Origin: Pseudarthrobacter oxydans
GTDB lineage: Bacteria; Actinomycetota; Actinomycetes; Actinomycetales; Micrococcaceae
Assembly (NCBI RefSeq): GCF_030812335.1
Contig: NZ_JAUSSN010000004.1
Location: forward strand, 124,001-188,000
Length of the DNA stretch: 64,000 nt
Direction of reading: 5' to 3'
Shown: positions 1-64,000 of the stretch, piece after piece
How the letters are laid out: each line of letters starts with the position of its first letter
Numbering within the stretch: the stretch's first letter is position 1
Notes under the pieces: generated by a model
Database searches by the model: none
What the model was told of the DNA's origin: nothing
Seen by the model: the letters and a program-made list of their open reading frames with translations, nothing else
Made by a program: the position numbers and the translations under genes

Positions 1-89
1 AGCAGCCCGGTTTGGTGGGTCGCGTTCTGGCCCTCCGCAGGCGTGGCCTTTGCCAGCTCGTCGATTTGCTGGGGTACCGGGGTGGTCAT
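1..89 (-). CDS. 5' end of an unidentified gene, cut by the window edge
   Basis: An open frame starts at an ATG read on the minus strand at position 89 and runs off the left edge after 29 codons. A GGAAG ribosome-binding-like sequence sits about 7 bases upstream of the ATG. The visible N-terminus (MTTPVPQQIDEL) is polar with no signal peptide, and the product cannot be identified from it. It lies 79 bases downstream of menC on the same strand, so it could belong to the same transcript. This is inference only. Confidence 0.4.
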   Translation of the reverse strand, partial: MTTPVPQQIDELAKATPAEGQNATHQTGL

Positions 90-168
90 GACGAATCTTC
101 CGTTCTAAAGCTATTTTTCGGCGGCAACGGCGCCGCGTCCGCACCTACTTTACCCGCACCCCCGGGCG

Positions 169-1161
169 TCAGCGGTCGGCGGCGAGCACCGCGTGGACCC
201 GGCGCAGGCGCTCCAGCCACCACTCGCGGCGCTCCGGCGCGGCCTCGTATTCGGCCAGCAGCCCCGGATCGGCGGCGACGTCGCGGACCCGGATGGCGCC
301 GTCGTTGGGCACCAGGGAGTCCCGGGTGACGTCGGCGGCGAGCAGCGACACGGTCCCCAGCCCGCAGGCGTACGGCAGTTCAGGCAGCGCGGCGGCGAGC
401 GCCAGTCCGGCGCGGATCCCCACGGAGGTGTCCAGCGCGGAGCTGACGACGGCGGGGAGCCCGGCCTGCGCCACGATGTCCAGGGCGCGCCGCACTCCCC
501 CGAGCGGTGCCACCTTCACGACGATCAGGTCCGCGGCGCCGGCACGGGCCACCTTGAGCGGGTCCTCCTCCTTGCGCACGCTTTCGTCCGCGGCGATCAG
601 CACCGGGACCCCGGCGGCGCGCAGCCGGCGGCGGACCTCGGCGAGGCCGGCGATGTCCGGCACCGGCTGTTCGGCGTATTCGAGCCCGACGGCGGCCAGC
701 CGGGTGAGTGCCGCGACAGCGGTCGGGACATCCCAGCCGCCGTTCGCGTCCACGCGGATCGCGGCGTCCGGGAGCGCGGCGCGGACCGCGGCGACCCGGG
801 CGGCGTCGTCGTCGAGGCTCTGCCCGGGCTCGGCGACCTTGATTTTGACGGCGTCCACCCGGCCGAAGCGGGCCAGGATTTCCGGGACCCGGTCCGCGGC
901 GATGGCGGGGACCGTGGCGTTGACCGGAATCAGCTCACGGAGCGGCTCCGGGAAGCCCTGCCAGCCGGCCTCGACGGCGGCGGCGAGCCAGCGGGAGGCT
1001 TCCGGGTCGCCGTACTCCGGGAAGGGGCAGAACTCGCCCCAGCCCCGCGGGCCGTCCAGCAGCAGGGCCTCGCGCTGGAGGATGCCGCGGAACTTCACCC
1101 GCATCGGCAGGCTCACCACGTGCGCGCCGGCGAGGAGTTCCTCCAGGTCGGGAAGCTGCAC
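169..1161 (-). CDS. menC: o-Succinylbenzoate synthase (MenC)
   Basis: A 330-residue enolase-superfamily enzyme that dehydrates SHCHC to o-succinylbenzoate in cytosolic menaquinone biosynthesis. Visible catalytic features are the KIK motif (K106/K108), metal ligands D138 (in DANGGW), E164 (in AEQP) and D192 (in ADES), and the second catalytic lysine K216 (in VVKVAPLGG). Length matches actinobacterial MenC, which is shorter than the E. coli-type family average for the superfamily. It starts 3 bases from the stop of the small gene upstream (1165-1320), so it is probably translated with the sortase group. The superfamily also contains dipeptide epimerases, but the motif spacing fits MenC best. 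Confidence 0.9.
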   Translation of the reverse strand: MQLPDLEELLAGAHVVSLPMRVKFRGILQREALLLDGPRGWGEFCPFPEYGDPEASRWLAAAVEAGWQGFPEPLRELIPVNATVPAIAADRVPEILARFGRVDAVKIKVAEPGQSLDDDAARVAAVRAALPDAAIRVDANGGWDVPTAVAALTRLAAVGLEYAEQPVPDIAGLAEVRRRLRAAGVPVLIAADESVRKEEDPLKVARAGAADLIVVKVAPLGGVRRALDIVAQAGLPAVVSSALDTSVGIRAGLALAAALPELPYACGLGTVSLLAADVTRDSLVPNDGAIRVRDVAADPGLLAEYEAAPERREWWLERLRRVHAVLAADR

Positions 1162-1164
1162 TCC

Positions 1165-1320
1165 TCAGCCCACCGTCGCGTCGGTCAGGTTGGTGAGGTC
1201 CGCCAGCCAGGGGAAGGCAAACTCGACCAGCAGGAACAGCGCCCCCGTCAGGAGCGCGGCCGAGAGCAGGATCCGCAACCAGAGCGGCCCGGGAAGGTGC
1301 TGAAAAAGCCAAAGGTACAT
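1165..1320 (-). CDS. Small membrane protein, 51 residues, between sortase and menC
   Basis: An ATG read on the minus strand at 1320 opens a 51-codon frame that fills the gap between the sortase stop (1324) and the menC start (1161) almost exactly. Its sequence begins MYLWLFQHLPGP and then has one strongly hydrophobic stretch of about 20 residues (roughly positions 15-35), followed by a short polar tail. The tight packing (3-base gaps on both sides), single transmembrane segment and lack of overlap support a real gene. Function is unknown. Position next to a sortase suggests an envelope role or a partner of the sortase, which is inference. Confidence 0.6.
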   Translation of the reverse strand: MYLWLFQHLPGPLWLRILLSAALLTGALFLLVEFAFPWLADLTNLTDATVG

Positions 1321-1323
1321 GGT

Positions 1324-2124
1324 CTAGCCTTTCCCCTGCAGTGCGGCGAGCTGTTGGGCGATGGGCGCCGGGGGCCCTGCGCTGAGCGGCTGCCAGGAGT
1401 CGAAGGCCGAGTAGGCGATGATGCGCTCCTCGGACCCGAAGAGCGGGTTGCAGCTGGTCAGGGTCAGGAGCCGCTGCTCCGGCACCGCCCCGGGCTGGGT
1501 CGGCACCGGCAGGATCACGTCGGTCCGGTCCGGCAGGACGATCTCCTGGTTCCGGAAAACGTAGGTGTAGAAGCCGTCGGCGGTCTGGACGTAGATCTTG
1601 TCCCCGGGCACGAGGGTGTGGATGTTGTCGAGCACCGCGCCGTGGGTCTGGCGGTGGCCTGCCATGACGAAGTTCCCCACGGCGCCGGGCATCGCCGTGC
1701 CCGCGTAGCGGCCCAAGCCCAGGGTGTCGATGACGTCGCTGCTGGTGCCCTCGATGATCGGGCGGCTGTAGTCGGCGCCGAAGCGGGGAATGTAGATGAC
1801 CCCGATCGCCGTTCCGTGGGCCGGCGCCGTGCCGACCGGCGTGGCCGCGGGGTCCGCCGGGGCCGCCGGGACCGCCGGGTCCGCAGCCGACGGATCAGCG
1901 ATGGGCGCCTGGTGTTCCTGGACGAACTGCTTCACGGCAGCGCCCTGGGCGGCGTCCGCCTCGACGTTGGTCCACCACAGCTGCCAGGCGACGAACAGCA
2001 CGGCGATCACGCCGAGGGTGATCAGCAGCTCGCCGATGACCTGGACTACCATCAGCGAGCGCCGCGGGCGGGTGCGGCGTTTTTCCTGCGCGACGGCGGC
2101 GCGGCGGTTCAGTACGTTCGTCAT
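1324..2124 (-). CDS. Class E sortase
   Basis: A 266-residue membrane-anchored transpeptidase that cleaves LAXTG-type sorting signals and attaches surface proteins to peptidoglycan. The cytoplasmic N-terminus is basic, one transmembrane helix spans about residues 27-50, a Pro/Ala-rich stalk follows (about 72-104), and the catalytic domain fills the rest. Catalytic residues visible are H157 (in MAGH), C225 (in TLTSCNP) and R234 (in EERII). The start was chosen at 2124 because AGGAG lies just upstream; a longer frame upstream overlaps the lipoprotein gene. The TLTSC context and the N-terminal anchor are typical of the actinobacterial class E group. A candidate substrate with LATTG and LANTG motifs is encoded at 44613-45206. 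Confidence 0.9.
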   Translation of the reverse strand: MTNVLNRRAAVAQEKRRTRPRRSLMVVQVIGELLITLGVIAVLFVAWQLWWTNVEADAAQGAAVKQFVQEHQAPIADPSAADPAVPAAPADPAATPVGTAPAHGTAIGVIYIPRFGADYSRPIIEGTSSDVIDTLGLGRYAGTAMPGAVGNFVMAGHRQTHGAVLDNIHTLVPGDKIYVQTADGFYTYVFRNQEIVLPDRTDVILPVPTQPGAVPEQRLLTLTSCNPLFGSEERIIAYSAFDSWQPLSAGPPAPIAQQLAALQGKG

Positions 2125-2138
2125 GCCACTCCTGTTGA

Positions 2139-2636
2139 TTACCGCTGGACGCTGCCGATGAAGCATCGCCCGTTCGGAAGAACCGGCAAGACTGACGTTG
2201 CCACAGTTCCGGACCGGAGCTGCGCCATTACACATTCGGTTTCGCCCAGGACCCCGACCTCGACGGCGTCCGCGGCCAGTCCGGTGGGGGTGCGGGACGC
2301 GGAGACCTCGACGGCGGCCGGGGCGAACCCCGCCGCGGACAGGCTCTCGCGGACCTGCGCCGTGCTGGGCTGGGGCGAGGACGCCACCAGCGCCTGCAGC
2401 GCCGCCTCCACCGCAGCGGAAACACCGGACGGGGTGGCCGGGGCCGCGGAAGGAGCAGCGGAGGAAGTGGACGGGGTTTCCGCCGCGGGTGCCGAGGCGG
2501 AAGATGTGGACGCGACCGTCGGAGCGGGGGCCGAACACGCCGCCAACCCGGTCACCAACGGCAGCACCAGAGCAACCAGCCCCGCGTAACGGCGGCCGCG
2601 TGAGCTGCGGAGCGGGGCGGGGGCAGGGGAAGTCAC
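2139..2636 (-). CDS. Putative lipoprotein upstream of the sortase
   Basis: A 165-residue secreted lipoprotein. A basic n-region (RSSRGRR), a hydrophobic segment and the lipobox LAAC (cysteine at about residue 34) show a type II signal peptide. A Ser/Ala/Pro/Thr-rich linker covers roughly residues 35-75, and a small globular domain with two cysteines follows (in ETECVMAQL and NGRCFIG). The domain resembles the short actinobacterial lipoprotein family annotated only as DUF6993; I am not sure of that assignment. It ends 14 bases before the sortase start on the same strand, so the two are probably co-transcribed. Function unknown. Confidence 0.75.
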   Translation of the reverse strand: MTSPAPAPLRSSRGRRYAGLVALVLPLVTGLAACSAPAPTVASTSSASAPAAETPSTSSAAPSAAPATPSGVSAAVEAALQALVASSPQPSTAQVRESLSAAGFAPAAVEVSASRTPTGLAADAVEVGVLGETECVMAQLRSGTVATSVLPVLPNGRCFIGSVQR

Positions 2637-2807
2637 CGGAACATCCTTTCATACCGGGGCCAGCGTTCCTCCGCCGATGACGTGCTCACGCTCCTCCGTT
2701 CCCGGAGGTGGCCGCACTCCGCTCACGGACGCGCCCCGCAGTAGAATACGAGTGCCTATGGTGCGGGTCTGAGCGCCACGGGCCTGGCCCTTAGGACGGG
2801 ACGCATC

Positions 2808-3011
2808 ATGCTCACGACGCTGCTGTGCAGGTTGAACCTGGGGCTTCACTGGTTGGCCCAAGCGGGCCCGGACGGCGCCCTGTTCCGGCACTGCACGAAA
2901 TGCGGAAAATATGACCGCCGCGGCGCCAAACGGTTTCGACGCCTGGCAAAAAACGACCGACCGACCGAGGACGGGTCTGAGGGTGTGTTCCCCTCCAATC
3001 CGTACATGTAG
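2808..3011 (+). CDS. Small cysteine-motif protein, hypothetical
   Basis: A 67-residue frame with an amphipathic N-terminus (MLTTLLCRLNLGLHWL) and a CxxC pair in HCTKCGKYD, resembling short actinobacterial proteins that carry one zinc-knuckle-like motif. A GGGA sequence lies 6 bases before the ATG and a TAGAAT box that could serve as a -10 element is at 2742-2747. It has no overlap with neighbouring genes and is divergent from the lipoprotein gene. Nothing else supports it, and its function is unknown. Confidence 0.4.
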   Translation: MLTTLLCRLNLGLHWLAQAGPDGALFRHCTKCGKYDRRGAKRFRRLAKNDRPTEDGSEGVFPSNPYM

Positions 3012-3078
3012 ACGGCGCCTGTGGAATTGATCGCTCTTTAGCGCACCTCACGCGGCGGCGGGCCTCCACGCTGCGGGT

Positions 3079-3516
3079 TCAGGGCTTGGACAGGGATTCA
3101 GGAAGCAGCCCGAGTTGTCCGAGAAACTCCATCTGGTCAAAGTAGAAGTGGTGGGCTGTGATCAGGCCATTTTCGACGTGGGCGACATCGCAGCTCCTGA
3201 CCCGGACGCTCTTTCCGGTGGGAGGCAGGCTTTCGCCGGACGGCATGATCAGCGGTCCTGTGTTGGTTCCGACGACAAAGCCCTCATCGATCGCCACATT
3301 TCCGGCCTCGTACCTGTCCGCGTACTCGTAGGTGATGTCCGGGAAAGATTCCCCGAACTGTGACAGGTAGTTGCTGATGGCTTCAGGCCCAACGAGTTTG
3401 CCCTCCTCGGGCGTGAAGGCTACCGCATCAGCTGAGTAACACGCTGCCTGTGTCTCTTTGTCCTTCGCCGTCACGGCTGCGGTTAAGCGGTCCATTGCAT
3501 CGCGTGCTTGTCCCAT
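3079..3516 (-). CDS. SnoaL-like / NTF2-fold protein
   Basis: A 145-residue single-domain protein with the pattern of SnoaL-like ester-cyclase relatives: an N-terminal helix (residues 3-25), CYSADAVAF, then PEAISNYLSQFGESFPDITYE, and a C-terminal strand containing ENGLITAHHFYFDQMEFLGQLGL. Such proteins have an alpha+beta cone fold and bind small hydrophobic molecules; many are of unknown substrate. A GGAGG box sits 9 bases upstream of the ATG. It appears to be a single-gene unit. The exact reaction cannot be inferred. Confidence 0.8.
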   Translation of the reverse strand: MGQARDAMDRLTAAVTAKDKETQAACYSADAVAFTPEEGKLVGPEAISNYLSQFGESFPDITYEYADRYEAGNVAIDEGFVVGTNTGPLIMPSGESLPPTGKSVRVRSCDVAHVENGLITAHHFYFDQMEFLGQLGLLPESLSKP

Positions 3517-3743
3517 TTCTAGACCTCCATCTTTGGCGGCCTCACGGAAAGGTCAGGCCGCTCCGTGGCTTGGCCTCTGCTAATGCAGACGCCGATTCCA
3601 GTACACGCCGGGCGGGGAGGGGTGTCAACGGCTTCGGTTTTGGCGCCATTTGTGCGGGATTTCAAGCGGGATCAACACGCTCGTGGATTACGTCACGGCA
3701 GGTCCAGAACAGGCATTCGCGTTTGAGTCACGCTGACCCTTGT
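3517..3743. other. Intergenic region, no gene seen
   Basis: About 230 bases between the SnoaL-like gene start and the GH32 gene end, with no supported frame. It must hold the promoter of the SnoaL-like gene. No clear hairpin with a T-run was seen. Confidence 0.5.
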
Positions 3744-5096
3744 CTACAGGGACACGTCCGGCCGCTCCGGCTGCCGGAGCTCCCAGACGTCCGCCGCGGC
3801 GCCGTGCGGCAGCTCGAGCTGCCACTCCTCGCCCGGGCCGGGGTAGGCGCGCAGCGTCGTGGGGACGGTCCCGTGGCGGTAGACCTCCACGATCGAGGCG
3901 TCGAGGAAGATCCGCAGCTCATCGCCGCCGGCCACGGTGTCGGCGAACACGGTCCGCCGCTGCCCCGCGGCGACGAGGACCAGCCGGAGCGTGCCCTCTC
4001 CCCCGGCCACCCGGATCTCCGCCTCGGCCGGCACAGTGAAGGTGCCCGCGGCGCCGTGGCGCAGCCGGTCGCCGCGGTAGGCGCGCAGTTCGGGGACGGG
4101 CTCGACGGCGAGGACCCCGCCGTGCACGGACAGCTGGCGCGGGAAGGTCAGGATCCCGGCCCAGCCGGCGTCGTCGATCTCCGCCTGGCTGCGCCCGGGA
4201 CGGTCCTCGGAATCCTCCGCCTCCCCGGACCAGCCCCAGAGCAGCGTCCGGTCCGGCAGCGCGAGGAGCTGCGGGGCGTAGAACTCCCGCCCCAGGTCCG
4301 CTTTCCCGCCCGACGCCGGGGTGAACACCGGCAGTCCGCTGCCGTTGTCCGCCAGCGAGCCCAGGAGGTAGCCGACGCCGTTGGGGTGGTCGTGCTCATC
4401 GGTCCCGAGCCAGAGCGAGGCCATCAGCACCCACGTTTCGGCGCCGGAGGAATCCGGGAGCCGGACCAGCTGCGGGCACTCCCAGATCTCCGCGGGCAGG
4501 TGCCGGGCCGCGAGCGGGTCCTCGGAGCTGAACCAGATCCCCTCGTACCGCCAGTCGCGGAGGTCCTCGACGCTGTACAGCAGCACGGCGGCGTGGCCGG
4601 AGGCGAGCCCGGCGCCCTGCAGGGCGAAGCGGCGGCCCTGGAAGCTGAAGAGGAACGGGTCGCGGACGGCGGTGACCTGCGGGTCCGGGGGGACCTCGGC
4701 GGCGACGTGCCCCTTCTGGGTCCAGCTGCGCAGGGCGGCATCGGCCCGGGCCAGGACCACGCGGGAGTGCCCGCCCACGGTGTCGACGCCGGAGTACACG
4801 GCGGTGGGGACGCCGCCGTCGTCGGTCACCACGCCGGACCAGCAGCCCAGCGCGTCCGGGCCGCCGGGCTGGGGCTTCAGCGCCACCGGTTCCTCGTCCC
4901 AGCGGACCAAATCGGTCGAACTCAGGTGCCCCCAGCAGATGCCCTCGTGCCGTGCCGAGTCCGGGTTGTACTGGAAGAACACGTGGTAGCGGCCGTCCGC
5001 GTAGCTCAGGCCGTTGGGATCGTTGATCCAACCTTGCGCGGGCCGCGGGTGGAAGCGGGGGAAGGCTGGGTCCGGATGGTGCGCCGCGGTGTCCAT
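3744..5096 (-). CDS. Glycoside hydrolase family 32 beta-fructosidase
   Basis: A 450-residue cytosolic enzyme that hydrolyses terminal beta-fructosyl residues (sucrose, sucrose-6-phosphate or fructo-oligosaccharides). The five-bladed propeller domain shows the nucleophile D26 in WINDPNG, the transition-state stabiliser D146 in RDP, and the acid/base E206 in WECP. A C-terminal beta-sandwich follows (about 330-450). There is no signal peptide, so it acts inside the cell. The start at 5096 was chosen because it precedes the conserved N-terminal PRFHPRPAQGW; longer upstream codons run into the large inverted repeat. No sugar transporter or regulator is adjacent, so the preferred substrate is open. 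Confidence 0.9.
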   Translation of the reverse strand: MDTAAHHPDPAFPRFHPRPAQGWINDPNGLSYADGRYHVFFQYNPDSARHEGICWGHLSSTDLVRWDEEPVALKPQPGGPDALGCWSGVVTDDGGVPTAVYSGVDTVGGHSRVVLARADAALRSWTQKGHVAAEVPPDPQVTAVRDPFLFSFQGRRFALQGAGLASGHAAVLLYSVEDLRDWRYEGIWFSSEDPLAARHLPAEIWECPQLVRLPDSSGAETWVLMASLWLGTDEHDHPNGVGYLLGSLADNGSGLPVFTPASGGKADLGREFYAPQLLALPDRTLLWGWSGEAEDSEDRPGRSQAEIDDAGWAGILTFPRQLSVHGGVLAVEPVPELRAYRGDRLRHGAAGTFTVPAEAEIRVAGGEGTLRLVLVAAGQRRTVFADTVAGGDELRIFLDASIVEVYRHGTVPTTLRAYPGPGEEWQLELPHGAAADVWELRQPERPDVSL

Positions 5097-5124
5097 GGCC
5101 AAAACACTACCCGCGCCGCGGGCG

Positions 5125-5199
5125 GAGGGCTGCCCGCCGGGCAGATCAGGGCGAATGCGCTCCCAGCATCCGCCCTGATCTGCCCGGCGGTGGGCCCTC
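5125..5199. repeat. Long near-perfect inverted repeat between divergent genes
   Basis: Arms 5134-5153 and 5171-5190 are perfect 20-base reverse complements (CCGCCGGGCAGATCAGGGCG). The loop contains a further ATGC/GCAT pairing, and outside the core a GAGGGC/GCCCTC pair (5125-5130 and 5194-5199) extends the stem. It sits between the divergent GH32 and PAP2 genes. It could be an operator, a cruciform or a dispersed palindromic repeat. There is no T-run, so a simple terminator is unlikely. Confidence 0.85.
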
Positions 5200-5262
5200 A
5201 GAAAGTTCGCAGGGTTCTGTGGGAACCTGAGATCGATGATTTTTCGGCAGGAACACCCCACC

Positions 5263-6183
5263 ATGCAGCCGGCCCCGGAGTACCCGCAGCCGCCGTCCCG
5301 CGCACCCGAAGGTCGCCAGGGCCGGGGCACCGGGTTCCTGTTCCTGCTCGCCACGCTCGTCAGCATGGCGGCGCTGGCCGGGACCTACATCTTCTTCGTC
5401 CGGACCACCACGGGCCAGTTCATCGACGAATCGGCCCTCGTGGAGGCGGTCGAAACCCACGGCACCGCCGGCAAGGCCGCCACCAAGCTCCTCGACTCGC
5501 TGCCCGCGCTGTCCCTGCTGATCTCCGCGGTGGTGGTCCTGGTCGTCACCGTGCTGAAGCGGCGCTGGACCTCGGCCGGGATCGCCGTGGCGGCCTGCGT
5601 AGGCGCCAACATCGCCACCCAGATCCTCAAAGACATCGTCCCGGACCGGCCCTACCGCGGGATCGAGACCCTGGAGCTGAACTCGCTGCCCTCCGGCCAC
5701 ACCACCCTGGCTGCCTCGGCCGCGGCGGCGGTGTTCCTGATGGTCTCCCCGCGCTGGCGGCCGCTCGCCGGGTTCCTGGGCGGCAGCTTCGCCGTCGCCA
5801 CCGGGGTATCCACGCTGATCAACCAGTGGCACCGACCCGCCGACGTCGTCGCGGCCTTCCTCGTCGTGGCCGTGTTTATGCTCCCGGCAGGCTGGCTGAT
5901 CATCCGCCGGGGCCCGCGCTGGAACGTCTGGGAAGGCTACGGCCGGCACTGGGCCTCCGCCCGGCTGTGGCTGGCGCTGCCGCTGCTGGCGGGGCTCGCC
6001 GCGGCCGCCGTGGCCGCGTTCTCGCTGCTGAGCGTCGCGGTAGGCACAGGCCTGGACGACAGCACCACACACTACTTCTGGGCCGGGACCGCGCTGATCG
6101 TCATCGCCGGCTACCTCGCCACCGTCGCCGGAGTGTGGCTGTTCGGGCACGCGGCACGACGGCGGAGCGCACCCCGCCGCTGA
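5263..6183 (+). CDS. PAP2-family membrane phosphatase
   Basis: A 306-residue integral membrane protein of the PAP2 (type 2 phosphatidic acid phosphatase) superfamily, with about six to seven hydrophobic segments. Motif 1 is K123-x5-R129-P130 (KDIVPDRP), motif 2 is PSGH (143-146), and motif 3 has S183, H190 and D194 but a threonine (T184) where the usual SR arginine would be. The family dephosphorylates lipid phosphates such as undecaprenyl pyrophosphate or phosphatidic acid at the outer membrane face. An upstream ATG at 5236 is also in frame; 5263 is preferred because AGGA precedes it. An extra C-terminal pair of helices follows the catalytic core. Confidence 0.85.
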   Translation: MQPAPEYPQPPSRAPEGRQGRGTGFLFLLATLVSMAALAGTYIFFVRTTTGQFIDESALVEAVETHGTAGKAATKLLDSLPALSLLISAVVVLVVTVLKRRWTSAGIAVAACVGANIATQILKDIVPDRPYRGIETLELNSLPSGHTTLAASAAAAVFLMVSPRWRPLAGFLGGSFAVATGVSTLINQWHRPADVVAAFLVVAVFMLPAGWLIIRRGPRWNVWEGYGRHWASARLWLALPLLAGLAAAAVAAFSLLSVAVGTGLDDSTTHYFWAGTALIVIAGYLATVAGVWLFGHAARRRSAPRR

Positions 6184-6250
6184 CCGGCGCCCGCGGACAG
6201 AAGCCGGCGTGGGGCCAGGCCGCTGAGGCTGAACGGCAGCCGGGCACACG

Positions 6251-6287
6251 AAGGGCCCGGGAGCCGCCCCAGGGCACCCGGGCCTTT
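6251..6287. terminator. Bidirectional terminator-like hairpin
   Basis: AAGGGCCCGGG (6251-6261) pairs with CCCGGGCCTT (6277-6286) across a 15-base loop. It lies between the convergent PAP2 gene (ends 6183) and the secreted-protein gene (ends 6303). The T-run is short, so efficiency is uncertain. Confidence 0.6.
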
Positions 6288-6302
6288 GCGGTTCTGCGGT
6301 GG

Positions 6303-6815
6303 CTATTTGAGGAGTTCGCAGATGTCGACGGCCTTGCCCGCGGTCGCGTCGACGTTGCTCACGTTATTGGTCTTCGGTGAGTCAACCTGGAGCACCACCA
6401 GTCCGGTGTACTGGTAGGCCCCGGCCCCACCCTCATCTGCGGGCCTGTCCGCCGAGAAGTAGACAAATCCGTTGTGGCCGCTGAGGGTGAGCGTATAGCT
6501 CTTCCCATCCGGGTTCAGGACGTACCTGGCCACGGAACCGGAGGTCTTCACCGTGTACGTCTCACCGGTCTCTTCATTGGACCAGGTGAGGATGCGTCCG
6601 GTGCCAACCTGGTAGACGTTGCCGTTGCTCAATTCGATCACCCTGATGTTGCCCTCATTCGACGTGAGACCAAGGTCAAAGGTGTCGCACGATTCCGAAG
6701 CCGGAATGACAATTTTGGTCACGTCGTCTGGAGCTGCACCCGCGGACGACGCGGCGAGCAGCACGACTGCTGATGCAGCCAGCGGCGCGATCCAGCGGGA
6801 CTTTTTTCCTAACAT
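6303..6815 (-). CDS. Secreted protein of unknown function
   Basis: A 170-residue protein with a Sec signal peptide: basic start (MLGKKSR), hydrophobic core, and a likely AxA cleavage in SSAGAAPDD near residue 28. The mature part is mostly beta-strand in character with one cysteine near each end (ESCDTF and DICELLK), suggesting one disulfide. An ATG at 6830 is also in frame, but its first codons (ATGGAGGAGAAACTC) form the ribosome binding site for the ATG at 6815, which decides the start. No family was recognised. The 350-base leader carries the 17-bp repeated motif at 6988-7004. Confidence 0.8.
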   Translation of the reverse strand: MLGKKSRWIAPLAASAVVLLAASSAGAAPDDVTKIVIPASESCDTFDLGLTSNEGNIRVIELSNGNVYQVGTGRILTWSNEETGETYTVKTSGSVARYVLNPDGKSYTLTLSGHNGFVYFSADRPADEGGAGAYQYTGLVVLQVDSPKTNNVSNVDATAGKAVDICELLK

Positions 6816-7168
6816 GAGTTTCTCCTCCATTTAGTACTGCGAAAACGCATCACCCAGCGGGCGGAGACCATGCGCGGCAAATCGTCACGGGCGAACCCTG
6901 ACGGCGGCACTCCTGCCGCCCCACGTAGGGCCGGCCTTGGGATGCACCGGCGCACTCGCCCGACCGTACTAAGCCCCCTTAGCTTCCGCCCGAGTAGTAG
7001 GTACTCGTAAGTCGCCCCGCGGTTACCCGCTCTTATTGGGGATCGCCCGCCGGCGGCGCGAAACCCGTTTACATCCGGCCCGCCGAGGGCCAGAATTAGT
7101 CCCGCCCAGCCACTGGCTCAGGCTGGGCCCATCCGTCCATTCGTCCAGCCACGTCTCGAGGGACTGTC
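6816..7168. other. Divergent intergenic region with repeated motif
   Basis: A gene-free 353-base region between the secreted-protein gene and the aminotransferase gene, which must hold both promoters. The only element singled out is the GTAGTAGGTACTC motif (entered separately). No RNA gene was recognised. Confidence 0.6.
6988..7007. promoter_or_regulatory. Candidate regulator site, copy 1 (17-bp repeat)
   Basis: GCCCGAGTAGTAGGTAC followed by TCG. It contains an imperfect dyad, GAGTA then five bases then TACTC, as expected for a dimeric regulator. The first 17 bases recur exactly at 13166-13182. It lies 165-190 bases from both flanking start codons. The regulator is unknown. Confidence 0.5.
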
Positions 7169-8401
7169 ATGAGCACTGATTCTCCGGTTCCGCCCAACGT
7201 TTCGCCGAGCGCTCCGCCGAGCATTTCGAGGCGCGCCGCTACCCTCGCGTCCGTCCCGTCGCAGCAGCGGATCAACACCTTCCTCCGCGACTCGGTCTAC
7301 GCAAGGCGCCAGCACGTGCCGGGGATCTGCGACCTGGCCCTGGGCAACCCGCACCAGATGCCGCAGGCCGAATACGTCGAGGCCCTCGCGGACGCGCTGA
7401 CGCCCCGGAACGAGCGGTGGTTTGCCTACAAGACCAACGAGCCGGAGGCGCAGGCCGCGGCGGCGGCGTCCCTGCAGCGGCTGCTGGGGATGCCCTTCGA
7501 GCCGGCGGACATCCACCTCACGACGGGCGGCTTCACCGCGATCCCACTGGCGCTGAAGGCCGTCGCCGACCCCGGCGACGAGGTCATCTTCACCCTGCCG
7601 CCGTGGTTCTTCTACGAGCCGCTGGTGCTCGAGGCCGGGCTGGTGCCGGTGAAGATCCGCTGCGACGCCGAGACGTTCGACGTCGACCTGGCGGCTTTGG
7701 GGGCGGCCATCACGCCGCGGACCCGGGTGGTGATCGTCAACACGCCCAACAACCCGACCGGCCGGATCTACCCGCCCGAGCTGCTGAAGGACCTGGCGGC
7801 AATGCTGGAGGGGGCCTCGCGCAGCAACGGGCGGCGGGTCTACCTGCTTTCCGACGAGCCGTACAACCGGATCGTCTACGACGGCGCCCGGTTTCACAGC
7901 CCCGCCGAGTACTATCCGTACACGCTTCTGGCCTACTCGTACGGCAAGACCCATCTGGCGCCCGGGCAGCGGATCGGCTACCTGGCGCTGCCGTCCACTA
8001 TGCCGGACCGCGGCCCGCTGCGGGAGGCGATCACCGCCCTGCAGATGGCGCTGGGCTGGATCTACCCCAACGCCCTGCTGCAGTATGCGCTGCCGCGGCT
8101 GGAGCAGTTCTCGATCGACGTCGGGCAGCTGCAGCGCAAACGCGACCTGATGGTGGAGGCGCTGACCGGTATGGGGTACCAGGTCACGCGGCCGGAGGGG
8201 GCGTTCTACCTGTTCGTCCGCACCCCGGCCGACGACGACGAGCAGTTCACCGCCACACTCGCGGACCAGGACGTGTTCGTGCTGCCGGGCACCCTGTTCG
8301 AGACGCCGGGCTATTTCCGGATCTCACTCACCGCCTCCGAGGACATGATCGAGCGCGCGCTGCCGGTGTTCGCCGCGGCGATCCAGCGTTCGGCTGTGTG
8401 A
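7169..8401 (+). CDS. PLP-dependent aminotransferase, class I/II
   Basis: A 410-residue fold-type I aminotransferase. Visible features are the N-terminal substrate region with ALGNPH, the cofactor-binding NTPNNPTG segment, the SDEPYN motif that positions the PLP pyridine nitrogen, the Schiff-base lysine in YSYGKTHLAPGQRIGY, and the carboxylate-binding arginine region near PGYFRIS. A GAGGG box precedes the ATG by 7 bases. Amino-acid specificity cannot be read from the sequence. It stands alone except for the downstream DUF4259 gene 10 bases away, which need not be related. Confidence 0.88.
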   Translation: MSTDSPVPPNVSPSAPPSISRRAATLASVPSQQRINTFLRDSVYARRQHVPGICDLALGNPHQMPQAEYVEALADALTPRNERWFAYKTNEPEAQAAAAASLQRLLGMPFEPADIHLTTGGFTAIPLALKAVADPGDEVIFTLPPWFFYEPLVLEAGLVPVKIRCDAETFDVDLAALGAAITPRTRVVIVNTPNNPTGRIYPPELLKDLAAMLEGASRSNGRRVYLLSDEPYNRIVYDGARFHSPAEYYPYTLLAYSYGKTHLAPGQRIGYLALPSTMPDRGPLREAITALQMALGWIYPNALLQYALPRLEQFSIDVGQLQRKRDLMVEALTGMGYQVTRPEGAFYLFVRTPADDDEQFTATLADQDVFVLPGTLFETPGYFRISLTASEDMIERALPVFAAAIQRSAV

Positions 8402-8411
8402 TACTCGGCCC

Positions 8412-9188
8412 ATGGGGACTTGGGGACCGGCGATTTTCAGCAACGACACCGCTCCGGACGTCCGCGAGGACTTCCGCGATCTGGTGGCCCAGGGGGCCAC
8501 ACCGGCGGAATCCACGGATCAGATCCTGGCCGAATACGGCGTCGGAATGCCCGGGGACCCCGACAACAACGACCTGTGGCTGGGCCTGGCCGCAACGCAG
8601 CACAAGACCGGCCATGTTGTGCCCGAGGTGATTGATCGGGCCCTGGCCATCACTGAATCACCGCAGGAGCTTGAGCGTTGGGAGCCCGGGGACAGGAAAG
8701 CCCGGCTCCAGGCGCTGACCAAGCTGGGCGAGACGTTGCGGACGCCGCCTCCCCCACCCCGCAAGCTTCGACCCCGGTCCGTTGCCACCACTGATCTCCT
8801 GCTGGGCCAGCATCAGCTCTATAGCCACATCGAATCAGGGTCGCAGTTTCTCCTGCGCGTGGTCGGCTTCCATGAGGACAAGGGCGGGAGGTTTCCCGTT
8901 TACACCGTGCTCGACTGGGATGGCAGCGAATACGGTCTGGACCACCCGCAGGACATTCCGCCGCTGCGGCAGAGACCCGGCGCGAATCAGTTCCTGCCCG
9001 ACGTGCACCACTTCGGGCTATTGCTGTGCCCGCCCGGGCCCCGCAAGGAGCAGCTGCGGGACCTCGAGCCGAGGTTTGTGGGCGAAGCATTGCCCGTTCG
9101 GGAAAGGGGAATGACCGTCACAGCCTGGGCGTCCCTTCCCAAGCTTGTGATCGAGTACGCGGCTTCAGTTCCTCCCACGGTTCATTGA
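8412..9188 (+). CDS. DUF4259-like protein with an extra C-terminal domain
   Basis: The N-terminus (MGTWGPAIFSND, then DVREDFRDLVAQG and NNDLWLGLAATQHKTGHV) matches the DUF4259 pattern, in which a short helical domain begins with MGTWG and FxND. That domain covers about residues 1-115. After a proline-rich linker (PPPPPRK), residues about 130-258 form a second region that resembles a small beta-rich domain (SGSQFLLRVVGFHEDKG, YTVLDWDG). The ribosome binding site is weak, so translation may depend on the aminotransferase gene 10 bases upstream. Function unknown. Confidence 0.75.
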   Translation: MGTWGPAIFSNDTAPDVREDFRDLVAQGATPAESTDQILAEYGVGMPGDPDNNDLWLGLAATQHKTGHVVPEVIDRALAITESPQELERWEPGDRKARLQALTKLGETLRTPPPPPRKLRPRSVATTDLLLGQHQLYSHIESGSQFLLRVVGFHEDKGGRFPVYTVLDWDGSEYGLDHPQDIPPLRQRPGANQFLPDVHHFGLLLCPPGPRKEQLRDLEPRFVGEALPVRERGMTVTAWASLPKLVIEYAASVPPTVH

Positions 9189-9199
9189 CTCCGCCTCCG

Positions 9200-10414
9200 T
9201 CAGTAGTTGCGCCGGTGCTTCAGCCGCGGAATGGTGATGGCGAAGACCGTGGCGGCGGCGAAGCCGAGCACGCCGGTGGCGGCCACCCCGGCCCCGAGCG
9301 AGGCCACGGCGGTCACGGCTGAGAGCAGCACGGGCCCGCCGGTGGCCCCGGCGTCGGCCATGAACCGCCAGATGCCCAGGAACTGGCCGCGGCCGTTGTC
9401 GGGTGAGAAGTCGGCCCCCAGCGTCATGTTCAGGCCCGAGCTGATGCCGTTGCCGAAGCCGATCAGCAGCGCCGCGAGCAGCAGGCCCGCGAAGCCGGTG
9501 CTGAGCGGGATCAGCAGCAGGGCCGTGCCCATGATCAGGGTCGAGGGGATGGCCACCCACTGCCGGCCCTTGCGGTCCATCAGCTTGCCGGCCGGGTAGA
9601 ACACCAGCATGTCGATGGCGCCGGAGAGCCCGTAGATCAGCGAGGCCTGCGTCGCGTCCATCCCGAGATGCTCGGCCCAGAGCGGGATCACCACCTGCCG
9701 GGACGCGCGCAGCGCACTGAGCAGCAGCACCCCCAGGCCCACGGACAGGAACACCCCGGCGTGGGAGACGGCGACGCTGCGCAGCGTCGCCTGCGGGACC
9801 GGGACGCCGTCGTCCGGCGCGGGCTTGGCCACGAGGTCCGGGATGGTCACCGACAGGACCGCGGCGGCCGCCATGGCGACGACGCCCACCCAGTAGGCGC
9901 CGGTGATACCGGCGAACTGCATCACGGCGGCGCCGATGAAGGGGCCGATGAAGATGCCGATCCGGTTGACGCCGCCGAGCGTGGACAGCGCCCGGGCCCG
10001 GAGGATCACCGGCACCGCCTCGGTCAGGTACTTCTGCCGGGCCAGGCTGAAGACGCTCGCGGCCATGCCGACGACGAGCATCGCCGCGGCCAGCAGCCAG
10101 AGCCCGTCGGGCAGCAGCGGGGCCAGAGCCGCGGCGGCCAGGGCGACGGCGCTGGCCGCCGCGGCGCCGACGATGGCCCAGCGTTCGCCGAACTTCAGGG
10201 TGATGAGCGAGGCAGGCAGGTTGAAGAACCAGGAGCCGAGGCCGATCAGGGTGACCACCAGGGCGGCGACGGCGACCGAGGCGCCGAGGCCGCGGCCGGA
10301 CAGTGCCACCACGGGCAGGATGGCGCCCTCGCCGATGCTGAACAGCAGGGCCGGGCCGAACGCGGGGACGGCGATGCTGCGGAGGCTGAACGGCGCGGTC
10401 TGTGTGGTGCTCAT
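9200..10414 (-). CDS. Major facilitator superfamily exporter
   Basis: A 404-residue integral membrane protein with about 12 hydrophobic segments in two halves. The half-repeat loops carry DRKGRQW (second half, after TM8) and LKFGERWA (first half), matching MFS drug or metabolite exporters. The start is placed at 10414 because AGGA lies 8 bases upstream; an ATG three codons earlier lacks a good site. No regulator is adjacent, so the substrate is unknown. The gene faces the DUF4259 gene with an 11-base gap. Confidence 0.88.
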   Translation of the reverse strand: MSTTQTAPFSLRSIAVPAFGPALLFSIGEGAILPVVALSGRGLGASVAVAALVVTLIGLGSWFFNLPASLITLKFGERWAIVGAAAASAVALAAAALAPLLPDGLWLLAAAMLVVGMAASVFSLARQKYLTEAVPVILRARALSTLGGVNRIGIFIGPFIGAAVMQFAGITGAYWVGVVAMAAAAVLSVTIPDLVAKPAPDDGVPVPQATLRSVAVSHAGVFLSVGLGVLLLSALRASRQVVIPLWAEHLGMDATQASLIYGLSGAIDMLVFYPAGKLMDRKGRQWVAIPSTLIMGTALLLIPLSTGFAGLLLAALLIGFGNGISSGLNMTLGADFSPDNGRGQFLGIWRFMADAGATGGPVLLSAVTAVASLGAGVAATGVLGFAAATVFAITIPRLKHRRNY

Positions 10415-10517
10415 CCCCTTCATCCTAGGACGGGCGGCGCGCCGGGGACCTCAGGGCACTCGTGGTCAGCGAAAAGCATCGGTCATCCAGGAAGCTGAAT
10501 GACCCGAGTTGTTGGAC

Positions 10518-10664
10518 CTAGAACTGACGGGTCAGAGCGAGGTAAACAACTGTGAACGTTACGACAGCGAGGACAGCCAGCCCGGAAAGCTGCGCCAATC
10601 GCCAAGCACGTCGCCGCGCGGAACGAAGTTCCTCACGTGCATACAAGTCGGTGCTAGTGCTCAT
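10518..10664 (-). CDS. 48-residue single-pass membrane protein
   Basis: A short frame read on the minus strand from ATG at 10664 to TAG at 10518-10520. A strong GGGGAGA box sits 4 bases upstream of the start. The product has a charged N-terminus (STSTDLYAREELRSARRRAWR) and a hydrophobic segment of about 19 residues (roughly 26-44), so it is a type of small membrane protein with an N-terminal basic region inside. Upstream DNA (10760-10805) contains GAGTACCT and ACTACTT sequences resembling halves of the 17-bp motif. Function unknown. It would be missed by length cut-offs. Confidence 0.65.
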   Translation of the reverse strand: MSTSTDLYAREELRSARRRAWRLAQLSGLAVLAVVTFTVVYLALTRQF

Positions 10665-10862
10665 TTGATCTCCCCAGACTCAGCGTCACAGCCGTCGCCG
10701 GCTGCGCGGGCATCTCACCCACGCGACCAAGCGTGCAAGGTTGGGAATACGCGGGGACAGAGTGGTGAGTACCTGTCTTCGTATCAACGACTACTTGCTT
10801 CGTTGGGAGGACCAGCCCGAGCGGATTTCCTCGCACCCGAGGCCGACCCTTGCGTCAGGCAC

Positions 10863-11597
10863 TCAGGCCTCGAAGTGCGTGCGGACTTCCCCGCCGGTGA
10901 GGTTCCGGAGGACCTCGGCGGCGACGTCGCGGAGCTTCTGGTTCCGGTTGCTGGAGACCTTGGTGAGGATGCCCATGGCTTCTTCCTGGGAGCAGCGGTT
11001 CTGCGCCATGATGACGCCGCAGGCCAGATCGATAGAGGTGCGGTGCTCCATGGCGGCCTGGAGGTCCTCGGCCCGGGACTGCGCGGTGCCGATCCGGACG
11101 GCCAGGCGCAGGGAACGGCCGGCGAGGTCGGCGAAGCCGGCGGCCTCGGTGATGATGTCCTCGGTGAAGATCCCGGTGCCGGGGGCGAAGAAGTTCAGGG
11201 CGGCGGCCGCGTCCGGGCCAATTTCCAGGGGCACACCCAGGGTGCTGCGGCAGCCCTGGGCGGCGAGCTGCTGCTGGTAGGCGGGCCAGCGCGGGTCGGT
11301 GGCGACGTCGGCCAGCAAGATGACGGACTTGGTCCGCAGCGCCTCGATGCAGGGGCCTTCGCCGAGGCTTTGCTCGATGCGGTCCAGGATGACGGCCCGC
11401 GGGCTGCTCCCCGCCACCGTCATGGTCTTCCGCCGGCGCTGCAGCGTCACGCCGCATTCGATCTCGGCGCCAGCGGCGTGGCTGAGTGTGGCCGCCGAGA
11501 ATTCCGCGAGCTGGCCGAGGAAGTCCTCGACGTTCTCGGTTCCCATCAAGAGGTCCTGCAGTTGCAGGGCGGCTTCGTCCCCGGCGTTGTTGGTCAT
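10863..11597 (-). CDS. GAF-ANTAR RNA-binding regulator
   Basis: A 244-residue cytosolic regulator. A GAF sensor domain occupies about residues 25-165 (GEGPCIEALRTKSVILLADVATDPRWP is typical), and an ANTAR domain about 185-240 (helical, with IDLACGVIMAQNRCSQEEAMGIL). ANTAR domains bind paired hairpins in RNA and act by antitermination. The start was set at 11597; upstream codons in frame would overlap the promoter region of the divergent PqqD gene. No sensor kinase or hairpin pair is seen nearby, so its targets are unknown. Confidence 0.9.
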   Translation of the reverse strand: MTNNAGDEAALQLQDLLMGTENVEDFLGQLAEFSAATLSHAAGAEIECGVTLQRRRKTMTVAGSSPRAVILDRIEQSLGEGPCIEALRTKSVILLADVATDPRWPAYQQQLAAQGCRSTLGVPLEIGPDAAAALNFFAPGTGIFTEDIITEAAGFADLAGRSLRLAVRIGTAQSRAEDLQAAMEHRTSIDLACGVIMAQNRCSQEEAMGILTKVSSNRNQKLRDVAAEVLRNLTGGEVRTHFEA

Positions 11598-11712
11598 GCC
11601 TAAATCTAAGTCGGTCCCCGGCGCGAAACAACTTGCCGGCCGCGCGGTAGCATAAGCCTTGCGAAGGCCCCGCGTGATGCTGTACGGCCTCTCTAAAGTC
11701 GGTGGAGGTCTC

Positions 11713-12009
11713 ATGACGGAACGGGTGTGGCGCGTCAGTGCCGATGTGGCCTGTGTCCAGAGTCACGACGGCGGCCGGGTCGCCGTGCTGCATCTGGAGC
11801 AGGACGTGCCGGTCATCCTCGTGGGAACGGCCGCGTCCGTCTGGAACGCCCTGGACGGGACCAGGACCGAGACGGAGCTCATTGAGGAGCTTGCCCGTGC
11901 GTACGGTACCGATGCCTCCGTCATTAATGCTGATGTGATGGCCTTGATCCATTCGTTGAGCAACAGCCGAATGATCACTTTGTCTCCCCCTGATAAGGCT
12001 GCCAGCTAG
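11713..12009 (+). CDS. PqqD-like peptide-chaperone-family protein
   Basis: A 98-residue protein of the PqqD family: beta-rich N-terminal half (RVSADVACVQ, VAVLHLEQDVPVILVGTAASVWNALDG) and a helical C-terminal half (TETELIEELARAYG, DVMALIHSLSNSRMI). Family members bind precursor peptides (RiPP recognition element fold) or occur in polysaccharide loci of unclear role. The start at 11713 has GGAGG 6 bases upstream. The stop codon TAG overlaps the GTG start of the nucleotidyltransferase gene (TAGTG), so the two are translationally coupled. A second PqqD domain is fused to an HPr-kinase-like protein at 54162-55322. Confidence 0.8.
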   Translation: MTERVWRVSADVACVQSHDGGRVAVLHLEQDVPVILVGTAASVWNALDGTRTETELIEELARAYGTDASVINADVMALIHSLSNSRMITLSPPDKAAS

Positions 12010-12905
12010 TGGGCGCCGCCGAGACCCTGCAGCAGGACGAAGGCGTCCTCCTGGCCACAGCCCTCGTGGACCATGTCGCAGCATCAGCCGATCTCCCGGT
12101 GTTGTTCATCAAAGGCCCCGCGGCCACCATGATGGGGCTACGTGAACATCACGTCTCCGCGGACGTGGATGTCCTGGTCCGCCCGGAGGACCTAAACAGA
12201 ATGGTGGAACTCTTGGGCGCAAAAGGCTGGCTCGAACGGCCATCGGGCAGGGCGGTCGTCCGCGAGTACATGCACTCCCGGACCCTGTACCACCCGCACT
12301 GGAACTGCGACATCGACGTCCACGACCGATTTCCCGGGATGGAAGCCCCGGCCGGCAGTGCCTTTGACGCGCTGTGGCGCGACAGACAATTCCTGGTCAT
12401 GGCGGCCCGGAGCGTCCCCGTTCCTTCCCTCCCGGCAGCGGTGATCTTTCAGGCGCTCCACAGCCTCCGGGCCATGGACGATCCCCGTCATCAACGCGAG
12501 TATTCGGGCCTGTTCGAGCGGGTGGATGCGAGCCTGCATCATGACATCGTGGATCTCAGCGTGGAATTGCAGGCGACGGCGGCTCTGAAACCGTTCCTGG
12601 ACGGTCTGGGAACGACCGGTCTATTGATCCAGCAGGAAACCGTCAGCGAGGAGTGGCTCCACCGCACTTCTGTACAAGGTGTGGGGACGGCCTATCTGGT
12701 CGAGCTCATGGATAGTCCTTGGCTGGTCAAACCTCGAGTGCTCGCACGCGCGATCTTCCCCTCGCGGCAGAGCTTACGACACGACGACCTTTACCTTGAC
12801 GAGTCAATTAGCGGGATTCTCAGGGCCTATGTTTTGCGTTGGGCCCGCGGGCTGGCTAGCCTTCCAGCAGCAGCCCGGAGGACCCGAGCTACGCGGCGGC
12901 GGTAA
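12009..12905 (+). CDS. Nucleotidyltransferase-family protein (NTP_transf_5-like)
   Basis: A 298-residue protein with a minimal nucleotidyltransferase core near the N-terminus: FIKGPAATMMG (34-43) and SADVDVLVRPED (50-61), in which D52 and D54 are the likely metal ligands. The rest is helical. The same family sits beside HPr-kinase-like and PqqD-like genes in peptide-modifying and polysaccharide clusters. It begins with GTG inside the stop of the PqqD gene. Its substrate is unknown; it could transfer a nucleotide to a protein or a sugar, or act on a peptide. This context-based role is inference. Confidence 0.8.
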   Translation: MGAAETLQQDEGVLLATALVDHVAASADLPVLFIKGPAATMMGLREHHVSADVDVLVRPEDLNRMVELLGAKGWLERPSGRAVVREYMHSRTLYHPHWNCDIDVHDRFPGMEAPAGSAFDALWRDRQFLVMAARSVPVPSLPAAVIFQALHSLRAMDDPRHQREYSGLFERVDASLHHDIVDLSVELQATAALKPFLDGLGTTGLLIQQETVSEEWLHRTSVQGVGTAYLVELMDSPWLVKPRVLARAIFPSRQSLRHDDLYLDESISGILRAYVLRWARGLASLPAAARRTRATRRR

Positions 12906-12918
12906 CGCTGGATTCAAA

Positions 12919-13134
12919 TCACTTAGGGGAGCACCCTGGGCACCCTGAGCACGCTCCAGCCTCGGCTCTTCTTGGAATTACGGTCCTTGCTAAAGTGCTA
13001 ATGCCGATCGCAGGAAGCAATAAGAGACCGGCGGTGATGGATAAGCTGGTCCAACCCAAATTCTGGAGAATGTCACCGGCCCGACGCTCCGGCCGGGGAC
13101 CCCGCCGAGGACTGCTGTATACGAGATTCAACAT
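12919..13134 (-). CDS. Possible small membrane protein, weakly supported
   Basis: A 71-codon frame that begins at ATG 13134 on the minus strand, 32 bases downstream of the 17-bp motif. It has one hydrophobic stretch of about 20 residues (SITAGLLLLPAIGISTLA, near 32-50) between basic flanks, and three cysteines at the end. AAGG is the only ribosome-binding-like sequence and is too close to the start. It might be a real motif-controlled gene or chance coding. Confidence 0.25.
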   Translation of the reverse strand: MLNLVYSSPRRGPRPERRAGDILQNLGWTSLSITAGLLLLPAIGISTLARTVIPRRAEAGACSGCPGCSPK

Positions 13135-13165
13135 GCCTTGACACTAAGAGCCGACACACTCTGTA

Positions 13166-13182
13166 GCCCGAGTAGTAGGTAC
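13166..13182. promoter_or_regulatory. Candidate regulator site, copy 2 (17-bp repeat)
   Basis: GCCCGAGTAGTAGGTAC, identical over 17 bases to 6988-7004. It is followed by CCGAGTC and, about 18 bases on, GGTACTCG. It lies in a region between convergent genes, which is unusual for an operator unless an unannotated small transcript starts here. Confidence 0.45.
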
Positions 13183-13299
13183 CCGAGTCTGGACGACGCG
13201 GTACTCGCTGACTTCCTGTGTGACGTGCCTGCCCGCACACTGCGTTCGGCGCGGGCGCGGAGCGCTGTCGAACCACTTAGGTCCCTAACCGCGAAGGCT

Positions 13300-14616
13300 T
13301 TACTGGTACCCGTCCACGATGGCCGCGGCAATCTCCTTGTAGGCGCGCCGGGTTTCCGGACGCAACACATCGAGAGTGACCAGGTCACCGTCGGCCACAC
13401 CGCGGTCATGCGGTACGGCGATCAGCTGTCGGCAGATGCCGGAGAGGTGGTCCTCGATCGCGTCCTTGTCCACCCGCGAGGAGACCTCGTCCTTGTCGGT
13501 GATCACCACGATCGCGTTGCGCGCGAGGTCTTCATATCCGTGACCGGCCAGCCACTGCAGGGTGCTGCGGGCGCGCTTGGCGCCGCTGACGGCGTAGCCC
13601 GCCGCGATGATGAGGTTGTCGGCGGACTGCAGGATGCCGCTCATGGCGTTGTGGGTGACACCTGTCCCGCAGTCGGTCAGGGCCACAGAGTAATAGCCGG
13701 AGATGAGCTTGCGGATCCGCAGGTATTCCTCGGCGGTCAGCGAGTCCGAGACCTCGGGGTCCTGCTCACCAGCGATCAGGTGCAGCCGGCCGGCATGGTG
13801 CATGTACCGGGCCAGGGCGGTGAGCGAATGGATGGAGTCGACGTTCTTCAGCAGATCCGTGATGGTGCGCGGGCTCTGCTGCTGGTAGATGCCCTCGCCG
13901 AGGGCGCGCTCCACGAGGTCGCCGGAGTCCGGGTTCGCGTCGATCGCGCACGGCGGGTCCCCGCGGTATTCGGCCAGGGTCAGCCCGACGCCGACCGTTG
14001 TGGAGGTCTTGCCGATGCCGCCCTTGAGGCTCAGCACGGCGGTGTTGTAGCTGCCCTGGAGCTGGCGGGAGATGCGCCGGGCAAGGTCGTCTTCCTCGCG
14101 CTGCCGGGCGCTCGGGCCCAGGTTCAGGCCGCCGCCGGTCATCTTGTAGAGGGCGCCTCGGAAACCGCCGACGGGGCGGGGTTTCTGCTCGCGCACGAAG
14201 AGCCCGGGTGAGCTGATGAAATGCGGGGCGGGGGCGGCGAGGGCTGCTGCGCGGCTCCCGGCACGGCTGGATCGGGCCGGCATTGGCGGGACGGAGGGCG
14301 CAGCACCGGGGGCGGCTGGCACGTCCGCGTGCACAGGACCGGCAGCCGGCGGGACTGAGTCAATGGGAGGACGGGTATCAGCAGGGGCACGGGTCGGGGC
14401 CTGCGGGGCATCCGCTGCTGCTGCGGCTTCTGCCCAGGAGTTGCTGCGGACCGTACGCCCGGCTTCGCTGCCGACTTCGTTGGGCGTGATGATCGGCATG
14501 GTTCCTGTCCAGGCGTCGGACTCATCACCGCGGCGGCTGTAACGCCGGCGCCGGAGTTCCGGTTGCTCTGCGTCTACGTCGTCCTTGGCTGTGCTGTTGT
14601 CCACCGGTTCGGGCAT
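13300..14616 (-). CDS. EspI/MinD-like ATPase, orphan
   Basis: A 438-residue protein with a long disordered Pro/Ala-rich N-terminus (about 1-145), a conserved linker (RGALYKMTGGGLNLGPS, 153-169) typical of type VII secretion-associated EspI-like proteins, and a MinD/ParA-type ATPase domain with a deviant Walker A motif K198-GGIG-K203-T. The Walker A' acidic residue follows in CAIDANPDSGD. A GGGGGA box precedes the ATG at 14616. In mycobacteria relatives regulate ESX secretion, but no ESX gene (EccC, EsxA, PE/PPE) is present here. It may act in membrane positioning or secretion elsewhere in the genome. Confidence 0.82.
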   Translation of the reverse strand: MPEPVDNSTAKDDVDAEQPELRRRRYSRRGDESDAWTGTMPIITPNEVGSEAGRTVRSNSWAEAAAAADAPQAPTRAPADTRPPIDSVPPAAGPVHADVPAAPGAAPSVPPMPARSSRAGSRAAALAAPAPHFISSPGLFVREQKPRPVGGFRGALYKMTGGGLNLGPSARQREEDDLARRISRQLQGSYNTAVLSLKGGIGKTSTTVGVGLTLAEYRGDPPCAIDANPDSGDLVERALGEGIYQQQSPRTITDLLKNVDSIHSLTALARYMHHAGRLHLIAGEQDPEVSDSLTAEEYLRIRKLISGYYSVALTDCGTGVTHNAMSGILQSADNLIIAAGYAVSGAKRARSTLQWLAGHGYEDLARNAIVVITDKDEVSSRVDKDAIEDHLSGICRQLIAVPHDRGVADGDLVTLDVLRPETRRAYKEIAAAIVDGYQ

Positions 14617-14739
14617 AGTTGTCCCCCTGGGACTCACAGCGCAGGCCGCTGCGGTGCTCGTTTGAATTGTTCCAACAGCAATTCTAGGCGCAGACACCGT
14701 GGTCAGCGGACCATCGGGCATCCGAGCACGGTGGTCTGG

Positions 14740-15624
14740 CTAGTTCAGTCCTATCAGCAGCATCTGGTTTGTGCCGGGAATGCAGGTCTGCAGGATCGCC
14801 CGGGGGAAGCCCCCGAAGACGGCAGCGACGTTGTTCGTTGTGCCGCCCTGACTCACCTGTCCGCGGGCCGTTGCCGTATAGGTGCCGTAGCCGGCGATGA
14901 CCACGGTTTCGCCGACGCCGATCCCCGAGAATCGGGCCCACCCCCCGCAGAAGTCGTGTTCGGTGATGAACAGCGAATAGGCATCCGTGGGCGTGAAGTG
15001 GATGGGGCCGATGCATCTGTCCACCATGGCCTGGCCGCCCGAGCCCGCCACGAAGATAGTGCGCACGACTGGAACTGCCGGCGCGGTCAGCGCCGGGGCG
15101 GCACGGGCAGGAGCGGGGGCCAGCGCAGGACCGGGAACGGGGGGACCCGACAGCTTCAGTGTTTGGCCCGGATGGATAAGGGTGTAAGCGCCCAGCCCGT
15201 TGGCTTCAAGCATGTCGTAGACGTTGACGCCGAAGCGTGACGCGATGGCGCCGACGGTGTCTCCGGCAACCACGCGGTACTGGTTGGAATCTGCGTCGAA
15301 TCCGAGCGCTTCCGCGGGAGCTGCCGGTGGCGACTCAGGAGCTACCCCGCCGCCTGCCTCCGGGGGAGCTACCGGTGGAGGCTCAGAAGCTATAACTTGG
15401 ACGGCCGGGGACTCGGTCAATGAGCCCTGCACCGCCGGCGACGAAGTCCCCGGCGGTGCAGGGCTCGGGCTGGCTGTTGTAGAAACACCGGCAGGCGATT
15501 GAAGCGCAAAGGAGGCCGCCAGCATGCAGGCGAGCAGCAAAGGCCCCTTGGCGTTCAGTGATTTGGAGGCGTGTGTCGTCCTGCGATTGCCCGGGAGACC
15601 GTGCTCGTTCGGAACCATCTGCAT
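14740..15624 (-). CDS. Secreted LysM-domain protein
   Basis: A 294-residue protein with an N-terminal signal segment (about 25-45), a Pro/Ser-rich linker, one LysM peptidoglycan-binding domain (about 115-158, YRVVAGDT to HPGQTLKL), a second proline-rich linker, and a C-terminal domain (about 185-294). The last domain has three cysteines (DRCIG, FCGGW, LQTCIPG) and ends in a hydrophobic strand. The ILQTCIPG segment recalls the cysteine strand of sortases, but the histidine and arginine of a sortase were not found in a convincing place. It is probably a cell-wall protein of unknown activity. A 17-bp perfect inverted repeat lies inside the first linker (15422-15466). Confidence 0.8.
   Translation of the reverse strand: MQMVPNEHGLPGNRRTTHASKSLNAKGPLLLACMLAASFALQSPAGVSTTASPSPAPPGTSSPAVQGSLTESPAVQVIASEPPPVAPPEAGGGVAPESPPAAPAEALGFDADSNQYRVVAGDTVGAIASRFGVNVYDMLEANGLGAYTLIHPGQTLKLSGPPVPGPALAPAPARAAPALTAPAVPVVRTIFVAGSGGQAMVDRCIGPIHFTPTDAYSLFITEHDFCGGWARFSGIGVGETVVIAGYGTYTATARGQVSQGGTTNNVAAVFGGFPRAILQTCIPGTNQMLLIGLN
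15422..15466. repeat. Perfect inverted repeat inside the LysM gene
   Basis: GAGCCCTGCACCGCCGG (15422-15438) and its exact reverse complement (15450-15466) are separated by 11 bases. It encodes part of a Pro/Ala/Ser-rich linker, so it costs little in protein terms. It could form a strong mRNA hairpin or be a palindrome insertion. Confidence 0.85.
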
Positions 15625-15888
15625 CAGCCCGCTTCATGACCAGCGCCAACCGGGCCTGGACTTGAGCTGAGCTCAAGACTTCAAGGTGACTGCACGCTCT
15701 TCAAGATGCCGTGGCAGAGGCCTCGAACCCGGCACGAGATCCCGGGCAGCTCCGGACTTAGCCTGAGCGTACGAAGCGGAAACGCCTTTCACACGCGTAC
15801 CGGCTACCCGGAATTTTTGGACGAGCCACGTGGGTGCTCAGCGGTCTACGCGGTTGAGCTGCCGGGCGCGGCGGCACTGCTGCTGCTA
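15625..15888. other. Intergenic region, no gene seen
   Basis: About 260 bases between the LysM gene start and the small membrane gene end. No frame with a credible ribosome binding site was seen. It should hold the LysM promoter. Confidence 0.4.
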
Positions 15889-16005
15889 TCAGGGTGTCAG
15901 TGCCAGAACGACGACGACGAATGTCACGAGAGCGAGGAGCAGAAGGCCCACATACGCCCACCATTTGGGCCGGTTGCGGTGCGGGTTGATGTCAATGTAT
16001 GGCAA
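15889..16005 (-). CDS. 38-residue membrane protein, second of a tandem pair
   Basis: A frame starting at TTG (16005), three bases after the stop of the upstream small gene and in the same phase. The product is polar at first (LPYIDINPHRNRPKWW) and then almost entirely hydrophobic (about residues 17-36, AYVGLLLLALVTFVVVVLALT), so a single-pass membrane protein is likely. The aromatic WW at the membrane border is typical of real membrane proteins. The TTG start is not certain; no ATG is available in frame. It probably relies on translation of the upstream gene. Confidence 0.5.
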   Translation of the reverse strand: MPYIDINPHRNRPKWWAYVGLLLLALVTFVVVVLALTP

Positions 16006-16008
16006 AGC

Positions 16009-16143
16009 TCAGGGCACCTGTCGTTGAAGAACGGACGCTTGGCGTCTGCGTTTCAGGCGAAGGATCAGGAAAGAAAGGGCGGCAAGAAGCACAAGGCTTG
16101 CCGAGAGAATGCACAGGGCCAAGATATAGCCGGGCAAAGTCAC
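16009..16143 (-). CDS. 44-residue membrane protein, first of a tandem pair
   Basis: A GTG start at 16143 with AGGAGG 8 bases upstream, the strongest ribosome binding site in this stretch. The product begins TLPGYILALCILSASL, has one hydrophobic segment (about residues 5-29) and then a very basic tail (RLKRRRQAS), so the tail is likely cytoplasmic. Its architecture is that of small regulatory membrane proteins. The next small gene begins 3 bases after its stop. Function unknown. Confidence 0.6.
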   Translation of the reverse strand: MTLPGYILALCILSASLVLLAALSFLILRLKRRRQASVLQRQVP

Positions 16144-16306
16144 TGGTGAGACCTCCTGGGAACAGCGTCATCATTGACGCGCCTTGGGATCCCCATCCCC
16201 CGGGCGAGCTGAGCGCTAGCGGGTTTGGACCCTGGTTGCGGATCCTCCCCGAGGTTACTCACGGGTTACCTAAGTTGTCCACCGACGCGCCCAAGCTCTC
16301 CGCGGC

Positions 16307-17122
16307 TCAGTGGTGGGCGCGGGTCTCCTGCAGACGCTTGATGAACCAGCGGGACTGCTCCGGCCCATAGGGCAGGATCGGGATTGCTTTGGTGGCGTCG
16401 TCCGGAGTCTCCCTTGTCGCCTGGGTGGCCTGCCGCACCGCCGTGGTCATGGTGTTGGCCATGGTCTTGACGAACTGGTCGCTGCAGGGCTCGCCGTGTC
16501 CTGGAATCAGAAATTCGTACCGGTGGCGGAGGGCCGAGACATGCCGGAGGACGTCTGCCCATTCTTCGGGGTAGGAATCCTCGAAGGACGGGTGCGAGCC
16601 CTGCTCCACCAGGTCCCCGGCGAAGAGAGTGGTGGCCGTGCCGACCAGGACGTCGCCGTCGGTGTGTCCGTGGCCGAGGTAGAAGAGCGTGACGGTCTGG
16701 CCGCCGAGATCCACCAGCACGGGTTGGTCTTTCACGAGGGCGTTCGGGACAACGAGTTCGGTGTTGCTGCCCTCGCCTGCTGCCATTTCCGGCTCGTCGG
16801 CCCCGACGTGCCGGCGCTGAGTATCGCCGTTCTCGTCGATCTCCGCGGCGCAGTTCTCGTGCGCCCAGAACTCGGTCACTCCAGCATCGGCGAACACCGC
16901 GTTGCCGAAGAAGTGGTCATAGTGGGCGTGGGTATTCACGACGACGAGGGGCAACTGGGTCTTTTTCCGCACGGAGTCAAGGATCTCGCGCCCCTGCCGG
17001 GGTCCGCCGCCCGTGTCGATCACGAGGGCGCGTTCGGAACCGACGACCAGACCGGTGTTGAGCAGGGAACCTTGGGTGGTCAGGACGTAGTTGTCCGGGC
17101 CGACCTCGAGCCATCGTGGCAT
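16307..17122 (-). CDS. Metallo-beta-lactamase-fold hydrolase
   Basis: A 271-residue zinc hydrolase of the MBL superfamily. The signature THAHYDH (residues about 95-101) supplies the HxHxDH ligands, and further ligands are in GHGHTDGD, in FAGDLVEQG and in IPGHGEP. There is no signal peptide. It may act on a quorum or detoxification substrate as in glyoxalase-II or quinoprotein-related MBL proteins, but the sequence does not decide. A GGAGA box precedes the ATG. It appears to be a single-gene unit. Confidence 0.88.
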   Translation of the reverse strand: MPRWLEVGPDNYVLTTQGSLLNTGLVVGSERALVIDTGGGPRQGREILDSVRKKTQLPLVVVNTHAHYDHFFGNAVFADAGVTEFWAHENCAAEIDENGDTQRRHVGADEPEMAAGEGSNTELVVPNALVKDQPVLVDLGGQTVTLFYLGHGHTDGDVLVGTATTLFAGDLVEQGSHPSFEDSYPEEWADVLRHVSALRHRYEFLIPGHGEPCSDQFVKTMANTMTTAVRQATQATRETPDDATKAIPILPYGPEQSRWFIKRLQETRAHH

Positions 17123-17495
17123 TAGATCTCCGTATTTCCGCGTTGTTGTTGCGATGTTTAGGCCTCGATTCTACCCACTCCACCGGCGCCAAACAGGAAC
17201 GCAACTCTTCCCTCAACGGTTGGCCCGGGTCGCATCCTGAGTTCAATGCGGATAGGCCACTACCACACCAGAAAAAGTATCGCGAGACCTGGGACTCGGC
17301 TAAGACCAACCGGTGAGGTTCCTTACCGCGCTCGAATGTTATCGCTCCCCGCAGCGAACGCGTCCCACACTAGTGGCCGGTTCAACGCCTCGCGGAGAAC
17401 GCCCCTCGGCCTCATCAGCGCCGATAGCGCGGTCCCGAAGGAGTGAACGCTAAGCCCGTAAGGGCCGGCGCCGAAATTTGGCTTAGGATTGGCGA
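17123..17495. other. Intergenic region, no gene seen
   Basis: About 370 bases between the MBL gene start and the acyltransferase gene end. Several short frames overlap here with no ribosome binding site. It must contain the MBL promoter. No hairpin of note was seen. Confidence 0.4.
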
Positions 17496-19607
17496 TTACT
17501 TCAGCGCCGCTGTCAGTTCCCTGTTGAGGTAGGGCGCCAATGTCTTTGCGTACGTGGCGGTGATGTGGGCAGCGGCATCCCGGTAGACAATCGTGTTTCC
17601 AATGACTGCCGGGCACTTGCTGTCATTGCAGAAATATGGGGAAAGGTCAACGACTGTTGAACCGGGGACCAGCGAAGCGGCCTGAATCTGTGGGTCAACG
17701 GTGCTGGTGGCTTCCCCGATGTCCGTGCCGCACGCATTGTTCTGTACGTCGAAACCGACACGCGTTATACAGGACAGCGCTTCGGCATTCACGGAGGGGA
17801 CGTCAGCGATAGTTATGACCTTGGTTCCCCTGGCCGCGACAGGCTGCCAGGCCTTGGCAAACATCCGCGCGGCGTAACCCGCATCAGTGCCGGTCTTACC
17901 CCGAGCGGCCGTCGTGATAACGCCCTCGTAAGGCTCGCCAGTCTCTACTATCTCCCGAATTTTCTGCATGACGTCATAGCAGTCGTAGCCGGGCCGCTGC
18001 TCCATCCACTGGCAGCTGAAACCAACGTACACGTCAACCGCCCAGTTATTCGTCACGGCGAACTCTTGGATAGCGGGAATGAGAGAAGCAGCGTGGCTGT
18101 CACCGATCAGTGCAAGCCTGACGGCGTCGGGCTTGGTCGACCCCACGTTGCAAGTATTGATGGGTTTGCCCTGCTCGCGCCAGCACTTGAACGAATCACC
18201 GTTGTCACGGGCGAACATATTGATCGACGGCAGGATAGTGTCACCCAGGCTTGTCGGCGTGCAACCCTTTTCCGGGTCCAGTCCCGCGGCTCCCAGACAT
18301 ACCGGCGCCGCCTTTGCACCCGCGGTTGCCAATGCTCCGGGAGTTTGAGCCACCGCCTGACTGAGGGCCGTTGGCGTATCAGTAGGAGAGACATGAATGA
18401 AGGCAACCCCTCCCATCGCAACGGTGAGAAGTGTTAGCGAAGCCAAGGCAACCGTAGCCACTTGAGCGTTGGCATCGAAAGATGCAGGCCGACGGCCCCT
18501 CTTCGTCTTGGGGACGCTACGGAAAGGCTTCTCGATCCAGTAGTACGACGCGACCGACAGGGCAAGGCTGAGCAGTGCTGCCGTCGCATAATAGGTCGGA
18601 TTACCGTCGGGCATGAAGGCGACGAGCAATACGATCACGGGCCAGTGCCACAAGTAGAGAGAATACGAGATGTCGCCTAGGTAGCCGCTGACGCGATTTG
18701 TGAGGGGCCACAAGAACCTAACAGGGCCGCCCGTACCGGCGACAATCACTAGAGCAGTGGCCAGAACGGGGAGCGCCGCGAAGGGCGCGGGGAACCCGTG
18801 GTCGGGTGTCACAATCAAGATCGAAGCGACCATACCAGCAAAGCCGACCCATGCGATCACTGGGCGAAGGGCGGCCGGTATCCGCGTCAAGACGGGTGAA
18901 ATGACGGCGACAAAGGCCCCGGCTCCGAGCTCCCAGGCACGGGAAAATGTGGAGAAGTAGGCCCAATCTGGATTTGAAGCCGTCTCGTACATGGCCCACG
19001 CGAAAGAGGTGACCATAATCGAGACCATGACCCAGCCGACAAGACGCCTGCCGCTTCCGTTGTTACCGCGACGGACCCCAATCCAGAAGATCAGCAGCAT
19101 CAGCCACGGCCAAATAAAGTAAAACTGTTCTTCCACGCCGAGCGACCAGAAGTGCTGGAGAGGCGATGGTGGCTGGCCCTCCTGGAAGTAGTCTGTGCCA
19201 CCCGCGGCGAACCGCCAGTTACCTGCGAACAGGAGCGCCCAGATGCTATCGACCAGCGTCTCCCCAGCACGCCCCTTGGGCAGGAAAGCGAATGATGCCG
19301 CCACCGTCAGCGTCAGGACTGTCAGTGACGCAGGGAGAATACGCCTCACGCGCCGGCGGTAGAAGTCCGCGAACGAGATAGTGCCAGTCCGTTCCTTCTC
19401 CCTCAAAAGTTGCGACGTGATGATGAACCCCGAGATAACGAAGAACACGTCCACACCTACAAATCCGCCTGTGGGCCAACCTACAAGATGACTTGCGACG
19501 ACAGCCAGCACGGCGAATGCTCGCAGACCTTGTATGTCAGCCCGAAGGGTCGCCTTTTTGGGTTCCGCCGCTGACAAACTTCGGATTTTGAGCATGGACA
19601 TGGCCAT
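17496..19607 (-). CDS. Acyltransferase family 3 (OafA-like) with C-terminal SGNH domain
   Basis: A 703-residue membrane enzyme that O-acylates polysaccharide or cell-wall sugars. The N-terminal acyltransferase-3 domain (about 20-400) has about ten transmembrane segments and starts with RADIQGLRAFAVLAVVASHL, followed by FVGVDVFFVISGFII and a late SYSLYLWHWP motif. The C-terminal extracytoplasmic SGNH domain (about 480-703) carries the GDSHAAS serine and a YRDAAAHIT Asp-His pair. The start at 19607 has GGGGGA just upstream. The two-domain form transfers acetyl groups across the membrane and is common in polysaccharide loci such as this one. Confidence 0.9.
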   Translation of the reverse strand: MAMSMLKIRSLSAAEPKKATLRADIQGLRAFAVLAVVASHLVGWPTGGFVGVDVFFVISGFIITSQLLREKERTGTISFADFYRRRVRRILPASLTVLTLTVAASFAFLPKGRAGETLVDSIWALLFAGNWRFAAGGTDYFQEGQPPSPLQHFWSLGVEEQFYFIWPWLMLLIFWIGVRRGNNGSGRRLVGWVMVSIMVTSFAWAMYETASNPDWAYFSTFSRAWELGAGAFVAVISPVLTRIPAALRPVIAWVGFAGMVASILIVTPDHGFPAPFAALPVLATALVIVAGTGGPVRFLWPLTNRVSGYLGDISYSLYLWHWPVIVLLVAFMPDGNPTYYATAALLSLALSVASYYWIEKPFRSVPKTKRGRRPASFDANAQVATVALASLTLLTVAMGGVAFIHVSPTDTPTALSQAVAQTPGALATAGAKAAPVCLGAAGLDPEKGCTPTSLGDTILPSINMFARDNGDSFKCWREQGKPINTCNVGSTKPDAVRLALIGDSHAASLIPAIQEFAVTNNWAVDVYVGFSCQWMEQRPGYDCYDVMQKIREIVETGEPYEGVITTAARGKTGTDAGYAARMFAKAWQPVAARGTKVITIADVPSVNAEALSCITRVGFDVQNNACGTDIGEATSTVDPQIQAASLVPGSTVVDLSPYFCNDSKCPAVIGNTIVYRDAAAHITATYAKTLAPYLNRELTAALK

Positions 19608-19946
19608 AATTCCCCCACTTTTGGACCTGAGACTAGCCACATCCTACCTGCCACTATCGACGGCGGATGTCCGAAGAGGGACCCCACGCGCCCCATCGTC
19701 CTGCAGCTCCGGCGCCAAAGCCTTCTACCTTAGTGAGGATTCGCCAGATACCCGAGGAGACCCCCTCTGCAGGTCAAGACCGGGGGTTCGCCTCCGGGAC
19801 CACGTTGCGTCCCCGACTACGTGACGGGTGCGCCTGGCGCTACCTCAGCATCTCCTGCACGCCCCGGGGTCGAGGTGGCAAGAGTTCCTAGGCGAAGGGG
19901 TTGGCCCACTAGGCCGACTCCGATAGCCACTCAAGCATTTTTGGGT
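19608..19946. other. Intergenic region, no gene seen
   Basis: About 340 bases between two minus-strand genes. No supported frame. A GGTTCG-containing stem at 19785-19800 looked like a tRNA T-arm but no tRNA body fits. It must hold the promoter of the acyltransferase gene. Confidence 0.4.
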
Positions 19947-20894
19947 CTATGCCTTCTGCTGCTTGATCAATACTTCACTCGTTGCGCGGCGGGGCGAGCG
20001 TGCCACTCGGTGTCCGTCCCGCCCATAACCGACTGCAATTTGCATGATGATCAGCTCGTACTCGGGAATGCCCATCTTGGCACGTAGCGCCGTCATAACT
20101 TTGTTCGGCTGGCTCATGTTCAACATGCAACTATCCAGGCCCAGACTGTGAAGTGCCCATACGAGGCTCATCGAAAACAACCCGCCCTCGATCCAAGGCT
20201 GGTTACGTTCGCCCACGCCAGCAGACAGACGTGCATCGACGGTGACCAGCGCCACGACGGGCACGTCACCGATCCCTGCATTGCCGTTCTGGAAGCTCAG
20301 CACGGAAGCCCTATCGTTGGGGTCGGCGTAAAAGCGAACACGCCAGGATTGCCGGTTACAAACTGACGGGGTATTGATGGCAAGCCGGACAGCCTCGGTG
20401 AGTAATCCCTCGGGAACGGGACGGGGATCGAAATCACGGACGCTGCGCCGGGAGGCAAAGAAACCTTCTGCACCAATCTCGCGTTCCACGTCATCTCGAA
20501 CCGGGCTGACCTCGGCAGCAACGGCGCCCGACTCATTCCAATCCAGTAGGGCAACGCGTGCAGAGCGGGCATGCGCTACATAATCGTCGTCAACGCCACG
20601 GGCGTCGGCAAGGGGGAGCAACATGTCAAGCCGGCCTAAGACGCCGGCACCGAAGGGTCTCCGGGGATCATTGAGCGCCAGACCCTTCTCAACCCGGTGA
20701 TAGTCCTTAGTCAACTGGGTCTCCAATTGCCGGCTGGACAGCCGCACACTGGCTGCACTGTCATCCGGAGCTGAAAAGCGCTCGTACCTCCTCCGGTCCA
20801 GAACGGATTCCCGTCGCTGGATCAGGCGCGTTTTCACGCCGAGAGCGTAGCTGAGCATCTGGGCAGGAAGTAGCTGCTTGATCATGCGTTTCAT
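19947..20894 (-). CDS. Nitroreductase-family protein in the polysaccharide locus
   Basis: A 315-residue protein with a helical N-terminal part of about 130 residues that includes HRVEKGLALNDP, and a nitroreductase (FMN-binding) domain from about residue 145: ASRRSVRDFDPRPVP, NTPSVCNRQSWRV and the late GGLFSMSLVWALHSLGLDSCMLN. This longer form occurs repeatedly in bacterial polysaccharide clusters, where its reaction is not established. The start is uncertain between 20906 and 20894 (neither has an ideal ribosome site). It likely binds FMN in the cytosol. Confidence 0.8.
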   Translation of the reverse strand: MKRMIKQLLPAQMLSYALGVKTRLIQRRESVLDRRRYERFSAPDDSAASVRLSSRQLETQLTKDYHRVEKGLALNDPRRPFGAGVLGRLDMLLPLADARGVDDDYVAHARSARVALLDWNESGAVAAEVSPVRDDVEREIGAEGFFASRRSVRDFDPRPVPEGLLTEAVRLAINTPSVCNRQSWRVRFYADPNDRASVLSFQNGNAGIGDVPVVALVTVDARLSAGVGERNQPWIEGGLFSMSLVWALHSLGLDSCMLNMSQPNKVMTALRAKMGIPEYELIIMQIAVGYGRDGHRVARSPRRATSEVLIKQQKA

Positions 20895-21095
20895 GCCCCC
20901 AAGCATAAGCGGTCGTCACCGTCGGTTATGGTCCCCAGACCGTTCAAGGGCCCCTTACATTGGCACTTTCGGATGATAGTCGGAATTAATCGGCGCGCCC
21001 CAGCCTGGCCCGGAGCCTCCACGCACGACGAACGCTCAATATTCAGTCCCTATTCTCTCCGCCAAAACCGCTGTGGCGGGGCCGGCTCTCACAGG

Positions 21096-22550
21096 TCACA
21101 TGTCCGCCAACACCGACCCCGGGTTCTCGATCGCATCGGCCACGTAGCGTAAGAAACCGCCAGCCGTGCCGCCGTCACAGACGCGGTGGTCGAATGTCAG
21201 GGTCAGTTCGGTGACCTTGCGGACAGCAAGCTCGCCGTGGACTACCCAGGGCTTGTCGATGATGCGCCCCACACCGAGGATTCCCACCTCCGGGTGGTTG
21301 ATGATCGCGGCGGAGCCGTCCACTCCAAAGACGCCGTAATTGTTCAGTGTGAAGGTGCCGCTGCCCAATTCTGCGGGGCTGGCCTTTCCGTCCCGAACGA
21401 CCGCGGTGAGACGGCGGATCTCGGCGTCCAGTTCGCGGGCGCTGAGCTTGTCCGCGTTGCGCACCGACGGCACCATCAGGCCGCGGTCGGTCTGGGCCGC
21501 GAAGCCAAGGTTGACGCCGTCGAAGGCCACAATCTCCTGGGATGCTCCGCCGGTGGTGTCCTCGGTGGGGACGATCCGCGTGTTCAGCTCCGGGAACTTC
21601 TTCAGCCCGGCGGTGACGAAGCGCGCGATAAACGCCAGCAGACCCGGGGTGTGGTGCGGGTCAGCCTTCTTCAGCGCGGCCCTAATCTCCACCAAGGCGG
21701 TGGCGTCCACATCCACCCACACAGTGGCCTCGGGGATCTCCGAGCGGCTGCGCGTCATGTTCGCCGCAACGGCCTTCCGGACGCCGCGGACGGCGGTGCG
21801 CCCTGTGACGCCGAGCCCTGTGCGCGCATCGGTGTCACCAGTGGTCGGAGCGGGAGATGTCGGCGCGATTTCGGCAGCCGCAGCCGCCGGGCGCTCAACG
21901 GTTGAAGGCTTGATGACAGCCTCGACATCGCGGCGCATGATGAGCCCGCTGGTCCCGGATCCCTGGAGTTCGCCCAGATCGACCCCGTGGTCCCGCGCCA
22001 TCCGCCGGACGAGCGGGGAAATTACCGCCCCCAGCTTCCCGGGAACCCGGGTCCGCATCAGCAGGAGGTCATCGGCAGCTTTTTCAGCCACGGGCACCTG
22101 GGCCGCCGGTTCGGCGACGGCTGTACCGGCCGGAAACTTCCGGGGCCGGGTCCGGCGGGCAACGCCGTGCCCGCCCGGAGTGCCGTAGCCGATCAGAACA
22201 TTCCCGGATCCGGCCTTTTCCTCTTCGCGGTAGACCTCCGCTGCAATGTCAGCAGTTTCGGCAGGCTCTGCCGCCGGGGGCGTGGCTGACGCGACCGCCG
22301 GGGCGCCGACCGCCGTCACGGAGATCAGCGGCTTGCCGACGTCGAGGGTCTGGCCGGGCTCGCCGTGCAGCACGGCGACTGTGCCGGCGTACGGGGAGGG
22401 CACTTCGACCATGGACTTGGCGGTCTCGACTTCGGCGATGGGCTGGTCGACGCTGATTTCGTCGCCCACGGCCACGAGCCAGTTCACGAGTTCGGCTTCG
22501 GTGAGGCCTTCCCCGAGGTCCGGGAGGAGGAATACTTTCGGTTCGCTCAT
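21096..22550 (-). CDS. bkdC: 2-oxoacid dehydrogenase E2 component (branched-chain type)
   Basis: A 484-residue dihydrolipoamide acyltransferase. The N-terminal lipoyl domain has the lipoylated lysine in EVETAKSMVEVPSP; a peripheral-subunit-binding domain is near residue 185 (ISPLVRRMARDHGVDL), linked by Ala/Pro-rich stretches; the catalytic domain covers about 250-484 with the DHRVCDGGTAGGF motif. It is the last gene of an E1alpha-E1beta-E2 operon and starts 2 bases after the E1beta stop. Together they oxidatively decarboxylate branched-chain 2-oxoacids to acyl-CoA. No E3 gene is adjacent, as is common. Confidence 0.9.
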   Translation of the reverse strand: MSEPKVFLLPDLGEGLTEAELVNWLVAVGDEISVDQPIAEVETAKSMVEVPSPYAGTVAVLHGEPGQTLDVGKPLISVTAVGAPAVASATPPAAEPAETADIAAEVYREEEKAGSGNVLIGYGTPGGHGVARRTRPRKFPAGTAVAEPAAQVPVAEKAADDLLLMRTRVPGKLGAVISPLVRRMARDHGVDLGELQGSGTSGLIMRRDVEAVIKPSTVERPAAAAAEIAPTSPAPTTGDTDARTGLGVTGRTAVRGVRKAVAANMTRSRSEIPEATVWVDVDATALVEIRAALKKADPHHTPGLLAFIARFVTAGLKKFPELNTRIVPTEDTTGGASQEIVAFDGVNLGFAAQTDRGLMVPSVRNADKLSARELDAEIRRLTAVVRDGKASPAELGSGTFTLNNYGVFGVDGSAAIINHPEVGILGVGRIIDKPWVVHGELAVRKVTELTLTFDHRVCDGGTAGGFLRYVADAIENPGSVLADM

Positions 22551-22552
22551 GG

Positions 22553-23665
22553 TCAGTCTTCCCACTGTAGGTCGTCAACGGCGTCGAGGATGCGGTCCAC
22601 GCCGGGCAGGTAGTAGTGCTCGAGTTTCGGCGCCGGGTATGGGACGTCGAAGCCCGTGACGCGGAGGATCGGCGCGGCCAGGTGGTGGAAGCAGCGTTCC
22701 TGGACCCGGGCGACGATCTCGGAGGATACGGAGGCGAAGCCGTGGGCCTCGGCGATGACCACGGCGCGGCCGGTCTTCCGGACCGAGGCGCAGACCGTCT
22801 CGTCGTCGAACGGCACGATCGAGCGGACGTCGATCACTTCGAGCGAGCGTCCCTCCTCGGCGGCCGCCGCCGCGGCGGCGAGTGCCGTCGGGACCGAGGG
22901 CCCGTAGGCGATCAGGGTCGCGTCGGTGCCGGGGCGGGCGACGGCGGCGCGGCCTTCGGAGGAGGTCCCGCGTTCGGTGTTCTCGGTGTGTTCGGTGCGC
23001 AGGGCGTCCAGGTCAACCTGGTCCTTGGACCAGTAGAGCTTCTTGGGCTCCATGAACATCACCGGGTCGTCGGAGTCGATGGCCTCGCGGAGCATCCGGT
23101 AGCCGTCGGCGACGGTGGCCGGGGTGAAGACCTTCAGGCCGGCGGTGTGGGCGTAGTAGGCCTCGGAGGAGTCGCAGTGGTGCTCCACTCCCCCGATCCC
23201 GCCGGCGTAGGGCACCCGGATGACCATGGGCAGCTTCACGGTGCCCTTGGTGCGGTTGTGCATCTTCGCGACGTGGCTGACGATCTGTTCGAAGGCGGGG
23301 TAGGCGAAGGCGTCGAACTGCATCTCGATGACCGGCCGCATGCCGTTCATCGCCATGCCGACCGCCATGCCGACGATGCCGGACTCGGCGAGCGGGGTGT
23401 CGAAGCAGCGGTTCTTCCCGAAGGTCTTGGTCAGCCCGTCGGTGATCCGGAAGACCCCGCCGAGCATGCCCACGTCCTCGCCGAAGACCAGGACCGAGGG
23501 GTCCGCGTGCATGGCGTCGGCCATGGCGGTGTTCAGGGCCTTGGCGAGGGTGACGGTCCGCGGGCCGGACTGCTCGGCCGTGGCCGCTGCGGTGGCGGCG
23601 GCGCGGGCGGTGGCGGCGCTGACGTTGCCGTTCGCCTCGGATGAGGTTGTGATGGTGGGGCTCAT
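22553..23665 (-). CDS. bkdB: 2-oxoacid dehydrogenase E1 component, beta subunit
   Basis: A 370-residue transketolase-like subunit. Visible landmarks are VFGEDVGMLGGVFRITDGL (N-terminal, about 60-80), DTPLAESGIVGMAVGMAM, and the C-terminal half with VVIAEAHGFASVSSEIVA. The first 35 residues are Ala/Thr-rich and probably disordered. The ATG overlaps the stop of the E1alpha gene (ATGA), indicating translational coupling. It forms an alpha2-beta2 heterotetramer with the E1alpha product and supplies part of the thiamine-diphosphate site. Confidence 0.92.
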   Translation of the reverse strand: MSPTITTSSEANGNVSAATARAAATAAATAEQSGPRTVTLAKALNTAMADAMHADPSVLVFGEDVGMLGGVFRITDGLTKTFGKNRCFDTPLAESGIVGMAVGMAMNGMRPVIEMQFDAFAYPAFEQIVSHVAKMHNRTKGTVKLPMVIRVPYAGGIGGVEHHCDSSEAYYAHTAGLKVFTPATVADGYRMLREAIDSDDPVMFMEPKKLYWSKDQVDLDALRTEHTENTERGTSSEGRAAVARPGTDATLIAYGPSVPTALAAAAAAAEEGRSLEVIDVRSIVPFDDETVCASVRKTGRAVVIAEAHGFASVSSEIVARVQERCFHHLAAPILRVTGFDVPYPAPKLEHYYLPGVDRILDAVDDLQWED

Positions 23666-24912
23666 TTCGCGGCCTCCGTCTTCGATGCGGCGTCGCGGGC
23701 GAGTTCGTCGGCGAGCATGGCGGACTGTTCCTTCAGCTGGGGTGTGGGGGTGGAGAAGACGTACTTGAAGAGATCCTGCGGTTCCACCGGGACTTCCTCG
23801 CTGAGGCCCTCGCGGAGCTGGGTGGCGACGGCTTCGGCTTTCTCGGCGATTCCGGCGGCGCGGTCATCGTCGAGCAGTCCGCAGTCCGTCAAGTAGGTCT
23901 TCATCCGGCTCAGCGGATCCTTGGCCACCCATTGTGCGACTTCACTGTCCTGGCGGTACCGGGTGGCGTCGTCGGCGTTGGTGTGGGCCTGCATGCGGTA
24001 GGTGTGGGCCTCCACCAGCAGCGGTCCGGAGCCTTCGCGGGCGAGCCGGACGGCGCGGCCAAGCACAGCAAGGAGGGCGACGATGTCGTTGCCGTCCACG
24101 CGTTCGCCCGCCATGCCGTAGCCCACAGCCTTGTGGGCGAGCGACGGCGCCACGGACTGGTGGGCCAGCGGCACGGAGATGGCGTACTGGTTGTTCTGGA
24201 CGAAGAACACGACCGGCAGGTGGAACACCGCGGCGAAGTTCAGCGCCTCGTGGAAGTCGCCCTCACTCGTTGCACCGTCGCCGCACATGGCCAGGACCAC
24301 GGTGTCCTCGCCGCGCAGCTTGGCGGCGTGGGCCACGCCGACGCCGTGCAGCAGCTGGGTGGTCAGCGGGGTGCACTGGATGCCGACCTTGTGTTTTGAA
24401 GGGTCGTAGCCGCCGTGCCAGTCTCCGCGGAAGAGCGTCATGGTCTGGACGGGATCCACGCCACGGGCCATCACGGCCACGGAGTCGCGGTAGGTGGGGA
24501 ACATCCAGTCGCCGTCGGACAGGCAGAGGGCGGCGGCGACCTGGCAGGCCTCCTGGCCGTGGCTGGACGGGTAGACGGCCATGCGGCCCTGCCGGACCAG
24601 CGCGGAGTTCTGGTCGTTGACGCGGCGACCGACGACCAGCTGCTCGTAGGCGGCCATCAGTTCGCCGTCGCCGGGGAGGGCGTATTCATGGCCGGGCTGG
24701 GTGCCCTGTTCGGTGTGCGGGTTGAGGGTGCCGTCCGGGCCGACCATCTGGATCTGGTGCCGGGCCGGAAGCATGTAGTCCTCGACAGTGATGCCGAATT
24801 TGCGCACCGCCTCACTGGCGGCGTCTTCCGGTGCGTTGCCCGGTGCCGCGGGGCCGGGGGTCCTGTCCTCGGGCGCCGGGTGCTGCGCAGTGTGGTCTGC
24901 GGAGATCGTCAT
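23662..24912 (-). CDS. bkdA: 2-oxoacid dehydrogenase E1 component, alpha subunit
   Basis: A 416-residue thiamine-diphosphate enzyme subunit. The TPP motif GDGATSEGDFHEALNFA to NNQYAIS is complete; HTYRMQAHTNADD carries the usual phosphorylation-loop-like segment. The first 35 residues are disordered. AGAAGGA precedes the ATG. It is the first gene of the operon, read away from the divergent Lrp/AsnC regulator. The branched-chain rather than pyruvate substrate is preferred because of the E1alpha/E1beta split and the long ELMAAYEQLVVGRRVNDQNS region, but this is inference from family resemblance. Confidence 0.9.
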   Translation of the reverse strand: MTISADHTAQHPAPEDRTPGPAAPGNAPEDAASEAVRKFGITVEDYMLPARHQIQMVGPDGTLNPHTEQGTQPGHEYALPGDGELMAAYEQLVVGRRVNDQNSALVRQGRMAVYPSSHGQEACQVAAALCLSDGDWMFPTYRDSVAVMARGVDPVQTMTLFRGDWHGGYDPSKHKVGIQCTPLTTQLLHGVGVAHAAKLRGEDTVVLAMCGDGATSEGDFHEALNFAAVFHLPVVFFVQNNQYAISVPLAHQSVAPSLAHKAVGYGMAGERVDGNDIVALLAVLGRAVRLAREGSGPLLVEAHTYRMQAHTNADDATRYRQDSEVAQWVAKDPLSRMKTYLTDCGLLDDDRAAGIAEKAEAVATQLREGLSEEVPVEPQDLFKYVFSTPTPQLKEQSAMLADELARDAASKTEAAK

Positions 24913-25071
24913 TGGTCCGTCCTTCTGTAGCCACTATTCGTTCCAAGTATGGCGCGGGGCGAAGTTTCGTATCCAGCTCCACTGGGAATCGTGGAGAAGT
25001 CAAGAGAATTGACCTACTCTGAAAGACGAATCGTAAGTGTGAGGTGGATTACCGGCGGGGGTTGTGGACGA

Positions 25072-25536
25072 ATGGCGGAGGACGAAGCAGACCAGGCGGC
25101 GGTGCCGCTGGATGATGTGGACCGGAACATCATCGCGGAGCTGACCCGGGACGGCCGGATGTCCGTCACGCAGGTCGCGGAGAACGTCCATATCTCGCGT
25201 GCCCACGCGTACACGCGGATTGCCCGGCTGACCGGCGAGGGGGTGCTGACCAAGTTCACGGCGCTGGTGGATCCGATCAAGGCCGGCCTCAAGTCCTCCG
25301 CCTATGTGACCCTCAAGGTCCGGCAGCACTCGTGGCGGGAGCTCCGGGAGCTGCTGCGTGCCATTCCGGAGGTGCACCACATCGCCCTGGTGGGTGGGGA
25401 CTTCGACGTCATCCTCCTGGTCCGCGCGGTGGACAATATCGACTTGCGCCGGGTGATCTTTGACCAGTTGCAGTCCATGCCTGGGGTGCTGGACACGCAG
25501 ACGTTTCTGGTGTTTGAGGATCTGGATACGCGGTAG
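25072..25536 (+). CDS. Lrp/AsnC-family regulator, probable controller of the bkd operon
   Basis: A 154-residue transcription factor. An N-terminal helix-turn-helix covers about residues 13-60 (LDDVDRNIIAELTRDGRMSVTQVAENVHISRAHAYTRIARL) and a C-terminal RAM domain covers about 75-150 with VHHIALVGGDFDVILLVRAVD. RAM domains sense amino acids. It is divergent from the E1alpha gene with a 159-base spacer, the classic arrangement for a bkdR-type regulator. An upstream in-frame GTG would add about a dozen residues; the ATG at 25072 fits the family length better. Confidence 0.88.
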   Translation: MAEDEADQAAVPLDDVDRNIIAELTRDGRMSVTQVAENVHISRAHAYTRIARLTGEGVLTKFTALVDPIKAGLKSSAYVTLKVRQHSWRELRELLRAIPEVHHIALVGGDFDVILLVRAVDNIDLRRVIFDQLQSMPGVLDTQTFLVFEDLDTR

Positions 25537-25765
25537 AACCGGTCCTGGGCGCCGCCCTGGGGTGGAACTACCGTTCCGTTCAAGTTTCCGTATTGCCGCC
25601 ATGCACTCCCTGAGCTTGTGCACATACAGATCAGATCGGCAGGACGACTGTCTGGACCAATTGCACGCCCAAATGACGGGTACAATTGGCGGGACCGCAC
25701 GAATACTGCCGTTCTGGTGGCACGCCGTTGGGGTGCCCCGGCAATCGACACAGGGGGACCCCGGC

Positions 25766-27283
25766 TTGGACTTACGCGATTATCTGCGCTTAATACGACG
25801 GCATTGGATGCTCATAATTGCGTCAACGTTGATCGGTGTCCTCATCGGCGGAGCTGCCTCCGTTTTGGCCAAACCGATCTACACAGCAGAGACGCAACTA
25901 TTTGTTGCTATTCAAAGCTCCGGGTCCGTCCAAGAACTTCAGCTCGGCAACAACTTCAGTCAAGCTCGGGTCCAGTCCTACGTAAAGACAGTTGGATCGC
26001 CCGCCGTCCTCCAGCCAGCAATTGACTCGCTTGGACTTCAGATCACAGCAGACGAACTTGCCGCGAATGTCAAAGCAAGCACAGAGACAAGCACAGTTCT
26101 GATCAACATTTCGGTTTCGGACACCTCTGCCGTGCAAGCTGCGGCAGTCTCCCAAGCGGTGGCCAACAGCTTGATCAAGGTTGTCGACACATTGGAGAAA
26201 CCGCGAACGGGCGGGACATCGCCAGTCAGCCTTTCGGTTATCAAGCCTGCCGTAGCACCAGTGGCTCCCTCTTCGCCGAACACCAAACTGAATCTTCTCC
26301 TCGGACTGCTACTCGGACTCGCGATTGGAGTCGCCGCGTCTATTCTGCGGAGCACCATGGATAGCCGCATCCGGAGCGAAGCGGACCTGCGCCAGGTAAC
26401 AAACGCGCCTCTCCTGGGAGGTATATCCTTCGACCAGGATGCGACGAAGAAGCCACTGCTGACACAGACGGCAGCACAGAGCCCGCGCGCAGAATCGTTC
26501 CGCCAGCTGCGGACAAATCTGCAGTTCGCCAATGTCTCTGGGAAGGCCAAGACTGTACTGATCACTTCCTCAGTACCCGGTGAAGGTAAGAGCACTACCG
26601 CAACCAACCTCGCCATAGCGCTAGCTCAAGCCGGTCAGACTGTGTGCCTGGTGGATGCTGATCTCAGACGCCCTATGGTGAACGAGTATTTGGGCCTCGA
26701 ACGCAATGCCGGCCTCACAACTGCGCTAGTTGGCACCAGCGACGTAAATGATTTGCTCCAGCCTTGGGGAAACGAAAATCTTTACGTACTTACATCAGGC
26801 CAAGTTCCGCCAAACCCGAGCGAGCTCTTGGGATCGACGGAAATGCAGGATCTCATCAAGCGCTTGGAACAGGCATTCGACACGGTTCTAATAGATGCAC
26901 CACCTCTTCTTCCCGTTACTGATGCCGCGGTCCTTTCCCAGCATGTAGGCGGCGTGGTACTCGTCGCTGGCTCCCAGAAACTTCGTCGACAGGATCTAGA
27001 GAAGTCCCTCAGTTCTCTGGCAATGGTTGGGGCAAACCTGTTGGGCGTAGTCCTTAACCGGCTGCCCACCAAAGGACCGGACGCTTATGCATACGCGTAC
27101 TACGGGCATGATCAGAAGTCCTCACCCAATGGCCAACCGCTGGACAAGTCGGACAGAAGACCGCGGCCGGTGCCTCAAGATGCGGAAAGCCATATTCGGA
27201 ACGATAGTGAGTTCGCCGAAATACTGACGGACCACGGCGCACAGGCGGCCAAGAGCTTCCCGTCTAGTCGCTTTCGAGACTAG
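25766..27283 (+). CDS. Wzz domain fused to bacterial tyrosine kinase (copy 1)
   Basis: A 505-residue inner-membrane protein that sets polysaccharide chain length and autophosphorylates on tyrosine. The Wzz domain has two transmembrane segments (about 14-33 and 175-195) flanking an external loop. The cytoplasmic kinase has Walker A SSVPGEGKSTT (268-278), Walker A' CLVDADLRRP (294-303), Walker B VLIDAPP (374-380) and a C-terminal tyrosine cluster YAYAYYGH (441-448). The start is a TTG with GGGGGA 7 bases upstream; translation from here gives MDLRDYLRLIRRHW, the standard N-terminus. It is the first gene of the flippase and pyruvyl-transferase group. Confidence 0.9.
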   Translation: MDLRDYLRLIRRHWMLIIASTLIGVLIGGAASVLAKPIYTAETQLFVAIQSSGSVQELQLGNNFSQARVQSYVKTVGSPAVLQPAIDSLGLQITADELAANVKASTETSTVLINISVSDTSAVQAAAVSQAVANSLIKVVDTLEKPRTGGTSPVSLSVIKPAVAPVAPSSPNTKLNLLLGLLLGLAIGVAASILRSTMDSRIRSEADLRQVTNAPLLGGISFDQDATKKPLLTQTAAQSPRAESFRQLRTNLQFANVSGKAKTVLITSSVPGEGKSTTATNLAIALAQAGQTVCLVDADLRRPMVNEYLGLERNAGLTTALVGTSDVNDLLQPWGNENLYVLTSGQVPPNPSELLGSTEMQDLIKRLEQAFDTVLIDAPPLLPVTDAAVLSQHVGGVVLVAGSQKLRRQDLEKSLSSLAMVGANLLGVVLNRLPTKGPDAYAYAYYGHDQKSSPNGQPLDKSDRRPRPVPQDAESHIRNDSEFAEILTDHGAQAAKSFPSSRFRD

Positions 27284-27555
27284 AAAGCTGACGGCGTTAT
27301 GCCACCGCAGAGCGAGATGCGGACGCCCGAGCGTCGTGAACCAAAGCGATCGGGATGCAGAGGCCGGCGCTAAAGTAAGACCTCGGGCTCTCAAAAGCAC
27401 AGGAGACTCGGCTTGGGACTTTGCTGGCAGGTGTTTACTCATAAGCGGTTGAGTTCGCCAACATTGTCTCGCCGGACTTGCTAGGTGTCATCTTCACCCC
27501 AACCGGCCACCGCGCAAATTCATATGGCTGTTATAGAAAGCGACCACCTAGTCCG
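27284..27555. other. Intergenic region, no gene seen
   Basis: About 270 bases between the kinase and flippase genes, lower in GC than the flanks. No supported frame. A separate promoter for the flippase gene is possible. Confidence 0.4.
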
Positions 27556-29013
27556 ATGACGACATCCACGGCACACAGAGCCGCCCGAGGCGGCCTGGTC
27601 ACCCTTGCTGGCCAGGCCATCAAGATGGTTCTACTACTGCTGAATCTAGTGGTCTTGGGCCGCCTCCTGACCCCAGAGGACTTCGGCCTCGTGGCAATGG
27701 TTACCGCAGTGGTGGGCGTGGCTGAGCTGGTGAGGGATTTTGGGATCACCACCGCCAGTATTCAGTCCCCAACCCTATCGTTGATCCAGAAGAATAATCT
27801 ATTTTGGATTAATTCTGCGCTAGGCCTCGGTCTCGCCGTCGTTGCGGCTTTGCTCAGTCACCCATTGGGCTTGTTCTATGCCGACTCTCGACTCGTTCCA
27901 ATTACACTGGCGATTTCGTCCGTTTTTTTACTTAATGGCATTCAGGCGCAGTACCAAGTTGAACTGACCCGATCGCTGCGATTTAGGTCCCTTGCTCTAA
28001 CTGATATTTCTTCCAATGCTGTCGCGCTCGGGGCTGCAGTCACTGCTGCTTTACTTGGTGCTGGCTATTGGTCGCTCGTTATAATGCAATTGATTTCTGC
28101 TCTACTTCTTCTCATGAGTCGCATTCTTGTAAGTGAATGGCACCCAGGTATGCCAGGAAGAAATGGGCCAGTAAGGAAATTCCTCCGCTATGGCGGAAAT
28201 CTCGGAGTTGCGCAGTTTCTGAATTATTTAAGCGCCAATGCTCCGAGCGTTCTTATGGGCTATGCATACGGGGCGAGCGCCTTGGGTTCTTATTCGCGCG
28301 CTTCCCAAATCGCCACTATACCTGTAAATCAAGTATTTGGCCCGCTAACAAACGTTGCACTCACGACACTCGTGCGACTTAACGACAACGGCCCCTTTAA
28401 TCGAGCCGTTGGAACAATGCAGCTCCTGCTGGGCTACACAGCTTCCCTTGGCTCGTCCTTCTTAGTCGTATTTTCGGCTCCAATTATCCATCTCCTCCTG
28501 GGCGATAAATGGGGATCGGTCAGCCCTCTACTCCAAATACTGGCTGTCGGCATAACGTTCCAAGCAGCCACATTCGTCTCGTACTGGGTATTTCTCGCCA
28601 AGGATCGCACAGCATCACTTTTACGTTACAACTTGTTGACCAAGGGGATTGTCCTGACGCTGACCCTGGTTGGTGGCTTCTTCGGAGTAGGAGAGATGGT
28701 TTGGGGCTACACTGCCGGCCTCATCATAGCTTGGCCAATTTCAGTCCTCTGGTTGCGCACGATGGGAGTCCCCTCGTCAATACCGCTCTTAGGAGGGTTA
28801 CGTTTCATTGGCCTCGGACTTGCTGCGACAACGGGCGGTCTTCTGATGCCACTTACTGGTGTCATAGAACTACCATTGCTCGCCTCGGCTATCGGATGGG
28901 CTGTTGGCCTTATAGTTACGTTAGTATTTCCCCGGACAAGGATGGATCTAAAACTCATTATTATGACCATGAGGCAACTTATCCGGCCGAAATCATCTAT
29001 CAAAGGAATCTAG
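27556..29013 (+). CDS. Polysaccharide flippase (Wzx/TuaB-like, MOP superfamily)
   Basis: A 485-residue integral membrane protein with about 13 hydrophobic segments. The N-terminal GGLVTLAGQAIKMVLLLLNLVVLGRLLTPEDFGLVAMV and the middle FLRYGGNLGVAQFLNYLSAN match the WzxC/TuaB branch of lipid-linked oligosaccharide flippases. It would move undecaprenyl-pyrophosphate-linked repeat units across the membrane. The start at 27556 precedes the conserved helix by about 12 residues. Codon use is visibly AT-richer than the neighbouring bkd genes, as is common in transferred polysaccharide loci. Its stop overlaps the next gene start. Confidence 0.88.
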   Translation: MTTSTAHRAARGGLVTLAGQAIKMVLLLLNLVVLGRLLTPEDFGLVAMVTAVVGVAELVRDFGITTASIQSPTLSLIQKNNLFWINSALGLGLAVVAALLSHPLGLFYADSRLVPITLAISSVFLLNGIQAQYQVELTRSLRFRSLALTDISSNAVALGAAVTAALLGAGYWSLVIMQLISALLLLMSRILVSEWHPGMPGRNGPVRKFLRYGGNLGVAQFLNYLSANAPSVLMGYAYGASALGSYSRASQIATIPVNQVFGPLTNVALTTLVRLNDNGPFNRAVGTMQLLLGYTASLGSSFLVVFSAPIIHLLLGDKWGSVSPLLQILAVGITFQAATFVSYWVFLAKDRTASLLRYNLLTKGIVLTLTLVGGFFGVGEMVWGYTAGLIIAWPISVLWLRTMGVPSSIPLLGGLRFIGLGLAATTGGLLMPLTGVIELPLLASAIGWAVGLIVTLVFPRTRMDLKLIIMTMRQLIRPKSSIKGI

Positions 29014-30290
29014 TGACAACATTCTCAACTCGGCGCCAAGGTGTTAGTTCGCTTGCAAGCCTCAGATCAAAGGCTTCATCCGCCCTCCACCACCCATTGG
29101 CCCTTAGGCTAATGATGCTCGGCGACCGTGCAGTGCTCCATCTGGCGCTTTCAGGAAAACACGAACGTCTGGAAAAGCACGTAATCCTCAACTCGCCCGG
29201 AGACGGAAACATCGGCGATCAAGCCATGTTTGAAAGCTTCGTGAATAATGTTTCCCAGCAAGTGATCGCCGTCGTCAAGTCCCCGACTGCGTATTCCACT
29301 GATGATATTGCCGATAAAAACAAGGTGACGTTTCTCGTGTTGCCTCACCTGATATATTCTAAATTCTTTGGTCATTATAAAAATATTTGGACCCTGGGAC
29401 GTTCCATTCGAGGTGCTGAAAGTTTTTCGGTAATGGGGGCGGATATCATGGATGGGGGCTACGGCGTCCATTCTTCCATGATCGAGTGGAACCTTTCAAG
29501 GACAATTCAGGAATCTGGAATTCCCGCCAGAATATTGGGCTTCAGTTGGAATGGCGAAGCTAATCCCGAAGTCATCAGACAAGCCCAAAAAGCTGGGCGG
29601 GCAGGAGTACGTATCCTACCGCGAGATCCGGACTCAATGGAACGTCTGGTTAATGACAATATCGAGGGCGTCGTTCAGGCCGCAGACCTTGTTTTCGCAT
29701 TCCCTACAGATAAATCAACGACTTGTCCGGACGTTTCTGGGGAATCCCACGGGAGCGTGGACGAAAAGTTGGCCGTTGTGAACGTGAGTGGACTCATCGG
29801 CCGCAGTATTGAACAGAATTCTGAATACGAGCAGATCCTGCAAACGCTTGACACGCTAGGATACAGGTGCCTGCTTCTGCCTCACGTGAGCCACTCGAAG
29901 GCAGACGATATTGCTGCCATCTCGAAGCTGCGCCGAGAGAGCCCAATGGCTCGATGTGCCGACGTTGTGGAAACTCTGATTTCCCCTAGTGAAGTTCTTT
30001 CGCTTGTAAGAAGAGCAGACATGGTCGTAACCGGGCGGATGCATTTGTCAATTCTGGCCCTTTCTGCTGGCACTCCCGTCTTAGTTCTGGCGACTCAAGG
30101 TAAGGTTTCCGGCTTGATGAGGCTTTTTGGAATTCCCGATCACTGTGTTGAGCCCACTCCGGGTTTCGGTAACAGAATCTCAAAACTCCTTCATGAAATT
30201 GAGAAGGATCGATCGATCATCTTCGAGAAGACTGCATCGAATCTCCAGGCCGTACGCGACCTCTCGAAAATTAACTTCCGCCACAAGTGA
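29013..30290 (+). CDS. Polysaccharide pyruvyl transferase
   Basis: A 425-residue cytosolic enzyme of the CsaB/pyruvyl-transferase family, which adds ketal-linked pyruvate from phosphoenolpyruvate to sugars and gives the polymer negative charge. Landmarks are NSPGDGNIGDQAMFESF (about 60-75), FSVMGADIMDGGYG, FSWNGEANPEV, LLLPHVSHSKADD and, near the end, ADMVVTGRMHLSILALSAGTPVLVLATQGKVSGLM. A GTG start overlaps the flippase TAG (TAGTG), with AAAGGA upstream, so the two genes are coupled. Confidence 0.88.
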   Translation: MTTFSTRRQGVSSLASLRSKASSALHHPLALRLMMLGDRAVLHLALSGKHERLEKHVILNSPGDGNIGDQAMFESFVNNVSQQVIAVVKSPTAYSTDDIADKNKVTFLVLPHLIYSKFFGHYKNIWTLGRSIRGAESFSVMGADIMDGGYGVHSSMIEWNLSRTIQESGIPARILGFSWNGEANPEVIRQAQKAGRAGVRILPRDPDSMERLVNDNIEGVVQAADLVFAFPTDKSTTCPDVSGESHGSVDEKLAVVNVSGLIGRSIEQNSEYEQILQTLDTLGYRCLLLPHVSHSKADDIAAISKLRRESPMARCADVVETLISPSEVLSLVRRADMVVTGRMHLSILALSAGTPVLVLATQGKVSGLMRLFGIPDHCVEPTPGFGNRISKLLHEIEKDRSIIFEKTASNLQAVRDLSKINFRHK

Positions 30291-30948
30291 AGGCTTCCCG
30301 AATCAAAGGAGAAGCCATTAGACGCTGCGATCGTAGTGAGCGATACGACGTCTTCCGGCGTGACTGGTGCCAAAGGAGGGCGTGATCCGCCTCGGACAGG
30401 TGGATTCTAAACTACGCATCGCACATAGGCCTGCTGATCTGTGGGACCCTTTATGGCGTTGACCACCGGCGGCTAGTAGACATCCAAGCCAATAGCTGGT
30501 GCAAATAAGGAAGCCTTAGACGACGAGATGGGTGGAGCACAAACGTTTCCCAGACATATTTTGCCCTATACCACGAGTTCCTGGCGACTATCGCTCTAGA
30601 TGGCCTAGATTTGCAGTCGATGGGGGCTCCTCATTAAAACCCCGATGCGGTTCCCCTAGTGACAAATACTACAGTCCTCCAAATATGGAGGGAATTTAGG
30701 GCTGGGCATTTAGCGGTCTTAGTTTGCCTCCTTGGACCTGCCCTGGCCAGCGTGCTGGTCACCCACGTAGGAGTGGAGAATGCGAACAAAAATTGGGGTT
30801 GGAATACGACGTCACCTCGAGCTGCACGAAGCCATTTCTCGTGTACGCCGCACTTATCGCGCTCCCCAAGGGACTGCGGCAGTCTTAGCACCTGCCATGA
30901 CCAAGTAGGATTCGCTTAATCCACTGATGCAAATTAAATGGGGGCACT
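30291..30948. other. Long gene-poor region, possible gene remnants
   Basis: About 660 bases with no well-supported gene. A short hairpin (GGCTTC, 30293-30298, with GAAGCC near 30309) follows the pyruvyl transferase stop. At 30657-30661 a TAGTG overlap resembles the coupling seen at 29011-29015 and opens an 86-codon frame (30659-30919) with a hydrophobic stretch (AVLVCLLGPALASVLVT), but it lacks family resemblance and its second half looks non-coding. This may be the remains of a deleted polysaccharide gene. Confidence 0.4.
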
Positions 30949-32052
30949 GTGTCATCTAACGTCCTGCCGGTCGGCAGCTCATCATCGCTCACGCCGCGGC
31001 TACACTCGCTCACCGGCCTTCGGTTCTTCGCAGCGCTGGCCGTGTTCGGTTTTCACGGGTTGCACTATGGTGCGCAGGGCGGGGGCTTCGAGCTCTTCGC
31101 GGCGGGCATGTCCGGCGTTTCGTTCTTCTACATAGTGAGTGGCTTCGTAATGGGGTGGACGTCACGGGAAGATGACACCCCAAGTTTGTTCTACCGGCGC
31201 CGCCTCGCGCGCATCTACCCCTCATACGTAATGGCATGGGCGATGACGCTGGTCTTGATGATCCTCGGCCAGCGCAGCATCGGCGTCGTGGACTTCCTGC
31301 CGCTTACACTGCTCCAGTCGTGGGTTCCCTCGGAGACTGTATATTTCGCGGCCAGTGCAGTCTTCTGGTCGTTGTCGTGTGAGGCGTTCTTCTATCTCGT
31401 GTTCCCCTGGATATTCCCCGCACTGAGAAGGCTCACAGTTCGCGGTGCATTAACTGGGATCGTGGCAATTGTTCTGTTGCTGGCCGGTTTAGCTCTGGCG
31501 CTGGCCCCGTTCTTCGACTCGTCCGTGGTCTTCTGGTTCTTGGTGATATTCCCGCCTGTGCGCCTGCTGGAGTTTGTGGCTGGAATCCTGTTGGCACTCT
31601 TAGTGAAGCGCGGCGCCCAACTGCCATTCCCCCTTTGGGCGGCTACCTCACTGGCGCTTGGTTCTTTCGTTGCGGCGGGGTTTGCCCCTCCCACATTCAC
31701 GCGCGTGGTCGTGACCCTGGTCCCTTTCATGCTGCTGGTCTGGTCATCCGCCCAGGCTGACCTATCCCGGACTCGCTCCGTTTTCCGCAATCCCGCAATA
31801 GTCCGGCTCGGCGTCTGGTCTTATGGGTTCTATCTTGTCCACACGCAGGTCATGACGGTCTGGTTCCAGGGTCTCGGTTTCGCGGGGATAGCCGCAGGCG
31901 ACCTTTCCGGTCTGCCCCTGTTCGCCGCCCTGGCTGGCGCCTTGGTCGCCGCAACGGCAACCGCAGCAGCAATCTTCAGCTGGATTGAGCAACCGCTGGA
32001 AAGGCGGCTGAGGCCGAAGAACGTCCCGGTGCCCGCTAGGCGAGGACACTGA
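30949..32052 (+). CDS. Acyltransferase family 3 (OafA-like), short form
   Basis: A 367-residue integral membrane acyltransferase with about ten transmembrane segments. Landmarks are RLHSLTGLRFFAALAVFGFHG, GMSGVSFFYIVSGFVMGW, FYRRRLARIYPSYV and, late, IVRLGVWSYGFYLVHTQV. It lacks the SGNH tail seen in the acyltransferase at 17496-19607, so it may depend on another enzyme for final transfer. The start is GTG with GGGGG upstream. It probably O-acetylates or O-succinylates the polymer or its precursor. Confidence 0.85.
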   Translation: MSSNVLPVGSSSSLTPRLHSLTGLRFFAALAVFGFHGLHYGAQGGGFELFAAGMSGVSFFYIVSGFVMGWTSREDDTPSLFYRRRLARIYPSYVMAWAMTLVLMILGQRSIGVVDFLPLTLLQSWVPSETVYFAASAVFWSLSCEAFFYLVFPWIFPALRRLTVRGALTGIVAIVLLLAGLALALAPFFDSSVVFWFLVIFPPVRLLEFVAGILLALLVKRGAQLPFPLWAATSLALGSFVAAGFAPPTFTRVVVTLVPFMLLVWSSAQADLSRTRSVFRNPAIVRLGVWSYGFYLVHTQVMTVWFQGLGFAGIAAGDLSGLPLFAALAGALVAATATAAAIFSWIEQPLERRLRPKNVPVPARRGH

Positions 32053-32379
32053 TGGGTATGCGGCCTTTAGATCGGTGCCGACGGTGCGCAGCTAACTGAA
32101 TATATTGAGGGGTCCCATGCGATCGGTCCTACTACAACGATCCACCCAGATTCTTCGTTGTGCTAAGACGGCCAACGTACCCCTGGGTGGAAGCCACGGC
32201 TCCGCTCAGAGCTTTGTGTGTCCGCCCCTATTCTAACCGCGCCGATCGTGCCTTCAGCGCCGGGTGTCCGGCCACGGTGCCGGGATGACGCGCGCCCTAC
32301 GTGTCAGGCTGGAACGGTGCCAAGGGCTCATAGCAAGTCCGTTTAATCGCGTGGGGCGAGAGCCAGGAATCCAGTAATT
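32053..32379. other. Intergenic region before the mobile-element remnants
   Basis: About 330 bases with no supported gene. It marks the left border of the mobile-element remnants, but no clear terminal inverted repeat or target duplication was found. Confidence 0.4.
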
Positions 32380-32421
32380 ATGTCCAGTCCGGTTTTGAGT
32401 GCAGTACGCGAAGATAGTGCT

Positions 32422-32820
32422 GTGAGTAGTAGGAGTAAGAGCAGTGGTGGGTCCGGGCCGCGTGCTGGTAGGCCGCGGCCTCGCCGTTCGTTCACCCCGG
32501 TCCAGAAGCTCGAGTTCCTGGCCGCGTACGAGACCGCGCGTGAGAGCGGTGAGGGCGGTGCGTTCGTGCGCCGGGAGCAGATGTCTGAGTGGCGCCGGCT
32601 GCGGGACGCCGGGGTTTTGGCCGGGAAGAAGGCCGGGGAACCGATCGGGAAACTGTCGGCTGATCAGGCCGAGAACGCGCGTTTGCGCCGCCAGTTAGAG
32701 GTGAGCGAGGGCCGGCTGCAGAAGACCGAGGCAGCCTTGGAACTGATGGGAAAACTACAGGCGTTCTTAGAGAGCGCCTCAGAGGATATGCCGGACGGGC
32801 CCCGGTCCAGGAAACGCTGA
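32422..32820 (+). pseudogene. Transposase OrfA-type remnant
   Basis: A 132-codon frame (GTG start at 32422; an upstream ATG at 32380 is also in frame). It has a basic helix-turn-helix region (RRSFTPVQKLEFLAAYETAR, FVRREQMSEWRRLRDAGVL) and a C-terminal leucine-rich coiled coil (ENARLRRQLEVSEGRLQKTEAALELMGKLQ), as in IS3-group first-frame transposase proteins. Compared with the usual pattern a few residues seem missing between FVRRE and MSEW. No catalytic second frame follows, so the element is incomplete and cannot move by itself. Confidence 0.65.
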
Positions 32821-33010
32821 TGGCCACGTACCGGTCGATGCTGGAACTGAAGATCCCCCACACGCCGGGCAGCATTCTTGACGGGTGTTTCCCGGACGAC
32901 CGCGAACCGGACACCGGCCCGACCGCGGGACCGCGCCGGTACTGAACGCCTTCGCCATCACCTTCGAAGGAAGAATCAACTAAATGCCAGCCGCGGATCC
33001 ACCGTTAAAC

Positions 33011-34340
33011 GGCTCTTCAAGGTTTGTGGGGAATTGATTTCGTGTCGTAGCTAAAAAAGGGGCCCGTGGCCCTGCTGGGATGAGTGTGTCTAGCATTCAA
33101 CCAGGAACAGGACCACGAGCCTTGATTGAGCCTACCGGGGCAGCGGCCGACGCTGCCACCAGCATCTTCAACCTGCCCGGCTACACCGTCATCTCGGCCA
33201 CCGTTCTGGAGGACGGCCGGCGCCAGATCATCGTTGAAACGGACCAGCCGCCGGGCTGCCCGAGCTGCGGTGTCGTCGCGACGCGGCGGAAGGAACGGCG
33301 CTTCCAGCGGATCCGCGACATCCCGGTCGCAGGCGCCGTGGAGGTCCTCTGGTCCAAGTACCGCTGGCACTGCGAGGAACCCAAGTGTGCCCGGCTCTCG
33401 TTTTTCGAATCCACCGCCCAGGTCCCGCGCCGGGCCCGGTCCACCGGCCGGCTCCGGGACCACGTCGTTGACGCTGTCATCAATTCCGGCCGGGCCGTGT
33501 CCGAGACTGCCGCGGCGTTCGCGGTGTCCTGGTGGTTGGTCCGTGCCGCATTGACCGAAGCTTGTTTGCTCACGCAGCCCGAGGTGGATGAGCTCAGTCC
33601 GCGGATACTGGGCATCGACGAGCACCGGTTCCGGTCTGTGCGTTACTTCCGGGCCACTGACTCGGCATCTTGGATCCGGCATGAGCCGTGGATGACGACG
33701 ATCGTTGATCTGGACACCGGGCAGGTCCTGGGTGTGGTCGATGGCCGGGACCACAAGGGCGTCGGGGACTGGCTCTTCGCCCGGCCGCTTCAGTGGCGTC
33801 TGGGGGTGCAGGTCGTCGCGATCGACCCGTCGGCTGCGTTCCGGAAAGCGTTGAGGATGTGGCTGCCTCGCACCGCTGTCGCGGTCGATCATTTCCATCT
33901 GGTCTCCCTCGGCAACCAGGCCATGACTGAGGCCAGGCAGAACTTGTCCCAGCGGGTCAAGGGCCGTCGCGGCCGTGGCGTGGACAAGGCCTGGGCTCAT
34001 CGGATGCTGCTCCTGCGGGCCGGCGACGCGCTCTCCGAGAAGGCAGCTCACCGGCTGGCTGAGGTCTTCGCCGCCGACGACCCGACCGGCAAGCTCCAAG
34101 CCGTGTGGAAGGTCAAGGAGCAGCTCAGGGTGCTGCTGCGCACCAACTCCCTGGCCGACGCTGCCGCGGCGAAAGAGGACCTCAAAGTGCTGGTCGAGGA
34201 AGCCGGACGGCCGGAGACAAACAAGCTCTACCGCACGATCTGCCGGTGGTGGAACGAGATCGAAGTCCTCATCGTCACCGGCGCCACCACCGGGAAGGTC
34301 GAAGGCAACAACACCGGCATCAAACACATCAAAGGCAAAT
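33011..34340 (+). mobile_element. Right-truncated ISL3-family insertion sequence
   Basis: The left end begins GGCTCTTCAAGGTTTG at 33011, the usual GGCTCTT start of ISL3-type terminal repeats. The transposase gene follows 69 bases later. The matching right-end repeat is absent: unrelated sequence begins near 34335-34345 and leads into a tyrosine recombinase module. The right border given is approximate. Confidence 0.65.
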
Positions 34341-34411
34341 CAGTTAACCGGCCCTTGATGACCGGACACGCCGTGGATTTCCAGAAACTCCGGGTGCTGT
34401 CGTGCCGGTAG
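33080..34411 (+). pseudogene. ISL3-family transposase, C-terminus replaced
   Basis: A 443-codon frame. The N-terminal zinc-finger region has CPSCG (about 59-63) and a later CEEPKC pair, followed by a helix-turn-helix (GRAVSETAAAFAVSWWLV) and a DDE nuclease domain: GIDEHRFR, VDGRDHKG, then VAIDPSAAFRKAL, AVDHFHLV and KVEGNNTGIKHIK. After KHIK the usual aromatic FRN tail is missing and about 25 unrelated residues (GKSVNRPLMTGHAVDF) run to the stop, so the gene was truncated by the next element. Catalytic residues are present, but function is doubtful. Confidence 0.8.
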
Positions 34412-34434
34412 GAGACTGGAAACAGTCCTGCCGG
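34405..34434. repeat. Palindrome before the recombinase gene
   Basis: CCGGTAGGAGACTG (34405-34418) and CAGTCCTGCCGG (34423-34434) form an imperfect dyad just upstream of the tyrosine recombinase start. It could be a recombination or regulatory site of the incoming element. Confidence 0.5.
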
Positions 34435-34444
34435 AGGAGGACGA

Positions 34445-35489
34445 ATGGGACTGCTGGTTGCCAAGTCAGGAGACGGGCATATTCTTACGGGTGCCGCTGA
34501 CGCCACCGGGGAATTGGTCAACGGATTCCTGGCCCATTTGACGACTAGGACTTTCTCGCCTGCAACGCGCCGGGCGTATGCGTTCGACCTGTTGAACTTC
34601 CTGCGTTTTCTCATGGAGCGACGGCTCGAACTGGCGGATGTCGCCCCGACTGATCTGTTCGATTACCTCGATTGGCAGCAACTGCCGCAGAAGAGCTCCG
34701 GCGGCACCGTCGTCCGGCTCACCTCGCGCACAGGCGCAGCACCGGCGACGATGAACCGGCGGATTGCTGCAGTGCGGAGCCTGTACGACTACGCCGTGAT
34801 AGCCGGTGCTGTGAACGAGAACCCAGTCCCTGCGGCACGGCGTTCTTCAGGTTTCCGTGCCATGCGGCGCGGGCTGCTCGGGCACCTGGGCAAGGGCCGT
34901 GAGCGTGGCGGGGGCAAGCTGGTGCGTGAAGCGAAGAGGCTTCCATTTGCCCTTGATCCCGCGCAGGTGGCCGTTTTTATCGCCGATCTGCTGACCGCCC
35001 GTGATCGTTCGATGGCGCTGTTGATGCTGCTGGGAGGACTGCGCGCGTCAGAGGTACGACTGCTGCCGCTGGCCAACGTTGATTTTGGGCTGCGCAGGGT
35101 CAGGGTTACGGGCAAGGGCGGGAAGGAACGTGTTGTGCCGGTCGACCCGTCATTCTTCACGGAACTGGCGTCCTACCTGTCCGGTCGGCTGCAGTGCCGT
35201 TGAATGCTTTGTGGTGTTGCGCGGACCGACCACCGGCCATGCTTTGACCGAAGCCGGTCTGCGGCGGATCTTCCGCACCCACCGGCTGCGGGCAGGCACT
35301 CCGCTCGTCCGTCCGCACCGGCTGCGCCATACCTATGGAACGGAACTCGCCGCTGCCGGAATCGACCTGCTGGTGCTGCGCGACCTCATGGGCCACGCCA
35401 GTCCGGAGACGACCGCCGGCTATGTCCATCTGTCGGCAACAACTCTGGCCGAGGAGTACGCGGCCGCCAGATCACGATTGGAGTCATGA
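34445..35489 (+). pseudogene. Tyrosine recombinase, frameshifted
   Basis: Two overlapping frames together make one phage-integrase-type recombinase of about 347 codons. The first (34445-35203) has the N-terminal core-binding domain (FLAHLTTRTFSPATRRAYAFDL) and the first catalytic arginine in GGLRASEVRLLPL. It stops at 35201-35203. The second frame, in phase from about 35170, supplies HRLRHTYGTELAAAG and LMGHASPETTAGYVH, with the catalytic tyrosine. The shift lies between about 35165 and 35200. An AGGAGG box lies just upstream of the start. Its stop overlaps the start of a second recombinase fragment, as in recombinase-in-tandem elements. Confidence 0.8.
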
Positions 35490-35635
35490 TGTCTACTGTC
35501 ACAAAACCCCTCCTCTCCCCGGCGCCCGGTGGGTCGGATCTGTGCGAGGACTACTTCCGGTTCGTCGCGGAACTTTCCTGCGGTCCGCAGGCCGGAAACG
35601 GACTACGCCGCTGCGCCAGTCTCAGACCGCCCTAA
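35486..35635 (+). pseudogene. N-terminal fragment of a second recombinase-element gene
   Basis: A 49-codon frame that starts at ATG 35486 within the stop of the first recombinase gene (ATGA overlap). The first 35 residues (GGSDLCEDYFRFVAELSCGPQ) could be the start of the next gene in a multi-recombinase element, after which the sequence breaks off into unrelated DNA. Both tandem coupling and early loss support a deleted element remnant. Confidence 0.45.
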
Positions 35636-35880
35636 CCACGCTCATCTGCGAAGGGCCAGAAAACCGATTCCGACAACGACTCTGGCTCCTGGCTTGAAAA
35701 CACCGGCTGCCCCCTTTCAACCACCAGAACAATCTATCGGAGACGTTGAACGGCCGCCCAACCAGCGACGACAGGCCCCGCCAGCAAGCCCAAAACCAGC
35801 AAAATCAAACCGGACGAGGTTTAGACCCTCACCTGTTCGCCAACCCTTCCATCAAGAGAAATCCGGGCTAGACCATATGT
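35636..35880. other. Intergenic right border of the mobile-element remnants
   Basis: About 245 bases between the last recombinase remnant and the end of the polymerase-like gene. No frame, inverted repeat or direct repeat matching the left border was recognised. Confidence 0.4.
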
Positions 35881-37197
35881 TCAGGAAGTGACTGCACGAG
35901 GCTCAGTCGTCGCAGTTGCTAGCGGCCGACCTCGGTTCCCAACCCGCAGTTGCTGCTGATAACAGAAAGCGGCAAAAAACAACCAGAGGCAAAGGATGTC
36001 GCCCATCATGCCCCAGCCGGTAAGTGCGACCAGCGCTATCCCCGGCAGGGCCGACACGTACGCTCGGGCGAAATCGCCTGTCTTTGTATCGTCACGCCGC
36101 TGGCGCCACGCAAGGAGAAATACGATCAGCAATGGGAGGAAGAGCAATACCGCACCGAGAATTCCAATTTCGACTGATGCAAGCAATGCGGAATTGTGCA
36201 CCGGCCACCCTTGGGCGGTGAGCGCGTCCGTGGGACCAGCGGTCGTGATGTACGTGTTTGGTCCTGTACCAGCAACCGGATTGGCTGGAATCAGCGCCAT
36301 TGCGACTTCATTAAAGTGCTGTCGAGTCGACCCCTCAGGGTCTTCTTCGAATCTCGCAGCCCAAACTCCAGCCGAAGCAAAGGCAATGGTTGCCATCGCC
36401 AAAGGGATCGCGACTTTACTTGCCACGGCACGACCGCGTGGCAGCAGCAGCGTCCAAAGCAGGATCATGACGACAGCCGAGAAGAAGTTGGCTCTCCCTC
36501 CGGACAACACGAGCATGGGGAACGACATGGCTACTACCGCCCACGCGGCCACACGCGCCGGGCGGTCGATCGATCTGGTAAAGGGCAGGCACACCATAAG
36601 AAAAAGCAGGAGCACTTTGCCTAGAGCGGTCGGATGACTGAAAGATCCATTCACCCGGCTCCCAACCAATTCGGAAGTCGCGGCATTTGTTGGAAATAGC
36701 GGCAGGCCGGCGAATTGAAGAACCGAAATCACGAGCTGCACGAGCACCGTTGCGAGTACCCAATAAAGGAACTGCTTACCTGACTTTCCGTCTCTTCCAA
36801 CGCAGGAAGCAGCATATGCCCCAGCGACCCACGCCGCAGCGGCTGTTAGAAAATGGACCATTCCGGCCTGGACTTCGTCCGTTTGCAACCACACGAACGC
36901 GTAGCAAAATGAGAGGAAAATGACAAAAGGAAGAATCAGCCGATTTGCTCCGGAGAGTCTGCCTGCGAATACTGCGAAAACTAGAATAATCGCAATTCCC
37001 GCGGTATAGGTCATGATCCTGGGTTCTGAACTCGAGATTCCACTCCGAGTCATATCTGCGAGCGATCCCCCGTACAGAACTCTCGGAAGAAAGCACATCG
37101 TCGACATCGCAATCGCCATAATGGTATTGACGCGGCCTGCGACCGAATAGAAGATATATAACCCAGCCGCAGCAAGTAGGAGAATGACAATTATCAT
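35881..37197 (-). CDS. O-antigen ligase/polymerase-like membrane protein (Wzy candidate)
   Basis: A 438-residue protein with about ten to twelve hydrophobic segments and one large external loop. SGGRANFFSAVVM (about 250) and, after the loop, PVHNSALLASVEIGILGAVLLFLPLL match the Wzy_C/O-antigen-ligase pattern, with the conserved arginine and histidine. It would polymerise or ligate the lipid-linked repeat units. It is the last gene of a minus-strand set that starts with the glycosyltransferase at 40718. Base composition is AT-richer than the window average. Confidence 0.8.
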   Translation of the reverse strand: MIIVILLLAAAGLYIFYSVAGRVNTIMAIAMSTMCFLPRVLYGGSLADMTRSGISSSEPRIMTYTAGIAIILVFAVFAGRLSGANRLILPFVIFLSFCYAFVWLQTDEVQAGMVHFLTAAAAWVAGAYAASCVGRDGKSGKQFLYWVLATVLVQLVISVLQFAGLPLFPTNAATSELVGSRVNGSFSHPTALGKVLLLFLMVCLPFTRSIDRPARVAAWAVVAMSFPMLVLSGGRANFFSAVVMILLWTLLLPRGRAVASKVAIPLAMATIAFASAGVWAARFEEDPEGSTRQHFNEVAMALIPANPVAGTGPNTYITTAGPTDALTAQGWPVHNSALLASVEIGILGAVLLFLPLLIVFLLAWRQRRDDTKTGDFARAYVSALPGIALVALTGWGMMGDILCLWLFFAAFCYQQQLRVGNRGRPLATATTEPRAVTS

Positions 37198-37281
37198 CGA
37201 TGCAGAGCCTTTCAGGATTACGTTCGGTCGGGATTCGGCCCCCGGGGCCTGTATGAAGTGCCCAGATCTACTGGAGGACGT

Positions 37282-38334
37282 CTAGAATCCCGAACGTCCC
37301 AATAGTTCCGCCACGCTGTCCATAAAGCTCGTCTCGCTGAACCTCGATTGCACGGCTCTCGCGGGCGCCACTTTCACAGTTGCCTTTCCGCCCTTCATGA
37401 GGTCATTAACGTCCCCGATATACTCCCAAAAGGACGGGTTAAACCCACTACGCACGTGCTCGGTTCCGAAGACAGGGACGCCGTGCACCATCGCTTCGAG
37501 GGCTTTTACCTTAATGCCGCCGCCATGATCGATGGGAACTATTACTGCGTCCACGGAGGCGTAGAAATCGGCTACATCGTCCACTGGGCCAAGTACCGTG
37601 GCCATGCTGGTCCACGTCTTGACAACCTCCGAACCATAGCCCGCGACAACCAACTCCATGCCCATTGGCGCCAATCGATCGGCGTATTGCGACAGGAACT
37701 TCTTAAGAGACACGATGTTGGGTGCATAATTCATGTTTCCGAGAAAACCGATTCGACGAGGCAGTGTTGGCGGCTGACGCCTGACTTCCGGACCAGGGCG
37801 CTGGGGCCACTCAACGGGAGTAGGTAACCAAGCGGAGGGCACGTCATGGCCGCGCGACATGGATAAAAAGTCATCGTGTCCCGCAAACGCGTTCCCAGCA
37901 GGCTTGAGCGGAAGCCTGGACTCCAGCACCTTCCACCAAGAGGATTGCGCAAGTCCCCCCGCCCGCATCGAACGCGAAGAGTGAGCCATCGTTTGAGCGT
38001 TTACACTCCACAAGTCCATCCAGTCAAAGAGCAGGGTGGACTGTGGATGACTTCTGGCCGCGGAGGCAAAAACGGACGGAACGGTGATCACGTTGAGCTC
38101 GGAAGCCGGCAGCTTTGGCAGTCTGCCTTGAAGCGGCATCGGGATTATCTGTTTCTTGAGGCTGCGAAGCGGTCCCTGATTGCCCTCGCCTGCATCCACC
38201 TTCCGCAGTGGGTGAATCGTCGATTCGTAGCCCAGGTCAGTGAGAGCCTTGTGCCAGGCCAACGCGCGAAGCCCTCCCCCATCTCGAGGCATCTCCGATT
38301 GGCCATACCAGTACACAATGTTAGCTCGGCGCAT
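37282..38334 (-). CDS. Glycosyltransferase (GT-B fold)
   Basis: A 350-residue cytosolic glycosyltransferase. A GT-B layout is suggested by the N-terminal region (IVYWYGQSEMPRDGGGLRALAW) and a C-terminal nucleotide-sugar-binding region with RIGFLGNMNYAPN, ADFYASVDAVIVPIDHGGGIKVKALEAMVHGVPVFGT. The latter is the E-x7-E-like segment of GT4 enzymes with an SVDAVIVP start. Donor and acceptor are unknown. It begins 10 bases after the stop of the next glycosyltransferase gene, so it belongs to the same operon. Confidence 0.82.
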   Translation of the reverse strand: MRRANIVYWYGQSEMPRDGGGLRALAWHKALTDLGYESTIHPLRKVDAGEGNQGPLRSLKKQIIPMPLQGRLPKLPASELNVITVPSVFASAARSHPQSTLLFDWMDLWSVNAQTMAHSSRSMRAGGLAQSSWWKVLESRLPLKPAGNAFAGHDDFLSMSRGHDVPSAWLPTPVEWPQRPGPEVRRQPPTLPRRIGFLGNMNYAPNIVSLKKFLSQYADRLAPMGMELVVAGYGSEVVKTWTSMATVLGPVDDVADFYASVDAVIVPIDHGGGIKVKALEAMVHGVPVFGTEHVRSGFNPSFWEYIGDVNDLMKGGKATVKVAPARAVQSRFSETSFMDSVAELLGRSGF

Positions 38335-38344
38335 CTGCCCTACC

Positions 38345-39484
38345 TTAGCTTTCGGTCCGTATCGTGTCCCAAAGCTGGCGAAAGCGTCTCCGATAAGCTC
38401 CTATTGAGAACTTCTCTTCGTAACTGAGACGAGCATTTCTCCCCATTTCCTCGGCCATGGCACTATCCAGCGATTTTAGGACCGTGGCTAGATCGGAAGC
38501 GTTACCTATGGGAAATAACCAGCCATCGGTTCCGTTAGTGACAACATCCAAGACGCCGCCGGCGTCGCTGGCAATGACTGCACGCCCACGAGCGAACGCT
38601 TCAAGCAAAACGAGCCCGAAGGGTTCGGGTTTGTCGGATGGGAGGATGAGGAAATCAGCGGCATCGATATGAGCTGAAATGTCATCTACTTCGCCGATCA
38701 CGGATACGCATTTGTTGTGCTTCAGCCCGCTCACGAGACGCGGAACATCGATTCCAATCCCCATGGAAGGCGGACCCCCTAGTATGACCAGGTTGCCGGG
38801 GCACTCCTCTTCATCCCATGAGGAAAGAAGTGAACCATGCCCCTTCCAAGCATTCCACCGACTCGCAACTACGAAACTGAGTTGTCCGCCATTGGACGGG
38901 ACTGAAACTCTTTCCATTTCTGACTCACTGTGTGCGTTCAGAAGGATTTCTGCCCGGGCATGCAAGTTGACAGGCAGGGAATCCCGAGTCGCAGTGGAGA
39001 TACACAGTATTCGGTGTGCACCACGGGCGAGCAGACCTAAGACCGTGGCCTCACGGGGCGACCATATTTCCTGTACGTGCAGGACGACTCGCTTTACCCC
39101 GACGGCACGCGCCAAGACCAAACAAATCACCATGGCAGATGTCGTACAGTAAACGACTTCCGGACGGGTGCGTTTCAGCATCCGAGAGGTCTTCCAAAGG
39201 CGGACCAACAGAGGCCACACACCTGAGGGCGACAGATATTTACGACGGAGCACGGGCACTGGGCTAGATGCATTCCAAATACCGCGCGTGTCGAGTTCGC
39301 TACTCAGACGGTGCTGCCCATCGGGTAGGTCATCTGGCAACCAAACGGCGGCACTTTTCAGGTCTTCCTCAGGAAGGCTGCTGAGGACTTCGAGCAAAAT
39401 CTTGTCAGCACCGTACATCTCGTTGGATGAATGGATGAAAACAATCTTCCGCGCAGACGTTTCGGTCTCAGAAGTCAACGGCAA
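38345..39484 (-). CDS. Glycosyltransferase family 4
   Basis: A 379-residue GT-B enzyme. The N-terminal acceptor domain starts KIVFIHSSNEMYGADKILLEVL, with the glycine-containing GADK loop, and the C-terminal donor domain has LSFVVASRWNAWKGHGSLL, DAADFLILPSDKPEPFGLVLLEAFARGRAVIASDAGGV (the E-x7-E motif) and a final helix. It acts on the inner membrane face during repeat-unit assembly. It lies 112 bases downstream of the glycosyltransferase at 39597-40718. Donor and acceptor cannot be inferred. Confidence 0.87.
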   Translation of the reverse strand: MPLTSETETSARKIVFIHSSNEMYGADKILLEVLSSLPEEDLKSAAVWLPDDLPDGQHRLSSELDTRGIWNASSPVPVLRRKYLSPSGVWPLLVRLWKTSRMLKRTRPEVVYCTTSAMVICLVLARAVGVKRVVLHVQEIWSPREATVLGLLARGAHRILCISTATRDSLPVNLHARAEILLNAHSESEMERVSVPSNGGQLSFVVASRWNAWKGHGSLLSSWDEEECPGNLVILGGPPSMGIGIDVPRLVSGLKHNKCVSVIGEVDDISAHIDAADFLILPSDKPEPFGLVLLEAFARGRAVIASDAGGVLDVVTNGTDGWLFPIGNASDLATVLKSLDSAMAEEMGRNARLSYEEKFSIGAYRRRFRQLWDTIRTES

Positions 39485-39596
39485 CTCAGCGTCCTCTTTG
39501 GCAACCGGGCGGCGACCTGGTCATCGCTCAGGCCGCGTGGGACAACACCGCCATCTAACATGATTACACGCTCCCGAAGGATATTGCTGGATAGCT

Positions 39597-40718
39597 TCAC
39601 GGGATTACCTTACTGAGCGGGAGACCTGCGGTCTGCCGGCTTAGCGCCTCGTCGTAGGATGCACACACGGACTCCCATGTGTAGCCCTCCTGAAGTCGCA
39701 GAAGTGAGACTTGCCTTAGCCGGTTTTGTTCCTCGGCGGACTCCATCACAGCACGAAGTGAGTCCTCGATGCTCCGTGCATCAGGTTGGCAGAACCGACC
39801 CTGCGGACCCAGCACTTCGCGGTTGTACACCGTGTCCCGGGCAACGGTTGGCGCTCCGTTAGCCATAGCTTGGACTAGCGCTGGATTCGTTCCTCCTACA
39901 CTGTGTCCATGAAAGTAAGCCCCGCAGTTCTTCCAGAGGGATAACAGACGCTGGTCATCAGCCACGTGCCCCAACCAGTGCACATTGGCACTATCAGCGA
40001 CCAACCGGTCCACATCATCCTCCAGCTGGCCGCCGTAACCCGAGGATCCCACGATGACCACTTGGTAGTCGGCGGAAAGTCCCCTAACAGCCTCTAAGAA
40101 CTCCGGGATTGTGTTTTCCGGTACGAATCGAGCAACCGCGAGAATGTAGCGATTTTTGGGAAAACACTCATCGCCAGTAGCGACTACACTCGCATCGCCG
40201 CCGTAGGGAATGAAGATAGAGGATCGCGAGAACTCAGCTTGCCATCTGCGAGCGATTTCTTTCGAATCTGCAACGAGGACTGTACCGAATCGCGCCGTGA
40301 GCCTGGCGCCCCACTTAAAGACGAGCTTCGCGAATCGACCCCATTTGGCGCGCTCCCATTCGATACCGTCGACGTTCACCACGGTCGGTATCCCTCGCAT
40401 GGCCAAGATGGGCAGCCAGAAACCATTGGCCACGTTCATTACCAAAGCGACGTCAGGCTTGCTCCAAGCCGCATGTAAACAGGCCGTCAGTCCGTATGAC
40501 AGCGTACTGAGCGACTTGTTCTCGATTCCGCCGGTCGTCACGACTTTGACTCGCAGATCACGGTTCGGATCCCCCGCGGTGGGCGATGAGCGGCCGTACA
40601 CGGTTACGTCCCAATCGTGCTCAACGAGATACGGAGCTAACTTTCGAACGGCAGTCTCGAATCCTCCGTAGAAGCTCGGATACCCTCGGGTTCCAATGAT
40701 CGCAACAGACCGATTCAT
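39597..40718 (-). CDS. Glycosyltransferase with DUF1972-type N-terminus
   Basis: A 373-residue GT-B enzyme. The N-terminal IIGTRGYPSFYGGFETAVRKLAPYL and MNVANGFWLPILAMRGIPTVVNVDGIEWERAKWG are characteristic of DUF1972 rhamnosyl/sugar transferases; the C-terminal GT1 domain has HWLGHVADDQRLLSLWKNCGAYFHGHSVGGTNPALVQAMANGAPTVA. The ATG at 40718 has GGGGGAG 5 bases upstream; a longer frame to 40820 extends into the divergent promoter. These enzymes often add the second sugar of the repeat unit after the initiating phosphosugar transfer, which fits the divergent WcaJ-type gene. Confidence 0.87.
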   Translation of the reverse strand: MNRSVAIIGTRGYPSFYGGFETAVRKLAPYLVEHDWDVTVYGRSSPTAGDPNRDLRVKVVTTGGIENKSLSTLSYGLTACLHAAWSKPDVALVMNVANGFWLPILAMRGIPTVVNVDGIEWERAKWGRFAKLVFKWGARLTARFGTVLVADSKEIARRWQAEFSRSSIFIPYGGDASVVATGDECFPKNRYILAVARFVPENTIPEFLEAVRGLSADYQVVIVGSSGYGGQLEDDVDRLVADSANVHWLGHVADDQRLLSLWKNCGAYFHGHSVGGTNPALVQAMANGAPTVARDTVYNREVLGPQGRFCQPDARSIEDSLRAVMESAEEQNRLRQVSLLRLQEGYTWESVCASYDEALSRQTAGLPLSKVIP

Positions 40719-41048
40719 GAACGCTCCCCCAATTTTGACACTTCCTTCAGGCCCCGACACAGTGCCAGCGTCAAGATTATCATCCGCAATTCGGACCTCT
40801 GAACCGTGATAATCATCCACGTGGTGCCGTGTTCTGTCTTAGGGGCTACTCCCTGCTCCGTTGTTACGCGGGTCGTGGCGAAAGTGGCTGCGCAGCCAAC
40901 ACAGATACGGCAAAGAACGGGTCCTGCGCAGACCGTCGCTGCGAGTGCCGTCCATAATCGCAAGATTACGAAGGATTCGCCGACCGACTGTATCCTTTCG
41001 ACATGGATCTCCCCTAGAGCGGAGTTGCTAACTTTTGGGGGATGTTGA
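40719..41048. promoter_or_regulatory. Divergent promoter region of the polysaccharide operons
   Basis: About 330 gene-free bases between a minus-strand glycosyltransferase operon and a plus-strand operon starting with the initiating transferase. Both promoters must lie here. A 40-base stretch at 40980-41040 contains TATCCTTTCGACATGG and a GGGGGA ribosome site, but no -10/-35 pair can be assigned with confidence. Confidence 0.55.
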
Positions 41049-42485
41049 TTGAGCGCCGTGTCGGATTGGCGGGTAAGTACTTCGCGAACGCTGCGTTTTG
41101 TGGATGCCTTCGTTGTGATTTGGGCCGTTTCGGGCGCATACGTAATTAGGTTCGGCGTAGACCCAAGCTCCGTTGTGTCCGGAGACGAGTCGAACTACCT
41201 TTGGTTTTCGGCGGGATTATGTGTTGCTTGGTGGCTGATGCTCGAGGCTTGGAACAGCAGGAATAGCAGGATCTTGGGATCTGGACCTGATGAATACAAG
41301 CGAGTGGCCGCAGCTTCCCTCTGGCTTTTTGGCCTCGTAGCCATCTTCTCCTACGTATTCAGAGTCGAAACAGCGCGAGGGTATGTGGGAATTGCACTGC
41401 CGGTCGGGCTACTTGGACTCATTATGGGCCGCTGGCTTCTCAGGCAACACCTCAGCGTGAACCGCCAAAGCGGCTCAAGCATGTCCCGACTGATGCTGTT
41501 GGGTGGTCCTAGCGCGGTTGCGCACTTGGCATCCAGCCTCGTCGCGGCCAAGCACGCGGGATACCTTCCCATTGCGGCTTATACACCGGGGGTCCAGGAA
41601 GTGCTCTCAACGGAACCCGAATCCGGTCTCCCTGTACTAGGCCACAAACCAGAAGCACATGCGATCTTGGAGGCCATTGATCTTTGCAAAGCCGATGCAG
41701 TCGCGGTTTCAGCCGGAGTTCAGTTGCATCCCCAAACTCTTCGGCACCTTGGGTGGGAGCTAGCGGCGCGGAACGTTGGCCTCATCATGGCACCCGCGCT
41801 CACTGACATTGCAGGACCCCGTATTCACACTCAGCAGGTGGCTGGCCTTCCGCTGATTCACGTCACCACGCCAGCGCTTGATGGTGGGCAGCGAGTAGCC
41901 AAAAGGCTGTTCGATGTCGTAGTTTCAGGAGCCATCATCGTCCTCGCATCTCCCCTCCTTCTCATCATTGCGTTGGTGCTCAAGCTGACCGATCCCGGTC
42001 CTGTGCTCTTCAAGCAGGAACGAGTCGGCATCGAGGGGACACATTTCGGGATGCTCAAATTCCGCTCGATGGTTGTGGACGCCGAGCGACGACTCGCTGA
42101 GCTGGAACATCGTAACGAGGGTAATGGGCTCCTCTTTAAAATGAAGAACGATCCCCGGATCACGCCGGTGGGAAGATTTCTTCGGAAGTACAGCCTCGAC
42201 GAGCTACCCCAACTATTCAACATATTTGCCGGATCTATGAGCCTCGTTGGCCCACGGCCGCCACTCCCTCGAGAAGTCGCAGCCTATGAGAAAGATGTCC
42301 GGCGAAGGCTACTCGTAAAACCCGGTCTGACCGGACTCTGGCAGGTTAGCGGACGATCGAATCTGTCATGGCAAGACTCAGTCCGACTCGACCTTTACTA
42401 CGTGGAGAACTGGTCACTGGCTGGAGACCTAGTAATCATCCTGAAGACTGCTCGCGCGGTCTTTGGTAGCTCGGGCGCCTACTAG
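41049..42485 (+). CDS. Initiating sugar-phosphate transferase (WcaJ/PHPT type)
   Basis: A 478-residue membrane enzyme that transfers a sugar-1-phosphate from a nucleotide sugar to undecaprenyl phosphate, the first step of the repeat unit. Four N-terminal transmembrane segments (about 15-125) precede a soluble middle region; a fifth hydrophobic hairpin (about 288-310) leads into the catalytic domain: KRLFDVVVSGAIIVL, GPVLFKQERVGIEGTHFGMLKFRSM, YSLDELPQLFNIFAGSMSLVGPRPP and KPGLTGLWQVSGRSNLSW. The TTG start has GGGGGA 7 bases upstream; a GTG nine bases later is an alternative. It leads a plus-strand group with the DUF4012 and LAXTG genes. Confidence 0.92.
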   Translation: MSAVSDWRVSTSRTLRFVDAFVVIWAVSGAYVIRFGVDPSSVVSGDESNYLWFSAGLCVAWWLMLEAWNSRNSRILGSGPDEYKRVAAASLWLFGLVAIFSYVFRVETARGYVGIALPVGLLGLIMGRWLLRQHLSVNRQSGSSMSRLMLLGGPSAVAHLASSLVAAKHAGYLPIAAYTPGVQEVLSTEPESGLPVLGHKPEAHAILEAIDLCKADAVAVSAGVQLHPQTLRHLGWELAARNVGLIMAPALTDIAGPRIHTQQVAGLPLIHVTTPALDGGQRVAKRLFDVVVSGAIIVLASPLLLIIALVLKLTDPGPVLFKQERVGIEGTHFGMLKFRSMVVDAERRLAELEHRNEGNGLLFKMKNDPRITPVGRFLRKYSLDELPQLFNIFAGSMSLVGPRPPLPREVAAYEKDVRRRLLVKPGLTGLWQVSGRSNLSWQDSVRLDLYYVENWSLAGDLVIILKTARAVFGSSGAY

Positions 42486-42565
42486 GCGCTCCAACGGCGT
42501 TCGGACCCAGCCCTCGGCAAGGTTCGTGACCAAATACCCCTAGAGGGGAAGGGAAAACCCGCTTC

Positions 42566-44437
42566 ATGACTGAACCTGGCAATATGGAATCGGACGAATA
42601 CCAACAGCGACACCTGGTACGTTCAACAATGCGCCCTACACACCGCAAGCATCGTTACGTGGTGGCTGCTGCGGGCCTGACCGCCGCCGTCCTTCTATTA
42701 GCGGCAGGATCGTGGCTGGGCACACGCGCCACGACCATCAAGAATGAACTTGAGGCCACGGCGCAGCTCATCCCCGTTCTCAAAGCCGGTATTGCCGCCA
42801 ATGACACACAAGGGGTTAGCGCAACGGCAGATCAGCTTCGCGCCCACGCAGCAACAGCACGCGAAGCCTCGGGAGATCCGCTCTGGACGTTGGCCGCTTC
42901 GGTCCCGTGGGTCGGAGCCAATTTCGCAGCCATTTCAGAGGTTGCGCGATCAGCGGACGATGTCGCCACCCTTGGCGTCGGGCCCCTGGTCAGGGTTTAC
43001 GACTCGCTCGATTGGAGCAGCCTCCTGCCAAGTAGTTCAGGAACGAACCTAGCCCCGATCCAAGACGCATCCCCCAGCGTTTCGGCCGCCGCTCATGCCG
43101 TAAGGGCCTCTGCCGAACGGCTGTCCGGGATCGATGCGAGCAGCCTGTGGCCCCAGGTCGCTGAACCGTTGACGCGTGCCCGGGAGCAACTGCAGGAGGT
43201 AACTGGCGCCCTCGATGCATCCGCGAATGCCGCCCGAATCGCCCCCGGAATGTTGGGGATTAACGGCCCGCGGAACTACTTGCTCATGATCCAGAACAAT
43301 GCCGAAGCACGGGCCTCAGGGGGCATTCCCGGAGCCCTGGCGGTACTAACTCTAGACAACGGAAAGTTGACCCTGGGCACACAGAGCAGTGCCGGGGAAG
43401 TGGGCGTCATGTCGCCTGTAGTCTCCGTGGACGAGGAACAGCAACAGATCTACTCGACGCGGCTTGGCAAATACATGCAGGACGTCAACCTGACCCCTGA
43501 CTTCCCCACCGCGGCCGCAAGTGCGCAGGCGATGTGGGAGAGAAAGACCGGCCAGAGGGTGGATGGTGTCATCTCCATGGATCCAATCTCGTTGGGATAT
43601 GTGCTTGACGCAACGGGACCTGTGGAAATCACCGAGCCCGAGCTCTTGGCAGTGGCTAGCGGCGGACTGCCGACTCAACTGAGCGGCGCGAATGTCGTTC
43701 CGACCCTGCTTTCCGACGTCTACGCCAAAATTGCGTTGCCTCAGTACCAGGACGTCTATTTTGCTGGAGTCGCCAAAGAAGTCTTCGGCGCGCTATCCAC
43801 CGGGGGCAAGGGCGACGCAAAGGGCCTCATCGAAGGTATTTCACGCGGAGCGTCTGAGAGCAGGATTCTGCTGTGGTCGGGACTAACGGAGGAACAGTCG
43901 GTTATTGCCAGGTATCCGGTGAGCGGATCAATCGCAGGCCCAAGCGTCGCCCCCGCGCAGTTCGGGGTCTATTTCAATGACGGCACTGGCGCCAAGATGG
44001 ATTACTATGTCAAGCGAAACGTTCAGCTTGTCAAAAATTGTGACAAAGACGGATACGAACAAACTACGGTCCGCGTGACCAGCACAAACACGGCCCCGGC
44101 TGACGCAGCCACTTCATTGCCCCCCTACGTCACGGCTGGGGGCTTTTACGGTGTGCCAGCGGGTTCAGTGCGGACCAATGTGATCGCTTATGGGCCAGTG
44201 CAAGCAAACGTGGAGACGGCCGCCGTAGACGGCGAGAAGACGGACTTTGCCGCTCACCGCCATGCCAATAGGCCTGTGGGGGCTGTGACCGTCACGCTGG
44301 CACCGGGCCAGAGCAGTACAGTGGAGCTGACTTTCGGCAAGATCGTTCAGCACGCGGAACCTAACGTGGTTGTCACGCCAACCGTCCAGCCCGTCAAAGA
44401 CGTCATCCTGGCCACCCAGAATGCAGCCTGCCATTAG
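42566..44437 (+). CDS. DUF4012-family membrane protein
   Basis: A 623-residue protein with a cytoplasmic basic N-terminus, one transmembrane helix (about 30-53) and a large extracytoplasmic region. DUF4012 landmarks are PRNYLLMIQNNAEARASGGIPGALAVLTLDNG, DVNLTPDFPTAAASAQAMWERKTGQRVDGVISMDPISLGYVLDATGPVEI and, later, FGVYFNDGTGAKMDYYVKR. This family is common beside actinobacterial polysaccharide genes, but its reaction is unknown. It lies 80 bases after the initiating transferase on the same strand. It may take part in transfer of finished polymer to the wall (inference). Confidence 0.85.
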   Translation: MTEPGNMESDEYQQRHLVRSTMRPTHRKHRYVVAAAGLTAAVLLLAAGSWLGTRATTIKNELEATAQLIPVLKAGIAANDTQGVSATADQLRAHAATAREASGDPLWTLAASVPWVGANFAAISEVARSADDVATLGVGPLVRVYDSLDWSSLLPSSSGTNLAPIQDASPSVSAAAHAVRASAERLSGIDASSLWPQVAEPLTRAREQLQEVTGALDASANAARIAPGMLGINGPRNYLLMIQNNAEARASGGIPGALAVLTLDNGKLTLGTQSSAGEVGVMSPVVSVDEEQQQIYSTRLGKYMQDVNLTPDFPTAAASAQAMWERKTGQRVDGVISMDPISLGYVLDATGPVEITEPELLAVASGGLPTQLSGANVVPTLLSDVYAKIALPQYQDVYFAGVAKEVFGALSTGGKGDAKGLIEGISRGASESRILLWSGLTEEQSVIARYPVSGSIAGPSVAPAQFGVYFNDGTGAKMDYYVKRNVQLVKNCDKDGYEQTTVRVTSTNTAPADAATSLPPYVTAGGFYGVPAGSVRTNVIAYGPVQANVETAAVDGEKTDFAAHRHANRPVGAVTVTLAPGQSSTVELTFGKIVQHAEPNVVVTPTVQPVKDVILATQNAACH

Positions 44438-44612
44438 GGAAAGTAAACGCCAAGTTAACGGTATGTAAAACAACTTGAGTCACTTTGGTCACTCGCGTTA
44501 TCAGTGCTATCGTCAGCAGGGACTTAACTAATGAGATTTCAACTGGCGGCCGCTGGGGGGCCGGAAATCTCCACATCGCATGACACTCGTATACACGGTC
44601 TCAGGGGGACAC

Positions 44613-45206
44613 ATGAAGAAAACACTTGCGGCGCTCACGCTCGCCGGCTCTATCGCTCTCATTGGTGCAGTTCCGGCCATGGCAACCAACGCGCCGTACC
44701 CGGCACCGCCCGCAAACTCTGCCGTTTCTGACGGCACGGTTGGCCCGGGCGAGCGATTCGTCTTCCGCGGCAACGGCTTCCGGGCCGGCGAAGGCCTCGT
44801 CATCATCGTCACGCCCGGCCGGCCGTCAGCAGCCGGCGCAAGCGTCGCAGGCCGTGGCATGACCGTGACCGGAAAGATCACTCTTCCGCTGGCTCCGCAG
44901 AGCTTCTCCGCCAAAGCAGACAGCAAGGGCGCATTCTCCTACCCGCTCACCATCAGCGAGACCGGCGTCTACACCATCACCGCGACCGGTCAGGAGTCTG
45001 GGGTTACCTCCAGCACGAGCATCACCGTGCAGGGTGCCGCAGTGGGTGCCAACCTTGCGACCACGGGTAACGGAACCGCTCTCGCCAACACCGGCGCTGA
45101 TTCCAACCTGATGATTTGGTCGCTGGTAGGCGCAGGCGCCCTGGCTGCCGGCGTTACCTCCGTTGTGGTGGTTCGCCGCCGCGCGAAGGCTGACGTCACC
45201 GTCTAA
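44613..45206 (+). CDS. Surface protein with tandem LAXTG sorting motifs
   Basis: A 197-residue secreted wall protein. A signal peptide (MKKTLAALTLAGSIALIGA to AMA) is cleaved near residue 24. A beta-rich domain covers about 40-140 (GERFVFRGNGFRAGEGLVI, TGVYTITATGQESG), as in Ig-like surface modules. Then two class E-type sorting motifs follow in series, LATTG (148-152) and LANTG (157-161), a hydrophobic segment (about 166-187) and a basic tail (RRRAK). The start at 44613 has AGGGGGA upstream. It is a likely substrate of the class E sortase at 1324-2124. A hairpin terminator follows at 45231. Confidence 0.85.
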   Translation: MKKTLAALTLAGSIALIGAVPAMATNAPYPAPPANSAVSDGTVGPGERFVFRGNGFRAGEGLVIIVTPGRPSAAGASVAGRGMTVTGKITLPLAPQSFSAKADSKGAFSYPLTISETGVYTITATGQESGVTSSTSITVQGAAVGANLATTGNGTALANTGADSNLMIWSLVGAGALAAGVTSVVVVRRRAKADVTV

Positions 45207-45230
45207 GCAACAGCCAAGAAGCAACTTACG

Positions 45231-45268
45231 GGTGGTGGTCTCCGGGATACTGGAGACCACCACCTTTT
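45231..45268 (+). terminator. Rho-independent terminator after the LAXTG gene
   Basis: GGTGGTGGTCTCC (45231-45243) pairs perfectly with GGAGACCACCACC (45252-45264), followed by TTTT. It lies 25 bases after the LAXTG gene stop and 26 bases before the VanZ start, and would separate these transcripts at least partly. Confidence 0.9.
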
Positions 45269-45294
45269 GCGTTGAATACTTTCTTGAGGAGTAC

Positions 45295-45753
45295 ATGAGG
45301 GCCACGGCAACACCTCAGGCCTGGCGCGCCGTCCTTGCAGGCTTCCTTGCCTTCCTGGCGCTGGTTGGCTTCTGGCCCAGCCCGGTGGACAAGCCCGTGC
45401 AGGGACAGATTGCTGGGTTCCTGGTTTTGGTCCACGCGTTTGGTGTTCCGCCATGGATTGGCTACGGATTCGTTGAAGCCACTGCCAATGTGGCCCTCTT
45501 TGTGCCCCTCGGCGTTTTGGGGGCATTAGCTTTTCCGAAAAAGCCCTGGTGGCAGATCGGCGCTTTGGGGCTGCTGGTCACCGGCTGTATGGAACTGGGC
45601 CAGCTGCTCTTTCTTCACAGCCGCTTCCCGAGCCCGCTGGACCTTACCACCAACACCACCGGATGCCTTGTGGGTGCCCTCCTGCTGGCACACGTTGTTC
45701 GCCCTTGGTGGAGCGCCAGGGCTAGCTCACGAAGGCCTTCATCCAGGTCTTGA
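45295..45753 (+). CDS. VanZ-family membrane protein
   Basis: A 152-residue protein with four hydrophobic segments. Landmarks are the EATANVALFVPLGVLGALAF, CMELGQLLFLHSRFPSPLDLTTNTTGCLVGALL pattern, where ELxQ, RxPSxxDLxxNTxG are VanZ hallmarks. VanZ-like proteins are associated with glycopeptide resistance and with many envelope loci; the reaction is unknown. GAGGAG precedes the ATG. Its last 32 bases overlap the end of the convergent galU gene. Confidence 0.85.
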   Translation: MRATATPQAWRAVLAGFLAFLALVGFWPSPVDKPVQGQIAGFLVLVHAFGVPPWIGYGFVEATANVALFVPLGVLGALAFPKKPWWQIGALGLLVTGCMELGQLLFLHSRFPSPLDLTTNTTGCLVGALLLAHVVRPWWSARASSRRPSSRS

Positions 45754-46612
45754 GCTCTTCTCCGAATTCCACCCGTTCCGAGGCGATGGAGATGACGGCT
45801 TTCAAGTAGCTCAACTTGTCGCCGGTGTCGTAGCGGCGGCCTTTGAACACAACCCCGTACACGCCACCGCCCTCGCAGTCCGAAGTGGCCAGAGTCTGCA
45901 GGGCATCGGTGAGCTGGATTTCGCCGCCGCGGCCGGGCTCCGTTTCCTCCAGGACATCAAAGACCGCCGGGTGGAGCACGTACCGCCCGATGACGGCCAG
46001 GTTGGAGGGGGCGTCGGCGATCGAGGGTTTTTCCACCAGCCGGTTGACGCGGACATGACCTTCGCCGTCGACAGCCGAAACGTCGGCGCAGCCGTAGGCG
46101 CTGATCTCGGCAGGGTCCACCTCGATGAGGGCGATGACGGAGCCGCCCGTCCGGGCCTGCACCTCGATCATGGTGCTGAGGAGCTCGTCCCGCTCGTCGA
46201 TCAGGTCATCGCCCAGCAGGACGGCGAAGGGCTCGTCACCCACGTGCTGCCGGGCGCAAAGGACGGCGTGCCCCAGGCCCTTGGGGTCGCCTTGGCGGAC
46301 GTAGTGCAGGGGTCCCAGGCTGGAGGCGTGCTGGACGGCTTCCAGTCGGTCCACGTCGCCCTTGTCCTCGAGGGTGCGCTCCAGGTTTGGCTCGCGGTCG
46401 AAGTGGTCTTCCAACGCCCGCTTCTGGCGGCCGGTGATCATCAGGAGGTCCGTCAGGCCTGCCTTGACGGCTTCCTCGACGACGTACTGGATTGCCGGCT
46501 GGTCCACTACCGGCAGCATTTCTTTTGGCATTGCCTTGGTGGCGGGCAGGAAGCGCGTTCCCAGACCGGCAGCAGGAATGACGGCTTTTCTAATGCTTTT
46601 CCCCAAAGTCAT
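45722..46612 (-). CDS. galU: UTP-glucose-1-phosphate uridylyltransferase
   Basis: A 296-residue cytosolic enzyme that makes UDP-glucose from UTP and glucose-1-phosphate, a donor for the polysaccharide. The nucleotide-binding loop is AVIPAAGLGTRFLPATKAMPKEMLPVVDQPAIQYVVEEA (about 10-48), and the ADDLIDE region, CADVSAVDGEGHVRVNRLVEKP and YDTGDKLSYLKAVIS match GalU rather than glucose-1-phosphate thymidylyltransferase. It is read in the opposite direction to VanZ, with 32 bases of overlap at the 3' ends. The 97-base spacer to the paa operon on the same strand has no clear terminator. Confidence 0.93.
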   Translation of the reverse strand: MTLGKSIRKAVIPAAGLGTRFLPATKAMPKEMLPVVDQPAIQYVVEEAVKAGLTDLLMITGRQKRALEDHFDREPNLERTLEDKGDVDRLEAVQHASSLGPLHYVRQGDPKGLGHAVLCARQHVGDEPFAVLLGDDLIDERDELLSTMIEVQARTGGSVIALIEVDPAEISAYGCADVSAVDGEGHVRVNRLVEKPSIADAPSNLAVIGRYVLHPAVFDVLEETEPGRGGEIQLTDALQTLATSDCEGGGVYGVVFKGRRYDTGDKLSYLKAVISIASERVEFGEELKTWMKAFVS

Positions 46613-46709
46613 AAACGAACCTTACAAGCACCCCCGGAGAAACAAAATCCCATTAAGCAAAGACAGGTACCGAGAAAATGCGGTCCCGCGTAGCCCATTT
46701 CGGGTGCTG

Positions 46710-47489
46710 CTAGCCCTTGAAGACCGGCTTGCGCTTTTCCTGGAACGCCAGGAACCCCTCGGCATAGTCCTCGGTCTTGCAGAGGCGGGCCTGCTCGGCG
46801 TTCTCCTCTTCCATGGACTCCCAGAGGCCCAGGCGCTGGTCCCGGATGTGCGCCACGAGTTCCTTGCTGGCGTTGAACGCGCTGGTGGCGCCGGTGGCCG
46901 CCTTGGCGACGATGGCGCGAGTGTTCTCCAGCAGTTCGGCCGCGGGCATGGCCCGGCTGAACATCCCCTGGGCCACGGCGTCCGCGCCGCTCATGAGCTC
47001 GGCCGTGTAGATCAGGTCCAGGGTCCGGTGCATGCCGAGGCGTTCGGTGAAGTACCAGTGGCCGCCCGAATCGAGGGTGGCCCCCAGGTTCGCGAAGGGG
47101 GAACCGAACTTGGCGTTCTCCGCCACGTAGACCACGTCGGTGGCCAGCAGCAGCCCCAGCCCCACGCCCAGGCAGGCACCCTGGGCCGCCGCAAAGGTCG
47201 GGGCGGGGAATGATGTCATCTTCTTCAGCAGCGGCTGCAGGAGCCCGCCCAGATAGGCCTGGACGTCGTCGGTCTCCGGCGTGACTCCGGCGATGTCCCG
47301 GCCCGCGCAGAACGCGCGCCCCTCTCCCCTGAGCAGCAGCGCCCGCACCTCGCCGCGTGAGGCGGCGGCAGCGGCGTCGTCGTACGCCTGTGCTAAATCC
47401 CTGAGAGCCTGCCCGTCCAGCGAGTTGAGCTTATGAGGGGCGTCAAGGACGATCTCGGCGATGCCGTCGGCGATGGAGAGGGAAATCAT
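46710..47489 (-). CDS. paaG: Enoyl-CoA hydratase/isomerase family, PaaG-like
   Basis: A 259-residue crotonase-fold enzyme at the end of the paa operon. The oxyanion hole regions are AFCAGRDIAG and AQGACLGVGLGLLLATDVVYV; the LDSGGHWYFTERLG segment has the DSGG seen in ring-1,2-epoxyphenylacetyl-CoA isomerase (PaaG), which opens the path to oxepin-CoA. PaaF (enoyl-CoA hydratase) is an alternative. It lies 39 bases after paaE. The gene symbol is a best guess from context and that motif. Confidence 0.75.
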   Translation of the reverse strand: MISLSIADGIAEIVLDAPHKLNSLDGQALRDLAQAYDDAAAAASRGEVRALLLRGEGRAFCAGRDIAGVTPETDDVQAYLGGLLQPLLKKMTSFPAPTFAAAQGACLGVGLGLLLATDVVYVAENAKFGSPFANLGATLDSGGHWYFTERLGMHRTLDLIYTAELMSGADAVAQGMFSRAMPAAELLENTRAIVAKAATGATSAFNASKELVAHIRDQRLGLWESMEEENAEQARLCKTEDYAEGFLAFQEKRKPVFKG

Positions 47490-47528
47490 GGGGCTCCTGA
47501 GGTCGGGGCGGGAAGCAGGTTTGGACGG

Positions 47529-48761
47529 TTAGACGTCGAAGTCGACGGTGACTTCCGGCGTCGTGGGGTGGGACTGGCACGTGAGCACGTAGCCCTTGTC
47601 CAACTCGTCCTGCTCCAGCGCGTAGTTCTCGTCCATGGTGACGGCACCGGTAACTACCTTGGCGCGGCAGGTGCCGCAGACGCCGCCGGCGCACGCGAAC
47701 GGCACGTCCGGGCGGACGCGCAGGGCCGCGTTGAGGATGGACTCGCGGGCGTGGGTGGGGCTGGCAACCTCGCCCTGGAGGCCGTCCAGCTTGAAGGTGA
47801 TCTTGTAGGTGGCCTGGGACTCGTCCACAATCACGGGACGGCCGGCGTTGCCCTCGGGGCGGTCGGGCTTGCCGGTAGTGAATAGTTCGAAGCGGATGTG
47901 GTCCGGGTTGACGCCACGCTCGGCCAGGGCGTCCCGGCACAGCTGGACGAGTTCGAACGGGCCGCAGAGGAACCACTCGTCGACGTCGTCGGCGTGGATG
48001 GCGGTCCCCAGCAGGGCCTGCAGCTTCTCCGCGTCGATCCGGCCGCTGAGCAGCGGGGCGATGCGCTGTTCGCGGGAGAGCACATGGTGCAGGGCGAGCC
48101 GGGCCGGGTACTTGTCCTTCAGGTCTGCGAGCTCCTCGAGGAACATCACGTCCATGGCGGCCTTGTTGGCGTAGACCAGGTCGAAGCGGGTCTCCGGGTG
48201 CGCCGCGAGCAGCGTGCGGGCAATCGCGATGACCGGGGTGATGCCGGAGCCGGCGGCGATCGCGACGAAGGAGCCGGGCTCCCCCGCCAGTTCGGTGGCC
48301 ATGGCCTCCGGGTGGTTCATCGAGTTCATCAGGTTCTGCTCTTTGCCGTCACGGCCGTGCTTGGACACGAACGCGCCCATCGGGCTCATGACATCCAGCA
48401 CGTCGCCGGCCTTGAGCTCAGCGTTCGCCCAGGTGGAGAACAGCCCGCCCAGATCCTTCTTGATGGCGACCCGGATCTCGCTGCTGCCGTCCGCGAAGCT
48501 CCGCGGTTCGGCGCAGATCGAGTAGCTGCGCCGGATTTCCTTCGGCTCGCCGGACTCATCCGGCAGGGTGGTGCGCAGGGCGACGTACTGGCCCGGGAGG
48601 TAATCGAACTGGCCGGCGAGCTCGGCCGGAACGCCGAAGGTCACCTCGATCGCGTCATCGGTGAGCCGGCGGACTTCGTCCACGGTGAGCGGGTGGAAGG
48701 ACGCGCGGCGGCGGCCGGTGGCTGCAGCCGTCTCAGCGGCGGTCTGGCGGACAACAGTCAT
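47529..48761 (-). CDS. paaE: Phenylacetyl-CoA epoxidase reductase PaaE
   Basis: A 410-residue flavin and iron-sulfur reductase that passes electrons from NADPH to the PaaABC oxygenase. An FAD domain (IRRSYSICAEP near 75-85), an NAD(P) domain (SFVAIAAGSGITPVIAIARTLL) and a C-terminal plant-type 2Fe-2S ferredoxin domain (CAGGVCGTCRAKV ... VLTCQSHP) are all present in order. Longer than the E. coli enzyme because of inserted loops (HGRDGKEQNLMNSMNHPEAM). It lies 15 bases downstream of paaD and is part of the paaABCDE operon. Confidence 0.93.
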   Translation of the reverse strand: MTVVRQTAAETAAATGRRRASFHPLTVDEVRRLTDDAIEVTFGVPAELAGQFDYLPGQYVALRTTLPDESGEPKEIRRSYSICAEPRSFADGSSEIRVAIKKDLGGLFSTWANAELKAGDVLDVMSPMGAFVSKHGRDGKEQNLMNSMNHPEAMATELAGEPGSFVAIAAGSGITPVIAIARTLLAAHPETRFDLVYANKAAMDVMFLEELADLKDKYPARLALHHVLSREQRIAPLLSGRIDAEKLQALLGTAIHADDVDEWFLCGPFELVQLCRDALAERGVNPDHIRFELFTTGKPDRPEGNAGRPVIVDESQATYKITFKLDGLQGEVASPTHARESILNAALRVRPDVPFACAGGVCGTCRAKVVTGAVTMDENYALEQDELDKGYVLTCQSHPTTPEVTVDFDV

Positions 48762-48776
48762 GGGTGCACCTGTTCC

Positions 48777-49337
48777 TTACAAAACTTTGAAGTAGTCGAA
48801 CGGTTCCTTGCAGTCCTGGCAGACGTACAGCGCCTTGCAGGAGGTGGAACCGAAGCGGGTGAGTTCCTTGGTGTTCAGCGATGAACACTGCGGGCACTTG
48901 ACGGCGAGGGACAGGCGGACCGGCCCGGCGTGGCGCACGGCGGCGGAGTGGCCGGAGGGCGGCGCGATGCCGTATTCCTGCAGCTTGGCCTTGCCGGCCT
49001 CGCTCATCCAGTCGGTGGTCCACGCCGGGGAGAGGACCATTTCCACGTTGACGCTGGGGTAGCCTTCGCGGTGGAAGGCCGCCTTGAGGTCATCGCGGAT
49101 GGCGTCCATGGCCGGGCAGCCGGAGTACGTCGGCGTGATGGTCACCTGAACCGCGGGGACCATGCCGCCGTCGTCGTAGAGCTGGACGTTGCGCAGGATC
49201 CCCAGGTCCTCGATGGTGAGGACCGGGATTTCCGGGTCGCAGACGGTGGCGGCGAGGTCCCAGGCCTTCTGCTCGGGGGTCTTCTGCTCCGCCGGGCGGC
49301 CTTCCGCGGCCGTCGGGTGGCTGACGTACATGTCCAT
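48777..49337 (-). CDS. paaD: Phenylacetyl-CoA epoxidase maturation protein PaaD
   Basis: A 186-residue protein with a DUF59/MIP18-type domain (CDPEIPVLTIEDLGILRNV, ITPTYSGCPAMDAI) linked to iron-sulfur assembly, and a C-terminal zinc-ribbon-like region with two CxxC pairs (VKCPQCSS and YVCQDCKEPF). PaaD is needed for assembly of the multicomponent epoxidase. It begins 5 bases after paaC. Operon position and motifs agree. Confidence 0.92.
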   Translation of the reverse strand: MDMYVSHPTAAEGRPAEQKTPEQKAWDLAATVCDPEIPVLTIEDLGILRNVQLYDDGGMVPAVQVTITPTYSGCPAMDAIRDDLKAAFHREGYPSVNVEMVLSPAWTTDWMSEAGKAKLQEYGIAPPSGHSAAVRHAGPVRLSLAVKCPQCSSLNTKELTRFGSTSCKALYVCQDCKEPFDYFKVL

Positions 49338-49342
49338 GGTGG

Positions 49343-50260
49343 TTACCAGCTGGCTCCGGGGTACTCGCGGGCGAGCACCTGCATTTCGGCGAGGAGGTAG
49401 CCGAGGTGTTCGGAGTGCAGTCCCCTGCGTCCGCCGCCGGGGGCGGGCTGGACCTTGGGAACCTCCAGTTCGGCCGCGGCGAGGACCTCGCCGGTGAGCC
49501 GGTCGAAGTCGGCGCGCAGGCTGGAGGGCTCGACGGCGGCACCGGACGCACTGAGGCGTGCGGTGAGCTCGTCATCGCGGAACAGCTCGTCGACGTAGGG
49601 CCAGATGACCTTGAAGGCGTGGATCATCTTCTCGCGGGACTCGTCCGTGCCCTGGGCCAGGCGCAGCACCCACTGGGCGCTGTGGTCGCGGTGGTAATCC
49701 ACTTCCTTGACGGCCTTGGCGGCAATGCCGGCCAGGGTGGCGTCTGTGGACTCGGTCAGCCGGCGGTAGAGCTCGAACTGGTAATAGCTGACGACGAACT
49801 GGCGGGCGATGGTGACGGCGAAGTCGCCATTCGGGAGTTCGAAGATCTCAACGGAACGGAACTCGGGCTCGCGGCGGAAGTACGCGAGGTCATCCTCGCT
49901 CCGGTCGTCGAGTCCGCCAGCGTAGCTGAGGAAGGACCGGGCGTGGCCCAGCTGGTCCAGGGCAATGTTGCCGAGGGCGATGTCTTCCTCGAGCTCCGGG
50001 GCGCGGGAGATCCAGTGTCCCAGGCGCTGGGCGAGGACCAGGGCGTCATCGCCAAGGCGCAGGGCGAACTCGGCGACGTCCTCGCTCGGCTTGGCGGTGC
50101 CGCGGCTGACGGCCAGGGCGATGTCCTCGGGGCGGAGGGCATTGCCGGGGGTGATACGGGTGGCGCTGGCCGTGGCCTCGCCGCTGTTGCCGGAGCCTTT
50201 GACGCCGACGGAGATGTCGCCGTGGCCGCCGGTTTCTGCTGTTTCGGGTGACGTGCTCAC
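49343..50260 (-). CDS. paaC: Phenylacetyl-CoA epoxidase subunit PaaC
   Basis: A 305-residue ferritin-like structural subunit of the epoxidase that binds PaaA. The first 60 residues are a disordered extension; the core has the pattern ALRLGDDALVLAQRLGHWISRAPELEEDIALGNIALDQLGHARSFLSYAGGLD and VKEVDYHRDHSAQWVLRLAQGTDESREKM. The catalytic diiron centre belongs to PaaA. The start overlaps the paaB stop by four bases (ATGA). Confidence 0.92.
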   Translation of the reverse strand: MSTSPETAETGGHGDISVGVKGSGNSGEATASATRITPGNALRPEDIALAVSRGTAKPSEDVAEFALRLGDDALVLAQRLGHWISRAPELEEDIALGNIALDQLGHARSFLSYAGGLDDRSEDDLAYFRREPEFRSVEIFELPNGDFAVTIARQFVVSYYQFELYRRLTESTDATLAGIAAKAVKEVDYHRDHSAQWVLRLAQGTDESREKMIHAFKVIWPYVDELFRDDELTARLSASGAAVEPSSLRADFDRLTGEVLAAAELEVPKVQPAPGGGRRGLHSEHLGYLLAEMQVLAREYPGASW

Positions 50261-50558
50261 AGGTGCTTCACGCCCTCGCTCTTGGTGTAATACGTTGCGT
50301 GCCGGTAGTCCTTGCCCTGGGGCGACTCGAAGAATGAGCCCTTAGCGTCCGGATCGCTGGAGGCGATGGCGTCCGCCGGGACCACCCAGATGGACACGCC
50401 CTCGTTGCGGCGGGTGTAGAGGTCCCGGGCGTTGCGCAGGGCCATGGCGGCGTCCGGCGCGTGTAGGGAGCCGGCGTGGACGTGGGAGAGACCGCGGCTG
50501 GAGCGGACGAAGACTTCCCAGATGGGCCAGACGTTACCTGCATGCGGTTCGGGGGTGG

Positions 50559-50562
<4 letters not shown>
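50257..50562 (-). CDS. paaB: Phenylacetyl-CoA epoxidase subunit PaaB
   Basis: A 101-residue small subunit with the standard pattern: [55 protein letters not shown]. It bridges PaaA-PaaC dimers and is a member of the operon. The ATG overlaps the stop of paaA (ATGA), and its own stop overlaps the paaC start. Confidence 0.94.
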
Positions 50563-51590
<1,028 letters not shown>

Positions 51591-51621
51591 GGTTGCTCCT
51601 ATGCATTTCCGATAAATAATT

Positions 51622-51635
51622 ACCGACCGTTCGTT
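51622..51635. promoter_or_regulatory. PaaR-like operator
   Basis: ACCGACCGTTCGTT: ACCGA and TCGTT form a dyad with one mismatch around a CGTT-type centre, resembling TetR-family PaaR operators (ACCGACCGnTCGGT-like). It lies 32-45 bases upstream of paaA and could overlap its promoter. No paaR gene is in the window. Confidence 0.6.
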
Positions 51636-51721
51636 CAGGATATGCGGAAGGCGGGAGATGCGTCAAGCACCGGCGCGATCTGCGGCCCGTTGGGACAGAT
51701 CACCGGTGGTAGCTTGAACTC

Positions 51722-52438
51722 GTGAAGATCAGCGCCGGCAAGAAGCTACCCCTTTGGGCCACCGTGGTCCGGAACATGCTGATCGCCCTGGTGGCCGTGT
51801 CCCTGGTGCAGGGGTTCCTGGTGAAGGTGTACCGGATCCCGTCCGGGTCGATGGAGCCGACCCTGCGGGGGTCCGCGGACGGTGGGGACAGAATCCTGGT
51901 CAATAGGCTTGCCTATTTTGGTTCCGGGCCGGGTAACGGCGACATAGTGGTGTTCACGCGGCCGGACAGTTGGCAGGCCGAATCTGCGGTGCCCCGCAGC
52001 GGCGGGGTCGCGGGGCTGGCCCGATCCTTCGGCGACGTGACCGGGATTGGACCCTCCAACGACCGATTCATGGTGAAGCGGGTGGTTGCCACCGGCGGCC
52101 AGACCATTAGCTGCTGCGCTGACGACGGCAAACTGCGCGTCGACGGCCAGCCGGTCGAGGAGCCCTATATTTTCGAGGATCTGCCGTTTGAGGCAGGCAG
52201 CCTCGACTGCCAGACCAGCCCCCGGTCGCTCCGGTGCGTTCCTTCGTTCACGGTCCCTGAGGGCGAACTGGTGGTGCTGGGCGACCACCGTTCCAACTCG
52301 GTGGATTCCGTCATTGCGTGCCGGACGCCTGTTATTGACTCCGCTGGTGAGTGCGTAAGGACGATCCCGTCCTCGGCCGTCGTCGGGCAGGTGTCGGGCA
52401 GGTTCTGGCCTCTGAACCGTGCCGGCGGGGTGGGCTGA
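51722..52438 (+). CDS. lepB: Signal peptidase I
   Basis: A 238-residue membrane peptidase that removes Sec signal peptides. One N-terminal transmembrane segment (about 14-34) leads to the catalytic serine S43 in PSGSMEPTL and lysine K119 in MVKRVVATGG; GDHRSNSVDS is the further conserved box. It starts at GTG. It lies between the paa operon and the second kinase gene. Typical actinobacterial length. It could process local envelope proteins, but its role is general. Confidence 0.92.
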   Translation: MKISAGKKLPLWATVVRNMLIALVAVSLVQGFLVKVYRIPSGSMEPTLRGSADGGDRILVNRLAYFGSGPGNGDIVVFTRPDSWQAESAVPRSGGVAGLARSFGDVTGIGPSNDRFMVKRVVATGGQTISCCADDGKLRVDGQPVEEPYIFEDLPFEAGSLDCQTSPRSLRCVPSFTVPEGELVVLGDHRSNSVDSVIACRTPVIDSAGECVRTIPSSAVVGQVSGRFWPLNRAGGVG

Positions 52439-52454
52439 CCTCACCGACAAACGA

Positions 52455-52490
52455 ATATCCCCTCGGAGCGAGTTTGCTCCGAGGGGATAT
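52455..52490. terminator. Strong bidirectional hairpin terminator
   Basis: ATATCCCCTCGGAGC (52455-52469) pairs perfectly with GCTCCGAGGGGATAT (52476-52490) around a 6-base loop. It lies between the convergent lepB and Wzz/BY-kinase genes. Confidence 0.92.
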
Positions 52491-52499
52491 CTTCAGTGG

Positions 52500-54077
52500 T
52501 CAGTCAAACGATGTCCGGCTTCGCGCCGGCAACCGCGACGGTGGACGCGCGGGCGACTCGGCGCTTTGGTCGTAGACGGGTTCGGGTTCCAGGTAGTCCC
52601 GCGAAGATCCGACGGACACCGGTTCGGGCTGGGATTCGTGGGACTGATACGCGGTGTAGTACCGGTAAGAACCGGCGCCGGTTGTGGGCACACGGTTGAG
52701 GATGGTGCCGAGGATGTTGCCGTTCACCCGGTTGAGGTTGCCGAGGGACTTTCCCAGTTCCTCATCGGTGGTTTTTCCGGCCCTGATGACTACAATTGCT
52801 CCGTCGGCAATGCGCGTGAGTACGGCGGCGTCCGTGACGGGGAGCAGCGGCGGGGCGTCGACCAGCACAATGGCGTCCTGGGCGAGTGTCCTCAGCAGGG
52901 TCTTCATGGCCTGCGACCCCAACAATTCGCTGGGATTCGGCGGGATCCGGCCGGATCCGAGTACCCGAAGGTTGGGCATTGCGCTCCATTCCTGCAGAAC
53001 GTCCTCCAGCTCAGCGTGGCCACTCAGGACGTCGGTGACACCGACACCGGGGACGAGGTTGAAGACATCGACCAGGGTGGGGCGGCGCAGATCGCCGTCG
53101 ACGACCACAACGTTCTCGCCGGCGGCGGCCATGGTGACGGCCAGGTTGGCAGTCACTGTCGACTTGCCTTCCGCGGGAACAGAGCTGGTCACCACGATGA
53201 TGCGCGGGGGATTGTCGACGTCGACGTACTGAAGGTTTGTCCGGAGTTCCCGCAAGGCTTCGGTGATGGCATGCGATCCCTCGCCTGCCGCGATCGGACT
53301 GAAGCCGTCGTCCAGCACTTTACTCTTCCCGTCCAGGCGGTGGTCCACGGGGAGCGTTCCCAGTACCGGAATCCCGAAACGGCGTTCGATCGCAGTGGCG
53401 CTGCGGAGCCGGCGGTCGAGATGGTGTCGGAGCATTGCATAGAGGATTCCGAGAGCCAGCCCTGCCAGCGCTCCGATCGCGAGGGTGAGCTTTACGTTCG
53501 GGGAGGTGGGCGCCGTCGGCAGTGGGGCTTCGCCCAATGCAACCACGCGGATTACTGGAACGGGGACGACATCCGAGCCTTCAACGGCAGGGATGCTTTC
53601 CATCTCGTTGACTTGCGCGGCCAGACCCCTGACCCAGGCATCCGCGACGCGTTGCGCGGTGGCGGGATCCGTCGACGTGGCCGTGACCGCAATCTGGGCG
53701 CTTTCCTTTGGCAGCGTCACAGAGATTGACCCCAGCAGGGCGTCCGGCGATGTGGAGAGGCCCAGGTCCGTCACGACGCGTTCCGCAACGAGCCTGGACT
53801 TGGCCACCGACTCGTACTTTGTGGCCTTGGTTTGCGCCAGGTTCTCGCTCATGAGCGAAAGACTGAGGTTGTCCGAACCGCCGGCCACGACGATCCCACT
53901 GGACTGCGCGGAATAGATCTTCGGCTGCAAAAGGGTCCAGCAGAAGGCCAGCACGGTCAGGGCCAGCGTAAAGGCGAGAATGCCCTTCCACCGGGCCCGG
54001 GCGATGCGCAGGTAGTCCTCCAGCGCAAGCCCTGCCGCAGTCTGCCCGTTGTTGTCGGCCGTTTCAAAACCAGTCAC
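52500..54077 (-). CDS. Wzz domain fused to bacterial tyrosine kinase (copy 2)
   Basis: A 525-residue relative of the protein at 25766-27283. Wzz transmembrane segments flank an external loop (about 32-55 and 200-220); the kinase has Walker A SSVPAEGKSTVTA, Walker A' VVVDGDLRRP and Walker B IVLVDAPP. The tyrosine-rich tail carries YRYYTAYQ and then DYLEPEPVYD. The GTG start has GGGGGAGAGG upstream; a longer frame begins with MWVVGARHGG but lacks a better site. It could regulate the same polysaccharide or a different one, and may be counteracted by the phosphatase at 56260. Confidence 0.9.
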   Translation of the reverse strand: MTGFETADNNGQTAAGLALEDYLRIARARWKGILAFTLALTVLAFCWTLLQPKIYSAQSSGIVVAGGSDNLSLSLMSENLAQTKATKYESVAKSRLVAERVVTDLGLSTSPDALLGSISVTLPKESAQIAVTATSTDPATAQRVADAWVRGLAAQVNEMESIPAVEGSDVVPVPVIRVVALGEAPLPTAPTSPNVKLTLAIGALAGLALGILYAMLRHHLDRRLRSATAIERRFGIPVLGTLPVDHRLDGKSKVLDDGFSPIAAGEGSHAITEALRELRTNLQYVDVDNPPRIIVVTSSVPAEGKSTVTANLAVTMAAAGENVVVVDGDLRRPTLVDVFNLVPGVGVTDVLSGHAELEDVLQEWSAMPNLRVLGSGRIPPNPSELLGSQAMKTLLRTLAQDAIVLVDAPPLLPVTDAAVLTRIADGAIVVIRAGKTTDEELGKSLGNLNRVNGNILGTILNRVPTTGAGSYRYYTAYQSHESQPEPVSVGSSRDYLEPEPVYDQSAESPARPPSRLPARSRTSFD

Positions 54078-54161
54078 GCTTAGGTCCTCTCCCCCGTGCC
54101 TGGCCCCAACGACCCACACGAAAATTTACTGTACGGTACGGTGACCGCGTTGCTGTGCATA

Positions 54162-55322
54162 TTAACCCCGCAGGAGTAATCCCTGGTCCACGAGGCTGTC
54201 CACAGCCGAATCCAGCAGCGCTTCATAGCCTTCAGGCAGCCCGTGCACGGCCTCGATCTGGCCCGCCAAACTCTGCATAGAGACAGGGCGCCGGGCGGAC
54301 TGCCAGATTATGGGTCCGATGCCGCTGAGCCTGATGAGCTCGGTTTCGGTGAGGACCAGAAGGTCCTCACCGATTTCCACCGCGTCAACGGTCGCGGCCC
54401 TCTGCAGCCAGCCTGCGGGAATGGGTGAGCGATCAGTTTTCGCTTCCGATTCCGCTACGGCGGGTGACCATTCTTCGGCACCCTCCGACGGTCTTGCCGG
54501 ACCCGTAAGGAAGAGCGGCGCCAGGCTGTCCTTCAGATCAGCCGCTTCTGAATAGCTGATGCGGAACACCCCGCCCACGCTGTCAATCAGGCGGCAGAGC
54601 GATTGCAGCGGTTGGACCACGGCGGCCTGGGAGGACGTGTCCGGAATGAGCGCCAGCACTGCGTCCACCAAAGGGACCGGCTCAATGACGGGCAGTTGGT
54701 AGTCACCGTCGGCAACCCGGTCGAGCAGCGCAATGGCCGTGATGCGGGGATTGTCGGGCGCGATCTTTAGGCCGAGTTCGTCCGGGCCCACCTGTAGTTT
54801 GGCGGCACCGGGCGCTAGCTGCTTTATGGACAACGGCTTCGGGTACGGCAAAACCGTCCCATCTTCCCGGATCGCTACCGTCTCGTCTGTTATGTAGCCG
54901 AAAGTCCGAGCGAGCTGCGAGGACGCTGTGGTCTTGCCAGTGCCGGATTTCGCAACCAGGGCAATGACTGCGCCGCCGGAATCCGCGACCCCGCAGGCGT
55001 GGAGCATCGTCAGCTCGCCGGCTCGTTCCAGGATGGCTGCGATGGTGACTTCCGAAGTCACAGCTTCAGCCAAACCCTCAAAGGTGTCCGAGCCGATGTG
55101 CCGCACGCCAGCGGCCGGTAGCGTCGAGTCGAAATGGAGGGATGCCGTGAAGGGATGGGCCGATACGCCGGGCTCGGTTTGCGTTGTGGTTCGCGGATCC
55201 GCGAGGCATCGGCTCCAGGCCTGGACCATTGATTTCTGCTGGTCAGCGGATACGGCCGCCCCCCACTCAACGGTGAAGCTGGTACCCAACACATTGAGGT
55301 TCAAATCGCCGGAGGCCCTCAA
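54162..55322 (-). CDS. HPr-kinase-like protein fused to a PqqD domain
   Basis: A 386-residue protein in which an HPr serine kinase/phosphorylase-like domain (about 75-270) has a P-loop ALVAKSGTGKTTAS (121-134) and ITDETVAI (144-151), where the usual DD/DE pair lies. The C-terminal 80 residues (about 307-386: DAVEIGEDLLVLTETELIRLSG, IIWQSARRPVSMQSLAGQIEAVHG) resemble PqqD domains. Such kinases act on peptides or proteins in other clusters; the substrate here is unknown. It starts with TTG, weakly ribosome-bound, and is downstream of a Tat-signal protein gene. The separate PqqD and nucleotidyltransferase genes are at 11.7-12.9 kb. Confidence 0.78.
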   Translation of the reverse strand: MRASGDLNLNVLGTSFTVEWGAAVSADQQKSMVQAWSRCLADPRTTTQTEPGVSAHPFTASLHFDSTLPAAGVRHIGSDTFEGLAEAVTSEVTIAAILERAGELTMLHACGVADSGGAVIALVAKSGTGKTTASSQLARTFGYITDETVAIREDGTVLPYPKPLSIKQLAPGAAKLQVGPDELGLKIAPDNPRITAIALLDRVADGDYQLPVIEPVPLVDAVLALIPDTSSQAAVVQPLQSLCRLIDSVGGVFRISYSEAADLKDSLAPLFLTGPARPSEGAEEWSPAVAESEAKTDRSPIPAGWLQRAATVDAVEIGEDLLVLTETELIRLSGIGPIIWQSARRPVSMQSLAGQIEAVHGLPEGYEALLDSAVDSLVDQGLLLRG

Positions 55323-55496
55323 CTAGTTTCACCCATCCGGCAACGCCTTATTACTTTGATGCCTTCTACCGGTAACCGCCCGTACAGCCAGAACCGTTCC
55401 GACATTGCACCCCCAACATGATCTCGGCCTCTTACCTCTGGCCATTAGATCACTGAAGGGTAGGCATTCGGACTACATATCCGAGGCGAGGGGGCG
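55323..55496. other. Intergenic region, no gene seen
   Basis: About 175 bases between the HPrK-PqqD start and the end of the Tat-signal gene. No supported frame. A separate promoter for the kinase gene is possible. Confidence 0.35.
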
Positions 55497-56036
55497 TCAC
55501 TTACCCAACTGGAGCGCAGAACTATCTGTCAATGTCGCGGTCGGCAGTGATACGGATACGTTCATCGCATAGCTGCCTCCGGGTGACGAAGCGCCTCCGT
55601 CGCGGGAGTAAGCAAGAGCGAAGTTCTGCGTGGCAGTCGGCCGGGTGACGAGGATCGTGAACATGGCCGTGAGGACATTATCCGCGTACGCGGTCCCAGT
55701 CCCGGAAGTCGGAGGAACCCCGCCCAGCGAGGCGATGAAGACTCCCGGCGAGCCCGCTGTGCGCGTGATCGTAACCGTCACCGTGACGTTGTCCGACCCG
55801 GGGACGCCGCTGGTGTTGAGGATGTCTAAGCCACTGGGGGCCGTGAGCTTTTTGTTGTTCGGGCTAAGACTGCCGGCGTACACACCGGACAGTTTCGCCG
55901 ACGGCGGCGTCGACGCCGCAGCGGCCGGCGCCGCAATGGCTGCCGCGATAACCGGCACGCTCCACGCGGCGCCCTTGACAACGGCGCGGCGGTCGAAACT
56001 GACTTTCGGTGCGGCCAGGCTCTTGATCTCCGACAT
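55497..56036 (-). CDS. Tat-signal secreted protein of unknown function
   Basis: A 179-residue protein with a twin-arginine signal: DRRAVVKGAAWSVPVIAAAIAAPAAAAS, where RR is followed by a hydrophobic stretch and an AxA cleavage near residue 42. The mature part is Ser/Thr/Gly-rich and beta-strand-like (VTVTVTITRTAG, FTILVTRP), without cysteines. This type of short RR-start protein is common in Arthrobacter-group genomes; function is unknown. It is upstream of the HPrK-PqqD gene on the same strand, so it could be exported after modification by that system (inference). Confidence 0.72.
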   Translation of the reverse strand: MSEIKSLAAPKVSFDRRAVVKGAAWSVPVIAAAIAAPAAAASTPPSAKLSGVYAGSLSPNNKKLTAPSGLDILNTSGVPGSDNVTVTVTITRTAGSPGVFIASLGGVPPTSGTGTAYADNVLTAMFTILVTRPTATQNFALAYSRDGGASSPGGSYAMNVSVSLPTATLTDSSALQLGK

Positions 56037-56259
56037 CTTTTACCCCAAGTTCTAATGCTGCGGAGAACCCTCAGTCGGGCAAGCTCCAGCCGAGCGTTTC
56101 GGCGTTCTTCGACGACTGTACGCAGAAAAGCGTGAATCTTCAATATCAAGATGCTTTATTTTCAAGAACGACAGAAGTCGGCCCTATCTCCTTTGAGCGG
56201 TCAGGTCGTGCCCGGCGCGGCTAGACTCGAAAGCCACGCCACCGGCACGAGTCTCGCTA

Positions 56260-56868
56260 ATGGAAGTTGGGAAAACCTTGGAAGCGCCCCACCCCGTCCG
56301 GATCCTGACGGTCTGCACCGGCAACATCTGCCGCTCGCCGGTCGCCGAGCGCCTGCTGCAGACCGGCCTGGACCAGGTGCGGCCCGATACCTTTGTGGTG
56401 AGCAGCGCCGGAACGCGGGCCATGGTGGGCGATCCGATCCAGCCGCCTTCGGCCGACATCATCAGGACCTACGGCGGGACCCCGGACAACTTTGAGGCCC
56501 GGCTGCTGACGCCCAAGATCCTCCGGGAGTCGGACCTGGTGCTGGCGATGACCGCCAAACACCGCGGCGCCGTGATGCAGATGGACGCCTCCCTGCTGAA
56601 ACGCACCTTCACCATCCGCGAATTTGCCCGGATGCTGCAGGTCCTCGAACAGCGCGACGCGCCGTCCGCCGTCGTCGACCTTCCCGCGTTCTGGCGGGAA
56701 CTCCCCGCCCGGGCCGCCTCCGTGCGGCACCTGGCGCTGGCGACGGAAGCCGCCGACAACGACGTGGTGGACCCCTACCGGCGCGGCCAGGAACTGTACA
56801 ACCAGATGGAGGACGAGCTGGCCCCGGCCATCCTCACCATCCTGCGGTTCGCCCGCCAGCACAGCTGA
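56260..56868 (+). CDS. Low-molecular-weight protein tyrosine phosphatase
   Basis: A 202-residue cytosolic phosphatase with the C-x5-R loop C19-TGNIC-R25-S, preceded by ILTV, and a likely DPYRRG aspartate loop near residue 168. The C-terminal extension of about 50 residues is longer than in the minimal family. In polysaccharide loci such enzymes (Wzb, PtpA) dephosphorylate BY-kinases; a Wzz/BY-kinase is encoded 2 kb away. The ATG at 56260 has only a weak upstream site; internal TTG codons are possible. Confidence 0.88.
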   Translation: MEVGKTLEAPHPVRILTVCTGNICRSPVAERLLQTGLDQVRPDTFVVSSAGTRAMVGDPIQPPSADIIRTYGGTPDNFEARLLTPKILRESDLVLAMTAKHRGAVMQMDASLLKRTFTIREFARMLQVLEQRDAPSAVVDLPAFWRELPARAASVRHLALATEAADNDVVDPYRRGQELYNQMEDELAPAILTILRFARQHS

Positions 56869-56927
56869 CCAAATTTGCCACTGCGCCGCCCGCACCATTT
56901 GGCGGGGCGCGGTGGTAATGTCCGGCC

Positions 56928-58007
56928 ATGGGAACGTCGCCGGAACCAGTAGCAGCCGCAGGCTCAGCCGCGGCACCGGGCGGCACGCACCGCCGCCGCA
57001 CCATTGCCATCGCCATCATCGCCGGGCTGGTGGTCCTCGCCGCCGCCGCCGCCGCGTTCCTGCTGAACCGGCCGCGCACCGAAACCGCGGCCCCGGCACA
57101 GACCTCCGCCTCGGCCCCGGAGACAACCACGCCCGCACCCACCCCAACTCCCACACCGACCCCGACCCCGGATCCGCCGCCCGTCGCGCTCAACATCCTG
57201 CTGGTGGGCAGCGACAGCCGGATTAATGCCCGCGGCGAGGCCGCCTCCGGCGCCACCTCGGACCAGCGCGGGGACGCCCTGGTCCTGCTCCATCTCCCGG
57301 CGGACCGGCAGGCCATCTACGGCATCTCGATCATGCGCGACCTGTGGGTGGACGTCCCGGGCTACGGCGCGGCCAAGGTCAACGCCGGGCTGGAACTGGG
57401 CGGGGTGCCGCTCATGACGCAGACCGTGGAGGCCCTGCTGGGCCAGCCCATCAACCACACCGTGATGGCGGACTTCCAGGGCTTCGCCGCCATGACGGAT
57501 GCGGTCGGCGGGGTGGACGTCAACATCACGCAGCCCTTCACCAGCACCGTCGACGACATTTTCTACTTCCCGCCCGGGGTGAACCGGCTCACCGGGGCGC
57601 AGGCGCTCGCCTTCGTCCGCGAGCGCCACGCCTTCTCCGACGGCGACTACCAGCGGGTCCGGAACCAGCAGACGTTCCTCAAGGCCCTGATGGCCAAAAT
57701 GGCCGCGGAGGGCGGGCTGTCGGACCGGAACACCGTGAAGCAGTTGGTGCAGACCGTGCTCCCCCACGTCACGGTCTCCCCCGGGCTCACGGTGGAGACG
57801 CTGGAACAGCTCGCCTTCAGCCTCCGCGCCACACCGCCGGGCAACGGCCTGTTCTTCACCCTGCCGACGGCCGGTGTGGGATTCAGCCGGGACGGCCAGT
57901 CGATCGTCCGGCAGGACCCGGCCGCGACCGCAGCGGTGGCGGCCGCGCTGGCCAACGGGACCCTGGGCGAGTACATCGCCGCGCACGGGCTGCAGAACGG
58001 CAACTGA
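56928..58007 (+). CDS. LytR-CpsA-Psr (LCP) family wall-polymer ligase
   Basis: A 359-residue membrane-anchored phosphotransferase that attaches lipid-linked polymers to peptidoglycan. An N-terminal basic region, one transmembrane helix (about 23-45), a Thr/Pro-rich stalk (TPTPTPTPTPDPPP) and the LCP domain follow: ILLVGSDSR, GDALVLLHL, ISIMRDLWVDVPGYGAAKVNAG, FAAMTDAVGGVDV and ALAFVRERHAFSDGDYQRVRNQQ, with the conserved arginines. It is a natural last step for the polysaccharide locus. It starts 59 bases after the phosphatase gene on the same strand. Confidence 0.92.
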   Translation: MGTSPEPVAAAGSAAAPGGTHRRRTIAIAIIAGLVVLAAAAAAFLLNRPRTETAAPAQTSASAPETTTPAPTPTPTPTPTPDPPPVALNILLVGSDSRINARGEAASGATSDQRGDALVLLHLPADRQAIYGISIMRDLWVDVPGYGAAKVNAGLELGGVPLMTQTVEALLGQPINHTVMADFQGFAAMTDAVGGVDVNITQPFTSTVDDIFYFPPGVNRLTGAQALAFVRERHAFSDGDYQRVRNQQTFLKALMAKMAAEGGLSDRNTVKQLVQTVLPHVTVSPGLTVETLEQLAFSLRATPPGNGLFFTLPTAGVGFSRDGQSIVRQDPAATAAVAAALANGTLGEYIAAHGLQNGN

Positions 58008-58128
58008 TGCGCCGCCGTCGCCGGCGGGAAGGCCTGACCCTAGGGTTCCCGCCGGCGTCCCGGACGGTGCGCTACCCCGGTAGCGAACGCCCACGCCAGG
58101 GGTGACCGTGGCTCTATATATTGGGTCC

Positions 58129-60345
58129 ATGACCCAGACTCCCGTGCAGCCGTCCCCGCAGCCCCCGGTTGCCAAGAAGATCCCCGCCCTCCGCACGCAC
58201 CACGGTGATGCCTTCGAGGACAACTACGAGTGGCTGCGGGACAAGGAATCCGCCGAGGTCGTCGAGCTGCTCAAGGCCGAAAACGCCTACCAGGAGGCCG
58301 TGACCGCGCACCAGGAGCCGCTGCGCGAGGCCATCTTCGGCGAGATCAAGGGCCGCACCCAGGAGACGGACCTCTCCGTGCCCAACCGCAAGGACGGCTG
58401 GTGGTACTACACCCGTTCCGTGGCGGGCAAGGAATACGGCATCCAGTGCCGCGTCCGGGCCCAGGACACCGGGGACCGCGTCGCCGACTGGACGCCCCCC
58501 GCCGTCGAGGTCGGCGTCGAGGTTCCGGGCGAGGAAATCCTGCTGGACTGCAACGTCGAGGCCGAGGGCAAGCCGTTCTTCGCCGTCGGCGGCGCCGCCG
58601 TGACCATCGACGGGAACCTCTACGCCTACGCCGTGGACAACGCCGGCGACGAGCGGTTCACGCTGCGCATCAAGGACCTGCGGACCGGGGAACTCCTGCC
58701 CGACGTGATCGAGAACATCTTCTACGGCATCTCCTTCTCCCCCGACGGCACCCGGATCTTCTACACCGTGGTGGACGACTCCTGGCGGCCCTACCAGGTG
58801 AAATCCCACGTCCTCGGCACGCCCGTCGAGGGCGACGAGATCATCTACCAGGAGGACGACGTCGCCATGTGGCTGGGCTTCGAGCTCTCCGCCGACCGCC
58901 GCCACCTGGTGCTGAGCATCGGCTGCTCCGAGTTCAGCGAGACCCGGCTGCTGCGCTTCGACGCGCTCGACGCCGGACTGAGCACCGTGATCTCCCGGGA
59001 CGAACGCATCCTCTACGAGGCCGAGCCTTTCCTGCTGGCGGACGCCGCGGGGACGCCGGCCGAGGCCATCGTCCTGACCCACAACAGGGACGCCATCAAC
59101 TCCATGGTCTCGCTGCTTGACCCGGCCGAGCTCGGAAAGCCGGTCGCCGAGCAGCACTGGACCACCGTCGTCGAGCACTCCGATGAGGTGCGCGTGAACG
59201 GCGCGGGCGTCACCTCCACGCACCTGGTGGTCTCCGTCCGCAAGGACACGATCGAGCGCGTGCAGGTGCTGCCGCTGGCCGGGCTGGGCACGCCGGAGCA
59301 GGGCGCGCCGGTGGAGCCGGCCTTCGAGGAGGAGCTCTACACCGCGGGGGTGGCCGGTTCCGACTACGAGGCCCCCGTGATCCGGATGGGCTACACCTCC
59401 TACTTCACGCCGTCCCGGGTCTACGACTTTGTGCTGCCCACCGCGGAACAGCCCGCCGGCGAGCTGCTGCTGCGCAAGGAAAGCCCGGTGCTCGGCGGCT
59501 ACTCCGCCGCGGACTACGTCGCCACCCGCGAATGGGCGGAGGCCGCCGACGGGACCCGGATCCCGCTGTCGGTGCTGCGGCACGCCTCGGTCAAGCGGGA
59601 CTCGACGGCGGCGGGCCTGGTCTACGGGTACGGCTCCTACGAGCTGAGCATGGACCCCGGCTTCGGGATCCCCCGGCTGTCCCTGCTGGACCGGGGCATC
59701 GTGTTTGTGATCGCGCACATCCGCGGCGGCGGGGAACTGGGCCGGCACTGGTACGACACCGGCAAGAAGCTGCAGAAGAAGAACACCTTCACGGACTTCA
59801 TCGCGGCCACCGACTGGCTGGCGCAGTCCGGCTGGGTGGACCCGGCCCGGATCGCGGCCATGGGCGGCTCGGCCGGCGGCCTGCTGATGGGCGCGGTCGC
59901 CAACCAGGCCCCGGAGAAGTACGCGGCGATCGTGGCCGCCGTCCCGTTCGTGGACGCCCTGACCACCATCCTGGATCCGGAGCTGCCGCTCTCCGCGCTG
60001 GAGTGGGAGGAATGGGGCAACCCGATCACCGACCGCGCCGTGTACGAGTACATGAAGTCCTACACGCCGTACGAGAACGTCCGCGCGGTGGCGTACCCCA
60101 AGATCGCCGCAGTCACCTCGTTCAATGACACCCGGGTGCTGTACGTGGAGCCCGCCAAGTGGGTGCAGCGGCTGCGTGAACTCAACACCGGCAGCGAGCC
60201 GATCGTGATGAAGATCGAGATGGAGGGCGGCCACGGCGGCGCCTCGGGCCGCTACGTGCAGTGGAAGGAACGGGCCTGGGACTACGCGTTCGTCGCCGAC
60301 TCCCTCGGCGCCACGGAGCTGCTGCCGGGGGCCGGGCTGAAGTAG
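58129..60345 (+). CDS. S9-family oligopeptidase (oligopeptidase B-like)
   Basis: A 738-residue cytosolic serine peptidase. The N-terminal propeller begins after PALRTHHGDAFEDNYEWLRDKES; the hydrolase domain near 480-738 has the serine in GGSAGGLLMG, the aspartate in SFNDTRVLY and the histidine in EGGHGGASG. IRGGGELGRHWY and the final helix match the family. It cleaves short peptides, often after basic residues. The start at 58129 was chosen over 58102 because the added residues are unlike the family. Metabolic role; not tied to the polysaccharide genes. Confidence 0.92.
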   Translation: MTQTPVQPSPQPPVAKKIPALRTHHGDAFEDNYEWLRDKESAEVVELLKAENAYQEAVTAHQEPLREAIFGEIKGRTQETDLSVPNRKDGWWYYTRSVAGKEYGIQCRVRAQDTGDRVADWTPPAVEVGVEVPGEEILLDCNVEAEGKPFFAVGGAAVTIDGNLYAYAVDNAGDERFTLRIKDLRTGELLPDVIENIFYGISFSPDGTRIFYTVVDDSWRPYQVKSHVLGTPVEGDEIIYQEDDVAMWLGFELSADRRHLVLSIGCSEFSETRLLRFDALDAGLSTVISRDERILYEAEPFLLADAAGTPAEAIVLTHNRDAINSMVSLLDPAELGKPVAEQHWTTVVEHSDEVRVNGAGVTSTHLVVSVRKDTIERVQVLPLAGLGTPEQGAPVEPAFEEELYTAGVAGSDYEAPVIRMGYTSYFTPSRVYDFVLPTAEQPAGELLLRKESPVLGGYSAADYVATREWAEAADGTRIPLSVLRHASVKRDSTAAGLVYGYGSYELSMDPGFGIPRLSLLDRGIVFVIAHIRGGGELGRHWYDTGKKLQKKNTFTDFIAATDWLAQSGWVDPARIAAMGGSAGGLLMGAVANQAPEKYAAIVAAVPFVDALTTILDPELPLSALEWEEWGNPITDRAVYEYMKSYTPYENVRAVAYPKIAAVTSFNDTRVLYVEPAKWVQRLRELNTGSEPIVMKIEMEGGHGGASGRYVQWKERAWDYAFVADSLGATELLPGAGLK

Positions 60346-60356
60346 GGCCCCTCCTC

Positions 60357-60422
60357 CCCATCGATTGCTCCGTAACCGCCCTTTTGGGCCCCCAGAAGGG
60401 CCGTTGCGGAGCAGTCGATGGG
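60357..60422. repeat. 66-base imperfect palindrome between convergent genes
   Basis: CCCATCGATTGCTCCGTAAC (from 60357) pairs with GTTGCGGAGCAGTCGATGGG (ending 60422) with few mismatches, and CGCCCTT/AAGGGCC continues the stem toward a short loop. It lies between the S9 peptidase stop and the PucR gene stop. It may terminate both transcripts or be a dispersed palindromic repeat. Confidence 0.85.
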
Positions 60423-60493
60423 CTGGGCCGGGGATGCCGCGCCGCCCCCCGGGGTGCCGATGGCCATGACTGCGCCGGGCCGGCTGGATGTTT

Positions 60494-62095
60494 TTAGGAA
60501 TCGCGCGATTCGTGCAGCGTCTGGCTCAAAGCAACGACGTCGTCATGAAAGGCGAGATAAAGGTTCGTGATGGTCCGCGGGCTTGAAAGCGACCCGCCCA
60601 CCAGGTTTTCAGCCTTCTTCAGGCGGTACCGGACAGTGTTCGGGTGGACAAACAGCTCACCGGCGACTTTCGCGACGTCCAGGTCGTTCACGAGGTAGGA
60701 GATGACCGTCTGTTTCAGTTCGCTGTCGGCGTTCAGGCCTTCAACAAAACGTTTTAGCTTGTCCTCCTTATCCTGGACAGACTGCTGGCGTGCAAGGAGC
60801 CACGTGGCCGGGTCGACCTCATCCAGTCGGACGATTCCCCGATAGGCGCCGGAGGCGGTGGTCGATGCGGCCTGGATTTGCCGGCGGGCAATTCCTGCTG
60901 CCGCTTCTGCTTCCCGGAACGCCTCGGGGGTCCTGGCAAGATCGGAATAGGGTTCGGACAGGCCGACGAACACTGCCCTGTCGGTCAGCTCCAGCCAGGC
61001 ATCCAAGGCTGATGAGTTGGAGACCACAGCGTGAAAGCCCGGCGGGTATTCAGGGGTTCGTCCGTTCGCTGCCAGTAAGAGCCCCAGGCCGCTGACTTCC
61101 GCTCCTCGCAAGAGCAGTTCGAAAAAGGAAGGGTCCAAGGGCTCCTGGGCGAGATTTGCAGCCACCACGGCCCGGAGCGGTTCGTAGGGCGCAAACCGGA
61201 ATGCGCGCATCCGCTCCCAGTGCCTGAACTCGCGGGCCACCGGCACACCGTCCTGCAGCATGGTCAGCAACTGCGTGTTTTCATGCCGTTCCCTGGAATC
61301 TGAGAACTGAGCGATCCCCTTAACTGCCGCCAGGAGCCGCAGCGTCGTTTCCAGCAGGACGTCGCCGAGATCCTTCAATACGCGGTGGTTCCTGCTGGCC
61401 ACGGCCAGGACGAAGCCATCGCCTCGAAGCACCAGTGGCCTCGCCACGACTCCCCACTGGCCGATCACTATGGGATCAGACTCGTTCTTGCGGTTACGCA
61501 ACTCTTTCCAGATCAAGTGGGTCGGGCCGTCCCCGGAGGATTCGACGATTCGCCCGGAATCTTCGTAAAGCACCGCTGTACCCCGGCACGCCGTGGCGAG
61601 TCTGGCGATGAGGGATTTGACCGGATCCTCAGCTGAAATGCTCTGCAGCAGGTCATTGCTCAGCCACAGTGCGCGCTTTTGCAGGTAGGCGTCAGGCGAC
61701 GCCTGCGACTTGTTGATGAAGTTCTCGATGCGGTGGAAGGGAACCTCTGCTGCCACCGTATACAACGGGAAGCCGGCCCGTTTGCAGGCCGAGACGAGCT
61801 GGGCGGGCACGTGGTCAAAGTAGATCCCGACGCCGAAAAAGATCGCTGCCACCCGGGCTTTCCTGAGATCTTCCACAAGAGCCACGGCCAGCCGTTCGTC
61901 CCGTTCGGCGTTCACAAACCTCAACCCGGTGGTCAGCAACACGCTGTTCGGCTCCAGCCAGGCCGCCGGATTGTGGATGTCACTGGTGTGCGCTCCCGTT
62001 ATGACGGCGGCGGGGTTGCCCGGAACTACCGGGGCCAGGCCCAAGGGTGCTTCCGATATCACGTCATCAAGCGTGATGGGCGGCTTGTCGGGCAT
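60494..62095 (-). CDS. PucR-family transcriptional regulator
   Basis: A 533-residue regulator. An N-terminal PucR-type domain (about 1-125: TLDDVISEAPLG, WLEPNSVLLTTGLRF, AIFFGVGIYFDHVPAQLVSACKRAGFPLYTV) senses a purine- or amide-type ligand, a middle GAF-like/GGDEF-like region follows, and the C-terminal helix-turn-helix (DLDVAKVAGELFVHPNTVRYRLKKAENLVG) binds DNA. The ATG at 62095 has AGGAGG 6 bases upstream. It is divergent from the hydantoinase gene with 156 bases between them, so it most likely controls that pathway. Confidence 0.9.
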   Translation of the reverse strand: MPDKPPITLDDVISEAPLGLAPVVPGNPAAVITGAHTSDIHNPAAWLEPNSVLLTTGLRFVNAERDERLAVALVEDLRKARVAAIFFGVGIYFDHVPAQLVSACKRAGFPLYTVAAEVPFHRIENFINKSQASPDAYLQKRALWLSNDLLQSISAEDPVKSLIARLATACRGTAVLYEDSGRIVESSGDGPTHLIWKELRNRKNESDPIVIGQWGVVARPLVLRGDGFVLAVASRNHRVLKDLGDVLLETTLRLLAAVKGIAQFSDSRERHENTQLLTMLQDGVPVAREFRHWERMRAFRFAPYEPLRAVVAANLAQEPLDPSFFELLLRGAEVSGLGLLLAANGRTPEYPPGFHAVVSNSSALDAWLELTDRAVFVGLSEPYSDLARTPEAFREAEAAAGIARRQIQAASTTASGAYRGIVRLDEVDPATWLLARQQSVQDKEDKLKRFVEGLNADSELKQTVISYLVNDLDVAKVAGELFVHPNTVRYRLKKAENLVGGSLSSPRTITNLYLAFHDDVVALSQTLHESRDS

Positions 62096-62251
62096 CTGGA
62101 GCCTCCTGGCAGCAGGGAGCGGAAGGCCCCGTTGGAGCTGATTGTAAATCTCACAACGGCCTCTCCCCTTTATTTTAGTTTCGCCAGTGACAGAGACCCA
62201 CGTCACATCGGATCGTTGTTGGTACCCAATCAGCTTCCTGGAGGAACATAG
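62096..62251. promoter_or_regulatory. Divergent pucR/hyuA promoter region
   Basis: 156 bases between divergent starts. It is relatively AT-rich in the middle (62140-62190) and ends with GGAGGA before the hyuA ATG. The PucR operator is probably here but no site can be named with confidence. Confidence 0.6.
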
Positions 62252-64000
62252 ATGTCCAATCTCAGAGTCGCAGTCGACGTCGGGGGCACCTTTACCGACG
62301 TCTGCATTTTCGATGAAGAAACGCAGCGTATGCGTGTCACCAAGGTCCCGTCGACCCCGGCAGACCCCATGCTGGCGATATTGAGCGGTGTGGAACGTGC
62401 CGAGATCAATCTGGCGGACGTGTCGCTGTTCTCGCATGGCACCACGGTGGCAACGAACGCCCTGATTACCCGGAACTTCCCGCCGGCAGCCATGGTTACG
62501 ACCAAAGGGTTCAGGGATGTCATCGAGATCCGGGACGGCACGAAGGACGATCTTTGGGACGCTTACAACGACGTAACCGGTCCCTACATCCGCCGCCGCG
62601 ACAGGTTCGAGGTGACCGAGCGTGTTGACTTCGCCGGCAACATCGTCGCGCCCCTGGACGAGGATGAAGCCCGCCGTCTTGCCGCGGTGCTCCGTAAGCG
62701 TGGCGTCACCACCATCGCCGTCTGCTTCATCAACTCCTACGCCAACGCCGAGCACGAAATCCGGATGCGGAAAATCCTGGAAGAGGAACTCCCGGAGGCC
62801 ACGGTCTCCACCTCGGCCGAGATCCTGCCCGAGATCTTCGAGCACGACCGCTTCAACACCGCCGTCTCCAACGCCGTGCTGGGACCCCTGGTGTCCGGCT
62901 ACGTCAGCCGCCTCGCCGACGAGCTCAAGACCGGCGGTTACGACGGCGACCTGCTGCTCCTGCACTCCGGCGGCGGCTCCATGACCCCGCGCATGGTCAA
63001 GCGCTACCCGGTGCGCCTCGCAGCGTCCGGCATCGCGGCCGGCGCCATCGCGGCGAAGCACGTCGCCCAGCAGTGTGGCTTCGAAAACGCTGTGGGCCTC
63101 GACATGGGCGGCACGTCCACCGACATTGCCCTGGTCTCCGACGGTGAGCTCCGGATCACCAAGGAATGGCAGGTTGAATACGGCCACCCCATCGTCTTCC
63201 CCAGCATCGAGGTGCTCACCATCGGAGCCGGCGGCGGCTCGATTGCGCACATCGACATTGCCGGTTCGCTGCGCAACGGCCCGCAGTCCGCGGGCGCCGA
63301 TCCGGGACCCGCCTGCTACAACATGGGCGGCGAAGAGCCGACCAACTGCGACGCCAACGTGGTCCTGAACAGGCTCGGGTCCACCCTGGCCGGCGGCGCG
63401 AAGGCGCTGGACCGCGGACTCTCGCAGGCCGCGATCAAGCGTGCCATCGCCGAACCGCTGGACATGAGCGAAGCGGAGGCCGCCCACGCCATCCTCCAGG
63501 TCGCGAACGCCAACATGGCCGACGCTGTCCGCCTGATCTCCATCCGCCGCGGCTACGACCCCCGGGACTTCGCGCTGATCGCCTTCGGCGGCGCGGGCGC
63601 CCTGCACGGCGCGGAGGTGGCCCGGGAACTGAACATTCCCACCGTCGTCGTGCCGCCCAACCCTGGCGTCACGTCCGCACTGGGATGCCTCCTGGTGGAC
63701 ATCCGGCACGACCTGTCCGCGATGTACACGGCCGTTGCCTCCGACGCCGATCCGGAAGACCTGGAGAGCAAGTACAAGTCCCTCGAAACGGAGGCCACCG
63801 CCCGGCTCCGCCACGAAGGCGTGTCCGACGAGGACTCGGTCCTGCAGCGGATCATCTCGATGCGCTACCAGGGGCAGTGGCGTTCGCTGGCCGTGAATAT
63901 GGGAACCGGCGCCGGCGCTCTGGAAGAAGCCATCCAGAGCTTCCACCAGCAGCACGAGCGCGAATTCGCGTTCCGCCAGGACGACCAGCCCGTGGAGATC
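62252..64000 (+). CDS. hyuA: Hydantoinase A/oxoprolinase-family subunit, 3' end outside the window
   Basis: At least 583 codons, running off the right edge. The ATP-binding N-terminus is VAVDVGGTFTDVCIFD (residues 6-21), followed by FSHGTTVATNALI, and the second phosphate motif is VGLDMGGTSTDIALV (near 287-301), with TIGAGGGSIAHID and ADPGPACYNMGGEEPTNCDANVVL. These are typical of ATP-dependent N-methylhydantoinase A/5-oxoprolinase/acetone-carboxylase-like enzymes. GGAGGA precedes the ATG. A HyuB partner would be expected downstream. The exact substrate is open. Confidence 0.88.
   Translation, partial: MSNLRVAVDVGGTFTDVCIFDEETQRMRVTKVPSTPADPMLAILSGVERAEINLADVSLFSHGTTVATNALITRNFPPAAMVTTKGFRDVIEIRDGTKDDLWDAYNDVTGPYIRRRDRFEVTERVDFAGNIVAPLDEDEARRLAAVLRKRGVTTIAVCFINSYANAEHEIRMRKILEEELPEATVSTSAEILPEIFEHDRFNTAVSNAVLGPLVSGYVSRLADELKTGGYDGDLLLLHSGGGSMTPRMVKRYPVRLAASGIAAGAIAAKHVAQQCGFENAVGLDMGGTSTDIALVSDGELRITKEWQVEYGHPIVFPSIEVLTIGAGGGSIAHIDIAGSLRNGPQSAGADPGPACYNMGGEEPTNCDANVVLNRLGSTLAGGAKALDRGLSQAAIKRAIAEPLDMSEAEAAHAILQVANANMADAVRLISIRRGYDPRDFALIAFGGAGALHGAEVARELNIPTVVVPPNPGVTSALGCLLVDIRHDLSAMYTAVASDADPEDLESKYKSLETEATARLRHEGVSDEDSVLQRIISMRYQGQWRSLAVNMGTGAGALEEAIQSFHQQHEREFAFRQDDQPVEI

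What the first reader, a model, noticed from the sequence alone, without database searches (positions are those of the whole stretch)
11713..55322. PqqD, nucleotidyltransferase and HPrK-PqqD fusion at opposite ends of one polysaccharide locus
Seen: a coupled PqqD-like/nucleotidyltransferase pair at 11.7-12.9 kb (TAGTG overlap) and, 41 kb away, an HPr-kinase-like protein with its own C-terminal PqqD domain (54162-55322) next to a Tat-signal protein. Known: HPrK-like kinases, PqqD proteins and such nucleotidyltransferases travel together in some lasso-peptide clusters and in the so-called HPr-rel systems near exopolysaccharide genes, where their job is not settled. Inference: they may form one modification system with two PqqD recognition domains, acting on a peptide, protein or sugar linked to the polysaccharide. 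The in-cis fusion and the split across both ends are unusual.
Basis: partly seen in the sequence, partly recalled or inferred. Interest (0 to 1): 0.72.

Follow-up and report, generated by a model that had tools for sequence, protein, structure and literature searches.

The report
Kinase system reading Tat export signals
In an Arthrobacter-like genome and its relatives, a kinase fused to a peptide-recognition domain and a partner nucleotidyltransferase occur in the same genomes as, and often right beside, exported proteins that share one rigid export signal, which the enzymes are predicted to read so that they would likely phosphorylate, and perhaps glycosylate, those proteins before they leave the cell.

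Summary
In detail: a PqqD/nucleotidyltransferase pair at 11.7-12.9 kb and an HprK-fold kinase with a C-terminal PqqD domain at 54.2-55.3 kb. Of 245 Micrococcaceae genomes, all 67 with the nucleotidyltransferase also match the HprK-PqqD kinase (70 do), and in some relatives the genes adjoin or overlap, so this is one system. Its signal belongs to a class with fixed spacing (RR-x7-W-x-x-P-x8-P-x4-S/T) that tracks the kinase: 67 both, 5 signal only, 3 kinase only, 170 neither; repeated in other families and in one genus outside the order. Some loci carry 3-7 such proteins in a row; their mature parts are unrelated. W-x-x-P-x-[IVL] matches, by position, the leader motif that PqqD-type RREs bind in phosphorylated lasso peptides. 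Best reading: the Tat signal doubles as an RRE leader; the kinase phosphorylates the exported protein near its new N-terminus and the nucleotidyltransferase modifies the phosphate, beside a polysaccharide locus. Substrate, site and chemistry are inferred, not shown. The kit is known from Bacillota LPP peptides; its use on Tat-exported proteins appears new.

The parts
11713..12009 (+). stand-alone PqqD-like (RRE) protein, 98 aa
   Evidence: PF05402 45.1 bits, cut-off 23.4; a profile of 11 stand-alone PqqDs plus the window's fusion C-terminus hits lasso RREs TbiB1 5v1u (E 1.7e-11) and 9x90 (E 6.3e-11)
12009..12905 (+). nucleotidyltransferase-fold protein (NTP_transf_5), 298 aa; D52, D54 and D103 kept
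   Evidence: PF14907 40.0 bits, cut-off 31.2; D54, D103, H105 invariant and D52 at least 90% in 51 sequences; model pLDDT 89.9, folds nearest MenT1, ANT(2''), and further down FKRP
54162..55322 (-). HprK-fold kinase with C-terminal PqqD/RRE domain, 386 aa; H108, P-loop G127/G129/K130/T132, D146, E147 invariant in 67 sequences
   Evidence: alignment; model; folds
54162..54404 (-). C-terminal PqqD/RRE domain, residues 307-386
55497..56036 (-). Tat-signal protein, 179 aa, likely substrate; the only protein of this signal class found in the own genome
   Evidence: 1 match in G000 in each of two searches; no Pfam or NCBIfam match
55911..55991 (-). signal module R16-R17 ... W25-S-V-P28-V-I30 ... P37 ... 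S42 of the Tat protein
   Evidence: fixed spacing over 61 family signals; same positions as the lasso leader motif YxxPxL at -17 to -12 (PMC10368454 passage) if S42 is +1
52500..54119 (-). Wzc/CpsD-type BY-kinase and chain-length protein, next after the HprK-PqqD gene on the same strand
   Evidence: TIGR01007 169.7 bits, cut-off 108.05; a Wzc-type match within 6 kb of the kinase in 66 of 80 named loci
51722..52438 (+). signal peptidase I, possible leader peptidase
   Evidence: PF10502 105.9 bits; relatives within 6 kb of the kinase in 27 of 80 named loci
56260..56868 (+). low-molecular-weight tyrosine phosphatase (Wzb-like) beside the Tat gene
   Evidence: PF01451 75.5 bits

Best explanation
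The PqqD/nucleotidyltransferase pair and the HprK-PqqD fusion are two ends of one system that likely modifies a class of Tat-signal surface proteins, whose signal peptide is predicted to double as the leader that the PqqD (RRE) domains bind. Shown here: the enzymes and this signal class occur in the same genomes, often side by side, and the signal is rigid (RR at -9/-8, W at 0, P at +3, P at +12, S/T at +17 in the family set) while the protein behind it is free to vary. Inferred, in order: (1) the RRE in the kinase grips W-x-x-P-x-[IVL] in the cytoplasm; (2) the HprK domain phosphorylates a serine just after the signal, most likely the conserved Ser/Thr at W+17, as BsfK and LppK do at Ser3 of their peptides; (3) the PqqD-nucleotidyltransferase pair uses the same leader and adds a hexose or nucleotidyl group to the phosphate, as reported for PsmN; (4) the folded, tagged protein leaves through Tat and a signal peptidase removes the leader; (5) beside Wzx, Wzy and Wzc, the tag ties the protein to the exopolysaccharide. 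Steps 1 and 2 are the better supported; 3 to 5 are speculative.
For: Co-occurrence: 67/5/3/170 (both/signal only/kinase only/neither) of 245 Micrococcaceae genomes; 17/2/7/157 of 183 further genomes of the order; 4/0/1/185 of 190 further genomes of the class, the four and the one all in one genus. In the own genus signal and nucleotidyltransferase agree in 18 of 18 genomes. Linkage: 50 of 80 named loci found by the kinase alone carry the signal class within 6 kb (56 signals listed in 1.0 Mb; many of these loci are from close relatives); in five family-f9 loci the kinase is followed by 3-7 signal-class proteins in the same direction, with nucleotidyltransferase and PqqD ahead of it and, in the two read gene by gene, Wzc between. 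Leader-like pattern: in 45 homologues median identity is 92% in the signal and 27% in the mature part, signal higher in 990 of 990 pairs; no Pfam or NCBIfam family matches more than 2 of 103 such proteins. Register: W(-17), P(-14), [IVL](-12) equals YxxPxL at -17 to -12 (PMC10368454 passage); Ser/Thr at +17 in 61 of 61 family signals and in 45 of 53 found with a profile that ends at +12. Chemistry of relatives: LppK and BsfK phosphorylate Ser3, and the RRE BsfB1 speeds it (PMC13381572 section 7; PMC10368454 passages); PsmN adds hexoses to phospho-Ser (review PMC9266682, passages). RRE groove: at the place of the aspartate that anchors the leader tyrosine in LppB, 66 of 67 kinase C-termini have no Asp, as a Trp leader would allow.
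Against: No modification, binding or export was tested. In BsfA, Y(-17)A and L(-12)A did not affect phosphorylation (PMC10368454), and deleting lppN changed nothing visible (PMC13381572), so motif use and nucleotidyltransferase chemistry are open. W-x-x-P lies in the hydrophobic core of a signal peptide, where other constraints act. Some genomes are discordant: G061, G074, G077, G083, G174, G315, G340 have the signal without a detected kinase; G120, G124, G198 and seven order-level genomes plus G555 the reverse, although two of the seven, G384 and G400, hold signals below threshold. In many genomes kinase and signal proteins are far apart, and 30 of 80 named loci have no signal within reach. 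Four of 19 stand-alone PqqDs keep the Tyr-anchoring Asp, the window's own by eye among them; the groove comparison depends on my alignment, and neighbouring columns do hold Asp. My control for Ser at +1 of ordinary Tat signals failed. Genomes are related, so co-occurrence counts overstate independence; some kinase matches cover the kinase part only.
Confidence: 0.66

Rival explanations
1. The signal-class proteins are ordinary biofilm-matrix proteins co-expressed with an exopolysaccharide; their special signal is read by a dedicated signal peptidase, and the HprK/nucleotidyltransferase system acts on something else in the polysaccharide pathway.
For: A signal peptidase I relative lies within 6 kb of the kinase in 27 of 80 named loci and a Wzc-type match in 66 of 80; the few matches of mature proteins include Ig-like, TIG and RCC1-like domains.
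Against: Does not explain why the signal class was absent from all 198 genomes of the class sample without a strong kinase match, nor the W-x-x-P-x-[IVL] match to a known RRE ligand in register.
Confidence: 0.17
2. A classical RiPP pathway (lasso or LPP type) with a short precursor peptide that I did not find.
For: The same enzyme kit makes phosphorylated lasso peptides and LPPs (PMC13381572 sections 6 and 7).
Against: A search for conserved ORFs of 18-140 aa within 2.5 kb of kinase and nucleotidyltransferase found PqqD itself in 14 genomes and no other cluster in more than 4.
Confidence: 0.08
3. An HPr-rel-A type regulator: the kinase phosphorylates Wzc, a glycosyltransferase or another protein to tune polysaccharide synthesis.
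For: A Wzc-type match within 6 kb in 66 of 80 named loci and HprK_rel_A matches at E <= 0.01 in 61 of 67 members.
Against: The window protein misses the NCBIfam cut-off by far (27.3 vs 200 bits); a regulator would not need RRE domains or rows of proteins with one leader.
Confidence: 0.07

Closest known systems
Linear polyphosphorylated peptides (LPP) of Bacillota, lpp gene cluster (PMC13381572)
   Same: Discrete RRE, HprK-like kinase, uncharacterised NTP transferase and a signal-peptidase-like enzyme inside capsular polysaccharide loci; precursors with a conserved N-terminus and highly variable C-terminus; aromatic-x-x-P motif 18 (LPP) or 17 (here) residues before the modified or conserved serine.
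   Different: Here the leader is a twin-arginine signal peptide with W-x-x-P, the likely substrates are mostly 140-500 aa, the RRE is often fused to the kinase, export would be by Tat instead of an MsbA-like ABC transporter, and the hosts are Actinomycetes; the paper calls LPP restricted to Bacillota (passage).
Phosphorylated and phosphoglycosylated lasso peptides (paeninodin, pseudomycoidin, bsf)
   Same: HprK-type kinase, RRE and nucleotidyltransferase (PsmN, BsfN); [Y/W]xxPx[L/V/I/F/A] leader motif.
   Different: No small precursor peptide was found beside the enzymes; B2 peptidase and cyclase were not searched for; the conserved serine follows the leader and is not C-terminal as in paeninodin.
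HPr-rel-A system (TIGR04352/TIGR04353)
   Different: The window proteins score far below both curated cut-offs (27.3 vs 200; 15.8 vs 35 bits).
Dedicated sorting signals such as lipobox, LPXTG/sortase, PEP-CTERM/exosortase (recalled, from no call)
   Same: One short rigid signal on many unrelated exported proteins, found mainly where its cognate enzyme is.
   Different: The signal is N-terminal, Tat-type, and the putative enzyme is a cytoplasmic kinase with an RRE.

Membership tests
PqqD / RRE (PF05402) | PF05402 profile score over cut-off for the 98-aa protein | tested here: met
   45.1 vs 23.4 bits
PqqD / RRE (PF05402) | PqqD fold and homology at the C-terminus of the 386-aa protein | tested here: met
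   model; profile match to 9x8z; hhalign 96.8%; the single sequence alone has no Pfam hit
HprK-like kinase | HprK/PEPCK fold with intact P-loop and catalytic His/Asp | tested here: met
NTP_transf_5 (PF14907) | Pfam score over cut-off and active-site carboxylates | tested here: met
   40.0 vs 31.2 bits; D52, D54, D103
HPr-rel-A system | TIGR04352 kinase over cut-off | tested here: not met
   27.3 vs 200 bits
HPr-rel-A system | TIGR04353 PqqD over cut-off | tested here: not met
   15.8 vs 35 bits for the stand-alone PqqD
LPP peptides (Bacillota) | RRE, HprK and NTP transferase genes inside a polysaccharide locus | tested here: met
LPP peptides (Bacillota) | archaeal/SipW-type signal peptidase | tested here: not met
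   window peptidase is bacterial type I (TIGR02227 95.6 bits, cut-off 47; archaeal TIGR02228 17.7 vs 51.85)
LPP peptides (Bacillota) | precursor leader YxxPxVLxHQxIxFETxxS | tested here: not met
   the candidate's leader is a Tat signal with WxxPxI
LPP peptides (Bacillota) | serine phosphorylated by the kinase | not testable with these tools
   needs mass spectrometry
LPP peptides (Bacillota) | MsbA-like ABC transporter | not tested
   no search for it was made
Lasso peptides | B2 peptidase and macrolactam cyclase | not tested
   no profile search made

The most novel reading that the evidence does not exclude
A new protein-modification and surface-attachment pathway of Actinomycetes: a Tat signal peptide that is at the same time a RiPP-type leader. 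RRE domains bind it, an HprK-type kinase phosphorylates the serine that becomes the mature N-terminus, a nucleotidyltransferase caps the phosphate with a sugar, and the tagged folded protein is exported by Tat and joined to the exopolysaccharide, a functional counterpart of sortase or exosortase anchoring.
Probability: 0.3. Interest if true: 0.93.

Novelty: new variant of a known kind. Interest (0 to 1): 0.82.

Why it matters
HprK, PqqD and nucleotidyltransferase genes beside polysaccharide loci have had no settled job. This work gives them a concrete, testable substrate class, recognisable by a 27-residue signature, and suggests that RRE-guided chemistry, known for small peptides, is also used on exported proteins. 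If right, it predicts the modification site to the residue, names the proteins to look at in each of many genomes, and may explain how surface proteins that by a crude scan lack C-terminal anchors (1 LPXTG-like, 0 C-terminal membrane segments of 113) are held in the matrix.

Tried and rejected
Small precursor peptide: ORFs of 18-140 aa within 2.5 kb of kinase and nucleotidyltransferase, compared between genomes; PqqD recurred in 14 genomes, no other cluster in more than 4. Rejected as the main reading, not excluded genome-wide.

Ser at the mature N-terminus compared with ordinary Tat signals: the script placed the cleavage site too early (it called P or other residues in the signal class itself) and the control set (28) was mostly not Tat; the test showed no difference (39 of 149 against 5 of 28) and is uninformative, not used.

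Structural search for the PqqD part alone: PEPCK and HprK filled the lists, and no structure jobs remained; the domain rests on sequence profiles and the modelled secondary structure. No RRE-signal complex was modelled.

Solved-structure search with the nucleotidyltransferase profile: no meaningful match.

Rows dropped before counts: in the family set 17 genomes with weak kinase matches (18-34 bits, most over the P-loop region only) were counted as lacking the kinase; in the order set G266 and G277 (43-48 bits) and in the class set G441 and G458 (68-70 bits) likewise; none of these four has the signal. The split of the order and class sets into new and already seen genomes follows the handle numbers and kinship column. 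From the 62 family signals one (L065, 19.7 bits) was left out; one row of the 61-row profile A4 (L137) is a misplaced stretch (16% identity), relocated for the count. In the order set 53 of 54 signals reach +17. Of 113 signal-class proteins 103 were given to the family scans. The 45 proteins are the first 45 of those among 74 (the window's own included) that passed length filters, and the search that found them favours shared signals.
Full report
Observation. The window is G000:C4:124001-188000 of a 4.6-Mb genome; named relatives of the fusion are Arthrobacter and Pseudarthrobacter. The PqqD/nucleotidyltransferase pair (11713-12905) and the 386-aa HprK-like protein (54162-55322) are as described. 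The C-terminal PqqD domain, invisible to Pfam in the window's own copy, is supported by a confident model (pLDDT 93.3), by the family profile matching the RRE LppB (9x8z, E 1.6e-6), by hhalign against stand-alone PqqDs (96.8%; controls 0.2% and 0.3%) and by PF05402 hits in 19 of 67 members. The kinase part has the HprK/PEPCK fold with invariant His108, P-loop, Asp146 and Glu147. The nucleotidyltransferase keeps its carboxylates and resembles MenT1 and ANT(2''), and less closely FKRP.

One system. In 245 Micrococcaceae genomes the kinase query matches in 70 (best match 78 bits or more) and the nucleotidyltransferase in 67, all 67 shared. Some of these matches cover only part of the query. The three exceptions are G067 (82% complete), G179 (kinase in pieces) and G198; a profile search found no nucleotidyltransferase in them either. 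Distances range from 45 bases to 1.6 Mb; 5 of 67 lie within 5 kb, 18 within 20 kb, 31 within 50 kb, 49 on one contig. By my gene calls kinase and nucleotidyltransferase overlap by 4 bases in L065, and a stand-alone PqqD overlaps the kinase gene by 4 bases in L066, L099 and L101. In Pseudarthrobacter and many Arthrobacter loci the order is signal protein, PqqD, HprK-PqqD, Wzc, nucleotidyltransferase, all in one direction (L264-L278, L280-L283). So the two ends of the window locus look like a spread-out version of one gene set.

The missing piece. A Tat-signal protein lies beside the kinase in the window and in many relatives, although most mature parts did not cluster together. A profile of ten such N-termini (A3) hits 72 of 245 genomes at E <= 1e-6: 67 of the 70 kinase genomes and 5 others. 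Within the own genus the signal occurs in exactly the 6 of 18 genomes that have the nucleotidyltransferase; G198, which has the kinase without the nucleotidyltransferase, also lacks the signal. Profiles of kinase and nucleotidyltransferase found no intact system in the five signal-only genomes, only a 62-residue nucleotidyltransferase piece in G061.

Anatomy of the signal. 61 family signals share RR at -9/-8, W at 0, P at +3, [IVLM] at +5, P at +12 and S (59) or T (2) at +17 without gaps; their recovery with A3 favours that form. A profile cut at +12 (A4), which cannot favour +17, found further signals in other families: 45 of 53 have S/T at +17 and 52 of 53 have S/T within +16 to +18. In 74 homologues of the window protein (itself included) W+17 is S in 73 and P+12 is present in 74; in 45 of them the median identity is 92% in the signal and 27% behind it. 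That is the pattern of a leader, not of an ordinary signal peptide, though the search favours shared signals.

Outside the family. In 183 further genomes of the order: 17 both, 2 signal only, 7 kinase only, 157 neither; in 190 further genomes of the class: 4, 0, 1, 185, all five positives in one genus (thresholds and dropped weak hits under Tried and rejected). Two of the seven, G384 and G400, do hold related signals below threshold: G384 has two W-x-x-P forms near kinase genes, one with a longer gap after RR; G400 has forms with L or I in place of W at the same spacing. In five family-f9 loci (L244-L248) nucleotidyltransferase and PqqD come first, then the kinase (its PqqD part in a separate frame in L244, L246 and L247), then 3 to 7 signal-class proteins in a row; Wzc lies between in the two loci read gene by gene (L244, L245, by eye). 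Among 80 named loci collected by the kinase alone (Arthrobacter, Pseudarthrobacter, Sinomonas, Rathayibacter, Herbiconiux, Microbacterium, Nocardioides, Knoellia and others; the best 80 of 196) 50 carry the signal class within 6 kb, 66 a Wzc-type match, 47 a PqqD match, 41 the nucleotidyltransferase and 27 a signal peptidase.

Mechanism. In phosphorylated lasso peptides and in the LPP peptides of Bacillota, an RRE of PqqD type binds [Y/W]xxPx[L/V/I/F/A] in the leader and an HprK-type kinase phosphorylates a serine (PMC13381572: outline with abstract, sections 6 and 7 read, other parts as passages; PMC10368454: passages). The lasso motif spans -17 to -12. Counting the conserved serine of the Tat signal as +1, W, P and [IVL] fall on -17, -14 and -12, the same register. 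LppK and BsfK modify Ser3, 18 and 19 residues after the aromatic; the conserved Ser/Thr here is 17 after W. In LppB an aspartate fixes the leader tyrosine; at the aligned place 66 of 67 kinase C-termini lack Asp, as a Trp leader would allow, but stand-alone PqqDs vary (8 Q, 4 D, 3 E, 2 H, 1 S, 1 G of 19) and the register of that column is my alignment. PsmN, a nucleotidyltransferase, adds hexoses to the phosphoserine of pseudomycoidin (reviews PMC9266682 and PMC8498205, passages; the original paper is not held), while deletion of lppN had no visible effect. Hence the proposal: Tat preproteins are bound by the RRE in the cytoplasm, phosphorylated next to the leader, modified on the phosphate, exported folded, and cut. 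The link to the polysaccharide (LytR-CpsA-Psr, Wzx, Wzy and Wzc in the window; NeuB-type or flippase-bearing glycan clusters near the nucleotidyltransferase in relatives) is inference from position.

What is against it. No binding, modification or export was tested; Tyr-17 and Leu-12 of BsfA were dispensable for phosphorylation; discordant genomes exist; genomes are not independent; 30 of 80 named loci lack the signal within reach; the control for +1 serine failed.

Known or new. The enzyme kit and its place in polysaccharide loci are known (LPP, May 2026). Not found in print, within the listings of an open-access library (one search lists 10 of 191 papers) and by the words Tat, exported and Arthrobacter in the LPP paper (0 occurrences): a Tat signal acting as RRE leader, or this system in Actinomycetes acting on exported proteins. 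I therefore call it a new variant of a known kind.

Noticed in passing
G000:C22 (locus L104): A second HprK-like protein (370 aa, matched to the kinase query only over residues 81-167) with a metallophosphatase-like protein, a glycosyltransferase and a flippase by eye on a 4.8-kb contig of the own genome; similar weak matches occur in several same-genus genomes.
   Followed up: partly
window 33080-35203: ISL3 transposase and a short XerC-like recombinase inside the polysaccharide locus, a possible cause of rearrangement.
   Followed up: no
L245 7104-8567: An HprK-type protein whose N-terminus looks by eye like a low-molecular-weight phosphatase; the window has such a phosphatase beside the Tat gene.
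   Followed up: no
P0192: A nucleotidyltransferase of this family followed by RCC1 repeats in one chain; one of the 103 scanned signal-class proteins also matches an RCC1-like domain. May be a fusion or an assembly artefact.
   Followed up: no
L377 1139-3466 (G400): Tat signals with L or I in place of W but the same spacing of P, P and S.
   Followed up: partly
L070, L072-L076: A regulator-like protein (family 20, AraC-like by eye) encoded beside the Tat protein in several genomes, near the kinase in most of them.
   Followed up: no
L084 9020-10342, P0187: Nucleotidyltransferase and PqqD fused in one chain.
   Followed up: partly
window 44580-45206: Secreted protein with a weak C-terminal LPXTG-type anchor match in the same locus.
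   Followed up: no
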